DNA of 40,246 bases from Phycisphaerae bacterium (GTDB taxonomy: Bacteria > Planctomycetota > Phycisphaerae > Tepidisphaerales > Tepidisphaeraceae). Position numbers and translations under genes: made by a program. Numbering within the stretch: position 1 is the first letter of the stretch; the number at the start of each line of letters is the position of its first letter. Of this stretch, positions 1 through 40,246 are shown piece by piece. Location of the stretch: the NCBI GenBank assembly GCA_025936175.1, contig JAICTV010000021.1, positions 1-40,246 on the forward strand. Direction: 5' to 3'. The notes under the pieces are model-generated. The model worked only from the letters and a program-made list of their open reading frames with translations, had not been told where the DNA came from and made no database searches.

Positions 1-1913
1 GGATCGAAGGACGCGCTTTTCATCCGCGCGAGCGCTTCGTCCTCGTCAGCGACACGCTTGGCGTCGGCGACGATCCACGCGCGCGGGAGGGGCGCGGGGT
101 TCTCGGCGATCGCGATCTCGCTTTGCGCGTACCGTCCGGCGCGGGCGACACTGAGAACCGGCAGCGGGAACGGATTGGCCGTGTCGTAGAGCGCGGCGGC
201 GAGCTCGTGGCGGTCGCCGCCCTGCGGCGGCACGCCGCGCATCGCATGGACGTAGCGATAGAACCGGCCGATCGACAGCGGCCAGTAGCCGTTGACGTTT
301 TGCGCGCCGGCGAACATCGCGGCGTTGGCTTTGATCTGAGGGGGGAGATCGATGCGAAAATTGTCTTTGGCGATGGACGCATTGAGGCGCGACATCAGCG
401 CGACGTCGTCGTCACGTCGCGGAGCGAACGGCTTCAGCGTGAACTGCGGCGTCGCCAGCAGCAGGTCGATTACGACGATCGCGCACATGGCTGTGACGAA
501 CACCCGCCGGTTCATCCACGCGCTCGCGATCGCCAACAACAGGCATGCTCCCAAAAGAATCTGCGGCATGCGCAGCGGCGACGTTGCGGGCGATTGCCAC
601 TGCATCTGCTCCGGTCCGCTCTCGACCAGGTACAGCAGCGTGTGCCGCTCGAAGATCGCCAGCAGGAGCAGCGCGACGAGCGAGATGTTGGTGATGGCGA
701 GCCGCCAGCCGCGCCGACGCCAGTTCGGACGATCGCCGGCGCTCGCCAGCAGCCAGTCGAGCCCGAACGCGCTGAGCGTCGAGAGCGAGAACGCGATCAA
801 CAGAAGCGCCCGCGCGGGAATGCGAAAGAGGTTCAACCCCGGCACGATCTTGAGCAGCAGCGCGTACACCGGCGTGACGCCGCCGAGCGCTAGCACGATC
901 GCGACCAGGAGCACGGCCCGCACGCCGCGCGACGCCGGCCCGCGCGCGAGGACCAGGCCGATCCCCGCGAGCAGCAGAGGAAGGATGCCCAGATACGCGG
1001 CGAACTCCCAGTTCGTGTTGATCTCGAACGGCTGCGGCGAACCGTCAAAGACCACGCCGATCGCGCGCACGCCGATCGACCAGGGGACGAGGAATCCGAT
1101 CAGCGACGGCGGATGGAGCGACATCGCCGTCGCGTACTCCGCGGTGTTGGCCGACCGGTCCGACTGCATCGCCAGTTCCGCCGTCGGCAGCAGTTGCACT
1201 GCCGCGACGCCCCCGGCGGCCAACGCGATCACGACAAGAGCAAGGAAGGAGCGGCCGACATGAGCGAGCGACGAAGACGATCGCCCCAGCGCATACACGG
1301 CGACGCCGACCGCGGTGTAGTAGGAATTCTGCGGCTCCCCCGCGAGTACCTGCACACCAAGCGTCGCGCCGGCGGCGGCGATCCATCGCCAGTTCCACCG
1401 CGGCGGTCCGTCGCACGCGCGATCGACGCAGTACATCGCCAGCGGCAGCCAAGCGGCGGTGAAGAGCATCGTCAGGTGCCCCACCGCGGCGTTGGCCATC
1501 ATGTATCCGCCCAGCGCGAACGGCATCGCGCCGATCATCGCCGCCACGCGCGATTGACAAACCCGCCGCAGCCACAGGTACATGAACGCTCCGGCGAGCG
1601 CGACGTGCAGCAGGATCAGCAGCCGCTCCGCCGCCGGCACCGGCATCAGCAGGTACAGCCACGCCGGCGGATAAAAGAGCGTCGCCTGTGGGTTCGCGGC
1701 GAGCGGCGTGCCCGCATAGATGTGCGGGTTCCACAATGGCAATCGGCCGGCGAGCAGCTCCCGCTTGATGTACAGGTGAATCCAGACGAAGTACTGCTCG
1801 AGGTCGGGAGCGGCAAGGAGGTGCGCCAGCGGCGCGAAGATCAGTTGACGCGTGCAGAGGATGACTAGCGCGACGACGGCGAGGAGGTGAAGCGATGGCG
1901 ATCGCTTGATCAT
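1..1913 (-). CDS. YfhO-family integral membrane protein, C-terminus cut off by the window edge
   Basis: The reading frame opens with ATG at 1913 and stays open to base 1, giving about 637 residues with no stop. It begins MIKRSPSLHLLAVVALVIL, a first membrane segment, and continues with many hydrophobic stretches. A block near residues 60-85 contains LWNPHIYAGTPLAANPQ followed by LFYPPAWLYLL, the hallmark of YfhO proteins (multi-spanning GT-C-like membrane proteins implicated in glycosylation of envelope polymers). The last visible part reads LPRAWIVADAKRV, also typical of the soluble C-terminal part of that family. The start codon overlaps the stop of the upstream M20 gene as ATGA, so the two are probably translationally coupled. 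Family membership is confident; substrate and exact activity cannot be told from the sequence. Confidence 0.85.
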   Translation of the reverse strand, partial: MIKRSPSLHLLAVVALVILCTRQLIFAPLAHLLAAPDLEQYFVWIHLYIKRELLAGRLPLWNPHIYAGTPLAANPQATLFYPPAWLYLLMPVPAAERLLILLHVALAGAFMYLWLRRVCQSRVAAMIGAMPFALGGYMMANAAVGHLTMLFTAAWLPLAMYCVDRACDGPPRWNWRWIAAAGATLGVQVLAGEPQNSYYTAVGVAVYALGRSSSSLAHVGRSFLALVVIALAAGGVAAVQLLPTAELAMQSDRSANTAEYATAMSLHPPSLIGFLVPWSIGVRAIGVVFDGSPQPFEINTNWEFAAYLGILPLLLAGIGLVLARGPASRGVRAVLLVAIVLALGGVTPVYALLLKIVPGLNLFRIPARALLLIAFSLSTLSAFGLDWLLASAGDRPNWRRRGWRLAITNISLVALLLLAIFERHTLLYLVESGPEQMQWQSPATSPLRMPQILLGACLLLAIASAWMNRRVFVTAMCAIVVIDLLLATPQFTLKPFAPRRDDDVALMSRLNASIAKDNFRIDLPPQIKANAAMFAGAQNVNGYWPLSIGRFYRYVHAMRGVPPQGGDRHELAAALYDTANPFPLPVLSVARAGRYAQSEIAIAENPAPLPRAWIVADAKRVADEDEALARMKSASFD

Positions 1914-3103
1914 CGTCCCCAGTTGATGACGAGCTCGACGAACATGCGCATGCCGATGGCCAGCGCATCGTCCGTGAAGTCGTAGCAGTCGCTGTGCAGC
2001 GTCGGATACGTACCCGGCGGGCACGACTTCGGCTCGACCCCGATGAGAAAGAAACAGCCGGGCACCTTCTCGAGGTAATACGAGAAATCCTCTCCACCCA
2101 TGCTCGGCCTGGCGACGGGGAGGAAGCGCTCGTTGCCGAACGTTTGCCGCGCGATCTTCGCGACATAGTCGGCCGTGGCGGGGTCGTTGATCGTCGCGGG
2201 GTAGCCTTCGGTCCAGAGGAAATCGAGCCGGCAGTTGTTCGCCAGCGCGATCCCGCGCATGCGGCGCTCGAGGACATCCCTGGCGCGGGCGCGCTGCTCG
2301 CGCGTGAGCGTGCGCACGGTCGCCTCGATCGTCGCGGTGTCGGGGATGATGTTGACGGCGGTGCCGGCGTTAAAGAGGCCGATCGTGACGACGCACGCAT
2401 CGGTCGGATCGGTCTCGCGGCTCACGGTTTTCTGCAGGCTCGTCACCGCTTCGGCGGCGGTGGCGATCGGATCGGCGCCCAGATGGGGGTAAGCGCCATG
2501 ACAACCTTTGCCGATGAAAGTGGCTTTGAAATTGTCCGTCGCCGCGAGCAGCGCGCCCGCTTTGGTGGCAACGGTGCCGCACGGAAGTCCCGGCCAGCCG
2601 TGCAGGCCGAAGATCGCCTCGACCTTCGGCCCGATGCGTCCGTCGAGCACGCCGGCGGTGACGAGGCGCTCCGCCCCGCCGCCCCCCTCTTCGGCCGGCT
2701 GCCAGATCAGCTTCACGCAGACGTTGAGTTGCGATTCGATCGATTTGAGGATCGACGCCACGCCCAGCAGCGTCGCGATGTGTCCATCGTGCCCGCACGC
2801 GTGCATCCTGCCCGCGTGCGTGCTCGCGTACGGCAGGTTGGTCTTCTCGTGGATCGGCAGCGCGTCGATGTCGGAGCGCAGCGCGACGCACGGCTTGGTC
2901 TTCTCGCCGATCAGCGCGATCGTCGCCGTCGGCGCGTTCGTCACGCCGTCGATGTGCGCGACCTTCAGCCGATCAAGCTCCGCGCGGATGGCGTCGGCGG
3001 TCTTGAATTCCTCAAACGAGAGTTCCGGAATGCGGTGCAGGCGATGCCGCAACTCGGCGATGGCGGGGACGCGTTCATCAACCAAAGATCCCGCGGAACT
3101 CAT
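1910..3103 (-). CDS. M20-family amidohydrolase (N-acyl amino acid / hippurate hydrolase type)
   Basis: A 397-residue protein of normal length for M20D amidohydrolases, which remove acyl groups from N-acyl amino acids or similar amides using a di-metal centre. Visible family blocks are HRIPELSFEEF near the N-terminus, LRSDIDALPIHE, the metal-binding HACGHDGH, PAEEGGGGA with the catalytic Glu pair, GKGCHGAYPH in the dimerisation domain, MGGEDFSYYLEKVPG, and the last metal ligand in TLHSDCYDF. No signal peptide is visible, so it should act in the cytoplasm. The downstream YfhO-like gene starts inside its stop codon. No strong Shine-Dalgarno is seen before the ATG. The precise substrate is unknown. 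Confidence 0.92.
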   Translation of the reverse strand: MSSAGSLVDERVPAIAELRHRLHRIPELSFEEFKTADAIRAELDRLKVAHIDGVTNAPTATIALIGEKTKPCVALRSDIDALPIHEKTNLPYASTHAGRMHACGHDGHIATLLGVASILKSIESQLNVCVKLIWQPAEEGGGGAERLVTAGVLDGRIGPKVEAIFGLHGWPGLPCGTVATKAGALLAATDNFKATFIGKGCHGAYPHLGADPIATAAEAVTSLQKTVSRETDPTDACVVTIGLFNAGTAVNIIPDTATIEATVRTLTREQRARARDVLERRMRGIALANNCRLDFLWTEGYPATINDPATADYVAKIARQTFGNERFLPVARPSMGGEDFSYYLEKVPGCFFLIGVEPKSCPPGTYPTLHSDCYDFTDDALAIGMRMFVELVINWGR

Positions 3104-3154
3104 GTCAGGCAGACTAGCAGACGCAATGCGGCGAAGCCACCAGACGTGAAGGCG

Positions 3155-4828
3155 TCACTGCTGCGCCGGCCGGCTTCCGATGGCGACGAGATCGAGCACT
3201 TCCCACCCCGAATTCTGCATGCCGAGGAACTCGCGCGTCGGCTCATCGTAGAACGACCCGGACTCGAACCAGTTCAGGTCGAGCGCTTCGCTGGAGAGCG
3301 CGAGCCGATTGGTGACCATGCCGGCTTCAAGGTGCGCCAGGCGATAGATGTCCGGCCCCGCGATCGGCAGAAGTCCGCCGAGGTTCGCGCTGACGAAGCA
3401 GACGGCGGCGCAGTGCCCGAACGCCGCCTGATCCAGCGCGAGCTTCGCCGTCTCCTTGCGGAAGGTCCCGTGGCGGAGGATCGACCAGCGATCGCTCGGC
3501 GGATGGTAATACCAGATGCCGGCGTCCATCCCGTTCACCGCGTGGACGAACCAGAACGGCCGCACCAGCGCGACGTGCGGGCCTTCCGGATGGAGGGGGA
3601 AGTAAGTCCCGCCGCGGAACGCGAGGCGGTTGATCGCGAGGAACGCGTCGCGCGCGACCGGGCCGTGAGTAAAGTGCGGCGACGCCAGCCGTGTCGCGAG
3701 CACTTTGCGCAGCGGCTGGCCGGGAAGCGGCTGGGGATGCGTCGGCGGCAGCGACCCGTCCGACATGCGCGAGGTCTCGACGTCGAACGTCGGATGATTG
3801 GGCGCGAGCGGCGAGAGGTCCGTGTAAGGCGGCCGCACCTCGCGCACCGCCATCCCCGGCGCGACGCACGCCTGGTGCGTTTCGAGGATCGAGACGTACG
3901 GCACGACTTCGTTCGCGAGGTCTCCGCGCTCGACCGGGGGCATCGGACCCGCCGCCGCAGGCGTTCCTCCCTCCGCGCCCGCGCCCTTCTGCGTCGGCCC
4001 CAGCGGGATCGGACAGGTCGCGCGATCCGCCCACGCGACCATCGCCTGCACCGCCTCCGCGTGGCCGAAATCCGCGTCCGCGCGCACGCCGATCAGCTCG
4101 CGCGTCGCCGAGTCGTTCATCTGCATGCGCGTCATCGTCTGGATGCCCAGGCCCGTCGCGACGGTCACCAGGTTCTGCACCAGGTACCCGGCATCGTGCA
4201 GCGCGTGTCGATACCCGCGGCGCCCGAAGCGCCAGGTCGATCGGCAGAAGATCGTCGAGACGAACATCGCCGCCGGCACCGTCTTCAAAAACGCCAGGTC
4301 CGGCCGGCCGCGGACCAGCCGGGCGATCGTCTCTCCGCCGTCACGGAGTTTGCGGAGCGTGAACTCGCGCGGGTTGTAGTGATAGAAGCCGGCGTCGAGC
4401 CCTTCGACCGCGAACGCGGCGACGTACACCTCGCACGGGAAGGCGTTGCCGTCGCTGAAGCAGGTCCGCGCGAAGTGCGTCGCGGTGATCGTACGCCGCT
4501 TCTGCGCGATCCCGTCGGCGTACTGAAGCCAGGTCGCCAGCGTCTTGAGATCCTGCGGCGGCCCGACCTGCTCCGGCGGCACCGCCGCCAGCCCGTCGCG
4601 CATCAACGCCAGCGTCAGCGCGCCCGGATCGAGGAATCCGGTCGGCAGCGAGGTGCCTTCGAGGTTTTCGAAGATCCGGAACTCGTACGGCTGATTTTCC
4701 GGCTGCGGCACGACCGGCTCGGCGGCGAGCGACGCGGGCGACCAGCGCGACGAGTCGTGATATTCCATCACGCGCGCGACGCGATCGAGGATCTCCTGCG
4801 GAAGAGTAATCGGATTGACGATCGGCAT
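3155..4828 (-). CDS. Tandem SagB-type nitroreductase-fold dehydrogenase
   Basis: A 557-residue protein built of two SagB-like halves. The first (about residues 20-270) has SDGNAFPCEVYVAAF, GLDAGFYHYNP and RRGYRHALHDAGYLVQNL, matching the FMN-binding and dimer segments of SagB/ThcOx enzymes. The second (about 330-555) repeats the pattern with GGTYFPLHPEG, GMDAGIWYYHP and YRLAHLEAGMVTNRL. SagB enzymes are flavin-dependent oxidases that turn azolines into azoles in thiazole/oxazole-modified peptides, but many tandem members lie outside such clusters. No YcaO cyclodehydratase or precursor peptide is visible here, so a peptide-maturation role is not supported. The gene follows a small unknown gene by 42 bases and precedes the M20 gene by about 50 bases. 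Confidence 0.85.
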   Translation of the reverse strand: MPIVNPITLPQEILDRVARVMEYHDSSRWSPASLAAEPVVPQPENQPYEFRIFENLEGTSLPTGFLDPGALTLALMRDGLAAVPPEQVGPPQDLKTLATWLQYADGIAQKRRTITATHFARTCFSDGNAFPCEVYVAAFAVEGLDAGFYHYNPREFTLRKLRDGGETIARLVRGRPDLAFLKTVPAAMFVSTIFCRSTWRFGRRGYRHALHDAGYLVQNLVTVATGLGIQTMTRMQMNDSATRELIGVRADADFGHAEAVQAMVAWADRATCPIPLGPTQKGAGAEGGTPAAAGPMPPVERGDLANEVVPYVSILETHQACVAPGMAVREVRPPYTDLSPLAPNHPTFDVETSRMSDGSLPPTHPQPLPGQPLRKVLATRLASPHFTHGPVARDAFLAINRLAFRGGTYFPLHPEGPHVALVRPFWFVHAVNGMDAGIWYYHPPSDRWSILRHGTFRKETAKLALDQAAFGHCAAVCFVSANLGGLLPIAGPDIYRLAHLEAGMVTNRLALSSEALDLNWFESGSFYDEPTREFLGMQNSGWEVLDLVAIGSRPAQQ

Positions 4829-4870
4829 CGCGCCCGCGTGCAGTGCTTCGGCCGAAATGAAACGCCGCCC

Positions 4871-5305
4871 TCAGTGCACGATTGTACCGACTGGCGCCGA
4901 TTCGGCACATCGCATACGAACGCCGCGTCCCGCGCTTTTGCCCTTCGCCCGCCGCGGGATGGGCACGCTGCTGAACAGCACGCCCCCCGGCACGTCCTCG
5001 CGCGCCATCGTCACCCGCCGCTGCACGAACGCGAGTTGAAACTCATCGAGCGGCCCGTCCCAGCGATCGTCCCCCCGCCAGTGCGTCTCGCTCAGGTTGA
5101 ACATGATCGGCGGAAAATCGCTGAAGATGCTGGCGTTGAGCGTGCGCGTGCTCCACGCGGTCGAGGTGATCACGTCCCCCGGCGGCGCGACCGGCACTTG
5201 TTCTGTGCCCAAAACCGGCTCGAAGACGCGCTGCAGCGGTCCAAGAATGCGCCGGCCGCGGAGGCGCGCGGCCTCCGCGTGGACGATGGGAAGACGTCGG
5301 GTCAT
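4871..5305 (-). CDS. Hypothetical protein, 144 aa, upstream of the SagB-like gene
   Basis: The product is not recognised. The middle of the protein looks like a folded domain: it has STRTLNASIFSDFPPIMFNL and then a stretch rich in Trp, Asp and Phe with WRGDDRWDGPLDEF. The N- and C-terminal ends are Arg-rich. There is no signal peptide or membrane segment. A weak GAGCGA precedes the ATG. It lies 42 bases upstream of the tandem SagB-like gene on the same strand, so co-transcription is likely and the two products may work together. The opposite-strand frames over this interval are Arg/Pro-rich and look like antisense shadows. Confidence 0.55.
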   Translation of the reverse strand: MTRRLPIVHAEAARLRGRRILGPLQRVFEPVLGTEQVPVAPPGDVITSTAWSTRTLNASIFSDFPPIMFNLSETHWRGDDRWDGPLDEFQLAFVQRRVTMAREDVPGGVLFSSVPIPRRAKGKSAGRGVRMRCAESAPVGTIVH

Positions 5306-5368
5306 TCGCTCGATTCGATTATCGTCGGTGCCCGCCGATTTTGCGACATGAACCTTGACCGCCAGGGC

Positions 5369-7261
5369 TCAAGCGGCTGCAGGATGACGCGGGCGCCGGC
5401 GTCGTGGCGGCAGCGACGCGATGGCGATCATGCACGCGCCCGCAACCGCTGCGGCCGCCGGTTCCGGAACGACGGCAACGGCGCCCTCGGGGGCGAACGC
5501 GGCACCTTGCGCGGGGAAGTTCGAATCGATGATGAAATAATCGTCGCCGTTGATGACGCCGTCGTAATTGAAATCACCGTTGAACCAACCGTGCAAGCCT
5601 TGTGGGAACCCGCTGTCGATCTGGAAATAGTCGTCTCCGTCGATGCGGGCGTCGAGATTGGCGTCGCCGCCGCGGGTGTACATGAGCAGCACGTCGCCCG
5701 CGGCGACCGCGATCCCGCCGAAAGTCCGTCCGACGTAGCCGGCGTCCTCCGCCTTTGCCACTCCGAGTGTCGTCAGCGCTGCGGTCGCCGTGGCGGCGGG
5801 TTCGGAGGTGATGATCCCGTCGCCATCCCACGCACCCTCGTTTCGACCGGACTTCACGAGCGCGCTGATGGCGGCAACATCCCCGCCGTGCACGACAAGG
5901 TTATTGTCGGTCACATCGAGTTGCGCTCCCGGGGCGACCGCAAGAGCGTTCGTGTCGGAAGTGGCGGCCGCGCCGCTCATCACGAGCGTTCCGCCGGTCA
6001 CGCTGATGCTGCTGGTGCTGAACGATTTGATCGACAGCGTTCCCGCGCCGGCTTTCTCGACGCCCGCACCCGACACCGGTGCGTTCACCGTCAAGGTCTG
6101 CCCGACGGCGACGTCCCAGCGCTGGTCATTGGCGAGTTGGACCGGCGCGTTGATGACCGCCGACTGATTGGCGGCGATGCCTTCTCCCAGCGGCGCGTTG
6201 AGCGTGATGGCGCCGCCGCCGGCGAGTGCGTAGTTCGTCGTCGTGCCGTCAAACGTGATCTTGCCGACGGTCATCGGCCCGGCGACGGTGATGTCTGCCG
6301 ACGATGCTCCCGCGCCGCCGAAGATCGCGTCGTCCGGCGCAAGGTTGTGCCACGCCGCGGCGTCGCCGGACGGATCTCGCCACGCGGGTTGGGTCGTGTC
6401 CCATGTTCCCGAGCTGCCCGCCCAGTTCAGCTCGCGCGGAATCTCGGCGATCAGGAAGTCGGCGGACGGGGTGGCGGTGACCGTCGGATACGAGGAGAAG
6501 CGCGCCTCGTCCACCAGACCGCTGAACAAATACCTGGGCGGCAGCGCGCTTGCGGAAAGCGGATTCCCGAACCCGCCGACATAAAACGATCCGCCGACAA
6601 AGCCCGGCGACGACTGCGCGCCGGCAGAAAGGTCGGGCTGTTCCACGCCGTTGACGTAGAAATCGTTCGCCGTGTTCTGGCGGACAAATGCCAGGTGCGT
6701 CCAGGTGTTGCTCGACGCCGGTGCGAGGACCTTCTCATACGAGGACCCGATGCGCACCACGTAGTTCTTCCCGTGCTGGAAGAAGCCGATGCCGTTGTAG
6801 AACGGCACACCGTTGTACGAGATCAGCGTGTAGCCGCTCGGATCGCCCTGGCCCAGCGGGCTGGATTTCACCCACGTTTCCAGCGCGTACGCCGCGCTCG
6901 TCGAGGTCACGGCGCCGCCGCGCATGTAGTAGTTCGGCTCCGGCTGCGCGATGTCGAGCGGGCCGGTGAAGTTGAAAAGCTTCATCGACAGCTTGTCGGC
7001 CGAGGCGGCGGCCGCGACGTTGGCGGGAACATCCGCCGAGTAGTGCGGCGCGCCGGCGCGCGTCAGATCCAGGTGATTGAGCGTGTGATCGAGGGTCGGG
7101 TTGTTGGCGACGTTGCCGGCCGCGGCGCCCGGATCGTCATCCCCCAGCCGATACCAAGCGATTGGTTGAACCGCGGCCCTCGCCGCCGCGGACCATGCGG
7201 CCGCCGCAAGCAGAGAAAGCGGTACGATCCGGCGGGAGATGATGCGACAGTGGCGTTTCAT
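5369..7261 (-). CDS. Secreted LamG-domain protein with dockerin-like repeat and PEP-CTERM-like tail
   Basis: A 630-residue exported protein. Residues 1-29 are a signal peptide ending in ARAA. Residues about 34-265 form a LamG/concanavalin-like domain (AYALETWVKS, THLAFVRQNTANDFYVNGVE, FSGLVDEARFSS). Residues about 275-430 resemble the passenger-associated beta-strand repeat of autotransporter-like proteins (NWAGSSGTWDT, GAGTLSIKSFS). Two calcium-loop-like units, GGDANLDARIDGDDYF and GDFNYDGVINGDDYF (about 525-590), form a dockerin-like pair typical of planctomycete extracellular proteins. The end has VPEPAAAA, a hydrophobic stretch and an Arg cluster, a PEP-CTERM-like sorting signal. An AAAGG about 8 bases before the ATG is a good ribosome site. 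It probably acts at or outside the cell surface; the ligand is unknown. Confidence 0.88.
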   Translation of the reverse strand: MKRHCRIISRRIVPLSLLAAAAWSAAARAAVQPIAWYRLGDDDPGAAAGNVANNPTLDHTLNHLDLTRAGAPHYSADVPANVAAAASADKLSMKLFNFTGPLDIAQPEPNYYMRGGAVTSTSAAYALETWVKSSPLGQGDPSGYTLISYNGVPFYNGIGFFQHGKNYVVRIGSSYEKVLAPASSNTWTHLAFVRQNTANDFYVNGVEQPDLSAGAQSSPGFVGGSFYVGGFGNPLSASALPPRYLFSGLVDEARFSSYPTVTATPSADFLIAEIPRELNWAGSSGTWDTTQPAWRDPSGDAAAWHNLAPDDAIFGGAGASSADITVAGPMTVGKITFDGTTTNYALAGGGAITLNAPLGEGIAANQSAVINAPVQLANDQRWDVAVGQTLTVNAPVSGAGVEKAGAGTLSIKSFSTSSISVTGGTLVMSGAAATSDTNALAVAPGAQLDVTDNNLVVHGGDVAAISALVKSGRNEGAWDGDGIITSEPAATATAALTTLGVAKAEDAGYVGRTFGGIAVAAGDVLLMYTRGGDANLDARIDGDDYFQIDSGFPQGLHGWFNGDFNYDGVINGDDYFIIDSNFPAQGAAFAPEGAVAVVPEPAAAAVAGACMIAIASLPPRRRRPRHPAAA

Positions 7262-7393
7262 CTGCGATGCCTTTTCCAGCGGGGTGGAACGACATGCCGA
7301 CGACGATCTCAGGGTGGTTCCTCACCCTATCAACCAAAAACGCCGTTGCAAGACATTTGTTTCGCCGAGCGCGCGCGCCCGGCCCGGCGGCGA

Positions 7394-8146
7394 TCAGAAC
7401 AACTGGTCCAGAATCCGCGCCATGGGCAACTGAATGCAGGTGAAGATCGGCGTGTCGCGCTGGGTGTACTTGCTGCTCTCGGTCTCGCGCAGCTCCATCA
7501 CCAGGTCGAGAAAATCCTTCGGCTCCTCGCTCTCGAAGGCGACGACGAAGTCCTGATCATCGAGCCCGAAGCTGTAGGTCGTGTTCAGCTTCACGCTCGG
7601 GTACTTGTTGCCCACCTTGATGTGCGCGTCCATGATCTCCTGCCGTTTTTCCAGCGGCAGCAGGTACCAGTCGCGGGTCTTCACGAAGGGATATACGAAA
7701 AGATATTTTCGCTTCCCGGGGATGATGTGCGTGCGCGACTCGGGCGTGTGAAAGGGGTCCAGCTTGTCGATGTACATGCTGCGCTTGGTCATCGACAAAA
7801 ACGAGTACGGCATCGAGAGGAACCCGCCCAGCCGCGACTTGTTCATCGTCGCCTGCTGCTCCGCAAACGCATCCGGCAGGAGGCTGATCCGCCAGAGGAG
7901 AAAATCGCATTCCGCCTTGAGGCCCACGGTGCTGTACGTCAGGCACATCATGTTCTCGAACGGCGACTGGAACATCTTGAGGAACTCGCTGCGCGCCTGC
8001 CACTTCTGATCGTCCGGCAATTGGCGGATCGCCGGATCGATCTTGAAGAACGCGAAGTTGACGAACTGGCGCTGGACGGCGGGGACAGATGCTTGCGCGG
8101 GCGCGGGTGCGCCGGCGGTTTGGGGTGCGTGAGACATGTCGGACAT
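7394..8146 (-). CDS. chdC: Chlorite dismutase-fold protein, probable coproheme decarboxylase ChdC/HemQ
   Basis: The 250-residue product has the ferredoxin-like repeats of the chlorite dismutase family. ChdC converts coproheme III to haem b in the coproporphyrin-dependent pathway. The stretch KYLFVYPFVKTRDWYLLP carries the Tyr-Pro expected for the catalytic tyrosine. RQEIMDAHIKVGNKYPS carries a His where the proximal haem ligand lies in HemQ proteins, and YSFGLDDQDFVVAFE matches the conserved glycine-acidic block before the last strand. The first 25 residues are Pro/Ala-rich and probably disordered. A methyltransferase gene follows after 12 bases on the same strand. The family call is firm; choosing ChdC rather than chlorite dismutase follows from the YP and His context and from the usual role in planctomycetes. 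Confidence 0.8.
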   Translation of the reverse strand: MSDMSHAPQTAGAPAPAQASVPAVQRQFVNFAFFKIDPAIRQLPDDQKWQARSEFLKMFQSPFENMMCLTYSTVGLKAECDFLLWRISLLPDAFAEQQATMNKSRLGGFLSMPYSFLSMTKRSMYIDKLDPFHTPESRTHIIPGKRKYLFVYPFVKTRDWYLLPLEKRQEIMDAHIKVGNKYPSVKLNTTYSFGLDDQDFVVAFESEEPKDFLDLVMELRETESSKYTQRDTPIFTCIQLPMARILDQLF

Positions 8147-8158
8147 TATGCGGCAAAG

Positions 8159-8935
8159 CTACGCGAGGCGACAGGAGGCGATCATCCGCGGCGATTCGGA
8201 TCGCAGCGGCGAAGCGTTGTAGTTGCCGCAGAGCCTGTCGATGCGAAAGCCGGTGCGCTCGAGCAGCAATTGAAGCTCGCGCGGGAAGATCGCGGTCATT
8301 TCCACCGCCGCGCTCTCGCGACGCTCCAGCCCGCGGCGGTCGAACCACTTGTAATGAAACGTCACGCGCATCCACTGCCGGCTCATGTCGCGCAGCACGT
8401 CCACATGCCGCACGACCGTCCGGTCGAGCGCCGGCACGTAAAACGAGGACGTCTCCATCTTCCGGCTCTCGCGCTCGGCGAGAAGCGAGTGATCCGGGTG
8501 AAAGATGTCGAGCCAGAACAACCCGCGCGGCTTGAGGTGGCGGCGGACGTTGGCGAGAAAACGATCCTGCTGCTCGATCGTCGTGAACGCCAGCATCGTG
8601 TTGAAGAAGATGCAGACGCGGTCGAATTTCTGACGAAGGTTCATCGTCAGCACGTCGCCGCGGAGAAGTTTGAGCTCGCGCTCTTTCAATCCAACCGCGT
8701 CGCGCTTGCGGACGGCGATCGCGAGCATCGCCGGATCGCGCTCGACGCCGACGACGCGGTGTCCCGCCTGCGCCATCGGGATCGTCGCGCGGCCGGTGCC
8801 GCTGCACAGCTCGAGGATCGACAATCGCTTTCGCTTGGGCAGAGAGTCGAGAAAGAACGGCACATCGTGCCGGAGCATCTCCATTCGCTCGTGCTCCGGG
8901 TCGTAATACTCGGCGACGGCGCGGTAGCGGTTCAC
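8159..8935 (-). CDS. Class I SAM-dependent methyltransferase
   Basis: The product is 258 residues when started at the GTG at 8935, which has AGGGAG seven bases upstream. Longer in-frame starts run into the palindromic repeat at 8964-9043 and are unlikely. Motif I is ILELCSGTGRATIPMA (SAM-binding GxGxG-like loop), followed by VVGVERDPAMLAIA with the acidic residue for the ribose hydroxyls, RGDVLTM, and FDRVCIFFNTMLAF as motif IV. The C-terminal region has paired strands (VTFHYKWFDRRG) and ends with a MIASCRL strand. It resembles small-molecule methyltransferases of the Methyltransf_25 type. The substrate is unknown. It sits between the mannosidase and ChdC genes on the same strand. Confidence 0.85.
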   Translation of the reverse strand: MNRYRAVAEYYDPEHERMEMLRHDVPFFLDSLPKRKRLSILELCSGTGRATIPMAQAGHRVVGVERDPAMLAIAVRKRDAVGLKERELKLLRGDVLTMNLRQKFDRVCIFFNTMLAFTTIEQQDRFLANVRRHLKPRGLFWLDIFHPDHSLLAERESRKMETSSFYVPALDRTVVRHVDVLRDMSRQWMRVTFHYKWFDRRGLERRESAAVEMTAIFPRELQLLLERTGFRIDRLCGNYNASPLRSESPRMIASCRLA

Positions 8936-8963
8936 GTCAGCACTCCCTGTGGCAGCAGAGTAT

Positions 8964-9043
8964 GTCATCCCGAGGTACTCCGAGGGATCTCGGCGCATCA
9001 CGATCGTTCGACTCTGAGATTCCTCGAAGCACCTCCCAATGAC
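8964..9043. repeat. Long imperfect palindrome, family A copy 1
   Basis: The left arm GTCATCCCGAGGTACTCCG continues into GAGGGATCTCGG. The right arm, read in reverse complement, is GTCATTGGGAGGTGCTTCG followed by AGGAATCTCAG. A loop of about 20 bases separates them. The same left arm recurs at 19914. It lies between the mannosidase stop and the methyltransferase start. Confidence 0.85.
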
Positions 9044-9058
9044 GACTCTCGTCGGCCG

Positions 9059-12000
9059 TCAGTGGAAGCGGATCGTCACGATCTGGTACGGCGTGTACGC
9101 GATCTCGACGCCATCGTCGCGCGACTTCGCCTTGCCCGTCGGCTCCTCGAGGATGTTACAGAGCGTCGCTCGCTTGAAAGGCGCATCGAGCTTCAGCCGC
9201 GCGACGCCGCGGGCGCCGTGGCATTCGTAAAGACGCACGATCACGCCCTCGCCGTCCTCGGCGCGCTTGATCGTGTCGATGACGAGGTTCGGGTCCATCG
9301 TCGAGGCGAACGATCTCGGCGGCGCCGTGCCGCGCGCCCACAAGATCGGGACGTTGAACTTCATCGCCTCGGCGACCACGCCCGCCTCGCGCCAGCCGCC
9401 CGCGTGGGGCATGATCGCGTAGCTGAATCGCTGGGGGCCCAGGTCGGCGACTTGATCGGGGTCCTTGGTGCTGCGCAGCAGCGACAGCCGCATCATGTTG
9501 CCGAACGTCCCGAAGCCGTACTTGCTCTCGCTGAGGATCGCCACGCCGAAGCCGTGCTCCGACAGGTCGGCCCACTTGTGCATCGGCACCTCGTAGCGCG
9601 CGAGGTCATGCATCGTGTTGTAATGCGTCGGCCGCTCGACGTTGCCGAACTGCATCTCGCAGGTGGCGTTCATCGCGCGGACGTTCACGGGAAAGGCCGC
9701 CTTGAGGAACTGGTGCCGCTCCCGCCAGTCGACGTCGCAGTGGAACTCCAGCCGCCGGGCGTTCGCGTCGAGGCGGACGGTCTGCTTCATCTTCGATTTC
9801 TTGCCGATCTCGAAGTCGAGCGAGACTTCGCGCCGCAACGGCGACGACTGCGTCACGCGCATCCGCGTCGCCGGCTCGATATCGCGCTCGGTCTCGAGAT
9901 GGAACGGATCGACGTCCCACGCATCCCACGCGGTCGGCTCGTCTTCGTACAGCTTGAGCCCCGCGGCCTGCCCCGGCGCGATCGCCTCGCGACCGGTCGC
10001 ATTGTCGATCAGCGAGATCAGTCGGCCGTCCGACGACAGCGTTGCACGCAGATACGCGTTCTCCAGGACGATCGTGTTCCCCGTCTTCATCAGTTCGACA
10101 TGATCCATCGCGTCATCGATCCGGCCGATGCCGTAGCTCGGCGTCTCGACGTACGCGAGCTTCCCGTCCGGCGTCTGCGCCACCTCCGAGCGCGCGAACC
10201 CGGTCGTGTTGACGGGGGAGAAGGCGTCGCCATTGCTCGACAGCGCGCTCAGCGCCGCATCGCGCAGCGCCGTTCCCCGGCGCTCGATTTCCGCATAGTC
10301 GCGCTTCGCATCCTCGTATACGAGCGTGATCGAGCTGCCGGGGAGGATGTCGTGGAACTGGTTGAGGAGGACGAGTTTCCAGAGCGCGTCGAGTTCGTTA
10401 GACGGATAAGCGAACCCGGGATCTCCCGCTGCGCTGGAACCCGGCTGCGCACCTCCGCCAATTGCGCGCGCGAGCGATGCGAGCGTCGCGAGGAATTCGA
10501 CATCGTGCAGCAGGATTTCACTCTTTCGATTTCCGCGCTTCGTTTGCGCCTGCGTCGTGTAAGTGCCGCGGTGAAGCTCGAAGTACAGCTCGCCGATCAT
10601 TCGCGGGCGATCGATGACGTCCTTCTCCAGCAGCGTGAAGAACTCATCGCTCGTGCGCATCTTCGTCCGCGGCAGGCCCTGCAGATCCTTCGCCCGGCGG
10701 ATCGATTCGATCATCCGCTTGACCGGTCCGCCGCCACCGTCGCCGTAGCCGAACAGCATCAAACTGTGCCGGCCGCGATCGTGGTCCTTGTACTCCTTCG
10801 CGTTCTTGCGCAGCTCGGCGACATTCGCCTCGGCGTTGTAGGTGTCCGCAGGCGGGAAATGGGCGAGGACTTCGCTGCCGTCGATGCCCTGCCAGTTGAA
10901 CGTGTGATGGTGCGGCTTGTTGAAGCGGTTCCAGCTCAGCTTTTGCGTGAGGAAGCGCGTGATGCCCGCGAGCCGCATGATCTGCGGGAGCTGGCCGTTG
11001 TAGCCGAAGACGTCCGGGTTCCAGAATTCCTTGCAGCGAATTCCGAACTCGCGCTGGAAGAACGTCTGCCCGACGAGGAACTGCCGGACAAGCGATTCAC
11101 CCGAGGGGATGTTGCAGTCCGGCTCGATCCACGTCCCGCCGACGGGAACGAACTGTCCCGACTTCACCTTCGCCTTGATGCGGCGATACAGATCCGGGTT
11201 GCGGTCTTTGATGACCTGGTACTGATACGCCTGCGAGCAGGCGAAGACGAAGTCGGGGTATTCGTCCATGTACCGCGTCTGCGTCGCGAAGGTGCGCTCG
11301 CATTTGCGGTGCGTCTCCGCGAGCGGCCAGAGCCACGCGGTGTCGATGTGCGCGTGCCCGATCGCCGACAGCTCGTGCGTCGCCGTCGCGTTGTGCCGCT
11401 CGTAGAGTTTTTTCGGGATGGCCTGAGACTTCTTCCACGTCGATCGATCTTCCAGATCGAACGTGTTGGCGAAGCGATTCAGCTCCGCGAGCAAAAGCCC
11501 CTGCCACGACGCGTCGCTCGTCGCGTTCTCCTTCGCCATCTCCGCTTCCAGCGTCTGGAGAATCCAAAGATCCCAGTACAGCTCCCACGCCGCCGGGTCG
11601 AACGCCGCGATCTCGCATTTATCGAGCACGAAAGGCGAGACGTTGGCGAACGGTTTCTGGTGCCACTGCCCGAACTTCTGATTGCAGGCCATCTCGACCT
11701 GCAGCTCGATCGTTTCCCCGCCGCGGGCGCGCGGGAGGATGATCGCGTCCGGCCGCTCGCCGTGCGTCCAGTTGAGGCCCTGCAGCACTTTCCCGTCCCG
11801 CCAGAGCGTTGCCTCGCTCCAACTGATCCAGAGGAAATCGACGCGTCGTCCCGCCCATTCCTTCGGCACCGTCGCCGTCACGCGAAACCAGTACGTCGCC
11901 CACAGCGGCCCGAATTGATCCCCCAGCTTCGCCGGCTTGAACTTCAGCTTCTGCGCCTCGGCGTACGAAATGCGCTCCACCCGTGGCGAGACGAGGATGC

Positions 12001-12094
12001 GATCCGCTTTTTGCGTGGCGGAATAAATCTTCGCTTTGATGCGATCGCCGAGCTGCTTGACGCGCTCGCGGGTGTAATCGGGATGGCGTTCCAC
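9059..12094 (-). CDS. GH38 alpha-mannosidase
   Basis: About 1011 residues if started at the GTG near 12094, which has AGGA about 11 bases upstream and yields VERHPDYTRERVKQLGDRI, the usual beginning of bacterial GH38 proteins. A longer TTG start at 12163 would run into the divergent ubiD-like gene. The catalytic zinc site is AIGHAHIDTAWLWPL (about 245-258 from the GTG), and the nucleophile Asp is in FWNPDVFGYNGQLPQ. Also visible are GGTWIEPDCNIPSGESL and KLSWNRFNKP, followed by the long beta-sandwich C-terminal half. GH38 enzymes hydrolyse alpha-mannosides with retention. No signal peptide is seen, so the enzyme is probably cytoplasmic and acts on imported oligosaccharides. Confidence 0.93.
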   Translation of the reverse strand: MERHPDYTRERVKQLGDRIKAKIYSATQKADRILVSPRVERISYAEAQKLKFKPAKLGDQFGPLWATYWFRVTATVPKEWAGRRVDFLWISWSEATLWRDGKVLQGLNWTHGERPDAIILPRARGGETIELQVEMACNQKFGQWHQKPFANVSPFVLDKCEIAAFDPAAWELYWDLWILQTLEAEMAKENATSDASWQGLLLAELNRFANTFDLEDRSTWKKSQAIPKKLYERHNATATHELSAIGHAHIDTAWLWPLAETHRKCERTFATQTRYMDEYPDFVFACSQAYQYQVIKDRNPDLYRRIKAKVKSGQFVPVGGTWIEPDCNIPSGESLVRQFLVGQTFFQREFGIRCKEFWNPDVFGYNGQLPQIMRLAGITRFLTQKLSWNRFNKPHHHTFNWQGIDGSEVLAHFPPADTYNAEANVAELRKNAKEYKDHDRGRHSLMLFGYGDGGGGPVKRMIESIRRAKDLQGLPRTKMRTSDEFFTLLEKDVIDRPRMIGELYFELHRGTYTTQAQTKRGNRKSEILLHDVEFLATLASLARAIGGGAQPGSSAAGDPGFAYPSNELDALWKLVLLNQFHDILPGSSITLVYEDAKRDYAEIERRGTALRDAALSALSSNGDAFSPVNTTGFARSEVAQTPDGKLAYVETPSYGIGRIDDAMDHVELMKTGNTIVLENAYLRATLSSDGRLISLIDNATGREAIAPGQAAGLKLYEDEPTAWDAWDVDPFHLETERDIEPATRMRVTQSSPLRREVSLDFEIGKKSKMKQTVRLDANARRLEFHCDVDWRERHQFLKAAFPVNVRAMNATCEMQFGNVERPTHYNTMHDLARYEVPMHKWADLSEHGFGVAILSESKYGFGTFGNMMRLSLLRSTKDPDQVADLGPQRFSYAIMPHAGGWREAGVVAEAMKFNVPILWARGTAPPRSFASTMDPNLVIDTIKRAEDGEGVIVRLYECHGARGVARLKLDAPFKRATLCNILEEPTGKAKSRDDGVEIAYTPYQIVTIRFH

Positions 12095-12149
12095 GTGTCG
12101 ATCGATCCTTTCAGAGGCGGTGAAACTTTCGAGCGGTGCGGATTGTGCG

Positions 12150-12155
12150 TACGAT
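12150..12155 (+). promoter_or_regulatory. Candidate -10 element for a leaderless ubiD-like mRNA
   Basis: TACGAT lies eight bases before the ATG at 12163, so transcription would begin at or within a base or two of the start codon. No Shine-Dalgarno fits before this ATG. No convincing -35 box is visible. Confidence 0.35.
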
Positions 12156-12162
12156 CGCGGCA

Positions 12163-13755
12163 ATGTCCACGCCGACGCCCGCGCCTTCGCCGACGCTGTC
12201 CGATTTCATCGCCCGCCTCGATCGCCAAGGCGAGCTGACGCGCGTGACGACGAAGGTGAGTCCGATCCTCGAAATCGCCGAGATCTGCGACCGCGCCTGC
12301 AAGATGCCCGCGCCGCACCCGCCGACGAACGAACGCGATCGCAGCCCCGCCGCGAAGCTCGGCGGGAAAGCGCTGCTCTTCGAAAACGTCGAAGGCTCCG
12401 ACATCCCCGTCGCGATCAACACCTTCGGCAGCTACTGGCGGATCAATCAGGCGCTCGGCACCGAATCGCTCGATGCGCTGGCCGATCGCGTGCAGCAACT
12501 CGTCAAGCCAGAGATCCCCACCACGCTCCTCGAAAAGATGAAACGCCTGCCCGACCTGATCAAGATCGCCGGCTTCCCGCCGCGGGTGGTGCGTTCTGGG
12601 ATCTGTCAGGAGGTGGTGCTCGAAGGCGACAAAGCAGACCTCACAAAACTCCCGCTGATCCAGTGCTGGCCGTTGGACGGCGATCTCACGTCCGGTCAGG
12701 TTTCTGAATCAATCAACAACCAACCATCAACCATCAACAATCCGCCGCGCAGCGGCAGATACATCACCCTCGGCGGCATCTTCACCAAGAATCCCGAAAC
12801 CGGCGACCGCAACATCGGCATGTACCGCGCGCAGCTTTTCGGCCCGCGCCGCATGGCCGTCCATTGGCACACGCACCACGACGGCGCGCGACATTATCGC
12901 CTCTGGCAACGTCGCGGTGAGAAGATGCCGCTCGCGATCGTGCTCGGCGGAGAATCCGTCCTGCCCTACGCGGCCACCGCCCCGCTCCCGCCCGGCGTCG
13001 ACGAAACGCTCTTCGCCGGCTTCCTCAACGGCGGCGGGATCGAACTCGTCAAATGCCGCACGATCGACATGGAAGTGCCCGCCAACGCCGAGATCGTGAT
13101 CGAGGGATTCGTCGATCCAACTGCGAAGATGATCGAAGGCCCCTTCGGCGATCACACCGGCTACTACTCGATGGCCGACTGGTATTACCAGTTCGACGTC
13201 ACCGCCATCACGATGCGCAAGAACCCGATCTACCCGACCACGATCGTCGGCAAGCCGCCGATGGAGGATTATTTTTTGGGCAAGGCGACCGAGCGCGTCT
13301 TCCTGCCGCTGTTGAAGATGCTCATCCCGGACATCATCGATTACGCCCTGCCGATCAGCGGCGTATTCCACAACTGCGCGTTCGTGAAGATCCGCAAGGA
13401 ATACCCATATCAAGCGCGGCGCGTGATGCACGCGATCTGGGGCGCGGGACAAATGGCGTTCACGAAGTTCATCGTCGTCGTGGACGAACAGGTGGACGTG
13501 CACGATGAGCAGGATGTGCTCTTCCACCTCTTCAGCAACTGCGACCCGCAGCGCGACAGCGAGATCGTGCACGGCCCGGTCGACATCCTCGATCACGCCG
13601 CGCCGGACCTGGGCGCCGGCAGCAAGATCGGTTTCGACGCGACGGTCAAATGGGCGGGCGAAGGCCGCGTGCGGCGGTGGCCGAAGGAGCTCGAGATGGA
13701 CCAAGCGACCCGGGAGCTGGTGACACGGAAGTGGAAGCTGTACGGAATCGCGTAA
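12163..13755 (+). CDS. UbiD-family prenylated-FMN (de)carboxylase
   Basis: The ATG at 12163 begins MSTPTPAPSPTLSDFIARLD; a GTG at 12136 in the same frame is possible but less likely. The 530-residue length is normal for UbiD. These enzymes use prenylated FMN to decarboxylate aromatic or unsaturated acids reversibly. Family blocks include PLIQCWPLDGDLTSG, GGIFTKNPETGDRNIGMYR, FGPRRMAVHWHTHHDGARH, IVLGGESVLPYAA, IVIEGFVD and EGPFGDHTGYYS, which carry residues around the cofactor and catalytic Glu-Arg-Glu network. The end has TVKWAGEGRVRRWPKE. No UbiX flavin prenyltransferase is present in the window. The substrate is unknown; menaquinone or ubiquinone ring decarboxylation or an aromatic acid are both possible. 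Confidence 0.92.
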   Translation: MSTPTPAPSPTLSDFIARLDRQGELTRVTTKVSPILEIAEICDRACKMPAPHPPTNERDRSPAAKLGGKALLFENVEGSDIPVAINTFGSYWRINQALGTESLDALADRVQQLVKPEIPTTLLEKMKRLPDLIKIAGFPPRVVRSGICQEVVLEGDKADLTKLPLIQCWPLDGDLTSGQVSESINNQPSTINNPPRSGRYITLGGIFTKNPETGDRNIGMYRAQLFGPRRMAVHWHTHHDGARHYRLWQRRGEKMPLAIVLGGESVLPYAATAPLPPGVDETLFAGFLNGGGIELVKCRTIDMEVPANAEIVIEGFVDPTAKMIEGPFGDHTGYYSMADWYYQFDVTAITMRKNPIYPTTIVGKPPMEDYFLGKATERVFLPLLKMLIPDIIDYALPISGVFHNCAFVKIRKEYPYQARRVMHAIWGAGQMAFTKFIVVVDEQVDVHDEQDVLFHLFSNCDPQRDSEIVHGPVDILDHAAPDLGAGSKIGFDATVKWAGEGRVRRWPKELEMDQATRELVTRKWKLYGIA

Positions 13756-13759
13756 GACA

Positions 13760-13779
13760 ATTGGCCGGATCAGGCCAAT
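13760..13779 (+). terminator. Short hairpin after the ubiD-like gene
   Basis: ATTGGCC and GGCCAAT form a 7-base perfect stem around GGATCA, five bases after the UbiD stop codon. There is no T run, so it may be an mRNA-end stabiliser or a weak terminator instead of a classical intrinsic terminator. Confidence 0.35.
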
Positions 13780-13816
13780 GGTCTGACGCGCATCGGCGGG
13801 CTAAAACGTCCGGCCG

Positions 13817-14467
13817 ATGGGCACTTCAGCGGTGGCGGAGCACTTGAGACAAGCGAAGCTTGAACAACGATGGGCTTCGCTGTGTCATGGCCTCGGTACC
13901 GAGGAGGCACGGGCGGACGTCTTCGATCAGCTTTACGCCGCCTACTCGGCCGCAGACCGGCATTATCACGATATTCGGCATATCGAGCATTGCCTGCACG
14001 AGTTCGATTCCGTTCGCGCGCTGGCCCAGGAACCGCGCGCGCTGGAGCTGGCGATCTGGTTCCACGACGTGATCTACGACGGCCGGCGGCAGGACAACGA
14101 AGAAAAGTCGGCGGATTTCGCGGAAGTTCACCTGCGCGAGCTCGGCGCGGACACGGGGCTTCGCCGCGACGTCCGCGAGCTGATCCTCCTCACCCGCCAC
14201 GATCGCACGCCGCCGACGGTGGACGGGAAGCTGATGGTCGACATCGACCTCTCGAGCCTCGGCATCGCGCCCGAGGCGTTTGACGCCAACGGCGACGCCA
14301 TCCGCCGCGAGTATCCGCACGTGAGCGACGCCGACTTTTGCCGCGGGCGCGCCGATCTGCTCGGCCGATTCCTCGAGCGGCCGCGGATCTATTACACGGA
14401 CTTCTTCCGCGAGCGCTACGAACGCGCGGCGCGGGCGAACCTGTGCCGCACGCTGGCCGCGTCGTGA
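13817..14467 (+). CDS. HD-superfamily metal-dependent hydrolase
   Basis: A 216-residue protein with the pattern of the predicted HD-type phosphohydrolases of COG4339. The first His region is YHDIRHIEHCLHEF, the HD pair is in AIWFHDVIYDGRRQDNEEKSA, further His/Asp residues are in LILLTRHDRTPP, and the distal metal-binding Asp is in LMVDIDLSSLG. The C-terminal block RIYYTDFFRERYERAARANL is also characteristic. The enzyme should be cytoplasmic; substrate unknown, possibly a nucleotide. It starts about 60 bases after the ubiD-like gene on the same strand, so the two may be co-transcribed. It converges with the isomerase gene, with only 12 bases between the stops. Confidence 0.85.
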   Translation: MGTSAVAEHLRQAKLEQRWASLCHGLGTEEARADVFDQLYAAYSAADRHYHDIRHIEHCLHEFDSVRALAQEPRALELAIWFHDVIYDGRRQDNEEKSADFAEVHLRELGADTGLRRDVRELILLTRHDRTPPTVDGKLMVDIDLSSLGIAPEAFDANGDAIRREYPHVSDADFCRGRADLLGRFLERPRIYYTDFFRERYERAARANLCRTLAAS

Positions 14468-14479
14468 TCGGCGTCGGCA

Positions 14480-15646
14480 TTACTTCGAAGTCGAAGGCAG
14501 TGTAGTCGCGGGAGTCGGCACAAGATCGCTGCCCCCGCCCGCGCCGCCTCCCGCGCCCCCTCCCGTCGCCGGTTGCGTCGCGGCACGCTCGCGCTCGCGT
14601 TCCCATTGTTTGCGCATCTCTTCCTTGTCCTTGATCGCCGCGTTGGCCTTGGCGATGCGGTCGTCCCACTGCTTCTTCAGCGTCGGATCGGTGATCTGAA
14701 GGTTCGCGCGCGCCCGATCGGCGAGCTGCTGGCGGAGCTCCTTGACGGTCGCGTCGATCGCGCGCTGCTGCAAGTCCGCGCGAAGACTCTCTTTGACATC
14801 CTCGAATTTCACCGCCTTGGGCGGGATGCGCTTCTCGAGCAGGATGAGGTGATAGTTTCCCTCCGCCTGAACGACGTCGGAGACCTCGCCCTCCTTCAGC
14901 GCGAACGCCGCCTGCTTGAACGCGTCCGGCAGCCCCTGCCATTTCAGGCTGAACGGGCGGATCATCCCGCCGAGCGGCGCGGTCGCGGGGTTGCGGCTCA
15001 TCTCCTGCGCGACCTTCGCGAACGGCTCCCCCGCCGCCAGCCGACGCTTGGCCTCGGCAATCTCCTGGAGGTTGGCGCACTGGATGTGCCGGCACTGCAC
15101 CGTCTCGCCATAGAGCGCGGCGAACGCCTGCTTGAGGTTCTCGTCGCTGATCTTCCCCTTGAGCATCGGCTCGGCGATCTTGCGGAGGTACGCGTTGGTC
15201 TCGACGACGATGTCGAATTCCGCGCGGCTGATGTGCTGATTCGCCAGGAACTGATCCGCCGCCTGCTCGTTGTCGTGCTGCATGTCCGCGCGGAGCTTGT
15301 CCGCCTCGGCGGTCTTGTTCTTCTCCACAGCGGCGTTGATCTTGTCGATCGTTTTGCGGTTGGAGTCCTCGAACATCTTGTCGATGGTCCGCTGGCGCTC
15401 CTGCTGGACGTCCTGCGGCGAGACCGCGACGCCGTTGCGCCGCGCGGTGCTCTTCACCAGCTCGAGCTGGACGATGTTGAGCAGCACGTTCAGTCCGTAA
15501 CCCTCAAACAGCGGACGCTCGAGCTGTTCCTTGGTGATCTGCACGTCCCCGACTTTGGCGATGGTCTCATCCGCGGCGGCGGTGATCGCGGCCACGGACA
15601 GTGCGGACAATGCTGCGAGGGCGACGACGGACAACTGCTTTCTCAA
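14480..15646 (-). CDS. Secreted parvulin-type peptidyl-prolyl isomerase (SurA/PrsA-like)
   Basis: The start is TTG at 15646 because AGGAG stands eight bases upstream and a proper signal peptide follows (MRKQLSVVALAALSALSV). Longer starts add a meaningless leader. The 388-residue product has a SurA-N-like helical region (about 30-190, with EQLERPLFEGYGLN). A rotamase domain follows (about 190-290): QCRHIQCANLQEIAEAKRRL, FAKVAQEMSRNPATAPLGG, DAFKQAAFALKEGEVSD and NYHLILLEKR. A charged helical region comes next, and the C-terminal tail is Gly/Thr/Pro-rich and probably disordered. It should act as a periplasmic folding chaperone/isomerase for exported proteins. Confidence 0.9.
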   Translation of the reverse strand: MRKQLSVVALAALSALSVAAITAAADETIAKVGDVQITKEQLERPLFEGYGLNVLLNIVQLELVKSTARRNGVAVSPQDVQQERQRTIDKMFEDSNRKTIDKINAAVEKNKTAEADKLRADMQHDNEQAADQFLANQHISRAEFDIVVETNAYLRKIAEPMLKGKISDENLKQAFAALYGETVQCRHIQCANLQEIAEAKRRLAAGEPFAKVAQEMSRNPATAPLGGMIRPFSLKWQGLPDAFKQAAFALKEGEVSDVVQAEGNYHLILLEKRIPPKAVKFEDVKESLRADLQQRAIDATVKELRQQLADRARANLQITDPTLKKQWDDRIAKANAAIKDKEEMRKQWERERERAATQPATGGGAGGGAGGGSDLVPTPATTLPSTSK

Positions 15647-15895
15647 GTGTGGATCTCCTGGCGGCGAAACGCGCAGTATCGGAACGACCTGCGGCCCGTC
15701 AAGTTTATCCAAACGCCGCGTTAGCGCGATGAAAACCGCGTGGCGATGATAGACCGATAAGACCGACGGGCGTGTGATGCCGATGCTGTTTCCTTGCCTT
15801 CGTTTTGCTGCCGTCCGGCTCGGGCATTCACCTTCAGCACCCTCTGCACGATGCCGGACATCGAACCGCGCGGAAGAGAAACGTCAGCCTCGGCG

Positions 15896-15901
15896 TATAA
15901 T
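15896..15901 (+). promoter_or_regulatory. Candidate -10 element for acpS, leaderless arrangement
   Basis: A perfect TATAAT ends eight bases before the acpS ATG at 15909, placing the likely transcription start on the A of the start codon. No Shine-Dalgarno can fit. The -35 region is not recognisable. The divergent spacer 15647-15908 holds nothing else that I recognise. Confidence 0.5.
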
Positions 15902-15908
15902 CCGCGGC

Positions 15909-16298
15909 ATGCCGATCCTGGGTCATGGCATCGACATCGTCGAAACCGCGCGGGTGAAGCGCCTCGTCGACGAGCACGGGCAGCGCTTCCTCGATCGTGT
16001 CTTCACGCCGGCGGAGCAGGAATACTGCCAGAAAAACCCGAAGCGCTACTTCGAGCACCTGGCCGGGCGATTCGCCGCGAAGGAGGCGGTGCTCAAGGTG
16101 CTCGGCACCGGATGGCGCGGCGGGATCGCCTGGACGGACGTCGAAGTCGTCAAGGATCCCAGCGGCCAGCCGCGCGTCCAGCTTGATGGCGAGTGCGCTC
16201 GCGTCGCGTCGGAGATGGGCATCGCCCACTGGCACCTGAGCATCAGCCACATCGAGACGCACGCGACGGCCAGCGCTATTGGCCTAAAGGGAACGTAG
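15909..16298 (+). CDS. acpS: Holo-[acyl-carrier-protein] synthase
   Basis: A 129-residue protein of the usual AcpS length. AcpS transfers 4'-phosphopantetheine from coenzyme A to apo-ACP in fatty acid synthesis. The N-terminal GHGIDIVETARVKRL contains the Mg-binding Asp, and RFAAKEAVLKVLGTG contains the second metal ligand (Glu) and catalytic Lys. FTPAEQEYC and the C-terminal HLSISHIETHATASAI complete the pattern. The start is placed at MPILGHGI; longer frames upstream are not family-like. TATAAT immediately before the start suggests a leaderless message. The gene converges with the ESCRT-III-like gene 42 bases away. Confidence 0.95.
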   Translation: MPILGHGIDIVETARVKRLVDEHGQRFLDRVFTPAEQEYCQKNPKRYFEHLAGRFAAKEAVLKVLGTGWRGGIAWTDVEVVKDPSGQPRVQLDGECARVASEMGIAHWHLSISHIETHATASAIGLKGT

Positions 16299-16340
16299 AC
16301 GCGGCTCGGACTGCCCCGTATCCCGATCCCGTCCTGTGCG

Positions 16341-16949
16341 TTAATCCTTCTGCTTCGTCGCCCCCAGTTCCTTGGCGATCTCGCTCTCGAGCTCATCGAG
16401 CTTCCCCAGCTCCGCCTTTTCGCCGGCCAGCACCTCCGCCTGGATCATCCGATCGATCTCGTCGTCGGTGACCAGGTCCTCGCGCGTCGTCGCGGCGGTC
16501 CCGCTGCGCGCGGCGTCTTCCATCGAATCGAGGAACAGCTCCATCCGCTCTTCCATCGATCCCGCCTGCGCAACCGCCTTCTCCCAATCCGCCTGCGTCT
16601 TGGTCAGATCCATTTCGCCGAAGATCTGACCGATCTGTCCGGCCATGACGTTCATCGATTCCGCGAACTGCGCGCTCGCTTGCGCCTGCTGCGAGATAAG
16701 CATCGCGTTCTTGATCGCCAGCAACTGCCGCTCGAGCATCTTCTTCACCGCCGCCGTCTTCTTCAGCGCCGAGCGGATGAACTGATACTGCCCGTCGTCG
16801 CCGATCTGCTTGGCGTGCCGCGCGTTGCGAATAAAATCCTCGGCGAATTTTTCCTGCTGTCGGATCGAGCGCTCAATCGAGCGCATGCCCGCCTTCACCT
16901 TCATCTCGCGCTCGATGCGACGCTCGTCTTTGCTTTTGAACAGGCCCAT
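16341..16949 (-). CDS. ESCRT-III-like protein, Vps2/CHMP type, with weak MIM1-like C-terminus
   Basis: The ATG at 16949 has GAGG eight bases upstream and gives a 202-residue product starting MGLFKSKDERR. Reading it against the known pattern of Vps24/CHMP3, the order and spacing agree along the whole length. A basic start is followed by GMRSIERSIRQQ (CHMP3 has EMRVVDRQIRDI). A basic alpha1-alpha2 hairpin runs to about residue 110, with LKKTAAVKKMLERQLLAIKN. An acidic helix LFLDSMEDAARS follows (131-149), then TDDEIDRMIQAEV (161-173; CHMP3 has EMEIDRILFEIT). The last helix has ESEIAKELGATK (188-199), which fits the MIM1 pattern at the acidic, first hydrophobic, Leu and basic positions but lacks the usual Arg and last Leu. 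It lies at the end of the 24.6-16.3 kb cluster. ESCRT-III proteins form membrane-deforming filaments. A PspA-like or unrelated coiled coil is the alternative. Confidence 0.75.
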   Translation of the reverse strand: MGLFKSKDERRIEREMKVKAGMRSIERSIRQQEKFAEDFIRNARHAKQIGDDGQYQFIRSALKKTAAVKKMLERQLLAIKNAMLISQQAQASAQFAESMNVMAGQIGQIFGEMDLTKTQADWEKAVAQAGSMEERMELFLDSMEDAARSGTAATTREDLVTDDEIDRMIQAEVLAGEKAELGKLDELESEIAKELGATKQKD

Positions 16950-16959
16950 GATGCACACC

Positions 16960-17295
16960 TCAATCTCGCGACATCGGCAAATAGAACGCCAGCCAGAACC
17001 CGCCGATCGTCATCCAGAACACGCCCCAGCCCGTCCCGCCGCGGATGCACTCGCCCAGCCCCCCGGCAAGGCACGCGAGCGCGCTGGCAAAACCGACGCG
17101 CCGCGGTCCGCCGAGCGCGGCAAGGAGTTGACCGATGAATTCCAGCACGCCGTCCACCCGCTCGCGGAAGAACCCGGTGACGCGACGCGACCGATCGCCG
17201 ACCGGATCCGCGCGACCATAATCGATCGGCGGCGACGACGGCGACGGGGCGTCACCCGGCGCTTCGACTCGTCCGACATGCACGCGCTCGCCCAT
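16960..17295 (-). CDS. Small membrane protein between a membrane gene and the ESCRT-III-like gene
   Basis: A 111-residue protein, not recognised. The first 40 residues are Pro/Asp/Arg-rich and probably cytoplasmic. Residues about 45-70 contain a VDGVLEFIGQLLAALGG helix, and the end (about 75-108) has FASALACLAGGLGECI and GVFWMTIGGFWLAFYL, which read as one or two membrane segments. It starts three bases after the stop of the upstream membrane protein gene and stops 10 bases before the ESCRT-III-like ATG, so the three are very likely one transcript. An inferred role is a membrane anchor or recruiter for the ESCRT-III-like protein. Confidence 0.65.
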   Translation of the reverse strand: MGERVHVGRVEAPGDAPSPSSPPIDYGRADPVGDRSRRVTGFFRERVDGVLEFIGQLLAALGGPRRVGFASALACLAGGLGECIRGGTGWGVFWMTIGGFWLAFYLPMSRD

Positions 17296-17298
17296 TGG

Positions 17299-17769
17299 CT
17301 ATGCCGCTCCTCGTTTGCGTCGCACGCGCTCCCATGCCCACGCAAACGGCACGAGCGGAAGCAGCGCGGCGTACAGCACCCACTCGGCGGCGTTGTTGCG
17401 ATGGAGGTTGATCGGCTCGGCCAGCCGCTCGCGTCGCCGCCAGCGGCAGCTCATGGTCCACACGGCCATCACGCCGATCAGGAGCGGAATGACCGCGAAG
17501 TTGAGGAAGTGGTCCGCCGGCAGCACGAAGATGCAGCAAAGTGCGGCGAGCAGCGGGATCCACGCGAGGTCCCACAGGCGCGCACCGAAATGAGCCAGCA
17601 CCGGAAATCGCTCGCCCCGGCTCCGAGAGTAGCTCAGCGCGACCGGCACCGAATCGGCGGCCACCGGAACCATCGGCTCGATCACCTCCGCCGGCGCGCG
17701 CAGCGCCGTCAGGCGCTGCACGTGATCCTCAGCGCTGCCGCGGAACGGTTTGATCTGGTCGCGGTGCAT
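17299..17769 (-). CDS. Membrane protein, about three membrane segments
   Basis: A 156-residue protein, not recognised. The first 65 residues are soluble. Hydrophobic segments follow at about 68-85 (LAWIPLLAALCCIFVLP), 88-105 (FLNFAVIPLLIGVMAVW) and 127-146 (AAEWVLYAALLPLVPFAWAW), separated by a basic loop WRRRERLAEP. It is first in a tight three-gene run with the 111-residue membrane protein and the ESCRT-III-like gene; spacing to the next gene is three bases. The context suggests a membrane partner of the helical protein. Confidence 0.7.
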   Translation of the reverse strand: MHRDQIKPFRGSAEDHVQRLTALRAPAEVIEPMVPVAADSVPVALSYSRSRGERFPVLAHFGARLWDLAWIPLLAALCCIFVLPADHFLNFAVIPLLIGVMAVWTMSCRWRRRERLAEPINLHRNNAAEWVLYAALLPLVPFAWAWERVRRKRGAA

Positions 17770-17819
17770 TCGGAGTTATCCGAAATCTCAGATTTTGGAC
17801 TTCGACAACATTCTAGCGA

Positions 17820-19268
17820 CTACGGCCTCACCCTCGGCACGTCCTGTGGCACACGGATGCGATAGACGTGCGTGTCGAAGGGCTCGAAGACGTCGCCGAA
17901 CTTCGTCCCGTTCGCTTCCGCCGGCGGAGCGGCGCGGTTCTCGAACAGCACTTCGATCGACCGCATCGGCGTGGGCATCGTCACCGTCGCATCGAGCACC
18001 GCGTCGTCCACGTTGACCATGATCAGGATGTAACCGCCGCCGCTGGTCGTATCGGGCTTGAGCATGCAGCGCAGCGGCGCCGGCGTAACGGAGTCGCCCT
18101 TGACGTCGACGGAGTATTTGAAGTCTTCGCCGACGGTCGGCGACAGCAGCGCCGGCGTCAGCTCGCGAATTTCGGCGTTCACCAGCCGCGTCGTTTCCCA
18201 GAGCGCCTTGGCCTGGATCAGCAGGATCGGCGACGCCAGCGTCCATGCGGGCGCGTTCTCGCGATAGCTCGGCCTGGGGTCGGGCGACATGCCGACGATC
18301 CCGCCGGTGCGGTTGGGCCAGGAGTCGAAGGTGAAGTACGCGATACCGGTAGCGCCGCTGACGACCGCGGTGTAAACCTGCGCCCGCATCTGCGTCGGCG
18401 TCGGCATGCGGTAGGGCCAGTCGCGATCGTGCGGATGCTGGAAGGCATCGACGATCGTCCAGACCGGCTTGCTGTCCTTATTCGCTTCGACCGCCAGCGA
18501 CACCACCTGCGGCATGCCGTCCGGATCAGCCGCGAGCGTCGGAGAACGGCGCTTGCGATCCACCAGCGGATAAATGTCCTGGCAGGAGATGTCCCCCGCC
18601 GTGTTCCACTTCAGCCACCACTCGCGGTGACTCGGATAGATCGCCGGCGGGTCGTTGATGAACACCGGCAGGCCCGGCGCGCCGTAAGCGATGTTCTTCT
18701 TGTAGTCCTGGAACTGCTTGAACAGCGCGTCCATGTCCACCTGCCCGAGCCGGCCGGTGGGCTCATCCGTCCACATGTTCGCGAGCAAATTCGGGTGGTC
18801 CTTGATCTTCGAGAGCGTGTCGCTCGAGATCGATCCCATGTAGACGACTTGCAAGCCCGCGTCCTGCGCCAGCGCCAGCGCCTGATCGTCCCAGTTCGTC
18901 GGCCAGACCGTGTTGAAGTTCGCCTTGGCCAGCGCGTCCCACCCGACGTACTTCCCGTCCGGCCCGTCCGGGAGAACCATGCCCCAAAGGCCAAGCGGAA
19001 AGAACGATTTGCTCGGCTCGAACTGCCGCAGCGGCCGGCCGTTCTTGTCCGTGTGCGGCACGCGCTGGCGATGAACGGTGGAGATGTAGGCGCTCGCTCC
19101 ATTCACCCGCGACGCGAGCAGCGGGAGCAGGCAGAGAACGACCAATGAAGATGAACGCAAAGGAGCAAAGACGCAAAGCGGCAAAGAAGGCAGACACGAT
19201 CTTCTGATTTCTTTGCTTCTCGGCTCCTTTGCGTCTGTGCGTTTGTCTTTCAAAGGGTTCAATTTCAC
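17820..19268 (-). CDS. Secreted TIM-barrel-like protein, possible glycoside hydrolase, uncertain start
   Basis: The open frame reaches GTG at 19268, but the first 41 codons are read through the palindrome at 19145-19256. The true start is probably a TTG near 19160 or 19145, just before the export signal SSLVVLCLLPLLASRVNGA. The mature part has KSFFPLGLWGM, then an alternating pattern as in a (beta/alpha)8 barrel: FNTVWPTNWDD, LQVVYMGS, HPNLLANMWTDEP with a candidate acid, DISCQDIYPL, KPVWTIVDAFQH and GATGIAYFTFDSWP. A beta domain ending in DTHVYRIRV follows. It is a paralogue of the gene at 31150-32433. It is probably a carbohydrate-active enzyme; no GH family is assigned. It lies inside the ESCRT-like cluster and looks like an unrelated insertion. 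Confidence 0.75.
   Translation of the reverse strand: MKLNPLKDKRTDAKEPRSKEIRRSCLPSLPLCVFAPLRSSSLVVLCLLPLLASRVNGASAYISTVHRQRVPHTDKNGRPLRQFEPSKSFFPLGLWGMVLPDGPDGKYVGWDALAKANFNTVWPTNWDDQALALAQDAGLQVVYMGSISSDTLSKIKDHPNLLANMWTDEPTGRLGQVDMDALFKQFQDYKKNIAYGAPGLPVFINDPPAIYPSHREWWLKWNTAGDISCQDIYPLVDRKRRSPTLAADPDGMPQVVSLAVEANKDSKPVWTIVDAFQHPHDRDWPYRMPTPTQMRAQVYTAVVSGATGIAYFTFDSWPNRTGGIVGMSPDPRPSYRENAPAWTLASPILLIQAKALWETTRLVNAEIRELTPALLSPTVGEDFKYSVDVKGDSVTPAPLRCMLKPDTTSGGGYILIMVNVDDAVLDATVTMPTPMRSIEVLFENRAAPPAEANGTKFGDVFEPFDTHVYRIRVPQDVPRVRP
19145..19256. repeat. Long imperfect palindrome, family E, overlapping a gene start
   Basis: The left arm contains GAACGCAAAGGAGCAAAGAC and GCAAAGCGGCAAAGAA. The right arm in reverse complement reads AAACGCACAGACGCAAAGGA and GCCGAGAAGCAAAGAAA. 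The element occupies the space between the end of the second ESCRT-like gene and the signal peptide of the TIM-barrel protein, and it extends the latter's reading frame. Confidence 0.75.
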
Positions 19269-19879
19269 GCTTCCTTGTCCGGCGATGCGTTGCGGCGACG
19301 GACGGCCTGATCCGCCTGCTCGAACCCCTGCTCTTCCTTCACCGCGCCCTTGTCCATCTGGTTCCAGATCGCCATCAGCTCATTGCCGCTGCTGGTCAGC
19401 TCCGTGTTCGACAGCGCGTCCTTGTCGGCGTCGGCGCCCAGCTCCAGGATCGTGTTCAGCCGCTCGTTGTACATGTCCTGCGAGACCGAATCGTCCTCGA
19501 TCCAGCCGCTGATTTTGGCGACGTCCTTGTCGGTCAGATTGAGCCGCCCGAGCGCGCGGCCCTTCTCGTTGTTCTCTTTGACCATCCGCAGCCGGCTGAC
19601 GGTCAGCAGCTCCTTGCTGCGCAGGTTCAGCTCCCGCGCGGCCATGAGCTGTTCCTGCGTCTTGAGCTCAAAGTCCTGCGCCAGCGCCTTGCGCAGCTCC
19701 GGCGATTTCTGCTGCGCGCCCTGCTGGAAGATCTTCTGCTTCTGCGTCGAGACGTCGCCAATCTTCTTGAACAGCCGGTCGCGCTGCTTGGTGAGCAGGA
19801 TCTCCTCCCGGCGGAGTTCCTGCCGGTTGAGCTCACTGAGCGATTTCTTTCGGCCGAAGATTTTGTCGATTAAGGCCAT
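19265..19879 (-). CDS. Helical coiled-coil protein, candidate second ESCRT-III-like subunit
   Basis: The ATG at 19879 gives 204 residues starting MALIDKIFGRKKS, a short amphipathic segment that could bind membrane. Residues 14-108 form a long, strongly basic helical hairpin (ELRREEILLTKQRDRLFKKI, LRKALAQDFELKTQEQL, LRSKELLTVSRLRMV). Residues 113-178 are acidic and helical (LTDKDVAKISGWIEDD, YNERLNTILELGADAD, ELMAIWNQMDKG). This basic-then-acidic layout and length are those of ESCRT-III proteins, although I do not see a clear MIM motif and specific sequence identity is weak. It lies downstream of the winged-helix ESCRT-like gene on the same strand. Alternatives are a PspA/Vipp1 relative or another coiled-coil protein. 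Confidence 0.55.
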   Translation of the reverse strand: MALIDKIFGRKKSLSELNRQELRREEILLTKQRDRLFKKIGDVSTQKQKIFQQGAQQKSPELRKALAQDFELKTQEQLMAARELNLRSKELLTVSRLRMVKENNEKGRALGRLNLTDKDVAKISGWIEDDSVSQDMYNERLNTILELGADADKDALSNTELTSSGNELMAIWNQMDKGAVKEEQGFEQADQAVRRRNASPDKEA

Positions 19880-19913
19880 GCTGCCATCACTCACTGGTGC
19901 GCACCGGCGAGAT

Positions 19914-19986
19914 GTCATCCCGAGGTACCCCGAGGGATCTCGATCACCACTGGTGTCCGAGATCCCTGGGAGTAACTCGGGATGAC
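19914..19986. repeat. Long imperfect palindrome, family A copy 2
   Basis: The left arm GTCATCCCGAGGTACCCCGA continues GGGATCTCG. The right arm in reverse complement is GTCATCCCGAGTTACTCCCA followed by GGGATCTCG, so the arms match nearly perfectly around a loop of about 15 bases. It lies between the two ESCRT-like genes at 20008 and 19879. Confidence 0.9.
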
Positions 19987-20007
19987 ACTGTACGCGAGGT
20001 CACGGGT

Positions 20008-21501
20008 TTACCCCGCCTCCGGCTCGCCGCGCTGCTTGCGTTCCTTGTCGCGCTCCGGCGCCGGGTTGATCGGCGGGATGATGCGCTGCCCGGCGGGCGT
20101 CTGCGTCGCTCCGGCGATGCCCTGACCTTTCGCCGGTTCCTTCACCGATTCGGCGGGCGCGCCGGTTTCGCGGAGAAGCTCCTCGTAAAGCGCCTGCTCT
20201 TCGCTGCTCATCCCGCTGCCGACGACGCCCCCGACGCTTTCGGCCATCTCGCTGCTCTCCTGCAGCGTCGCGAGCATCTCCTCGGCGGCCGCCGCGTCGC
20301 TGGCCATTTCCTCGCTGTCCGGCAGTTTCGCGACTTCGCCCTGCTGCACCAGTTCGAGGTTGTGCAGGTGCGTGCTGACGACGTTGACCTGTTGGTTGAG
20401 CACCGTCAACAACTGCTGTCGGCGCTCGATGTCCTTGCGGAGCTGGAGCAACTGGCTCGTCACCCGGCGCTTGGCCAGCTCCGCGGTCGCGCTCTTGAAC
20501 TGCTCGCGCAGCTCGGCGTCCTTCGATTCGAGGGTGGAGATCTCCTCGTACGCGCGGTCGCGCTGCTGGCCGAGCGCGGCGCGGCGCTCGGAGAGAAAGG
20601 CGATCTTCTTCTCCGTCTCCCCCTTGCGGGCGAAGAGAGATCGGAGCTTGTCAATCATCGGCATATCCAAACCTCCGGCGCTGACGCGGTCTGCCGTCGC
20701 CGAGCTTTCGCGGAAGAGCACCAGCCGACCGTCCAGCTTCTTCGCCGCCAGCCCGGACTGCTCCTTCGCGTATGATCTTAACTCCGACTCGACGATTTGC
20801 AGCGGGAGCTGCGTTTTTGCCGCGATGCGATCGGCGGCGATGCCGGAGGCGGCCAGGTCCATCTGCTGCTGCTCGATCGCGTCGCGGACGCGGTCGCGCT
20901 TGTCCGCTTCGGCTTCGGGATTCAACAACTCCTTCAGGTCGGACGCGGCGGGATTCGCCGTGACCGTGAACCCGCCGGCGTCGTTCGGCTCGACCAGGAT
21001 CAGGTTTCCGGCGGTCACGCGCGTCGTCATGTCGCGCGCTTCTGGTGTGAATCCACTGGTGGAGAGCAAGACGATCGTTGCCGGTGATCGATCCGTCGCC
21101 GATGCCTCCGCTGCGACGATCTGATCGATCTCCGCCCGCCCGACCGGTTGCGCGGCTTGCCCAGACACCAGCCGCTCGATCGGAGACAGCGAGCGCACGC
21201 GCACCTTGCCGATCGTCTGGCTGAAGAACCACCATTTCTTCTGCCACAGGTCCACGTCGATCGACCGCTGCATCGGCATCTGCTTCTGCACATCGCGATC
21301 GAACCTGCCCATGGCGGCCATCGTCCGCTTGATATCGACGCTGTCGTCGCCGCGGACGATCTTCGCTTGCGATGCGTTCACCGCCCGCCGGCCGCGCAGC
21401 GTGTCCACGCGCAGGCGCTCGTCGGCGAGCAGGCGCTCGACGTGATCGATGAAACGCTTCTCGATCTGCTGGTGATGGGATGGGTCGTTCGAAGTGCTCA
21501 T
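20008..21501 (-). CDS. Winged-helix plus ESCRT-III-like helical protein (CHMP7-like layout)
   Basis: A 497-residue product started at the ATG at 21501, which overlaps the stop of the upstream 61-residue gene as ATGA. Residues 1-100 are charged and contain WQKKWWFFSQTIGKV. Residues 140-175 read TIVLLSTSGFTPEARDM and NLILVEP, faintly like the last strands of Mrr-type nuclease-fold domains. Residues 200-266 look like a winged helix: DRVRDAIEQQQMDL, IAADRIAAKTQL, PLQIVESELRSYAKE and wing KKLDGRLVLF. Residues 280-445 form an ESCRT-III-like module: MPMIDKLRSLFARKGETEKK, a basic hairpin with LLQLRKDIERRQQLL, QQVNVVSTHLHNLEL, then acidic helices and EEQALYEELLRE. The last 50 residues are a Pro/Gln/charged tail. 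A strong internal ribosome site precedes residue 280, so a short form may also be made. The domain calls are by eye. Confidence 0.7.
   Translation of the reverse strand: MSTSNDPSHHQQIEKRFIDHVERLLADERLRVDTLRGRRAVNASQAKIVRGDDSVDIKRTMAAMGRFDRDVQKQMPMQRSIDVDLWQKKWWFFSQTIGKVRVRSLSPIERLVSGQAAQPVGRAEIDQIVAAEASATDRSPATIVLLSTSGFTPEARDMTTRVTAGNLILVEPNDAGGFTVTANPAASDLKELLNPEAEADKRDRVRDAIEQQQMDLAASGIAADRIAAKTQLPLQIVESELRSYAKEQSGLAAKKLDGRLVLFRESSATADRVSAGGLDMPMIDKLRSLFARKGETEKKIAFLSERRAALGQQRDRAYEEISTLESKDAELREQFKSATAELAKRRVTSQLLQLRKDIERRQQLLTVLNQQVNVVSTHLHNLELVQQGEVAKLPDSEEMASDAAAAEEMLATLQESSEMAESVGGVVGSGMSSEEQALYEELLRETGAPAESVKEPAKGQGIAGATQTPAGQRIIPPINPAPERDKERKQRGEPEAG
20662..20676 (-). promoter_or_regulatory. 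Internal ribosome binding site and ATG within the winged-helix/ESCRT-III-like gene
   Basis: GGAGGT stands seven bases upstream of an in-frame ATG at 20664 (codon 280). The annotated start at 21501 has no Shine-Dalgarno. Initiation here would give a 218-residue ESCRT-III-like protein beginning MPMIDKLRSLF, about the length of the two neighbouring helical proteins. Confidence 0.6.
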
Positions 21502-21683
21502 GTCGCTTGAGCGGGAGGGCGAGGCTCCTGCCGAGCCGGGGTATAGGTTCGCGAAGACGCCAGCGGCTCGGCGGGAGCCTCGCCCGCGCGACCGCTGCGC
21601 CGCAGCCGCAGCCAGAGGAACGCGAGGAACACGATTGCCCACGCCCAGCCGGCGACGGAGAAAATGATGTACACCTCGCGCAT
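21498..21683 (-). CDS. Small single-pass membrane protein with repeat-encoded tail
   Basis: A 61-residue protein started at an ATG with AGGA six bases upstream. Residues 4-27 (VYIIFSVAGWAWAIVFLAFL) form one membrane helix followed by basic LRLRRSGR. The remaining half, about residues 31-58, is encoded by the palindromic repeat at 21511-21592 and is rich in Pro, Ala, Glu and Arg. The stop codon overlaps the ATG of the winged-helix gene (ATGA), so translation of the two is likely coupled. Being real is supported by the ribosome site and the coupling, but the tail looks like an accident of repeat insertion. Confidence 0.6.
   Translation of the reverse strand: MREVYIIFSVAGWAWAIVFLAFLWLRLRRSGRAGEAPAEPLASSRTYTPARQEPRPPAQAT
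21511..21592. repeat. Long imperfect palindrome, family D, within a coding region
   Basis: The left arm is GCGGGAGGGCGAGGCTCCTG then CCGAGCCGGG. The right arm in reverse complement is GCGCGGGCGAGGCTCCCGCC then GAGCCG. The loop holds GTATAGGTTCGCGAAGACGC. The element forms the second half of the 61-residue membrane protein gene. Confidence 0.85.
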
Positions 21684-21698
21684 GCCGTGTCCTGTTCG

Positions 21699-22685
21699 TC
21701 AAGCCACCCGACTCTGCGCGACGCCGGATCCACAGCGCGGACAATATCGCGCCCCCGCCGGCAGCGTCGCCTGACACAGCCCGTTCTCGCAGCGCTTGCC
21801 GTGAATCATGTAGCTCGGCACCGCGACCATCGGCCGGCGGTTCATCAGCATGCCGCGGACGCGGTCCATCAACTGCCCGCGGAGCTGCTGCGACGTCGAG
21901 TTGATGTATCCTCGCTGGCTCGCGCCCGCAAACATCATGGGGATCGACCACAGGGCGCCCACCGAGATCAAGACGAGCGTGCAGACGACCCAGGCGGCGT
22001 TCACGTCCATCGAGAGCGCGGACGGCCGGATCGGCTCGACACCGTGCCGCGCGGCGATCGCGTTGAAGCGGTCGATGACCGCGCGCGTACTGTGCCGGTG
22101 CAGTGCCACCTGTGCCCACAGCGCCAGATAGGCGAGCGACAGGCATACGTTCCACGCGAGAAACGCGACCAGGTTCGTCTCGAAGCCCGAGCGCATGTGG
22201 CGGTAAAACCCGTAAGTCGCGTCCATCACCGCGTTAAAACTGAAATGACCGTGCAGCGTCGCGAACCCGATCAGCACGAACGCGATGATCCCGAAGCGGA
22301 TAATGCTCCCGAGGCCGTGGCGCAGGCGGACCGTGCGGACCGCATCCGCGAACGCCGCCGCGTCTTCTCCGCCCGCGTGGACGCGCAGCCAGTCGGCGAG
22401 GTAGCCGAGCTGCTGCCGCTCGAACATCGCGAAGCTGCGGAAGGCGCGGCTGAGGCGAAGGGCCGGGGCGATCCCCAGCGTGAAGAATCCCAGCAACGCG
22501 GCGCGCACGGGGCTCAGCGAAAACTGGTTGTGATAGGACCGTCCCATCGATCGCAGCACGGCGGCGGCGAGATGATCCGTTTCTATCGCCACTGGCGCGT
22601 GAGCCTGCGCAGGGAGCACGCCGAGGTCTGGAGCGATGTTCGTCTCGACAACCAACGCACGCGTCCTTCCCGATTGCGTTACCAC
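21699..22685 (-). CDS. Polytopic membrane protein with C-terminal zinc ribbon
   Basis: The start is uncertain. The GTG at 22685 overlaps the stop of the upstream gene (GTGTGGTAA) and gives about 328 residues; longer in-frame starts lie entirely inside that gene. A soluble N-terminal part is followed by about four membrane segments: VRAALLGFFTLGIAPALRL, IIRFGIIAFVLIGFATL, TNLVAFLAWNVCLSLAYLAL and AAWVVCTLVLISVGALWSI. The end has CENGLCQATLPAGARYCPRC, a Cys4 zinc ribbon also seen in the upstream gene and related in kind to those of the kinase. The family is not recognised. It lies 15 bases before the 61-residue membrane gene on the same strand. Confidence 0.7.
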   Translation of the reverse strand: MVTQSGRTRALVVETNIAPDLGVLPAQAHAPVAIETDHLAAAVLRSMGRSYHNQFSLSPVRAALLGFFTLGIAPALRLSRAFRSFAMFERQQLGYLADWLRVHAGGEDAAAFADAVRTVRLRHGLGSIIRFGIIAFVLIGFATLHGHFSFNAVMDATYGFYRHMRSGFETNLVAFLAWNVCLSLAYLALWAQVALHRHSTRAVIDRFNAIAARHGVEPIRPSALSMDVNAAWVVCTLVLISVGALWSIPMMFAGASQRGYINSTSQQLRGQLMDRVRGMLMNRRPMVAVPSYMIHGKRCENGLCQATLPAGARYCPRCGSGVAQSRVA

Positions 22686-23014
22686 ACCGCCGCCCGGCGC
22701 ACCTGCACCGGCTGCGCCATCGGCAGGCCGCGTCCGCACCGCCGGCAGAAACGCGCGCCGCGCGGGTTCGCCGCGCAGCAGCCCCGTGTCTGACATCGGA
22801 CGCCCTGCGGCGGAGGCGTGAATCGCGCCGGCGCAACCGCGCCCGCAGCCGCGGGGCCGAACGGAGCGAAACGCCGCCGCGGCCGAAGCCCAAAGATCGT
22901 CGCCATCCCGCTGACGATCAGCCGGACGACCGTGAAGGCGACCCATCCGCAGAAGACGACCGCCGTCAGCGTGATCACGACCATGAAGATGAGGAGCGTC
23001 GCGAACCAGCTCAT
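22679..23014 (-). CDS. Small membrane-anchored zinc-ribbon protein
   Basis: A 111-residue protein. Residues 1-40 form one or two closely packed membrane segments (MSWFATLLIFMVVITLTAVV, FCGWVAFTVVRLIVSGMATI). A basic, Pro/Ala-rich linker follows, then a Cys4 zinc ribbon: CQTRGCCAANPRGARFCRRC (about 74-93). The stop overlaps the start of the next zinc-ribbon membrane gene, and the gene begins 27 bases after the kinase stop. The function is unknown. The shared ribbon type suggests that the kinase and these membrane proteins meet at the membrane. Confidence 0.75.
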   Translation of the reverse strand: MSWFATLLIFMVVITLTAVVFCGWVAFTVVRLIVSGMATIFGLRPRRRFAPFGPAAAGAVAPARFTPPPQGVRCQTRGCCAANPRGARFCRRCGRGLPMAQPVQVRRAAVW

Positions 23015-23041
23015 CGCACTTGATCCATCAAGCCCCGGAAC

Positions 23042-24130
23042 TCAGGCCGTCGTCAACTGCTGCGGCGGCGGCGGAGCGAGCTGCTCGCCGCAGAAGATGC
23101 AGTACTGATCGTTCAGGTCAGGGTACGCGCCGCACTTCTCGCACCGCCTGACCTTGGCCACCAGCTGCACGCCGCAGTACATGCAGAACTGATCATAGAG
23201 ATCGATCTGCTTGCGGCACGAGGGGCAGCGCCGCTGCCCCGCCGGCACCAATCCTTCGCCCGGAACGATCTGCGGCCCGTTGACGCGTGGCGGAAGCGGC
23301 GGCGGTGACATCGCGGGCGCCGACGCCGTCGCGAGCGCGCCCAGAAAATCATCCGCCGACGCGAATCGCTTCTCCAGCCGCGCGTACGACCGGCGGAAGA
23401 TGTCGTCGAGAAACTTCGGCGACGACGGATTGAGATCGCTCGGCACATCCGTCCCGGCCGGCCGCTCGCCGGTCAGCATCTCGTAGAGGATCACCCCGCA
23501 CGCGTACAGGTCCGCGCGGCCGTCGATGTTCCCGCCGCCGCGCTGCTCGGGGGCCATGTAATCCAGCGTGCCGGCGATCTCCTTCGCCTGCGGCGTATTG
23601 AGCGAGGCGGAATAGACGATCGACTGCGCCCCCGCCGTCGTCGCGGCCTTGCCGAGGCCGAAATCCGTCACCTTGACGACGCCTTCGGCGCCGTAGCCGT
23701 CCGTGCGGGCGCGCTGATGGACGAGGATGTTCTCCGGCTTGATGTCGCGATGGACCAGCCCGTTCGCGTGCGCGTACTTCAGTCCCGCGAGCACCTGCCG
23801 CATGATGGCGACGGCGTCGTTCGGGGCAATCGCCTTGGACGAAATCAGCGGCCGCAGGCTCGAGCCGGGGATGTACTCCATCGTGAGGTACGGCGTCTGT
23901 GCGTACGGATCGAATCCGATCGCGCGGACGATGTTGGGATGCACCAGGCCGTGGATGGCCACGCCTTCGCGCTGGAGCTCACGGAGGTATTGCGGATCGG
24001 TCGGGATCTTGATCGCGACGAGCTGATCGACCCAGACGTGGTGGTGCGCCTTCCAGACTTCGCCGAAGGTGCCGCCACCGACCTTTTCGTCGAGGATGTA
24101 CTCGCTGACGCGTTGACCCTGAGCGGGCAT
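23042..24130 (-). CDS. Ser/Thr protein kinase with two C-terminal zinc ribbons
   Basis: The ATG at 24130 has GAGGAG seven bases upstream and gives 362 residues. It is a complete Hanks-type kinase domain: glycine loop VGGGTFGEVWKA (17-28), AIKIP with the ATP-binding Lys at 41, HRDIKPEN (127-134), DFGLGKA (156-162), GTLDYMAPEQ (187-196) and DLYACGVILYEMLTGE. A Pro-rich linker leads to two tandem ribbons with Cys at 302/305/316/319 and 330/333/344/347 (CPSCRKQIDLYDQFCMYCG; CEKCGAYPDLNDQYCIFCG). No membrane segment or PASTA domain is present. In the 24.6-16.3 kb run it is followed by zinc-ribbon membrane proteins and the ESCRT-III-like genes, so it may phosphorylate them. That link is inference. 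Confidence 0.9.
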   Translation of the reverse strand: MPAQGQRVSEYILDEKVGGGTFGEVWKAHHHVWVDQLVAIKIPTDPQYLRELQREGVAIHGLVHPNIVRAIGFDPYAQTPYLTMEYIPGSSLRPLISSKAIAPNDAVAIMRQVLAGLKYAHANGLVHRDIKPENILVHQRARTDGYGAEGVVKVTDFGLGKAATTAGAQSIVYSASLNTPQAKEIAGTLDYMAPEQRGGGNIDGRADLYACGVILYEMLTGERPAGTDVPSDLNPSSPKFLDDIFRRSYARLEKRFASADDFLGALATASAPAMSPPPLPPRVNGPQIVPGEGLVPAGQRRCPSCRKQIDLYDQFCMYCGVQLVAKVRRCEKCGAYPDLNDQYCIFCGEQLAPPPPQQLTTA

Positions 24131-24191
24131 TTTTCTACTCCTCGGACTTCTCATTCTCCACGAACTTGCGTTCGTGGCTGCTACCGAAAAT

Positions 24192-24584
24192 TCACGCGAG
24201 CTTCTCCGCGAGCCAGTCGCAGACGAGAAGATTATATACCGCCGCGAACAGCGCTCCGACGACAAGGAAAGTCCACGCCGTCGCGCCGGGGATGTTCCAG
24301 TGGAACAGCCACGCGAGCAGGAGCGCCTCGATCACCGTATACGCGGCAACCAGTGCCGCGCCGGCGGCGTTGCTCTCGCGCTTGGCGACCCAGGTCGTCA
24401 GGAAAAACGTCGCCCACGGCGCGAAAAGCACCACCAGCAGCCACGAGACAATCTTTCCGCTGCCGGAAAGCAGCATCTGCCGCGTGGCTTCGTCCATCCG
24501 CCACCACGAGATGCCGCCGGCGATCACCGCCAGCGCCACCGCGCCGGCGACGACCTTGCCTGTGACAGTCTTCAGAAGGTCCAT
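24192..24584 (-). CDS. Four-segment membrane protein
   Basis: A 130-residue protein from the ATG at 24584. Hydrophobic segments are VVAGAVALAVIAGGISWW, IVSWLLVVLFAPWATFFLTT, AAGAALVAAYTVIEALLLAW and AWTFLVVGALFAAVYNLLV. It is not recognised. It ends 61 bases before the kinase start on the same strand and is the most upstream gene of the 8-kb minus-strand cluster. The region upstream, shared with scpA, is about 155 bases and contains TTATAA-like sequence on this strand but no clear promoter. Confidence 0.7.
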   Translation of the reverse strand: MDLLKTVTGKVVAGAVALAVIAGGISWWRMDEATRQMLLSGSGKIVSWLLVVLFAPWATFFLTTWVAKRESNAAGAALVAAYTVIEALLLAWLFHWNIPGATAWTFLVVGALFAAVYNLLVCDWLAEKLA

Positions 24585-24693
24585 GGCTCTTTGCCACAAT
24601 CGTACAGATCGAGGCCACCGCTGCGGTTATAAATTCCCGCCAATCCTCACATTGGGACGTGCCACCGTCACTGGAATTGCGCGGGCAACCGCT

Positions 24694-24699
24694 TACAAT
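24694..24699 (+). promoter_or_regulatory. Candidate -10 element for scpA
   Basis: TACAAT lies about 41 bases before the GTG at 24740, giving an expected leader of roughly 35 bases. No good -35 match is visible. Confidence 0.35.
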
Positions 24700-24739
24700 T
24701 CGCGGCCGCACGTTTCCCTCAAGCCAAGGACGGGCGAAA

Positions 24740-25600
24740 GTGGACTACCGCGTAGAACTCGATGTTTACAACGGGCCGCTCGACCTGCTTCTCTATCTGA
24801 TCAAGCGGGACGAGCTGGACATCTACGACATCCCCATCGCCCGCATCACCGACACTTACATCCAGTACGTCAACATGCTCCGCGGCATGAGTAACGAGAG
24901 CGGGCTGGACATCAACGTCGCCGGCGATTTTGTGGTGCTGGCGGCGACGTTGATGGAGATCAAGTCCGCGATGCTGCTGCCGCGCCAGGTCGCGGCTGAA
25001 GGCGAGGCTTCCTCCGCCGCCGCGGAACTTGCCGACCCGCGTTACGAGCTCGTTCAGAAGCTGCTGGAGTACAAGCGCTTCAAGGACACCGCCGCGTTGC
25101 TCGAGAAGCAGCAGCACGATCACGAGAACCGCTTCCCGCGCTACCCAGCCAGGCTCGAAGGCCAATCCGATGAGCCGCCGCCCGTGGATCTCGACGAAGT
25201 GCAGATCTGGGACCTGCTCGATTCGTTCAACCGCCTGATGAAGGAAGTCGGCGGCCGGAAGAAGTTCCACGAGGTCACGTACGACGATACGCCCATCGAC
25301 CTTCATGCCGCCGACATCGAGGACCGTCTCTCGCGCGAAGGCAAGCTCACGCTCCGCCAGCTCATCATCGGCCGGACCAATCGCAGCGAGATGATCGGCG
25401 TGTTCCTGGCGCTGCTGGAGCTGATCCGGGAGAAAAAGATCCTGGTGGAGCAGCCGGCGGCGACGGACGACATCGAGATCGTGCCGGCGCCGGAGGAGCA
25501 TCGCCGCACGTTCGTCGGCGCATCGCTGCACTTGGCGGATGACAGCGCAGTTGAAGAACCGCCGGCATCGGCGCAAGCGCCGCAGCCGCCAACGGAGTAG
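24740..25600 (+). CDS. scpA: Segregation and condensation protein A
   Basis: The GTG at 24740 has AGGA nine bases upstream and begins at the conserved ScpA N-terminus (VDYRVELDVYNGPLDLLLYL). ScpA is the kleisin that links the heads of SMC and, with ScpB, condenses and segregates the chromosome. Visible blocks are IKRDELDIYDIPIARITDTY, DFVVLAATLMEIKSAMLLPR, YELVQKLLEYKRFKDTA, and the C-terminal winged-helix part LTLRQLIIGRTNRSEMIGVF and ALLELIREKKILVEQ. The product is 286 residues, with an acidic Pro-rich tail. No scpB or smc is in the window; the next gene is convergent, 43 bases on. Confidence 0.93.
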   Translation: MDYRVELDVYNGPLDLLLYLIKRDELDIYDIPIARITDTYIQYVNMLRGMSNESGLDINVAGDFVVLAATLMEIKSAMLLPRQVAAEGEASSAAAELADPRYELVQKLLEYKRFKDTAALLEKQQHDHENRFPRYPARLEGQSDEPPPVDLDEVQIWDLLDSFNRLMKEVGGRKKFHEVTYDDTPIDLHAADIEDRLSREGKLTLRQLIIGRTNRSEMIGVFLALLELIREKKILVEQPAATDDIEIVPAPEEHRRTFVGASLHLADDSAVEEPPASAQAPQPPTE

Positions 25601-25643
25601 TTGCGACCCCGTACGTCGGAAGTCCCGCGCCGGCAGCGCGCCG

Positions 25644-26267
25644 CTACCGCATCACCCATTCCTGCGGGTTCTCGTTCACCTCGTCTTCGCCGGGATAGAC
25701 GTCGTCGCCGCGGATGAGGTAATTGAGCTGCAGCGTTTTGCGGAGGATCACGTCCTTGCCGTCCGGGCCCTTGACCGTGGCGGTTTCCCCACTGAGGCCG
25801 CTGACGTAGATCTGGAAAGTGCCCATTTCGGTGGAGGGTTCCTGCCAGATCGCCACGCCGTCCTTCGCCTGATCCGGGCCGATGCGAAGCGTCCCGCCGA
25901 TCAATTCCGCCGGCTCGAGGAACCGCTGGCCCTCCTGCTTCTTGATCACGTCGAACACGCCCGCCGGAATGTTGATGTCGTTGCGGACGATTCGCCCGTC
26001 TTCGGTCACCAACTCAAACGCCGGCAGGAAGAGTTGCTCCTGGTCGGTACTGTTCGTGACGGTGTAGGTCATGTACCAAAACGCCAGCGGCACGCCCTTG
26101 GCGGTTTTTACCACCACGCGCTTGGGCTTGCCGTGATCGAACTTCAGCTCCCAACTCTTGGGATAAGGGCTGGGCTTGGGGAACGCGTCACCGCGAACGA
26201 TCGCGACGGGAGCGGCGGCGAGACAAACGAGCGCCAGGACGATCAAGGCGGGAACGAAGCGTCGCAT
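25644..26267 (-). CDS. Secreted protein of unknown function
   Basis: A 207-residue product from the ATG at 26267. The signal peptide MRRFVPALIVLALVCLAAAP is clear. The mature part is beta-rich: WELKFDHGKPKRVVVKT, FWYMTYTVTNSTDQEQLFLP, FELVTEDGRIVRN and NYLIRGDDVYPGED. This pattern of a flexible N-terminus, an NSTDQ-type strand pair and a late glycine turn is common in planctomycete exported proteins, but no function is known. There is no lipobox. It is convergent with scpA and divergent from the acetyltransferase gene. Confidence 0.75.
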   Translation of the reverse strand: MRRFVPALIVLALVCLAAAPVAIVRGDAFPKPSPYPKSWELKFDHGKPKRVVVKTAKGVPLAFWYMTYTVTNSTDQEQLFLPAFELVTEDGRIVRNDINIPAGVFDVIKKQEGQRFLEPAELIGGTLRIGPDQAKDGVAIWQEPSTEMGTFQIYVSGLSGETATVKGPDGKDVILRKTLQLNYLIRGDDVYPGEDEVNENPQEWVMR

Positions 26268-26350
26268 CGGTGTGATACTCCGTGGTGCGGGAGCCGGTTC
26301 ATCGGCCCAACTGTCGCAGCGACAACCAATTAAGTTGCCGCCGCGGACGA

Positions 26351-27352
26351 ATGAGGTATTTTCTAACATTGGTGGAACCGCTGTCAAATCTTCGCCTGCC
26401 GCGCGACGTCTCGGAAGTCGCCAGCCGACCGGTACTTCCCGGCCTGGAGCTGCGCAAAGCCCACCGGCACGAGATCCACGCCGCGCTGCAGATGATCTTA
26501 GGCGGCGGCGGGGATCTCGCGGGCGAGGAGCAGGTGGTCGATTTCCTGCGCTTCGCGGTCTACCGCGGCATCGATCTTAACGACACCTGGGTCGCCAACG
26601 ACAAAGGTCGCGTCATCTGGGCGATCCTGCCGGTCGTCTCGCCCGGCAAGACGATGCTCCTCTTCGCCCCGACGCACGTGCCCTCTGACATCAAAGACAC
26701 CGCCGCCCGCCCTTTGGTTGAGATGATCGTCTCCTGTTTCCGCGGCCGCGCGATCGACCTGGCGCAGGTGCTGATCGATCCGTCCGAGAGACCGGCGCTG
26801 AGCGTCTTCGCAGACGCCGGCTTCGAGCGTCTCGCCGAGCTTGTCTATCTCGATCGCGAGGTCCGAAAGAGCCATGACGTGACGGTCCCGCCGGGGATGT
26901 CCTGGCGGACCTACTCCGCCGCGACGCACGAGCAGTTCACCCGCGCGATCGCCGACAGCTACGAGCAGAGCCTCGACTGCCCCAGGCTCAACGGCATCCG
27001 GCAGATGGAAGACGTCATCGCCGGCCACAAGGCGGCGGGAGAGTTCGACCCGAAGCTGTGGTTCCTGCTCTGCAACGAGCAGAGCGAACCGCTGGGTGTG
27101 ATGCTGCTCAACCGCTCGTCGCGCACCGATGCTCTGGAACTCGTCTATCTCGGTCTGGCCAGGCCGGCGCGCGGACGCGGGCTGGGCGATGTGATGATGC
27201 GGCACGCGCTGGCGTCGGCGGCGCTGATCGGATCGCGCCGCCTCACGCTCGCGGTCGATTCCGACAACAAGCCGGCGCTGCGGCTTTACCACCGTCACGG
27301 TCTTTCCAAAGTCTGCTCTCGTGTCGCCCTCATTCGCGACCTTCGAAACTGA
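26351..27352 (+). CDS. GNAT-family N-acetyltransferase, two-domain
   Basis: A 333-residue protein beginning MRYFLTLVEPL. The C-terminal half has the canonical GNAT acetyl-CoA site: LELVYLGLARPARGRGLGDV (the RGRGLG loop), then LTLAVDSDNKPALRLYHRHG. The N-terminal half contains a weaker GNAT-like fold (WVANDKGRVIWAILPV, DAGFERLAELVYLDRE). Tandem-GNAT proteins of this size, such as mycothiol synthase relatives, usually acetylate small amines, but the substrate here is unknown. No clear Shine-Dalgarno is visible. A large palindrome separates it from the next gene. Confidence 0.82.
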   Translation: MRYFLTLVEPLSNLRLPRDVSEVASRPVLPGLELRKAHRHEIHAALQMILGGGGDLAGEEQVVDFLRFAVYRGIDLNDTWVANDKGRVIWAILPVVSPGKTMLLFAPTHVPSDIKDTAARPLVEMIVSCFRGRAIDLAQVLIDPSERPALSVFADAGFERLAELVYLDREVRKSHDVTVPPGMSWRTYSAATHEQFTRAIADSYEQSLDCPRLNGIRQMEDVIAGHKAAGEFDPKLWFLLCNEQSEPLGVMLLNRSSRTDALELVYLGLARPARGRGLGDVMMRHALASAALIGSRRLTLAVDSDNKPALRLYHRHGLSKVCSRVALIRDLRN

Positions 27353-27362
27353 TCGGTTCAAC

Positions 27363-27421
27363 CGTGGCACGGGTTTGTAACCCGTGCGTGTCGCTCGCAC
27401 GGGTTGCAAACCCGTGCCACG
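27363..27421. repeat. Near-perfect palindrome, family B
   Basis: The two arms, each about 26 bases, differ by one base: CGTGGCACGGGTTTGTAACC against the reverse complement CGTGGCACGGGTTTGCAACC. Each arm is itself a small palindrome (GCACGGGTT ... AACCCGTGC). The loop is seven bases. It lies between two plus-strand genes, six bases before the next ATG. Confidence 0.9.
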
Positions 27422-27427
27422 TGAAAC

Positions 27428-28243
27428 ATGGATATTTTCGCCAACCACGCCCACGTCTTCCCCGCGGCAGTCAACCCGGACGGAACGATCGAGCGGCTGC
27501 TCAAGCTCCTCGACGCCTGCGGCATCGCCAAAGCCGTCTGTTTCGCCCCGTTCGCGCAACAACTCCCCGCCGGACACGAGCGCGGCAACGTCTGGCTGGC
27601 GAACGAACTGAAGAAGCAGTCGGATCGGCTGGTCGGTTTCGGCACGATCGACTTCTCGCGCGACGATCTGCGCGATCAGGTTCGCGAAGCAGCCGAGCTC
27701 GGCTTCCGCGGTCTCAAGCTCCATCCCAACACGCAGAAGTTCGACGTCCTCGGCGAAAAGGCGCTGCAGGTCTACGCCGCCGCCGAGGAGCTTGACCTCT
27801 TCCTCACCATCCACAGCGGCGTGCATCACTACCGCATCGAGCATTACCGCGTGACGAAGTTCGACGAGGTCGCCTGCCGCTTCCCGAAGATCCGCTTCAC
27901 CCTCGAGCACCTCGGCGGCTACAGCTTCTTCAACGAAGCGCTGGCGGTGATGTTCAACAACATTCCCTTCCCGCCGATCCCCGGGCAGCGCGGAAGAGTC
28001 TTCGGCGGACTGACGAGCTGCTTCACGCCCAACTGGCTGCGCTTCTGGTACCTCCCGCCCGAGCGCTTGCAGGAAGCGCTGCTCCAGGTCGGGCCCGAGC
28101 TGCTCATCTTCGGTCTGGATTTCCCCTACAATTCCGAAGAGCACATCAAGTTCGCGCTCAAGCGGATCAACAACGAGGTGACCAGCGAAGCGCACCGCGC
28201 GTTGATCCTCGGCCAAAACCTGCGGCGAGAATTGAACCTCTGA
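27428..28243 (+). CDS. Amidohydrolase_2-type TIM-barrel metal hydrolase
   Basis: A 271-residue protein. The N-terminal MDIFANHAHVFP has the HxH metal pair. GFRGLKLHPNTQKFDV, FLTIHSGVHHYRI (third metal His), FTLEHLGGYSFF and LIFGLDFPYNSEE (late metal Asp) follow in the amidohydrolase_2 order, the fold of decarboxylases and lactonases such as ACMSD and AMP hydrolases. The start lies six bases after the family B palindrome, with no obvious Shine-Dalgarno. The gene is followed at 25 bases by ridA-like and then by a heparinase-like gene on the same strand; the run may share a transcript. The substrate is unknown. Confidence 0.85.
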   Translation: MDIFANHAHVFPAAVNPDGTIERLLKLLDACGIAKAVCFAPFAQQLPAGHERGNVWLANELKKQSDRLVGFGTIDFSRDDLRDQVREAAELGFRGLKLHPNTQKFDVLGEKALQVYAAAEELDLFLTIHSGVHHYRIEHYRVTKFDEVACRFPKIRFTLEHLGGYSFFNEALAVMFNNIPFPPIPGQRGRVFGGLTSCFTPNWLRFWYLPPERLQEALLQVGPELLIFGLDFPYNSEEHIKFALKRINNEVTSEAHRALILGQNLRRELNL

Positions 28244-28268
28244 AGCGCCCGCTCACCCGGAAGGTCTC

Positions 28269-28649
28269 ATGAACATCGAGTACCCCGTCCCCGCCGACGT
28301 TCACTCCACGCACCTCCCCTTCAGCCCGGCGACGAAGGTCGCAAACCTCATCTTCGTCTCCGGCCAGGCGTCCACGGATCAGCGCGGGCAGGTCATCTCC
28401 GACACCTTCGAGAACGAGTTCCGCCGATCGGTCGAGAACGTGCGGCGGATCCTCCGCGCGTGCGGCTCCGATCTCGATCGCGTGGCGCAGGTGAAATGTT
28501 ATCTGAAAAACGGGTCGGACTGGGAGCAGTACAATCAGTTGTACCGCGAATACTTCAAGCCGCCCTATCCGGCGCGCACGACGATCCAGCAGTGCCTCGG
28601 GAAGGTGCTGTTCGAAATCGACGTGATCGCGGTCGCCGACGATTCATGA
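28269..28649 (+). CDS. RidA-family (YjgF/UK114) imine deaminase-like protein
   Basis: A 126-residue product. FSPATKVANLIFVSGQASTD matches the RidA N-terminal block, and VENVRRILRACGSDLDRVAQ with VKCYLKN the central part. The end reads YREYFKPPYPARTTIQQCLG, where the conserved Arg that binds the carboxylate of the imine is the PAR arginine. RidA proteins hydrolyse reactive enamine/imine intermediates, but some relatives act in catabolic operons. The stop overlaps the ATG of the heparinase-like gene as ATGA, so this copy may serve that pathway. Confidence 0.9.
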   Translation: MNIEYPVPADVHSTHLPFSPATKVANLIFVSGQASTDQRGQVISDTFENEFRRSVENVRRILRACGSDLDRVAQVKCYLKNGSDWEQYNQLYREYFKPPYPARTTIQQCLGKVLFEIDVIAVADDS

Positions 28650-30661
28650 ACGAGCTCACGCGAAGAGACTTTCTCACTGCCGCCGCCGCCACGCTTCTGG
28701 TCATGACCGAACGCGCTTCTTCGCAAACTCCGCCCGCCGCCGATCTCCGGAAAGATCCGGCGTGGTCGGAGGCGAAGGTGAAGAACATCAGCGACGAGGA
28801 ACTGCGCGCGTCGCTGGACGTCCTCGACATCGCGAGCCTGTGGGCGCGCATCGCGGCGCGCGTGAAGTTCACCGGCGAGGCGGACTTCCTCGTCTCGCGC
28901 GAGCAGGCGACGCGATGGTTCGAGCCGCAGCGCGCGACAGTGCTCGCGCAGGCGGAGGACATCCTCCACCATAAGCTCTACGGCTGGGGCCCGACGCCGA
29001 TCCAGCACGGCAAGGTCGTGGACTTCAACGCCGACTACGGCAAGTCCGGCAAGTACGGCTTCCATTACTGGTATTGGGCCCGGCCGCTCGTGCAGGCGTT
29101 CTTGATCACCGGCGACGAGAAATACCTCGTCGAGTTCGATGTTCTGTTCAACGCGTGGTACGAGCAACGTGAGAAGGTACACGGCGGATGGCCGGGGCTG
29201 GATGTCATTTATTACGAGCTCGGCCTGGGCGTGCGCAATCGGCTGTTTCTTGAGGCGTCCGCGCTGCCGCACCCGTCGCGGTCCGCGCAGACGCACCAGC
29301 GCCTGCTCAAGACGTGCCTGGGCGCCGCCCGCTGGCTTTACGAGGAAGAAAAGCTCGGCTACCGCGCCGGCAACTGGCAGATCATCGGATCGTTCGGCCT
29401 GGCGCATATCGCGCTGATGATCCCGGAATTCAAGGAATCCGATGCCTGGCTCGCGCTGGCGTGCGAGCGCATGCTCGAGCACATCAGGCAGGATTTTTTC
29501 CCCGACGGCTGTCACTCCGAGCGCTGTCCCTCCAGCTACAGCGCGATCGCTTATCGCGACCCGCGGAACCTCGCCGTCTTGCTGACCGCCGGCGATCGTC
29601 GTCGCGATCTCGCCGAAACCATTCGAAAACCGTTGGAGAAACAGGTCGAGTTCTTCCTGCACACCGTCGCCCCCGACGGCTACGAGCCCGGCATCAACGA
29701 CGGCGCCCGCGCGCCGCTCATGCCGGCGATTTTGCAGGACGGCTACGACCTCTTCGGCCGCCGCGATTCACTCTTCGTGATGAAATCACTGACGAAGCGG
29801 CAGACGTCCGAGCACGGCGCCGAACCCGCCGACCGCTCGATCCACTTCGCCCCGTCCGGCTTCACCGTGATGCGCTCCGACTGGACGCCGAACGCGCGCT
29901 ACATGCTGATCAATCACGGCCCGACCGGCGGCGGGCACTCGCACGCGGACGCGCTCAGTTTCGAGCTGCACGCTTTCGGCAAGGCCCTGGCTATCGATTC
30001 CGGAATCGGCGACACCTACGACGATCCCGATCACGCGCGCTGGTACGTCCACTCCGCGGCGCACAACATGATCACCATCGACGGCGAAGACCTCGATCGC
30101 GCGGCCGCCGAAGGCAAGGACGTCCTCTGGCAGAGCGAAAAGACGCACGACTACTTCGCCGCGACGCACCACGGTTACGCGCAATCGAAGGGCGTCATCC
30201 ATCGCCGGCACATCGTCTTCGTCAAGCCGAGGTTTTTCGTCATCTACGATGTGATCGACGCGTCGGCGGCGAAGCAGCCGCATGAGTTGCACTGGAACCT
30301 GCACGCCGCCACGCCGCTGAAGATCGAAGAATCATCGATCGCCAGCGAAAGCGCGCCGGGACTGGTCATCCGCGTTTCGGAGCCGTGGCCGGCGAAGCTG
30401 TCGAAGGAGATCGCCTGCGTCAACGGCATCCGCGGCTTCACCAGGCAGCAGGCAAAGATCGACTGGCTGACGCTGAACCAGACGATCGCCGCGGGCGAGA
30501 CCAAGCAGCTGGCGGTGGTGCTGTATCCGTTCGGCGATGCCGCGCCGCCCTTCGAGCTCTCCTCGCCGCGCGCAAACGAATTTGTCGTTCGCAGCGGCGG
30601 ACGGATCGATCAACTGATCTTCGGCAAAGATCAGTTCGAGCTGCGGCAGGCGATGGCGTAG
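28646..30661 (+). CDS. Secreted heparinase II/III-family polysaccharide lyase
   Basis: A 671-residue protein. The start MNELTRRDFLTAAAATLLVM is a twin-arginine-type signal. An (alpha/alpha) barrel follows (about 40-360), with WYWARPLVQAFLITGDEKYL, GLDVIYYELGLGVRN and YEPGINDGARAPLMPAIL. The C-terminal heparinase II/III beta domain has APSGFTVMRSDWTPNARYM, GPTGGGHSHADALSFELHAF, GIGDTYDDPDHARWY and SAAHNMITIDGED. Such enzymes cleave uronic-acid polysaccharides by beta-elimination; the exact PL family (12, 15, 17 or 21) is not resolved. Translation is coupled to the ridA-like gene. A planctomycete use on algal or host glycans is plausible. Confidence 0.88.
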   Translation: MNELTRRDFLTAAAATLLVMTERASSQTPPAADLRKDPAWSEAKVKNISDEELRASLDVLDIASLWARIAARVKFTGEADFLVSREQATRWFEPQRATVLAQAEDILHHKLYGWGPTPIQHGKVVDFNADYGKSGKYGFHYWYWARPLVQAFLITGDEKYLVEFDVLFNAWYEQREKVHGGWPGLDVIYYELGLGVRNRLFLEASALPHPSRSAQTHQRLLKTCLGAARWLYEEEKLGYRAGNWQIIGSFGLAHIALMIPEFKESDAWLALACERMLEHIRQDFFPDGCHSERCPSSYSAIAYRDPRNLAVLLTAGDRRRDLAETIRKPLEKQVEFFLHTVAPDGYEPGINDGARAPLMPAILQDGYDLFGRRDSLFVMKSLTKRQTSEHGAEPADRSIHFAPSGFTVMRSDWTPNARYMLINHGPTGGGHSHADALSFELHAFGKALAIDSGIGDTYDDPDHARWYVHSAAHNMITIDGEDLDRAAAEGKDVLWQSEKTHDYFAATHHGYAQSKGVIHRRHIVFVKPRFFVIYDVIDASAAKQPHELHWNLHAATPLKIEESSIASESAPGLVIRVSEPWPAKLSKEIACVNGIRGFTRQQAKIDWLTLNQTIAAGETKQLAVVLYPFGDAAPPFELSSPRANEFVVRSGGRIDQLIFGKDQFELRQAMA

Positions 30662-30667
30662 CCCCGA

Positions 30668-30750
30668 TGGCGGCTTGGGCGTCTCGCCCGAGCGTTCGGG
30701 CGGCGCGCCTCTGGGCCGCAATTGCGCGGGCGGGCCGCCCACGCCACGCC
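30668..30750. repeat. Long imperfect palindrome, family C copy 1
   Basis: The left part GGCTTGGGCGTCTCGCCCGA continues GCG. The right part in reverse complement is GGCGTGGGCGGCCCGCCCGC. Both are related to the copy at 36151-36255. It separates the heparinase-like gene from the convergent lipoprotein gene and could act as a terminator in both directions. Confidence 0.75.
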
Positions 30751-30754
30751 GTTG

Positions 30755-31153
30755 TCACTTGCGTGTGTCCCCGCGCGTCCACTGGACCCCGCGGAGCGTG
30801 AAATAATCGTTCGCCGCCGCCGCCCCCGATTCGCCCGACGGCGTGATGCGATAGAGCTTTCCGCGCGCGGTCACGGTGTGCCCGCTGACGCCCCTGGGCC
30901 AGCCGGACAACTCCGGCAGGCGGACGGCGGTGCCGTCGCCGATGACGATCACCCGGCCTTGCTCCCCGCCGCGCGATTCGGCCTTGCCGATCAGCGTCAC
31001 TTCCTTCTCGAAGTTCCGGTAGAGGTCTTCCTTCGACTGCGTGACGGTCGCCGCTGGCGGCCGCTCGTGCCGCGGGTTCGATTGACATCCGCCGACGGTG
31101 CACGCGGCGCAGAACAGCATGACGATCGCGATGAGAGCGATTCGTTGGATCAT
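30755..31153 (-). CDS. Small secreted lipoprotein of unknown function
   Basis: A 132-residue protein with a lipoprotein signal peptide, MIQRIALIAIVMLFCAACTV. The lipid-modified Cys is either C18 of FCAAC or the Cys of the following VGGC. The mature part has beta-rich segments (EKEVTLIGKAESRGGEQ, RVIVIGDGTAVRLPELSGW, HTVTARGKLYRI) suggestive of a small beta domain. The ATG overlaps the stop of the TIM-barrel gene as ATGA, so the two are coupled. Function unknown. Confidence 0.78.
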   Translation of the reverse strand: MIQRIALIAIVMLFCAACTVGGCQSNPRHERPPAATVTQSKEDLYRNFEKEVTLIGKAESRGGEQGRVIVIGDGTAVRLPELSGWPRGVSGHTVTARGKLYRITPSGESGAAAANDYFTLRGVQWTRGDTRK

Positions 31154-32433
31154 CTACTGAACTTATACACGTGGACATCGTACGGCGCGAACCAGTCTTT
31201 CATCGTCCCGTCCGCCGCCGTCACCTTGCGCGGCTCTTCGTAGAGAACCGCACCTTCGTGGATTTCCTTCGGCAGGCCGCTGAACTCCACCTGCTGCGTC
31301 TTCTGGGGGTTCTTGCTGGCGGCGAGGATGAACAGATCCTTCCCCGCCTCGCGGGCGAGCAGCTCCATCCCCTCGCCCTTGACCTTGATCGGCAGCTTCG
31401 AGTTGGGCGCGATCAGTGCGTCCGCCAGCGGACTTTTGGCGTTGATCTCGGCGAGCAGCGGCTTGAGGACGCGCTCCCAGAACGTCCAGTTGTAGCCGAG
31501 CGCCGCGTCGCGCTCGTTGAGCGTCAGCTTGTTCGCGCCGCCGAAATAGTTGAGGGTGTTGGCGCCGTTGATGATGGCGTCGTAGGTCATGAAGCGCTCT
31601 TCGGGGAAGGTCGGCATGCGCAGCGTTTTGCCCTTGGTCGCGGTGCCGCTGAAGGAGACCTGCAGCGTCATCCAGACCGGCTTTCCGCCCGCCGCTTCGA
31701 CCATCATCTTCGTCCAGTCGCCGACCGCGCTGATGTCCTTGTTCGGAAAGTTCGCCAGGTGTCCGCCGGGCGGATAGCTGATCGGGAAAACGTCGGCGCC
31801 GGTGATGTCGAGCACGTTGCGATACGCCGCCAGTTCCTGCACCGTCCCGCGCGGCGCCTGGATGACGACCATCGGGTGATTCGGATCGAGCTGGTGGATC
31901 ATCTTGTACGGCAGCGCGAGGGTCTGCGGCTGCTTGGTCCCCTTCTCCTTGCTGTTCATCTCTCCCCACAGCGGCTCGTCCTCGCCCTTCCAGAACGCCA
32001 GCGCCGGATGATCCCTGTGCGTCTCGACGACCTTCTTGAGCTTCTCGATCTTGGCGGCGTCCTTCTCGGTGAAGTGGGCGATGTCTTCGCCGAGCCAGAG
32101 CCACGCGTAGATGTGCGCCGAGGCCAGCGCGTCGAGATAATCGTGAACGAGCTTGTAGCCCGGTTCGGTCCAGCCGTAATTTTCGCCGCCGATGTTGGGA
32201 ACGATGCGGGCGAGGTTGACGCCGCCGTCAGCGAACTCCTGCCAGGCGGATTTTCCTTCGGGCGTCTTGCCATCGGGTGGCGGAAGCACGGCGACGGAGA
32301 TGCCGAAGATTTCTTTCCCGCCGATCGAAGTGGAGTCGCCGGTGATGGTGACTTTGGTGGGTTCTGCCTGCGCGGTTCGAAGCCCGGCAAGAAGCATCAG
32401 CGCCGCCGTTATCGTTAACGCTCGATAATGCAT
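31150..32433 (-). CDS. Secreted TIM-barrel-like protein, paralogue of the 17.8-kb gene
   Basis: A 427-residue product from the ATG at 32433, with signal peptide MHYRALTITAALMLLAGL ending in AQA. The barrel-like part has FGISVAVLPPP, GVNLARIVPNIGGENYG, IYAWLWLGEDIAHF, HPALAFWKGEDEPLWG (candidate acids), LDPNHPMVVIQAPRG, ITGADVFPISYPP, GKPVWMTLQVSFSG and GANTLNYFGG. A C-terminal beta domain ends DVHVYKF. Segments HPxLAxxxxxDEP, GKPVWxxLQ and D(T/V)HVYxx match the gene at 17820-19268, so they are paralogues. Probably a carbohydrate-active enzyme; the family is not assigned. A lipoprotein gene is coupled to its stop. Confidence 0.8.
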   Translation of the reverse strand: MHYRALTITAALMLLAGLRTAQAEPTKVTITGDSTSIGGKEIFGISVAVLPPPDGKTPEGKSAWQEFADGGVNLARIVPNIGGENYGWTEPGYKLVHDYLDALASAHIYAWLWLGEDIAHFTEKDAAKIEKLKKVVETHRDHPALAFWKGEDEPLWGEMNSKEKGTKQPQTLALPYKMIHQLDPNHPMVVIQAPRGTVQELAAYRNVLDITGADVFPISYPPGGHLANFPNKDISAVGDWTKMMVEAAGGKPVWMTLQVSFSGTATKGKTLRMPTFPEERFMTYDAIINGANTLNYFGGANKLTLNERDAALGYNWTFWERVLKPLLAEINAKSPLADALIAPNSKLPIKVKGEGMELLAREAGKDLFILAASKNPQKTQQVEFSGLPKEIHEGAVLYEEPRKVTAADGTMKDWFAPYDVHVYKFSR

Positions 32434-32968
32434 CGCCTCATGCTGCGATGCGCCGCGTGAAAAAGCAACGCGCCCGACCGGAACGGGCAACGACATTCGA
32501 TCACAAACCGCAGGGGCGCGAGTCTTCAATCCGCAGTTTCTCGCGGGATTCGAGGTGCCGCCCCGCCGCGTTGCAGTTTCGTGCGCACGGAACTGCAATC
32601 GCACGGGAGATAGGGGAGCGCCGCTCTTTGACAATTGAATACGTCCACCGCCCGATCCCCGACGATGCCCGGTCCTGCCCCGGTCGCGCGGGCGAAAATG
32701 CAAAACGAAGCCAACGAGCGCATTCGAGCGCGCGCGGCGAAACGAACCCAATCGGAGCCATCGTGAAAGCTGGTTTTCAGGGCAAAAACGCGGCTTTCGC
32801 GTTATTTCCAGGGGCGGCGGGTGACAAAACGAACCCATTTCGCAGATTTGTATACAATGGCGTCTCTTGGCAACGCCGTCCGCCGCCTCCGATATGCCTT
32901 TACATCGCGCGCGCGGGCGGCGGTGGCGATCTGCACGTCCGCGGGCCAGGTCGCTGAAAGAGGGTGTG
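32434..32968. other. Long intergenic region with three spaced 13-base direct repeats
   Basis: No gene is supported here. Short frames are Arg-rich and unlike any protein. Three related 13-mers occur at 32701 (CAAAACGAAGCCA), 32738 (CGAAACGAACCCA) and 32825 (CAAAACGAACCCA). A TTGACA-containing string, CTTTGACAATTGAATACG, starts at about 32627. The region lies upstream of the plus-strand cytochrome-type gene and the divergent TIM-barrel gene, so it should hold both promoters. Confidence 0.5.
32853..32858 (+). promoter_or_regulatory. Candidate -10 element for the DUF1549/DUF1553 gene
   Basis: TACAAT within GTATACAATGG lies about 110 bases before the ATG at 32969. It is the only AT-rich hexamer of this kind close to the gene. 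No -35 is evident at the standard distance. Confidence 0.3.
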
Positions 32969-35900
32969 ATGAGAGCACGAGGGATCGTCGTCGCCGCTGT
33001 TCTTGCCTTCTGCGTCGCGCTGCTCGCAGCCGCGCCCGCACGCGCCGCCTCGTCTCAGCCGCCGAAGAAGATCGACTTCAATCGCGACATTCGTCCGATC
33101 CTTTCCGACAACTGCTACTTCTGTCACGGCCCGGACAAGAACCGCCGCAAGGCCGACCTTCGCCTCGACACGAAGGACGGTTTGTTCGGCGAGAAGGACG
33201 ACACGTTCCCGGTCGTCCCCGGCAAGCCGGACGACAGCGTGCTGTTCATGCGCATCACGTCCGATGACCCGGACTACCGGATGCCGCACAAGGATTCCAA
33301 CAAGCACCTCACGCCCGAGCAGATCGCGACCATCAAGCGGTGGATCGAAGAAGGCGCACAGTGGAAGGGGCATTGGTCGTACCTCCCGCCCGTGAAGGCG
33401 CCTCTGCCGCAGGTGGAGATCGACAAGTTCACGCGCAACGACATCGATCGCTACGTCGGCGAGGCGTATCAGGAGCACCAGCTTTCGCCCGCGCCGGAGG
33501 CGGATCGCGTCACGCTCATCCGCCGGCTCAGCTTCGACCTCACCGGCCTCCCGCCGACGCCGGCGGAGGTGGATGAGTTCGTGAACGACAAGGAGGCCAA
33601 CGCCTATGAGAAGCTCGTCAACCGCCTGATGGCCTCGCCCCACTTCGGCGAGCGGATGGCGGTTTCGTGGATGGACCTCGTTCGCTACGGCGACACGATC
33701 GGCTTCCACTCCGACAACCCGCGCGAGGTCTGGCCGTGGCGGGATTGGTGCATCAACGCGTTCAACAACAACGAGCCGTTCGATCAGTTCACCATCGAGC
33801 AGATCGCCGGCGATCTGCTGCCCAACCCGACCCGCGAGCAGAAGGTCGCCTCCGGTTACAACCGCCTGCTGCTGACGACCGGCGAAGGCGGCGCGCAGGC
33901 CAAGGAGTACATCGCCAAGTACGGCGCCGATCGCGTGCGCAACGTCTCAACCGTCTGGCTCGGCTCGACGATGGGCTGCTGCCAGTGTCACGATCACAAG
34001 TTCGACCCGTTTTCGACGAAGGATTTTTACTCGCTGCAGGCCTTCTTCGCGGACATCCAGGAGCCGGCGATCTCGCTCCCGTCGCCGGAGCTGCTGCTGC
34101 CCGACGCGGAGCAGGAAGAAGAACTCAAGCGTCTGGACGAGACGATCGCGGCGGCGAAGGCGAAGTTGAATCAGACCACTCCCGAGATCGCCGCCGCCGA
34201 GTTGAAGTACGAGACGAAGGCGCGCGAGGCGCTGAAGGATCCGGTCACCTGGACGCCGCTCACGGTGATCGAAGCCAGGAGCGCGGGGGGAGCGGTGATG
34301 ACGATCGGCGAGGACAAGCAGCACGTGCTCGTGTCCGGCAACGCGCCCGACAAGGACACGTATACGGTCCGCGCGACGACGAAGGCGAAGAAGATCACCG
34401 CGCTTCGCGTCGAGGCGGTGCCGCACAAGCGTCTGCCCGCCGGGGGCCCGGGCCGGGCGGCCAACGGCAACTTCGTCCTGACCGAGATCGACCTCGCCGC
34501 CGAGAAAGGCGTCGCGCCGACCACGCAGCCGGTCGCGCTGCAGAACGCGTCGGCATCCTTCGAGCAGACGCTCTTCGCCGAAGCCAGCCCCTATCGCAGG
34601 TACTCCGCCGCCGGAGCGATCGACGGCGACAAGTACGGGGACAAGTTCGGCTGGGCCATCCTCGACCGCACGAACCAGCCCAACTACGCGGTGTTCGAAA
34701 CCGCGTTCGACGTCGGCGGAGGCGACGAGGTGCAACTCGCGGTCACGATGAAGTTCAACCTCGGCGATCACCACGCGCTCGGGCACTTCCGCCTGTCGGT
34801 GACCGATTCGCCGCGTCCCGTGCGCGCGATCCCCGACAGCGGCATCCCGCCGGAGATCGTCAAGCTGCTCAAGCTCGATCCGGCGAAGCTGACGGCAGAG
34901 CAGAAGGAAAAGCTCGCCGCCCACTATCGCACCGTCGCGCCGGAGCTGGAGCCGGTGCGGCAGGAGCTCGCGCAGCTCACCCAGCAGCGCGCGGACATGA
35001 CGGGTCCGGCCGTGATGACCAAGTACAACCAGAACAAACCGCGCACGATCCCGCGCACGCTGATCTCCGTCACCGGGACGCCGCGCGAGACGCGCATCCT
35101 CGCGCGCGGCAACTGGCAGGACGACAGCGGCGAGGTCGTCACGCCGCACGTCCCGCACTTCCTTCGCCAGCTCGACGTGCCGAAGGATCAGCGCGCGACG
35201 CGACTAGACCTGGCGCGTTGGCTGGTCGCGCGCGACAACCCGCTCACCGCCCGCGTCTTCGTCAACCGCCTGTGGAAAATGTTCTACGGGCAAGGCATCG
35301 CCAAGCCGCTCGACGACATGGGCTCGCAGGGCGATTGGCCCACGCACCCGGAGCTGCTCGACTACCTCGCCGTCGAGTTCATGGACAGCGGCTGGGACGT
35401 CAAGCACATGGTCAAGCTGATGGTCGAGAGCGGGACGTACCGTCAGGACTCGATCGGATCGAAGGAGACAAGGGAAGCGGACCCGTACAACAAGTGGGTC
35501 GCGCGGCAAGGCTCCTTCCGTCTCGACGCCGAGTTCGTGCGCGACAACGCGCTGGCGGTCTCCGGGTTGCTCTCACCGCGAATGTTCGGCCCGAGCGTCA
35601 AGCCCTATCAGCCGGCGGGCTACTGGGAGTTCCTCAACTTCCCCAAGCGCACGTACGACCAGGACCACGGCGACAAGCTCTATCGCCGCGGCCTGTACAC
35701 GTGGTGGCAGCGCACGTTCCTCAACCCAAGCCTGCTGAACTTCGACGCGCCGAGCCACGAGGAGTGCACCGCCGAGCGCACGCGCTCGAACACGCCGCAA
35801 CAGGCGCTGACGCTGCTGAACGATGTCACTTACGTCGAAGCCGCGCGCGTCTTCGCCGCCCGCATCATGAAGGAATGCCCCGGCGATGCGACCGCGCGGG

Positions 35901-36139
35901 TCAAGTGGGCGTACCACACCGCCCTCTCGCGCGAGCCGACGCCGGCGGAGTTGCCGGTCCTACTCGCGCTGTATGACAAGCACCAGAAGCGCTACGCGAG
36001 CGACAAAGCGGCGGCGGAAAAACTTGTGACCATGGGCGAAGCCCCGCCGGCGAAGGATCTCGACGAATGCGAACTGGCCGCGTGGACGAGCGTCGCTCGT
36101 GCGATCCTGAATTTGCACGAGACGATTACGCGATCGTGA
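32969..36139 (+). CDS. Planctomycete cytochrome c / DUF1549 / DUF1553 protein
   Basis: The ATG at 32969 has AGAGGG close upstream and gives 1056 residues. Residues 1-28 are a signal peptide ending ARAA. CYFCHG (49-54) is the haem c site of the PSCyt1 domain. DUF1549 starts near 140 (YVGEAYQEHQLSPAPEADRV, LIRRLSFDLTGLPPTPAEVD) and contains TMGCCQCHDHKFDPF, a second CxxCH. A carbohydrate-binding-like insert and a charged helix follow. DUF1553 is C-terminal (RVFVNRLWKMFYGQGI, FMDSGWDVKHMVKLMVESGT, RTRSNTPQQALTLLND). Such proteins are abundant and lineage-typical in planctomycetes and are thought to act in extracytoplasmic redox or polysaccharide use. The DUF1501 partner that usually follows is missing here. 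Confidence 0.93.
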   Translation: MRARGIVVAAVLAFCVALLAAAPARAASSQPPKKIDFNRDIRPILSDNCYFCHGPDKNRRKADLRLDTKDGLFGEKDDTFPVVPGKPDDSVLFMRITSDDPDYRMPHKDSNKHLTPEQIATIKRWIEEGAQWKGHWSYLPPVKAPLPQVEIDKFTRNDIDRYVGEAYQEHQLSPAPEADRVTLIRRLSFDLTGLPPTPAEVDEFVNDKEANAYEKLVNRLMASPHFGERMAVSWMDLVRYGDTIGFHSDNPREVWPWRDWCINAFNNNEPFDQFTIEQIAGDLLPNPTREQKVASGYNRLLLTTGEGGAQAKEYIAKYGADRVRNVSTVWLGSTMGCCQCHDHKFDPFSTKDFYSLQAFFADIQEPAISLPSPELLLPDAEQEEELKRLDETIAAAKAKLNQTTPEIAAAELKYETKAREALKDPVTWTPLTVIEARSAGGAVMTIGEDKQHVLVSGNAPDKDTYTVRATTKAKKITALRVEAVPHKRLPAGGPGRAANGNFVLTEIDLAAEKGVAPTTQPVALQNASASFEQTLFAEASPYRRYSAAGAIDGDKYGDKFGWAILDRTNQPNYAVFETAFDVGGGDEVQLAVTMKFNLGDHHALGHFRLSVTDSPRPVRAIPDSGIPPEIVKLLKLDPAKLTAEQKEKLAAHYRTVAPELEPVRQELAQLTQQRADMTGPAVMTKYNQNKPRTIPRTLISVTGTPRETRILARGNWQDDSGEVVTPHVPHFLRQLDVPKDQRATRLDLARWLVARDNPLTARVFVNRLWKMFYGQGIAKPLDDMGSQGDWPTHPELLDYLAVEFMDSGWDVKHMVKLMVESGTYRQDSIGSKETREADPYNKWVARQGSFRLDAEFVRDNALAVSGLLSPRMFGPSVKPYQPAGYWEFLNFPKRTYDQDHGDKLYRRGLYTWWQRTFLNPSLLNFDAPSHEECTAERTRSNTPQQALTLLNDVTYVEAARVFAARIMKECPGDATARVKWAYHTALSREPTPAELPVLLALYDKHQKRYASDKAAAEKLVTMGEAPPAKDLDECELAAWTSVARAILNLHETITRS

Positions 36140-36150
36140 ACGCTCTCTTC

Positions 36151-36255
36151 TCGTGGCTTGGGCCTCTGGCCCGAGAGCGTTCGAGCGGAACGACGCATTG
36201 GTGGGACAAGAGCGGCTCAATCCGCCAGCGCTCGGGCGAGACGCCCAAGCCACGA
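36151..36255. terminator. Large palindrome (family C copy 2) filling the gap between two convergent genes
   Basis: The left arm TCGTGGCTTGGGCCTCTGGC then CCGAGAGCG. The right arm in reverse complement is TCGTGGCTTGGGCGTCTCGC then CCGAGCGC. The element starts 11 bases after the cytochrome gene's stop and ends at the base before the stop of the Vps4-like gene, so it is well placed as a bidirectional terminator. It shares its arms with the copy at 30668-30750. Confidence 0.75.
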
Positions 36256-37410
36256 TCAGGAGGCGACGGCGCGGCCCCAGTCTTCGAATTTGCGCAGCAT
36301 CTCCGCCGTCACCGACGGTCTCACTTCGGCGACGGCGTCGGCGATCGTCTCGTTGGTGATGTCGCCTTCCTGGCCCGAAGCGACCGAGCGCAGGAACGGG
36401 ATGACCGCCGCGCGGTCGCACAGGTACTTGATGTCGGCGCCGCTGAAGCCCTCGATCTTCTTCGCCAGCGCGTCGAGATCGATGTCGTCGGCGAGGGGGC
36501 GCTTGGAGAGATAGATCTCGAGCATCTTCCGTCGCGCGGGAAGGTCCGGCAGCGGGATGTAGACCTTCTCGTCGAATCGGCCGGGACGGAGCACCGCCGG
36601 GTCGAGTTGCCACGGGACGTTCGTCGCGCCCATGAAAAGGATGGGCGAGACATCCTTCTCATCAAAGCCCTCCATCCCCTGCAGGATCTGTGGAACGACG
36701 CGCTGCATGACGCTCGAACCCTCATCGCGCCGCGCGGGGATGAGCGATTCGATCTCGTCGATGAAGATGATCGCGCGCGTCTCCTCCGCGGCGGCGTCGA
36801 AGAGCTTCTTCAGGTTCTGCTCCGCTTCGCCGACCCATTTGCTCAGCACGTCGGCGGCGGAAATGCGGAAGAAGGTGGCGTCGATCTCGCCGGCCGTGGC
36901 CTTGGCGAGCATCGTTTTCCCCGTGCCGGGCGGGCCGTAGAGGAGCACCCCGCCGCCCGGGCGGATGCCGAATTTTTCCGCCAGCTCCGGGTGCTCGAAG
37001 GGGTAGATCATCTTCAGGCGGATGTCTTCCTTGACCTGATCGAGGCCGGCGACGTCGTCGAAACGGAGCCTGGGCTTTTCCTTGACGATCCACTTGTCGG
37101 CGCTTTGGTCGGCGCCGTCGTCGGATTCTTTCGTGGACTCCATCCGGCCCTTCGCCGCACTCGGCGCCGAAGTGCGCCGGTTGTCTTTTTTCGCTTGTTC
37201 GCAGTCGCGCGCCAGCTCGAGAAGACGAGACGCGATGTCCTGACGTCCGGCGCGCAGCTCGTCTCCCTGCGCGTCCTTGGCGAGCTGCGTCATCGTCCGC
37301 GCGGCTTCCAGCAGGTACAGCCGCGCGCTGTCCCACTGCATCGCGCGGCGGGCGTCCAGGCCCTTTTGCTTGTACCGCTCGAACTGTTCCCACGTCGCGC
37401 CGTTGCTCAT
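36256..37410 (-). CDS. Vps4-like AAA ATPase with N-terminal MIT-like domain
   Basis: The ATG at 37410 gives 384 residues. Residues 5-76 look like an MIT three-helix domain (YKQKGLDARRAMQWDSARLY, LLEAARTMTQLAKDA, IASRLLELARDCEQAKK). After a polar linker, the AAA module begins RLRFDDVAGLDQVKEDIRL. Walker A is GPPGTGKT (159-166), pore loop KWVG (191-194), Walker B IIFIDEIE (214-221), sensor 1 ATN (262-264), and candidate arginine fingers R275 and R278. GATNVPWQLDPAVLRPGRF and YIPLPDLPARRKML closely follow the meiotic-clade (Vps4/katanin/spastin) pattern. The end, VRPSVTAEMLRKFEDWGR, is the clade's C-terminal helix. The Vps4 beta-domain is absent. Its ATG overlaps the stop of a small membrane gene. 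It should disassemble ESCRT-III-like filaments. Confidence 0.85.
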   Translation of the reverse strand: MSNGATWEQFERYKQKGLDARRAMQWDSARLYLLEAARTMTQLAKDAQGDELRAGRQDIASRLLELARDCEQAKKDNRRTSAPSAAKGRMESTKESDDGADQSADKWIVKEKPRLRFDDVAGLDQVKEDIRLKMIYPFEHPELAEKFGIRPGGGVLLYGPPGTGKTMLAKATAGEIDATFFRISAADVLSKWVGEAEQNLKKLFDAAAEETRAIIFIDEIESLIPARRDEGSSVMQRVVPQILQGMEGFDEKDVSPILFMGATNVPWQLDPAVLRPGRFDEKVYIPLPDLPARRKMLEIYLSKRPLADDIDLDALAKKIEGFSGADIKYLCDRAAVIPFLRSVASGQEGDITNETIADAVAEVRPSVTAEMLRKFEDWGRAVAS

Positions 37411-37634
37411 GGCTGCTGCGGCCTCCGCGCATCCTGCAAATGTTTTACGCCGTGCAAAAACGAGTATACGCCAAGCCCCACGATCACCCAGCGGAACCAC
37501 CAGCCGGCCAGCACGACGAAGAGCAGGAAGAAGAAGACCGCGAAGCCGATGAAGAGCCAGCCGGCGATGCGATGCTCGCGCGCGGTCGGCGGGCGGAACA
37601 TCGGATCGGTGTCGTTCGGCGACTGCCGCGTCAC
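37407..37634 (-). CDS. 75-residue membrane protein coupled to the Vps4-like gene
   Basis: The GTG start at 37634 overlaps the stop of the M24 peptidase gene (GTGA), and its stop overlaps the Vps4-like ATG (ATGA). The product has a short polar N-terminus, then hydrophobic segments AGWLFIGFAVFFFLLFVVLA (24-43) and WFRWVIVGLGVYSFL (46-60), so probably two membrane helices in a hairpin, and a basic end. It is not recognised. The double overlap makes it very likely real and co-translated with the ATPase. It may anchor the ATPase at the membrane. Confidence 0.75.
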   Translation of the reverse strand: MTRQSPNDTDPMFRPPTAREHRIAGWLFIGFAVFFFLLFVVLAGWWFRWVIVGLGVYSFLHGVKHLQDARRPQQP

Positions 37635-38782
37635 GCGGTCAGCTCCAGTGGGGAATCGAGCAGGTTCTCGACCCCGTCTTTGGTCACGAGGTATTCGTTC
37701 TCGAGTCGAATCCCGCCGGCGAGCGCGGCGCCGTACAGGCCGGGCTCGGCGGTGAAGACTTCGCCTTCCATCAGCGTGTCGTCCCAGCGGGGGTTGAGAT
37801 GGGGATACTCGTGAGGTTGCAAACCGACGCCGTGACCGAGGTGGTGAGTCAGTCCGGATTCGGAGGAGGAGCGCAGACGGACGGAGGCTTCGTGGTAAAT
37901 GTCCCGGCAGAAAGTGCCGGGCTTTGCGCTGCGCTCGACGATCTTGAGCGCTCCGACGATCGAATTCCACGCGATCATCTGGGCATCGGTCGGCTTGCGA
38001 TCGACGTGGACGGCGCGGCAGACGTCGGCGAAGTAGCCGCGATAGGTCGGACCGACGTCGAGGATGTAGATCTCGCCGGATTTGGCGACGCGACCCGGTC
38101 GCGCGGGCCCGCCGCCGACGCCGCACGCGTAGTCGTTGCCGAGCAACGCGGTCATCGGCTCGCCCGCCTCCGCGATGGCGGCGGCGTTGAGCTGTGCGAA
38201 GACCTCGGTCTCGGCGATGCCGGGTTCGATGATCTCTCGCGCGCGGCGGTACATCGCCTCGGCACATTTGACGGCCTTGCGCATCAGCGCCAGCTCGTCG
38301 GGATCTTTGGCGCGGCGGAGCTGCCAGAGGATCGGATCAATCGGCTCGATCTCGTGTCCGTCGCGCGCGAGCATCAGAGCAATCTGCGCGGTGACGGGCG
38401 ACGTGTCGATTCCAATCCGCCGCGACTTTCTCACCCGCAGCGCGTCGATCACCTGCCGCGCGAGCACCTCCGGTTGCTCCTGCCGCAGCGTGGACAGCCA
38501 CGACGCGTCGTAAGCAACCGTCTCATCCGCCGCGGCGTTCTCCGCCGCTTTGTTGCCGCTGCTCAGCCACGATCGTCCGTCGCTGAAGAGGATGAACGCC
38601 CCGTGCTGCAGCCAGTGCGGCATGGCGCCGCCGAGGTAATAAACGTGGTGCGGCAGCGCGACGACGATGGCGTCAAGCTTCCGCTCGCTCATCCGGTCGA
38701 GCAATCGCTTCTGCCGAACGCGGCACCACTTCGTCTCGAGCATCGCGGCGGCGATTGTCCGTGCCGGCGGGCGATTTGTCAT
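37631..38782 (-). CDS. M24-family metallopeptidase, Xaa-Pro aminopeptidase type
   Basis: A 383-residue protein from the ATG at 38782; a GTG six bases earlier and an ATG at 38743 (MLETKWCRVRQ) are alternatives. The N-terminal creatinase-like domain has IVVALPHHVYYLGG. The C-terminal pita-bread domain has the metal ligands: ILDVGPTYRGYFADVCRAVH (two Asp), HHLGHGVGLQPHEYP (His), EGEVFTAEPGLYG (Glu) and GIRLENEYLVT (Glu). Such enzymes remove an N-terminal residue preceding proline or act on dipeptides. It heads the coupled run with the small membrane protein and the Vps4-like ATPase; whether peptide turnover and membrane remodelling are linked is not known. Confidence 0.9.
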   Translation of the reverse strand: MTNRPPARTIAAAMLETKWCRVRQKRLLDRMSERKLDAIVVALPHHVYYLGGAMPHWLQHGAFILFSDGRSWLSSGNKAAENAAADETVAYDASWLSTLRQEQPEVLARQVIDALRVRKSRRIGIDTSPVTAQIALMLARDGHEIEPIDPILWQLRRAKDPDELALMRKAVKCAEAMYRRAREIIEPGIAETEVFAQLNAAAIAEAGEPMTALLGNDYACGVGGGPARPGRVAKSGEIYILDVGPTYRGYFADVCRAVHVDRKPTDAQMIAWNSIVGALKIVERSAKPGTFCRDIYHEASVRLRSSSESGLTHHLGHGVGLQPHEYPHLNPRWDDTLMEGEVFTAEPGLYGAALAGGIRLENEYLVTKDGVENLLDSPLELTA

Positions 38783-38813
38783 CAGCACCGCTTTGGGTTA
38801 CCAATGACTAACC

Positions 38814-39452
38814 ATGTCCGATCCGTCCATTGCCACCAGCGCCGATTACGCCGACGCGCTCATCGTCGCACGCCGCGCCAAACACTGGCTGTTCCTGTTG
38901 CTCATGCTGATGCTGCTCATCCAGCTCGCGCTCTTTTTCACCGCGCGCTATACAACATTGATCGTTTCCGACCTGCCCGGCGCAACGACACATCCGGTTG
39001 CAACATCGTCGGCGATGGACAAGCTCCACTATCTCACCGGCGTGACGACGTTCCTCGGCACCGTGCTGCCGGTGCTGCTGTCGCTCGTGCTGCTGCTGGT
39101 GGTGAACATCATGCTGGTCGGCCGGCTGATCGGCGTCGCGCGCGTCACCAGCGCGTACCTCTGGTGCCTCGTCCTGGCGCTGCTGCTGTTCCCGTGGCAG
39201 GCGTTCCTCGGCAAGGTAACGTTCTATTCCGCCGACTTCCGCATCCCCGGCGTGCTGTACACGTGGGACGAGCTCGCGTCGCAGGCGAGGTTCGCCGCGT
39301 CGCAACCCGAAGTCGCGATCCTCAAGTGGTCGCGCTTCGTCGTCTTTCCCCTGATCGCGCTGGTCATCCTCATGATGGTGCAAGCGAAGAGCAACAGGGG
39401 AATGCGCCAGGCGATGGGTCAATCCGATCCCGATTTGAACATCACCCCATAG
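38814..39452 (+). CDS. Four-segment membrane protein of unknown function
   Basis: A 212-residue protein. Hydrophobic segments are WLFLLLMLMLLIQLALFF (about 25-43), VLPVLLSLVLLLVVNIMLVG (about 82-103), SAYLWCLVLALLLFPW (about 112-128) and FVVFPLIALVILMMVQ (about 180-195). A loop between the first two is about 40 residues. I do not recognise the family. A bactofilin-like gene follows within about ten bases on the same strand, so the two are likely co-transcribed. The start faces the divergent M24 gene, 31 bases away. Confidence 0.75.
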   Translation: MSDPSIATSADYADALIVARRAKHWLFLLLMLMLLIQLALFFTARYTTLIVSDLPGATTHPVATSSAMDKLHYLTGVTTFLGTVLPVLLSLVLLLVVNIMLVGRLIGVARVTSAYLWCLVLALLLFPWQAFLGKVTFYSADFRIPGVLYTWDELASQARFAASQPEVAILKWSRFVVFPLIALVILMMVQAKSNRGMRQAMGQSDPDLNITP

Positions 39453-39460
39453 TACTGATA

Positions 39461-39895
39461 ATGCGGGACGTGGTCAGCTCCGCTGACCATGTCTTTGTTC
39501 TCGGAGACGGAGAGGATTCTTCTTTCATGCGCGAAGAGCGCGGACAACTCGGGGGCGACCTGATCGTCAGCGAACCCCTCGAACTGTGGGGCGCCGTCGG
39601 CGGAAACGTCAACGTCGTCGAGGGCGGCAAGCTCTATCTCCGCGGCGCCGTCTACGGCGACCTCACCATCGAGTACGGCGGACGAGCGCACATCTTCGGC
39701 CGCGTCATCGGCAACCTCACCGTCAAACGCGGCGGCAAGATCATCCACAGCGGCGTCCTGGGCGGCGACGCCATCAACCAGGGCGGCCGACTCTTCATCG
39801 AACCCACCGCGACGATCAATGGCAAGATCAAGACCCTCAAGGGCGAGACCAGGATCACGAAGCTCTTCGACACCCCGCCGCCCAAACGAGATTGA
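39461..39895 (+). CDS. Bactofilin-like beta-helical polymer-forming protein
   Basis: A 144-residue protein from the ATG at 39461; a later start at MREERGQLGGDL is possible. Residues 28-125 contain a regular right-handed beta-helix pattern with repeating glycine turns: LGGDLIVSEPLELWGAVGGN, VEGGKLYLRGAVYGDLTIE, YGGRAHIFGRVIGNLTVKRG, GVLGGDAINQGGRLFIEPTA. Bactofilins (DUF583) form membrane-associated cytoskeletal filaments; members of this kind without a membrane anchor often work with a partner membrane protein. The preceding four-segment membrane gene could be that partner. The short C-terminus is basic and Pro-rich. Confidence 0.8.
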   Translation: MRDVVSSADHVFVLGDGEDSSFMREERGQLGGDLIVSEPLELWGAVGGNVNVVEGGKLYLRGAVYGDLTIEYGGRAHIFGRVIGNLTVKRGGKIIHSGVLGGDAINQGGRLFIEPTATINGKIKTLKGETRITKLFDTPPPKRD

Positions 39896-39938
39896 CCCGC
39901 GCGCCCACGCGCCGCATCTGGTATCATCGCCGCCCTGA

Positions 39939-40246
39939 ATGGGTTCTTCGTCCCTTCTGGCCGCGGCCGCGCGCGGCGACATCCCGTGCGACCTCGTCCT
40001 CCGCGGCGGGCGGATCGTCAACGTCTTCTCCGGCGAAATTGAAGCGGCCGACATCGCGATCCACGACGATCATATCGCCGGCGTCGGCGCGGGATATCGC
40101 GGTAGACAGGAACTCGACCTCGCCGGCGCGTTCGTCACGCCGGGACTGATCGACGCGCACGTCCACATCGAGAGCAGCCTGTGTCTTCCCGCGCAGTTCG
40201 CGGCGGCGGTGGTCCCGCGCGGCGTGACGAGCGTCGTCGCCGACCC
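39939..40246 (+). CDS. ade: Adenine deaminase, C-terminus cut off by the window edge
   Basis: The frame begins with ATG at 39939, about a dozen bases after a TATCAT that could be a -10 element. The visible 103 residues read as the N-terminus of bacterial adenine deaminase, an amidohydrolase-superfamily metalloenzyme converting adenine to hypoxanthine. Matching blocks are CDLVLRGGRIVNVFSGEIEA, ADIAIHDDHIAGVGAGY, FVTPGLIDAHVHIESSLCLP with the HxH metal pair, and VVPRGVTSVVADP. The remaining domain lies beyond the window. The start could be a few codons later, but the family call is firm. Confidence 0.88.
   Translation, partial: MGSSSLLAAAARGDIPCDLVLRGGRIVNVFSGEIEAADIAIHDDHIAGVGAGYRGRQELDLAGAFVTPGLIDAHVHIESSLCLPAQFAAAVVPRGVTSVVAD

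Follow-up and report, generated by a model that had tools for sequence, protein, structure and literature searches.

In the Cdv system of TACK archaea, ESCRT-III proteins (CdvB) are encoded together with an MIT-AAA ATPase (CdvC), and eukaryotes and Asgard archaea use ESCRT-III proteins such as CHMP2A, Snf7 and CHMP7 with Vps4 (VPS4B). According to a 2024 survey, the pairing of vps4 with ESCRT-III is limited to archaea and eukaryotes. Bacteria have PspA and Vipp1, which share the superfamily fold. Vps4-like AAA genes also occur in bacteria, where Snf7/PspA genes lie near other AAA genes, and the paper describing these loci already proposes ATP-dependent membrane remodelling for them (PMC11237479). 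In the loci presented there, a Vps4-like AAA gene stands with a TPR/6TM gene replacing snf7, and planctomycetes are not named in the main text (PMC11237479). Here, we describe a planctomycete gene set in which, unlike in those loci, an ESCRT-III gene adjoins MIT-AAA genes. The window analysed is a stretch of 40,246 nucleotides from a Phycisphaerae bacterium (contig JAICTV010000021.1). It probably encodes a Snf7-family ESCRT-III protein together with an AAA ATPase that is inherited with it and has a predicted MIT-like domain. Both would be parts of a planctomycete ESCRT-like set, in which the helical proteins likely assemble into a filament that bends membranes and that the ATPase is predicted to take apart. 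A conserved bacterial cluster with both ESCRT-III and Vps4-like genes would extend the pairing to Bacteria and would bear on its origin, namely whether it is older than archaea or was transferred. The cluster is also a concrete candidate for a membrane-scission machine in a phylum in which FtsZ was above the cut-off in none of 294 genomes.

All of the genes considered lie on the minus strand. The earlier note had described three of them as encoding helical proteins with a basic N-terminal and an acidic C-terminal part; the open reading frames were found as claimed and their lengths agree with those of their relatives. B1 (16341..16949, 202 residues; 200-204 in 50 relatives) is an ESCRT-III (Snf7-family) protein by its family, B2 (19265..19879, 204 residues; 199-206 in 43 of 44 relatives) is a helical protein whose ESCRT-III-like assignment is likely though unproven, and B3 (20008..21501, 497 residues; 468-513 in 39 relatives) joins an N-terminal region to an ESCRT-III-like helical domain that starts at about residue 280. 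Over the first 110 residues and over the remainder, the net charges are +9 and -14 in B1, +11 and -9 in B2, and +4 and -11 in B3 counted from residue 280, so that the description as basic N-terminal and acidic C-terminal parts stands. Upstream of B3 lie a gene for a likely membrane protein with a C-terminal zinc ribbon (21699..22946, putative start; the ribbon match of 0.001 is below the cut-off), which is lineage-restricted (three of 51 named loci), and one for a Ser/Thr protein kinase with C-terminal zinc ribbons (23042..24130, where 24130 is the start chosen in a frame that opens at 24265). The ATPase gene, AAA2, lies at 36256..37410 (384 residues), a segment for which the earlier note gave no strand; a plus-strand reading of this segment was rejected because its frame resembles no known protein. 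B1, B2, B3 and the ATPase are conserved genes, with relatives in 21, 22, 24 and 19 of 41 genomes, respectively (E ≤ 0.001 for B1, B2 and B3; E ≤ 1e-60 for the ATPase).

The B1 family belongs to ESCRT-III (Snf7) by both sequence and fold. Pfam Snf7/ESCRT-III was matched by 42 of 66 sampled family members (E ≤ 0.1, best 1e-6), compared with 10 of 66 for the runner-up family, and the family profile gave seven PDB matches, six of them to ESCRT-III (SNF7/CHMP2A/CHMP3; best 0.0088). For the deep member L186, Snf7 was the best Pfam family (5e-4, residues 17-186), and 16 of its 120 listed homologues carry a precomputed PF03357 annotation. The window copy of B1 alone had no Pfam match, no Pfam domain was present in any of 120 listed window-type homologues, and Phycisphaerae-only profiles returned nothing useful against PDB and Pfam. 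The B1 model contains the helical hairpin core fold (alpha1-alpha2, alpha3/4 and a C-terminal helix), and ranks 1-30 of its Foldseek search consisted entirely of the ESCRT-III superfamily, with CHMP2A first (E 3e-3). The Snf7/CHMP profile and structure comparisons proposed in the earlier note therefore both place the family with Snf7/CHMP. Near the B1 C terminus, a loose MIM1 motif was seen in 52 of 111 deep members, eight of 48 phylum loci and none of 42 window-type members, with means of 0.4 or less in shuffled sequences; strict MIM1 was absent from all three sets. The alignments comprised the window with 41 of 50 B1 frames (A5), and the window with 14 loci and 51 of 120 listed homologues picked for spread (A7); in the B1 locus set, 48 of 49 were kept (L194 left out).

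The same comparisons bear on a different reading: the helical proteins would be an envelope-stress scaffold akin to PspA/Vipp1, and the AAA protein an independent proteostasis ATPase found alongside them with no shared function. We regard this as improbable. Vipp1 and PspA chains do turn up in the Foldseek list from rank 12 onward, but ranks 1-11 are CHMP/Asgard ESCRT-III chains, and B1 is nearer to Snf7/CHMP. PspA_IM30 was absent from all 21 Pfam families (E ≤ 1) matched by 42 window-type B1 proteins, as well as from the five matched by L186. Moreover, a PspA_IM30 match is present as a separate gene in 23 of the 54 B1 genomes. The idea that B1 replaces PspA was rejected on this count and on that for the other genomes (53 of 240).

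The ATPase of the window has an AAA domain with Walker motifs and a predicted N-terminal three-helix bundle (residues 7-80). The earlier note had called it MIT-like plus AAA; the MIT part of that claim holds directly for its paralogue AAA1, whereas for the window protein the evidence is indirect. The N-terminal domain of AAA1 is an MIT domain by profile comparison: its top eight PDB matches are all MIT domains of VPS4A/B (best 2.6e-4), while the Pfam MIT model matched one of 17 AAA1 sequences at E ≤ 1. Against a panel of five sequences, the AAA1 profile scored 209 bits with yeast Vps4, from the MIT domain through the AAA domain, and 189 bits with p97 D2. AAA1 and AAA2 profiles align across nearly their full length, and their N-terminal parts alone at 2.5e-6; together with the predicted bundle, this homology suggests that AAA2 may also carry an MIT domain. 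A direct search of Pfam and PDB with the AAA2 N-terminal profile was weak, its best MIT-like row being chitin synthase 2mpk (0.26), which we take to be an MIT domain, and the VIA fold list was uninformative on this part. AAA2 scores resemble those of Cdc48 and PAN, as would suit a separate proteostasis ATPase. AAA1 was not found at 1e-100 in the window genome, a draft that is 86% complete. An ATPase match of at least 100 bits was present in 24 of 51 loci. The ATPase alignment (A4) held the window and all 18 ATPase frames closed by script; further alignments held 19 of 19 (A8), 24 of 24 (A9) and 17 (A11) entries, and A10 held 24 of 47 matches, those left out being the other paralogue, truncated or redundant.

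The earlier note had also proposed a set of Vps2-like, CHMP7-like and Vps4-like parts, of which the core of B1 and the ATPase is supported; B2 and B3 are only marginally related to B1, and a winged helix of the CHMP7 kind is putative. B2 and the C-terminal part of B3 match each other (E 2.1e-6 across 168 columns), and their matches to B1 are marginal (0.0035 and 0.0014, respectively). Neither has a detectable relation to yeast Snf7 (0.44 and 0.034), and Pfam Snf7 was matched by two of 36 B3 proteins (best 0.41). Narrower alignments of B1 with B2 and B3, and of the B3 C-terminal part with B2, gave nothing useful. We consider B2, which shares the gene cluster, likely to be an ESCRT-III-like protein; more tentatively, B2 and B3 may act as ESCRT-III subunits. 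In other families, the C-terminal part of B3 matches a separate helical gene (2.2e-9) and its N-terminal part (B3-N) matches a separate gene outside the MerR domain of that gene (1.7e-36); we thus suspect that B3 is a fusion of the B3-N region and a helical domain in CHMP7-like order. HTH matches were scattered over few of the 36 B3 proteins (HTH_40 in two, best 0.0069; MarR_2 in one, 0.013). The alignments held the window with 37 of 44 B2 frames (A2) and with 35 of 39 B3 frames (A3). The set resembles the eukaryotic and Asgard system in the Snf7 profile and fold of the B1 family, the MIT domain of AAA1, the several helical subunits and the suspected order of the B3 fusion; it differs in that B2 and B3 fall outside detectable Snf7 similarity and the MIM1-like motif occurs only in some families.

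Co-occurrence across genomes bears out the pairing. Among 294 Planctomycetota genomes, AAA1 and/or AAA2 were found in 52 of the 54 with B1 and in four of the 240 without it. No more than 3 kb separate the ATPase gene from B1 in 38 of 42 genomes for AAA1 and 21 of 32 for AAA2, which argues against an ATPase that merely co-occurs, and in many relatives the ATPase gene immediately follows B1. Of the 38 named loci that extend 5 kb or more upstream of B1, 34 have the kinase, B3, B2 and B1 in this order on one strand. In other families, the same cluster also encodes AAA1, a second MIT-AAA protein, and an SPFH-domain protein: half of the 20 regions fetched (from 24 B1 places previously lacking a locus) contain a seven-gene cluster of MerR/B3-N, B3-C, B2, AAA1, B1, the window-type ATPase and SPFH. 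The window genome, in its draft state, has an SPFH match at only 24% identity over 366-606. The genes are present in 23 families and also on contigs of chromosome length (all five genes on CP030884.1, B1 and the ATPase on CP070718.1), which argues against contamination. A single-contig genome of 7.2 Mb from the family of the window (G013) likewise contains B1, B2, B3 and AAA2. The 21-kb proximity described in the earlier note is not conserved: B1 and the ATPase are within 20 kb of each other in only one of 15 genomes of the family of the window that have both, namely the window itself; in 13 they lie on different contigs of drafts, and in one they share a contig but are 4.9 Mb apart. This lack of linkage would fit a separate proteostasis ATPase. 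Proximity in the window was accordingly rejected as a sign of a functional link, and the window neighbourhood itself proves little; the tight linkage is seen in relatives more divergent than this family. The core proposal of a bacterial ESCRT-III and MIT-AAA pair is supported for its strongest members, the B1 family and AAA1, and was not refuted by the tests named for it.

In many planctomycetes, then, the ESCRT-III-family protein and the Vps4-like ATPases, usually encoded by adjacent genes, likely bend or cut membranes together. We infer the polymerisation and disassembly, the order of the subunits, the MIT-mediated binding of the window ATPase and a cellular task as follows. B3 would recruit or nucleate the assembly at the inner face of the membrane, where B2 and B1 would co-polymerise via their helical hairpins. 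The MIT domain of the ATPase may then grip B1 by its acidic C-terminal part. With ATP as the driving force, extraction through the ring would serve to remodel or recycle the filament, and the outcome would be constriction, scission or sealing. Assembly may be under the control of the conserved kinase. When four window-type ATPases were compared with the CdvC model, two of them (L127 and L138) aligned with it over nearly the full length, including the N-terminal bundle. The planctomycete set differs from Cdv in being bacterial, in ATPase scores far under the CdvC cut-off, and in adding the kinase, B3-N, SPFH and up to two ATPases.

Archaeal Cdv uses components of these same kinds for cell division (PMC7615534), and the 294 genomes, none with FtsZ above the cut-off (control, 13 of 14), gave three weaker FtsZ matches below it, none in a B1 genome. 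It nevertheless seems unlikely that the machine serves mainly as a Cdv-like engine of division in bacteria without FtsZ: 240 of the 294 genomes have no B1, making it at best a lineage-specific engine and no general substitute for FtsZ. Somewhat less doubtful, and put forward here as a speculation, is that planctomycetes without FtsZ run their own complete ESCRT system, with a multi-subunit ESCRT-III filament, a fused recruiting subunit and one or two MIT-AAA motors, for membrane scission that may include the final division cut in lineages keeping the set. A phage-defence or stress-signalling locus built on the kinase and the AAA ATPase is very improbable; PADLOC does match the ATPase (IetA, 7e-36) and the kinase (PD-T4-6, 6e-57), but both matches seem to reflect the domains in general, no such match was obtained for B1, B2, B3 or the SPFH protein, and the gene order of the cluster is kept across many families.

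The four genes that the earlier note had read as an ESCRT-III/Vps4-like set all sit where it placed them: on the minus strand, three encode the helical proteins B1 (16341-16949), B2 (19265-19879) and B3 (20008-21501), and the fourth, also on the minus strand, encodes the ATPase AAA2 (36256-37410). The B1 family is ESCRT-III. With E limited to 0.1, Pfam Snf7 matches 42 of the 66 members of its alignment, the strongest at 1e-6; one deep member matches at 5e-4 over the whole domain, and a precomputed Snf7 annotation is carried by 16 among the 120 listed of the 214 homologues of that same member. A PDB search with the family profile gave seven matches at E up to 10 (best 0.0088), six being SNF7, CHMP2A or CHMP3 and the seventh spectrin, and profile comparison of the B1 family with yeast Snf7 gave 1.1e-4. 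The window copy, searched singly, gave no match; its ESCRT-III membership runs through its family. The AlphaFold2 model of B1 (mean pLDDT 72, the hairpin above the mean) agrees with the proposed fold: CHMP2A was the top Foldseek match (E 3e-3, probability 1.00), and ranks 1-30 were filled by the ESCRT-III superfamily (CHMPs, Snf7, Asgard ESCRT-III, CdvB, Vipp1 and PspA), unrelated rows beginning at rank 31. None of these matches reached E 0.001, and VIA scores discriminated less than the Foldseek E ranking.

B1 occurs in 54 of 294 Planctomycetota genomes, from 23 families; AAA1, the AAA2 paralogue that forms the second AAA gene in other families, occurs in 44 and AAA2 in 35 (E up to 1e-100). 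The parts supposed to act together do co-occur: either or both ATPases are present in 52 of the 54 B1 genomes versus 4 of the 240 others (Fisher value 2e-50, which takes no account of shared ancestry). The distance to B1 is no more than 3 kb for AAA1 in 38 of 42 genomes and for AAA2 in 21 of 32. We consider it quite probable that the window encodes an ESCRT-III protein and a co-inherited AAA ATPase with a predicted MIT-like domain. Published work describes vps4 and ESCRT-III gene systems as restricted to archaea and eukaryotes (PMC10936438) and a clear Vps4 homologue as missing from bacteria (PMC7615534). A third paper reports, for bacteria, Vps4-like AAA genes with a displaced snf7 as well as Snf7/PspA genes close to other AAA genes (PMC11237479). 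The planctomycete cluster was not described in the titles and abstract beginnings searched, a coverage that excludes preprints and many subscription journals.

Twenty regions were fetched around B1, from the 24 B1 places not covered by previously named loci. They contain a larger cluster, complete in ten (L179-L182, L184-L187, L190 and L193), of seven genes: one matching the N-terminal region of B3, one matching its C-terminal helical region, B2, AAA1, B1, AAA2 and an SPFH-domain gene. Since the two B3 regions are encoded separately elsewhere, the window B3 is a fusion of two genes. The L186 gene matching the N-terminal region has a MerR domain outside the part aligned with B3. The SPFH-domain gene (L186:11650-13554 and relatives), downstream of AAA2 in other families, encodes an SPFH/Band_7 match (4e-4, under the cut-off) followed by a likely beta-propeller.

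All four genes are conserved: among 41 relatives, B1 was found in 21 genomes, B2 in 22, B3 in 24 and the ATPase in 19 (E up to 1e-60). Co-occurrence has exceptions here, the ATPase being missing at 1e-60 from four of the 21 B1 genomes. One genome (G010) has the ATPase without the others, and two of the window's own family (G005 and G018) have B3 alone, at E about 1e-94 and 1e-90; searches of these two for B1, B2 and AAA2 found none. Of the 51 named loci, 38 have 5 kb or more of sequence on the upstream side of B1, and in 34 of these tblastn placed kinase, B3, B2 and B1 in that order on a single strand; the window kinase (23042-24265, minus strand), a conserved neighbour upstream of B3, is a Ser/Thr kinase with C-terminal zinc ribbons. 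Two minus-strand genes separate B2 from B1 in the window (17299-19268): one weakly matches a glycosidase (0.1), and the other, which is small, has no Pfam match. At 100 bits or more they were found in one and none, respectively, of the 51 named loci. Downstream of B1, sequence extends for 4 kb or more in 32 loci; 19 of these have the ATPase there, starting within 2.5 kb of B1 in 17 and within 0.4 kb in 11. It is present in none of the six testable loci among the window-like L096-L107. The single 21-kb neighbourhood is real in the window but not typical of its family, whose members have the ATPase elsewhere: among the 15 family genomes that carry B1 and the ATPase, the window's is the sole case within 20 kb. 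Adjoining the window ATPase gene is one for a protein with PSCyt1, PSCyt2 and PSD1 domains (32867-36139, plus strand). The named loci are labelled planctomycete except L107 (Gemmatimonadaceae) and L131 (Alphaproteobacteria), probably mis-binned contigs. Both contigs bear planctomycete-type genes.

FtsZ (TIGR00065) was over the cut-off in none of the 294 genomes, with three weaker matches, and in 13 of 14 control genomes. A general replacement of FtsZ by the B1 set was rejected, because 240 of the 294 lack B1 as well; at most, the set may serve in division in particular lineages. By analogy with ESCRT, B3, B2 and B1 would form a filament at the membrane, which the MIT-AAA ring would pull apart, and the kinase might control the system. 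A MIM1-like motif was seen in none of 42 window-type B1 copies, and close to the B1 end in 52 of 111 deep homologues.
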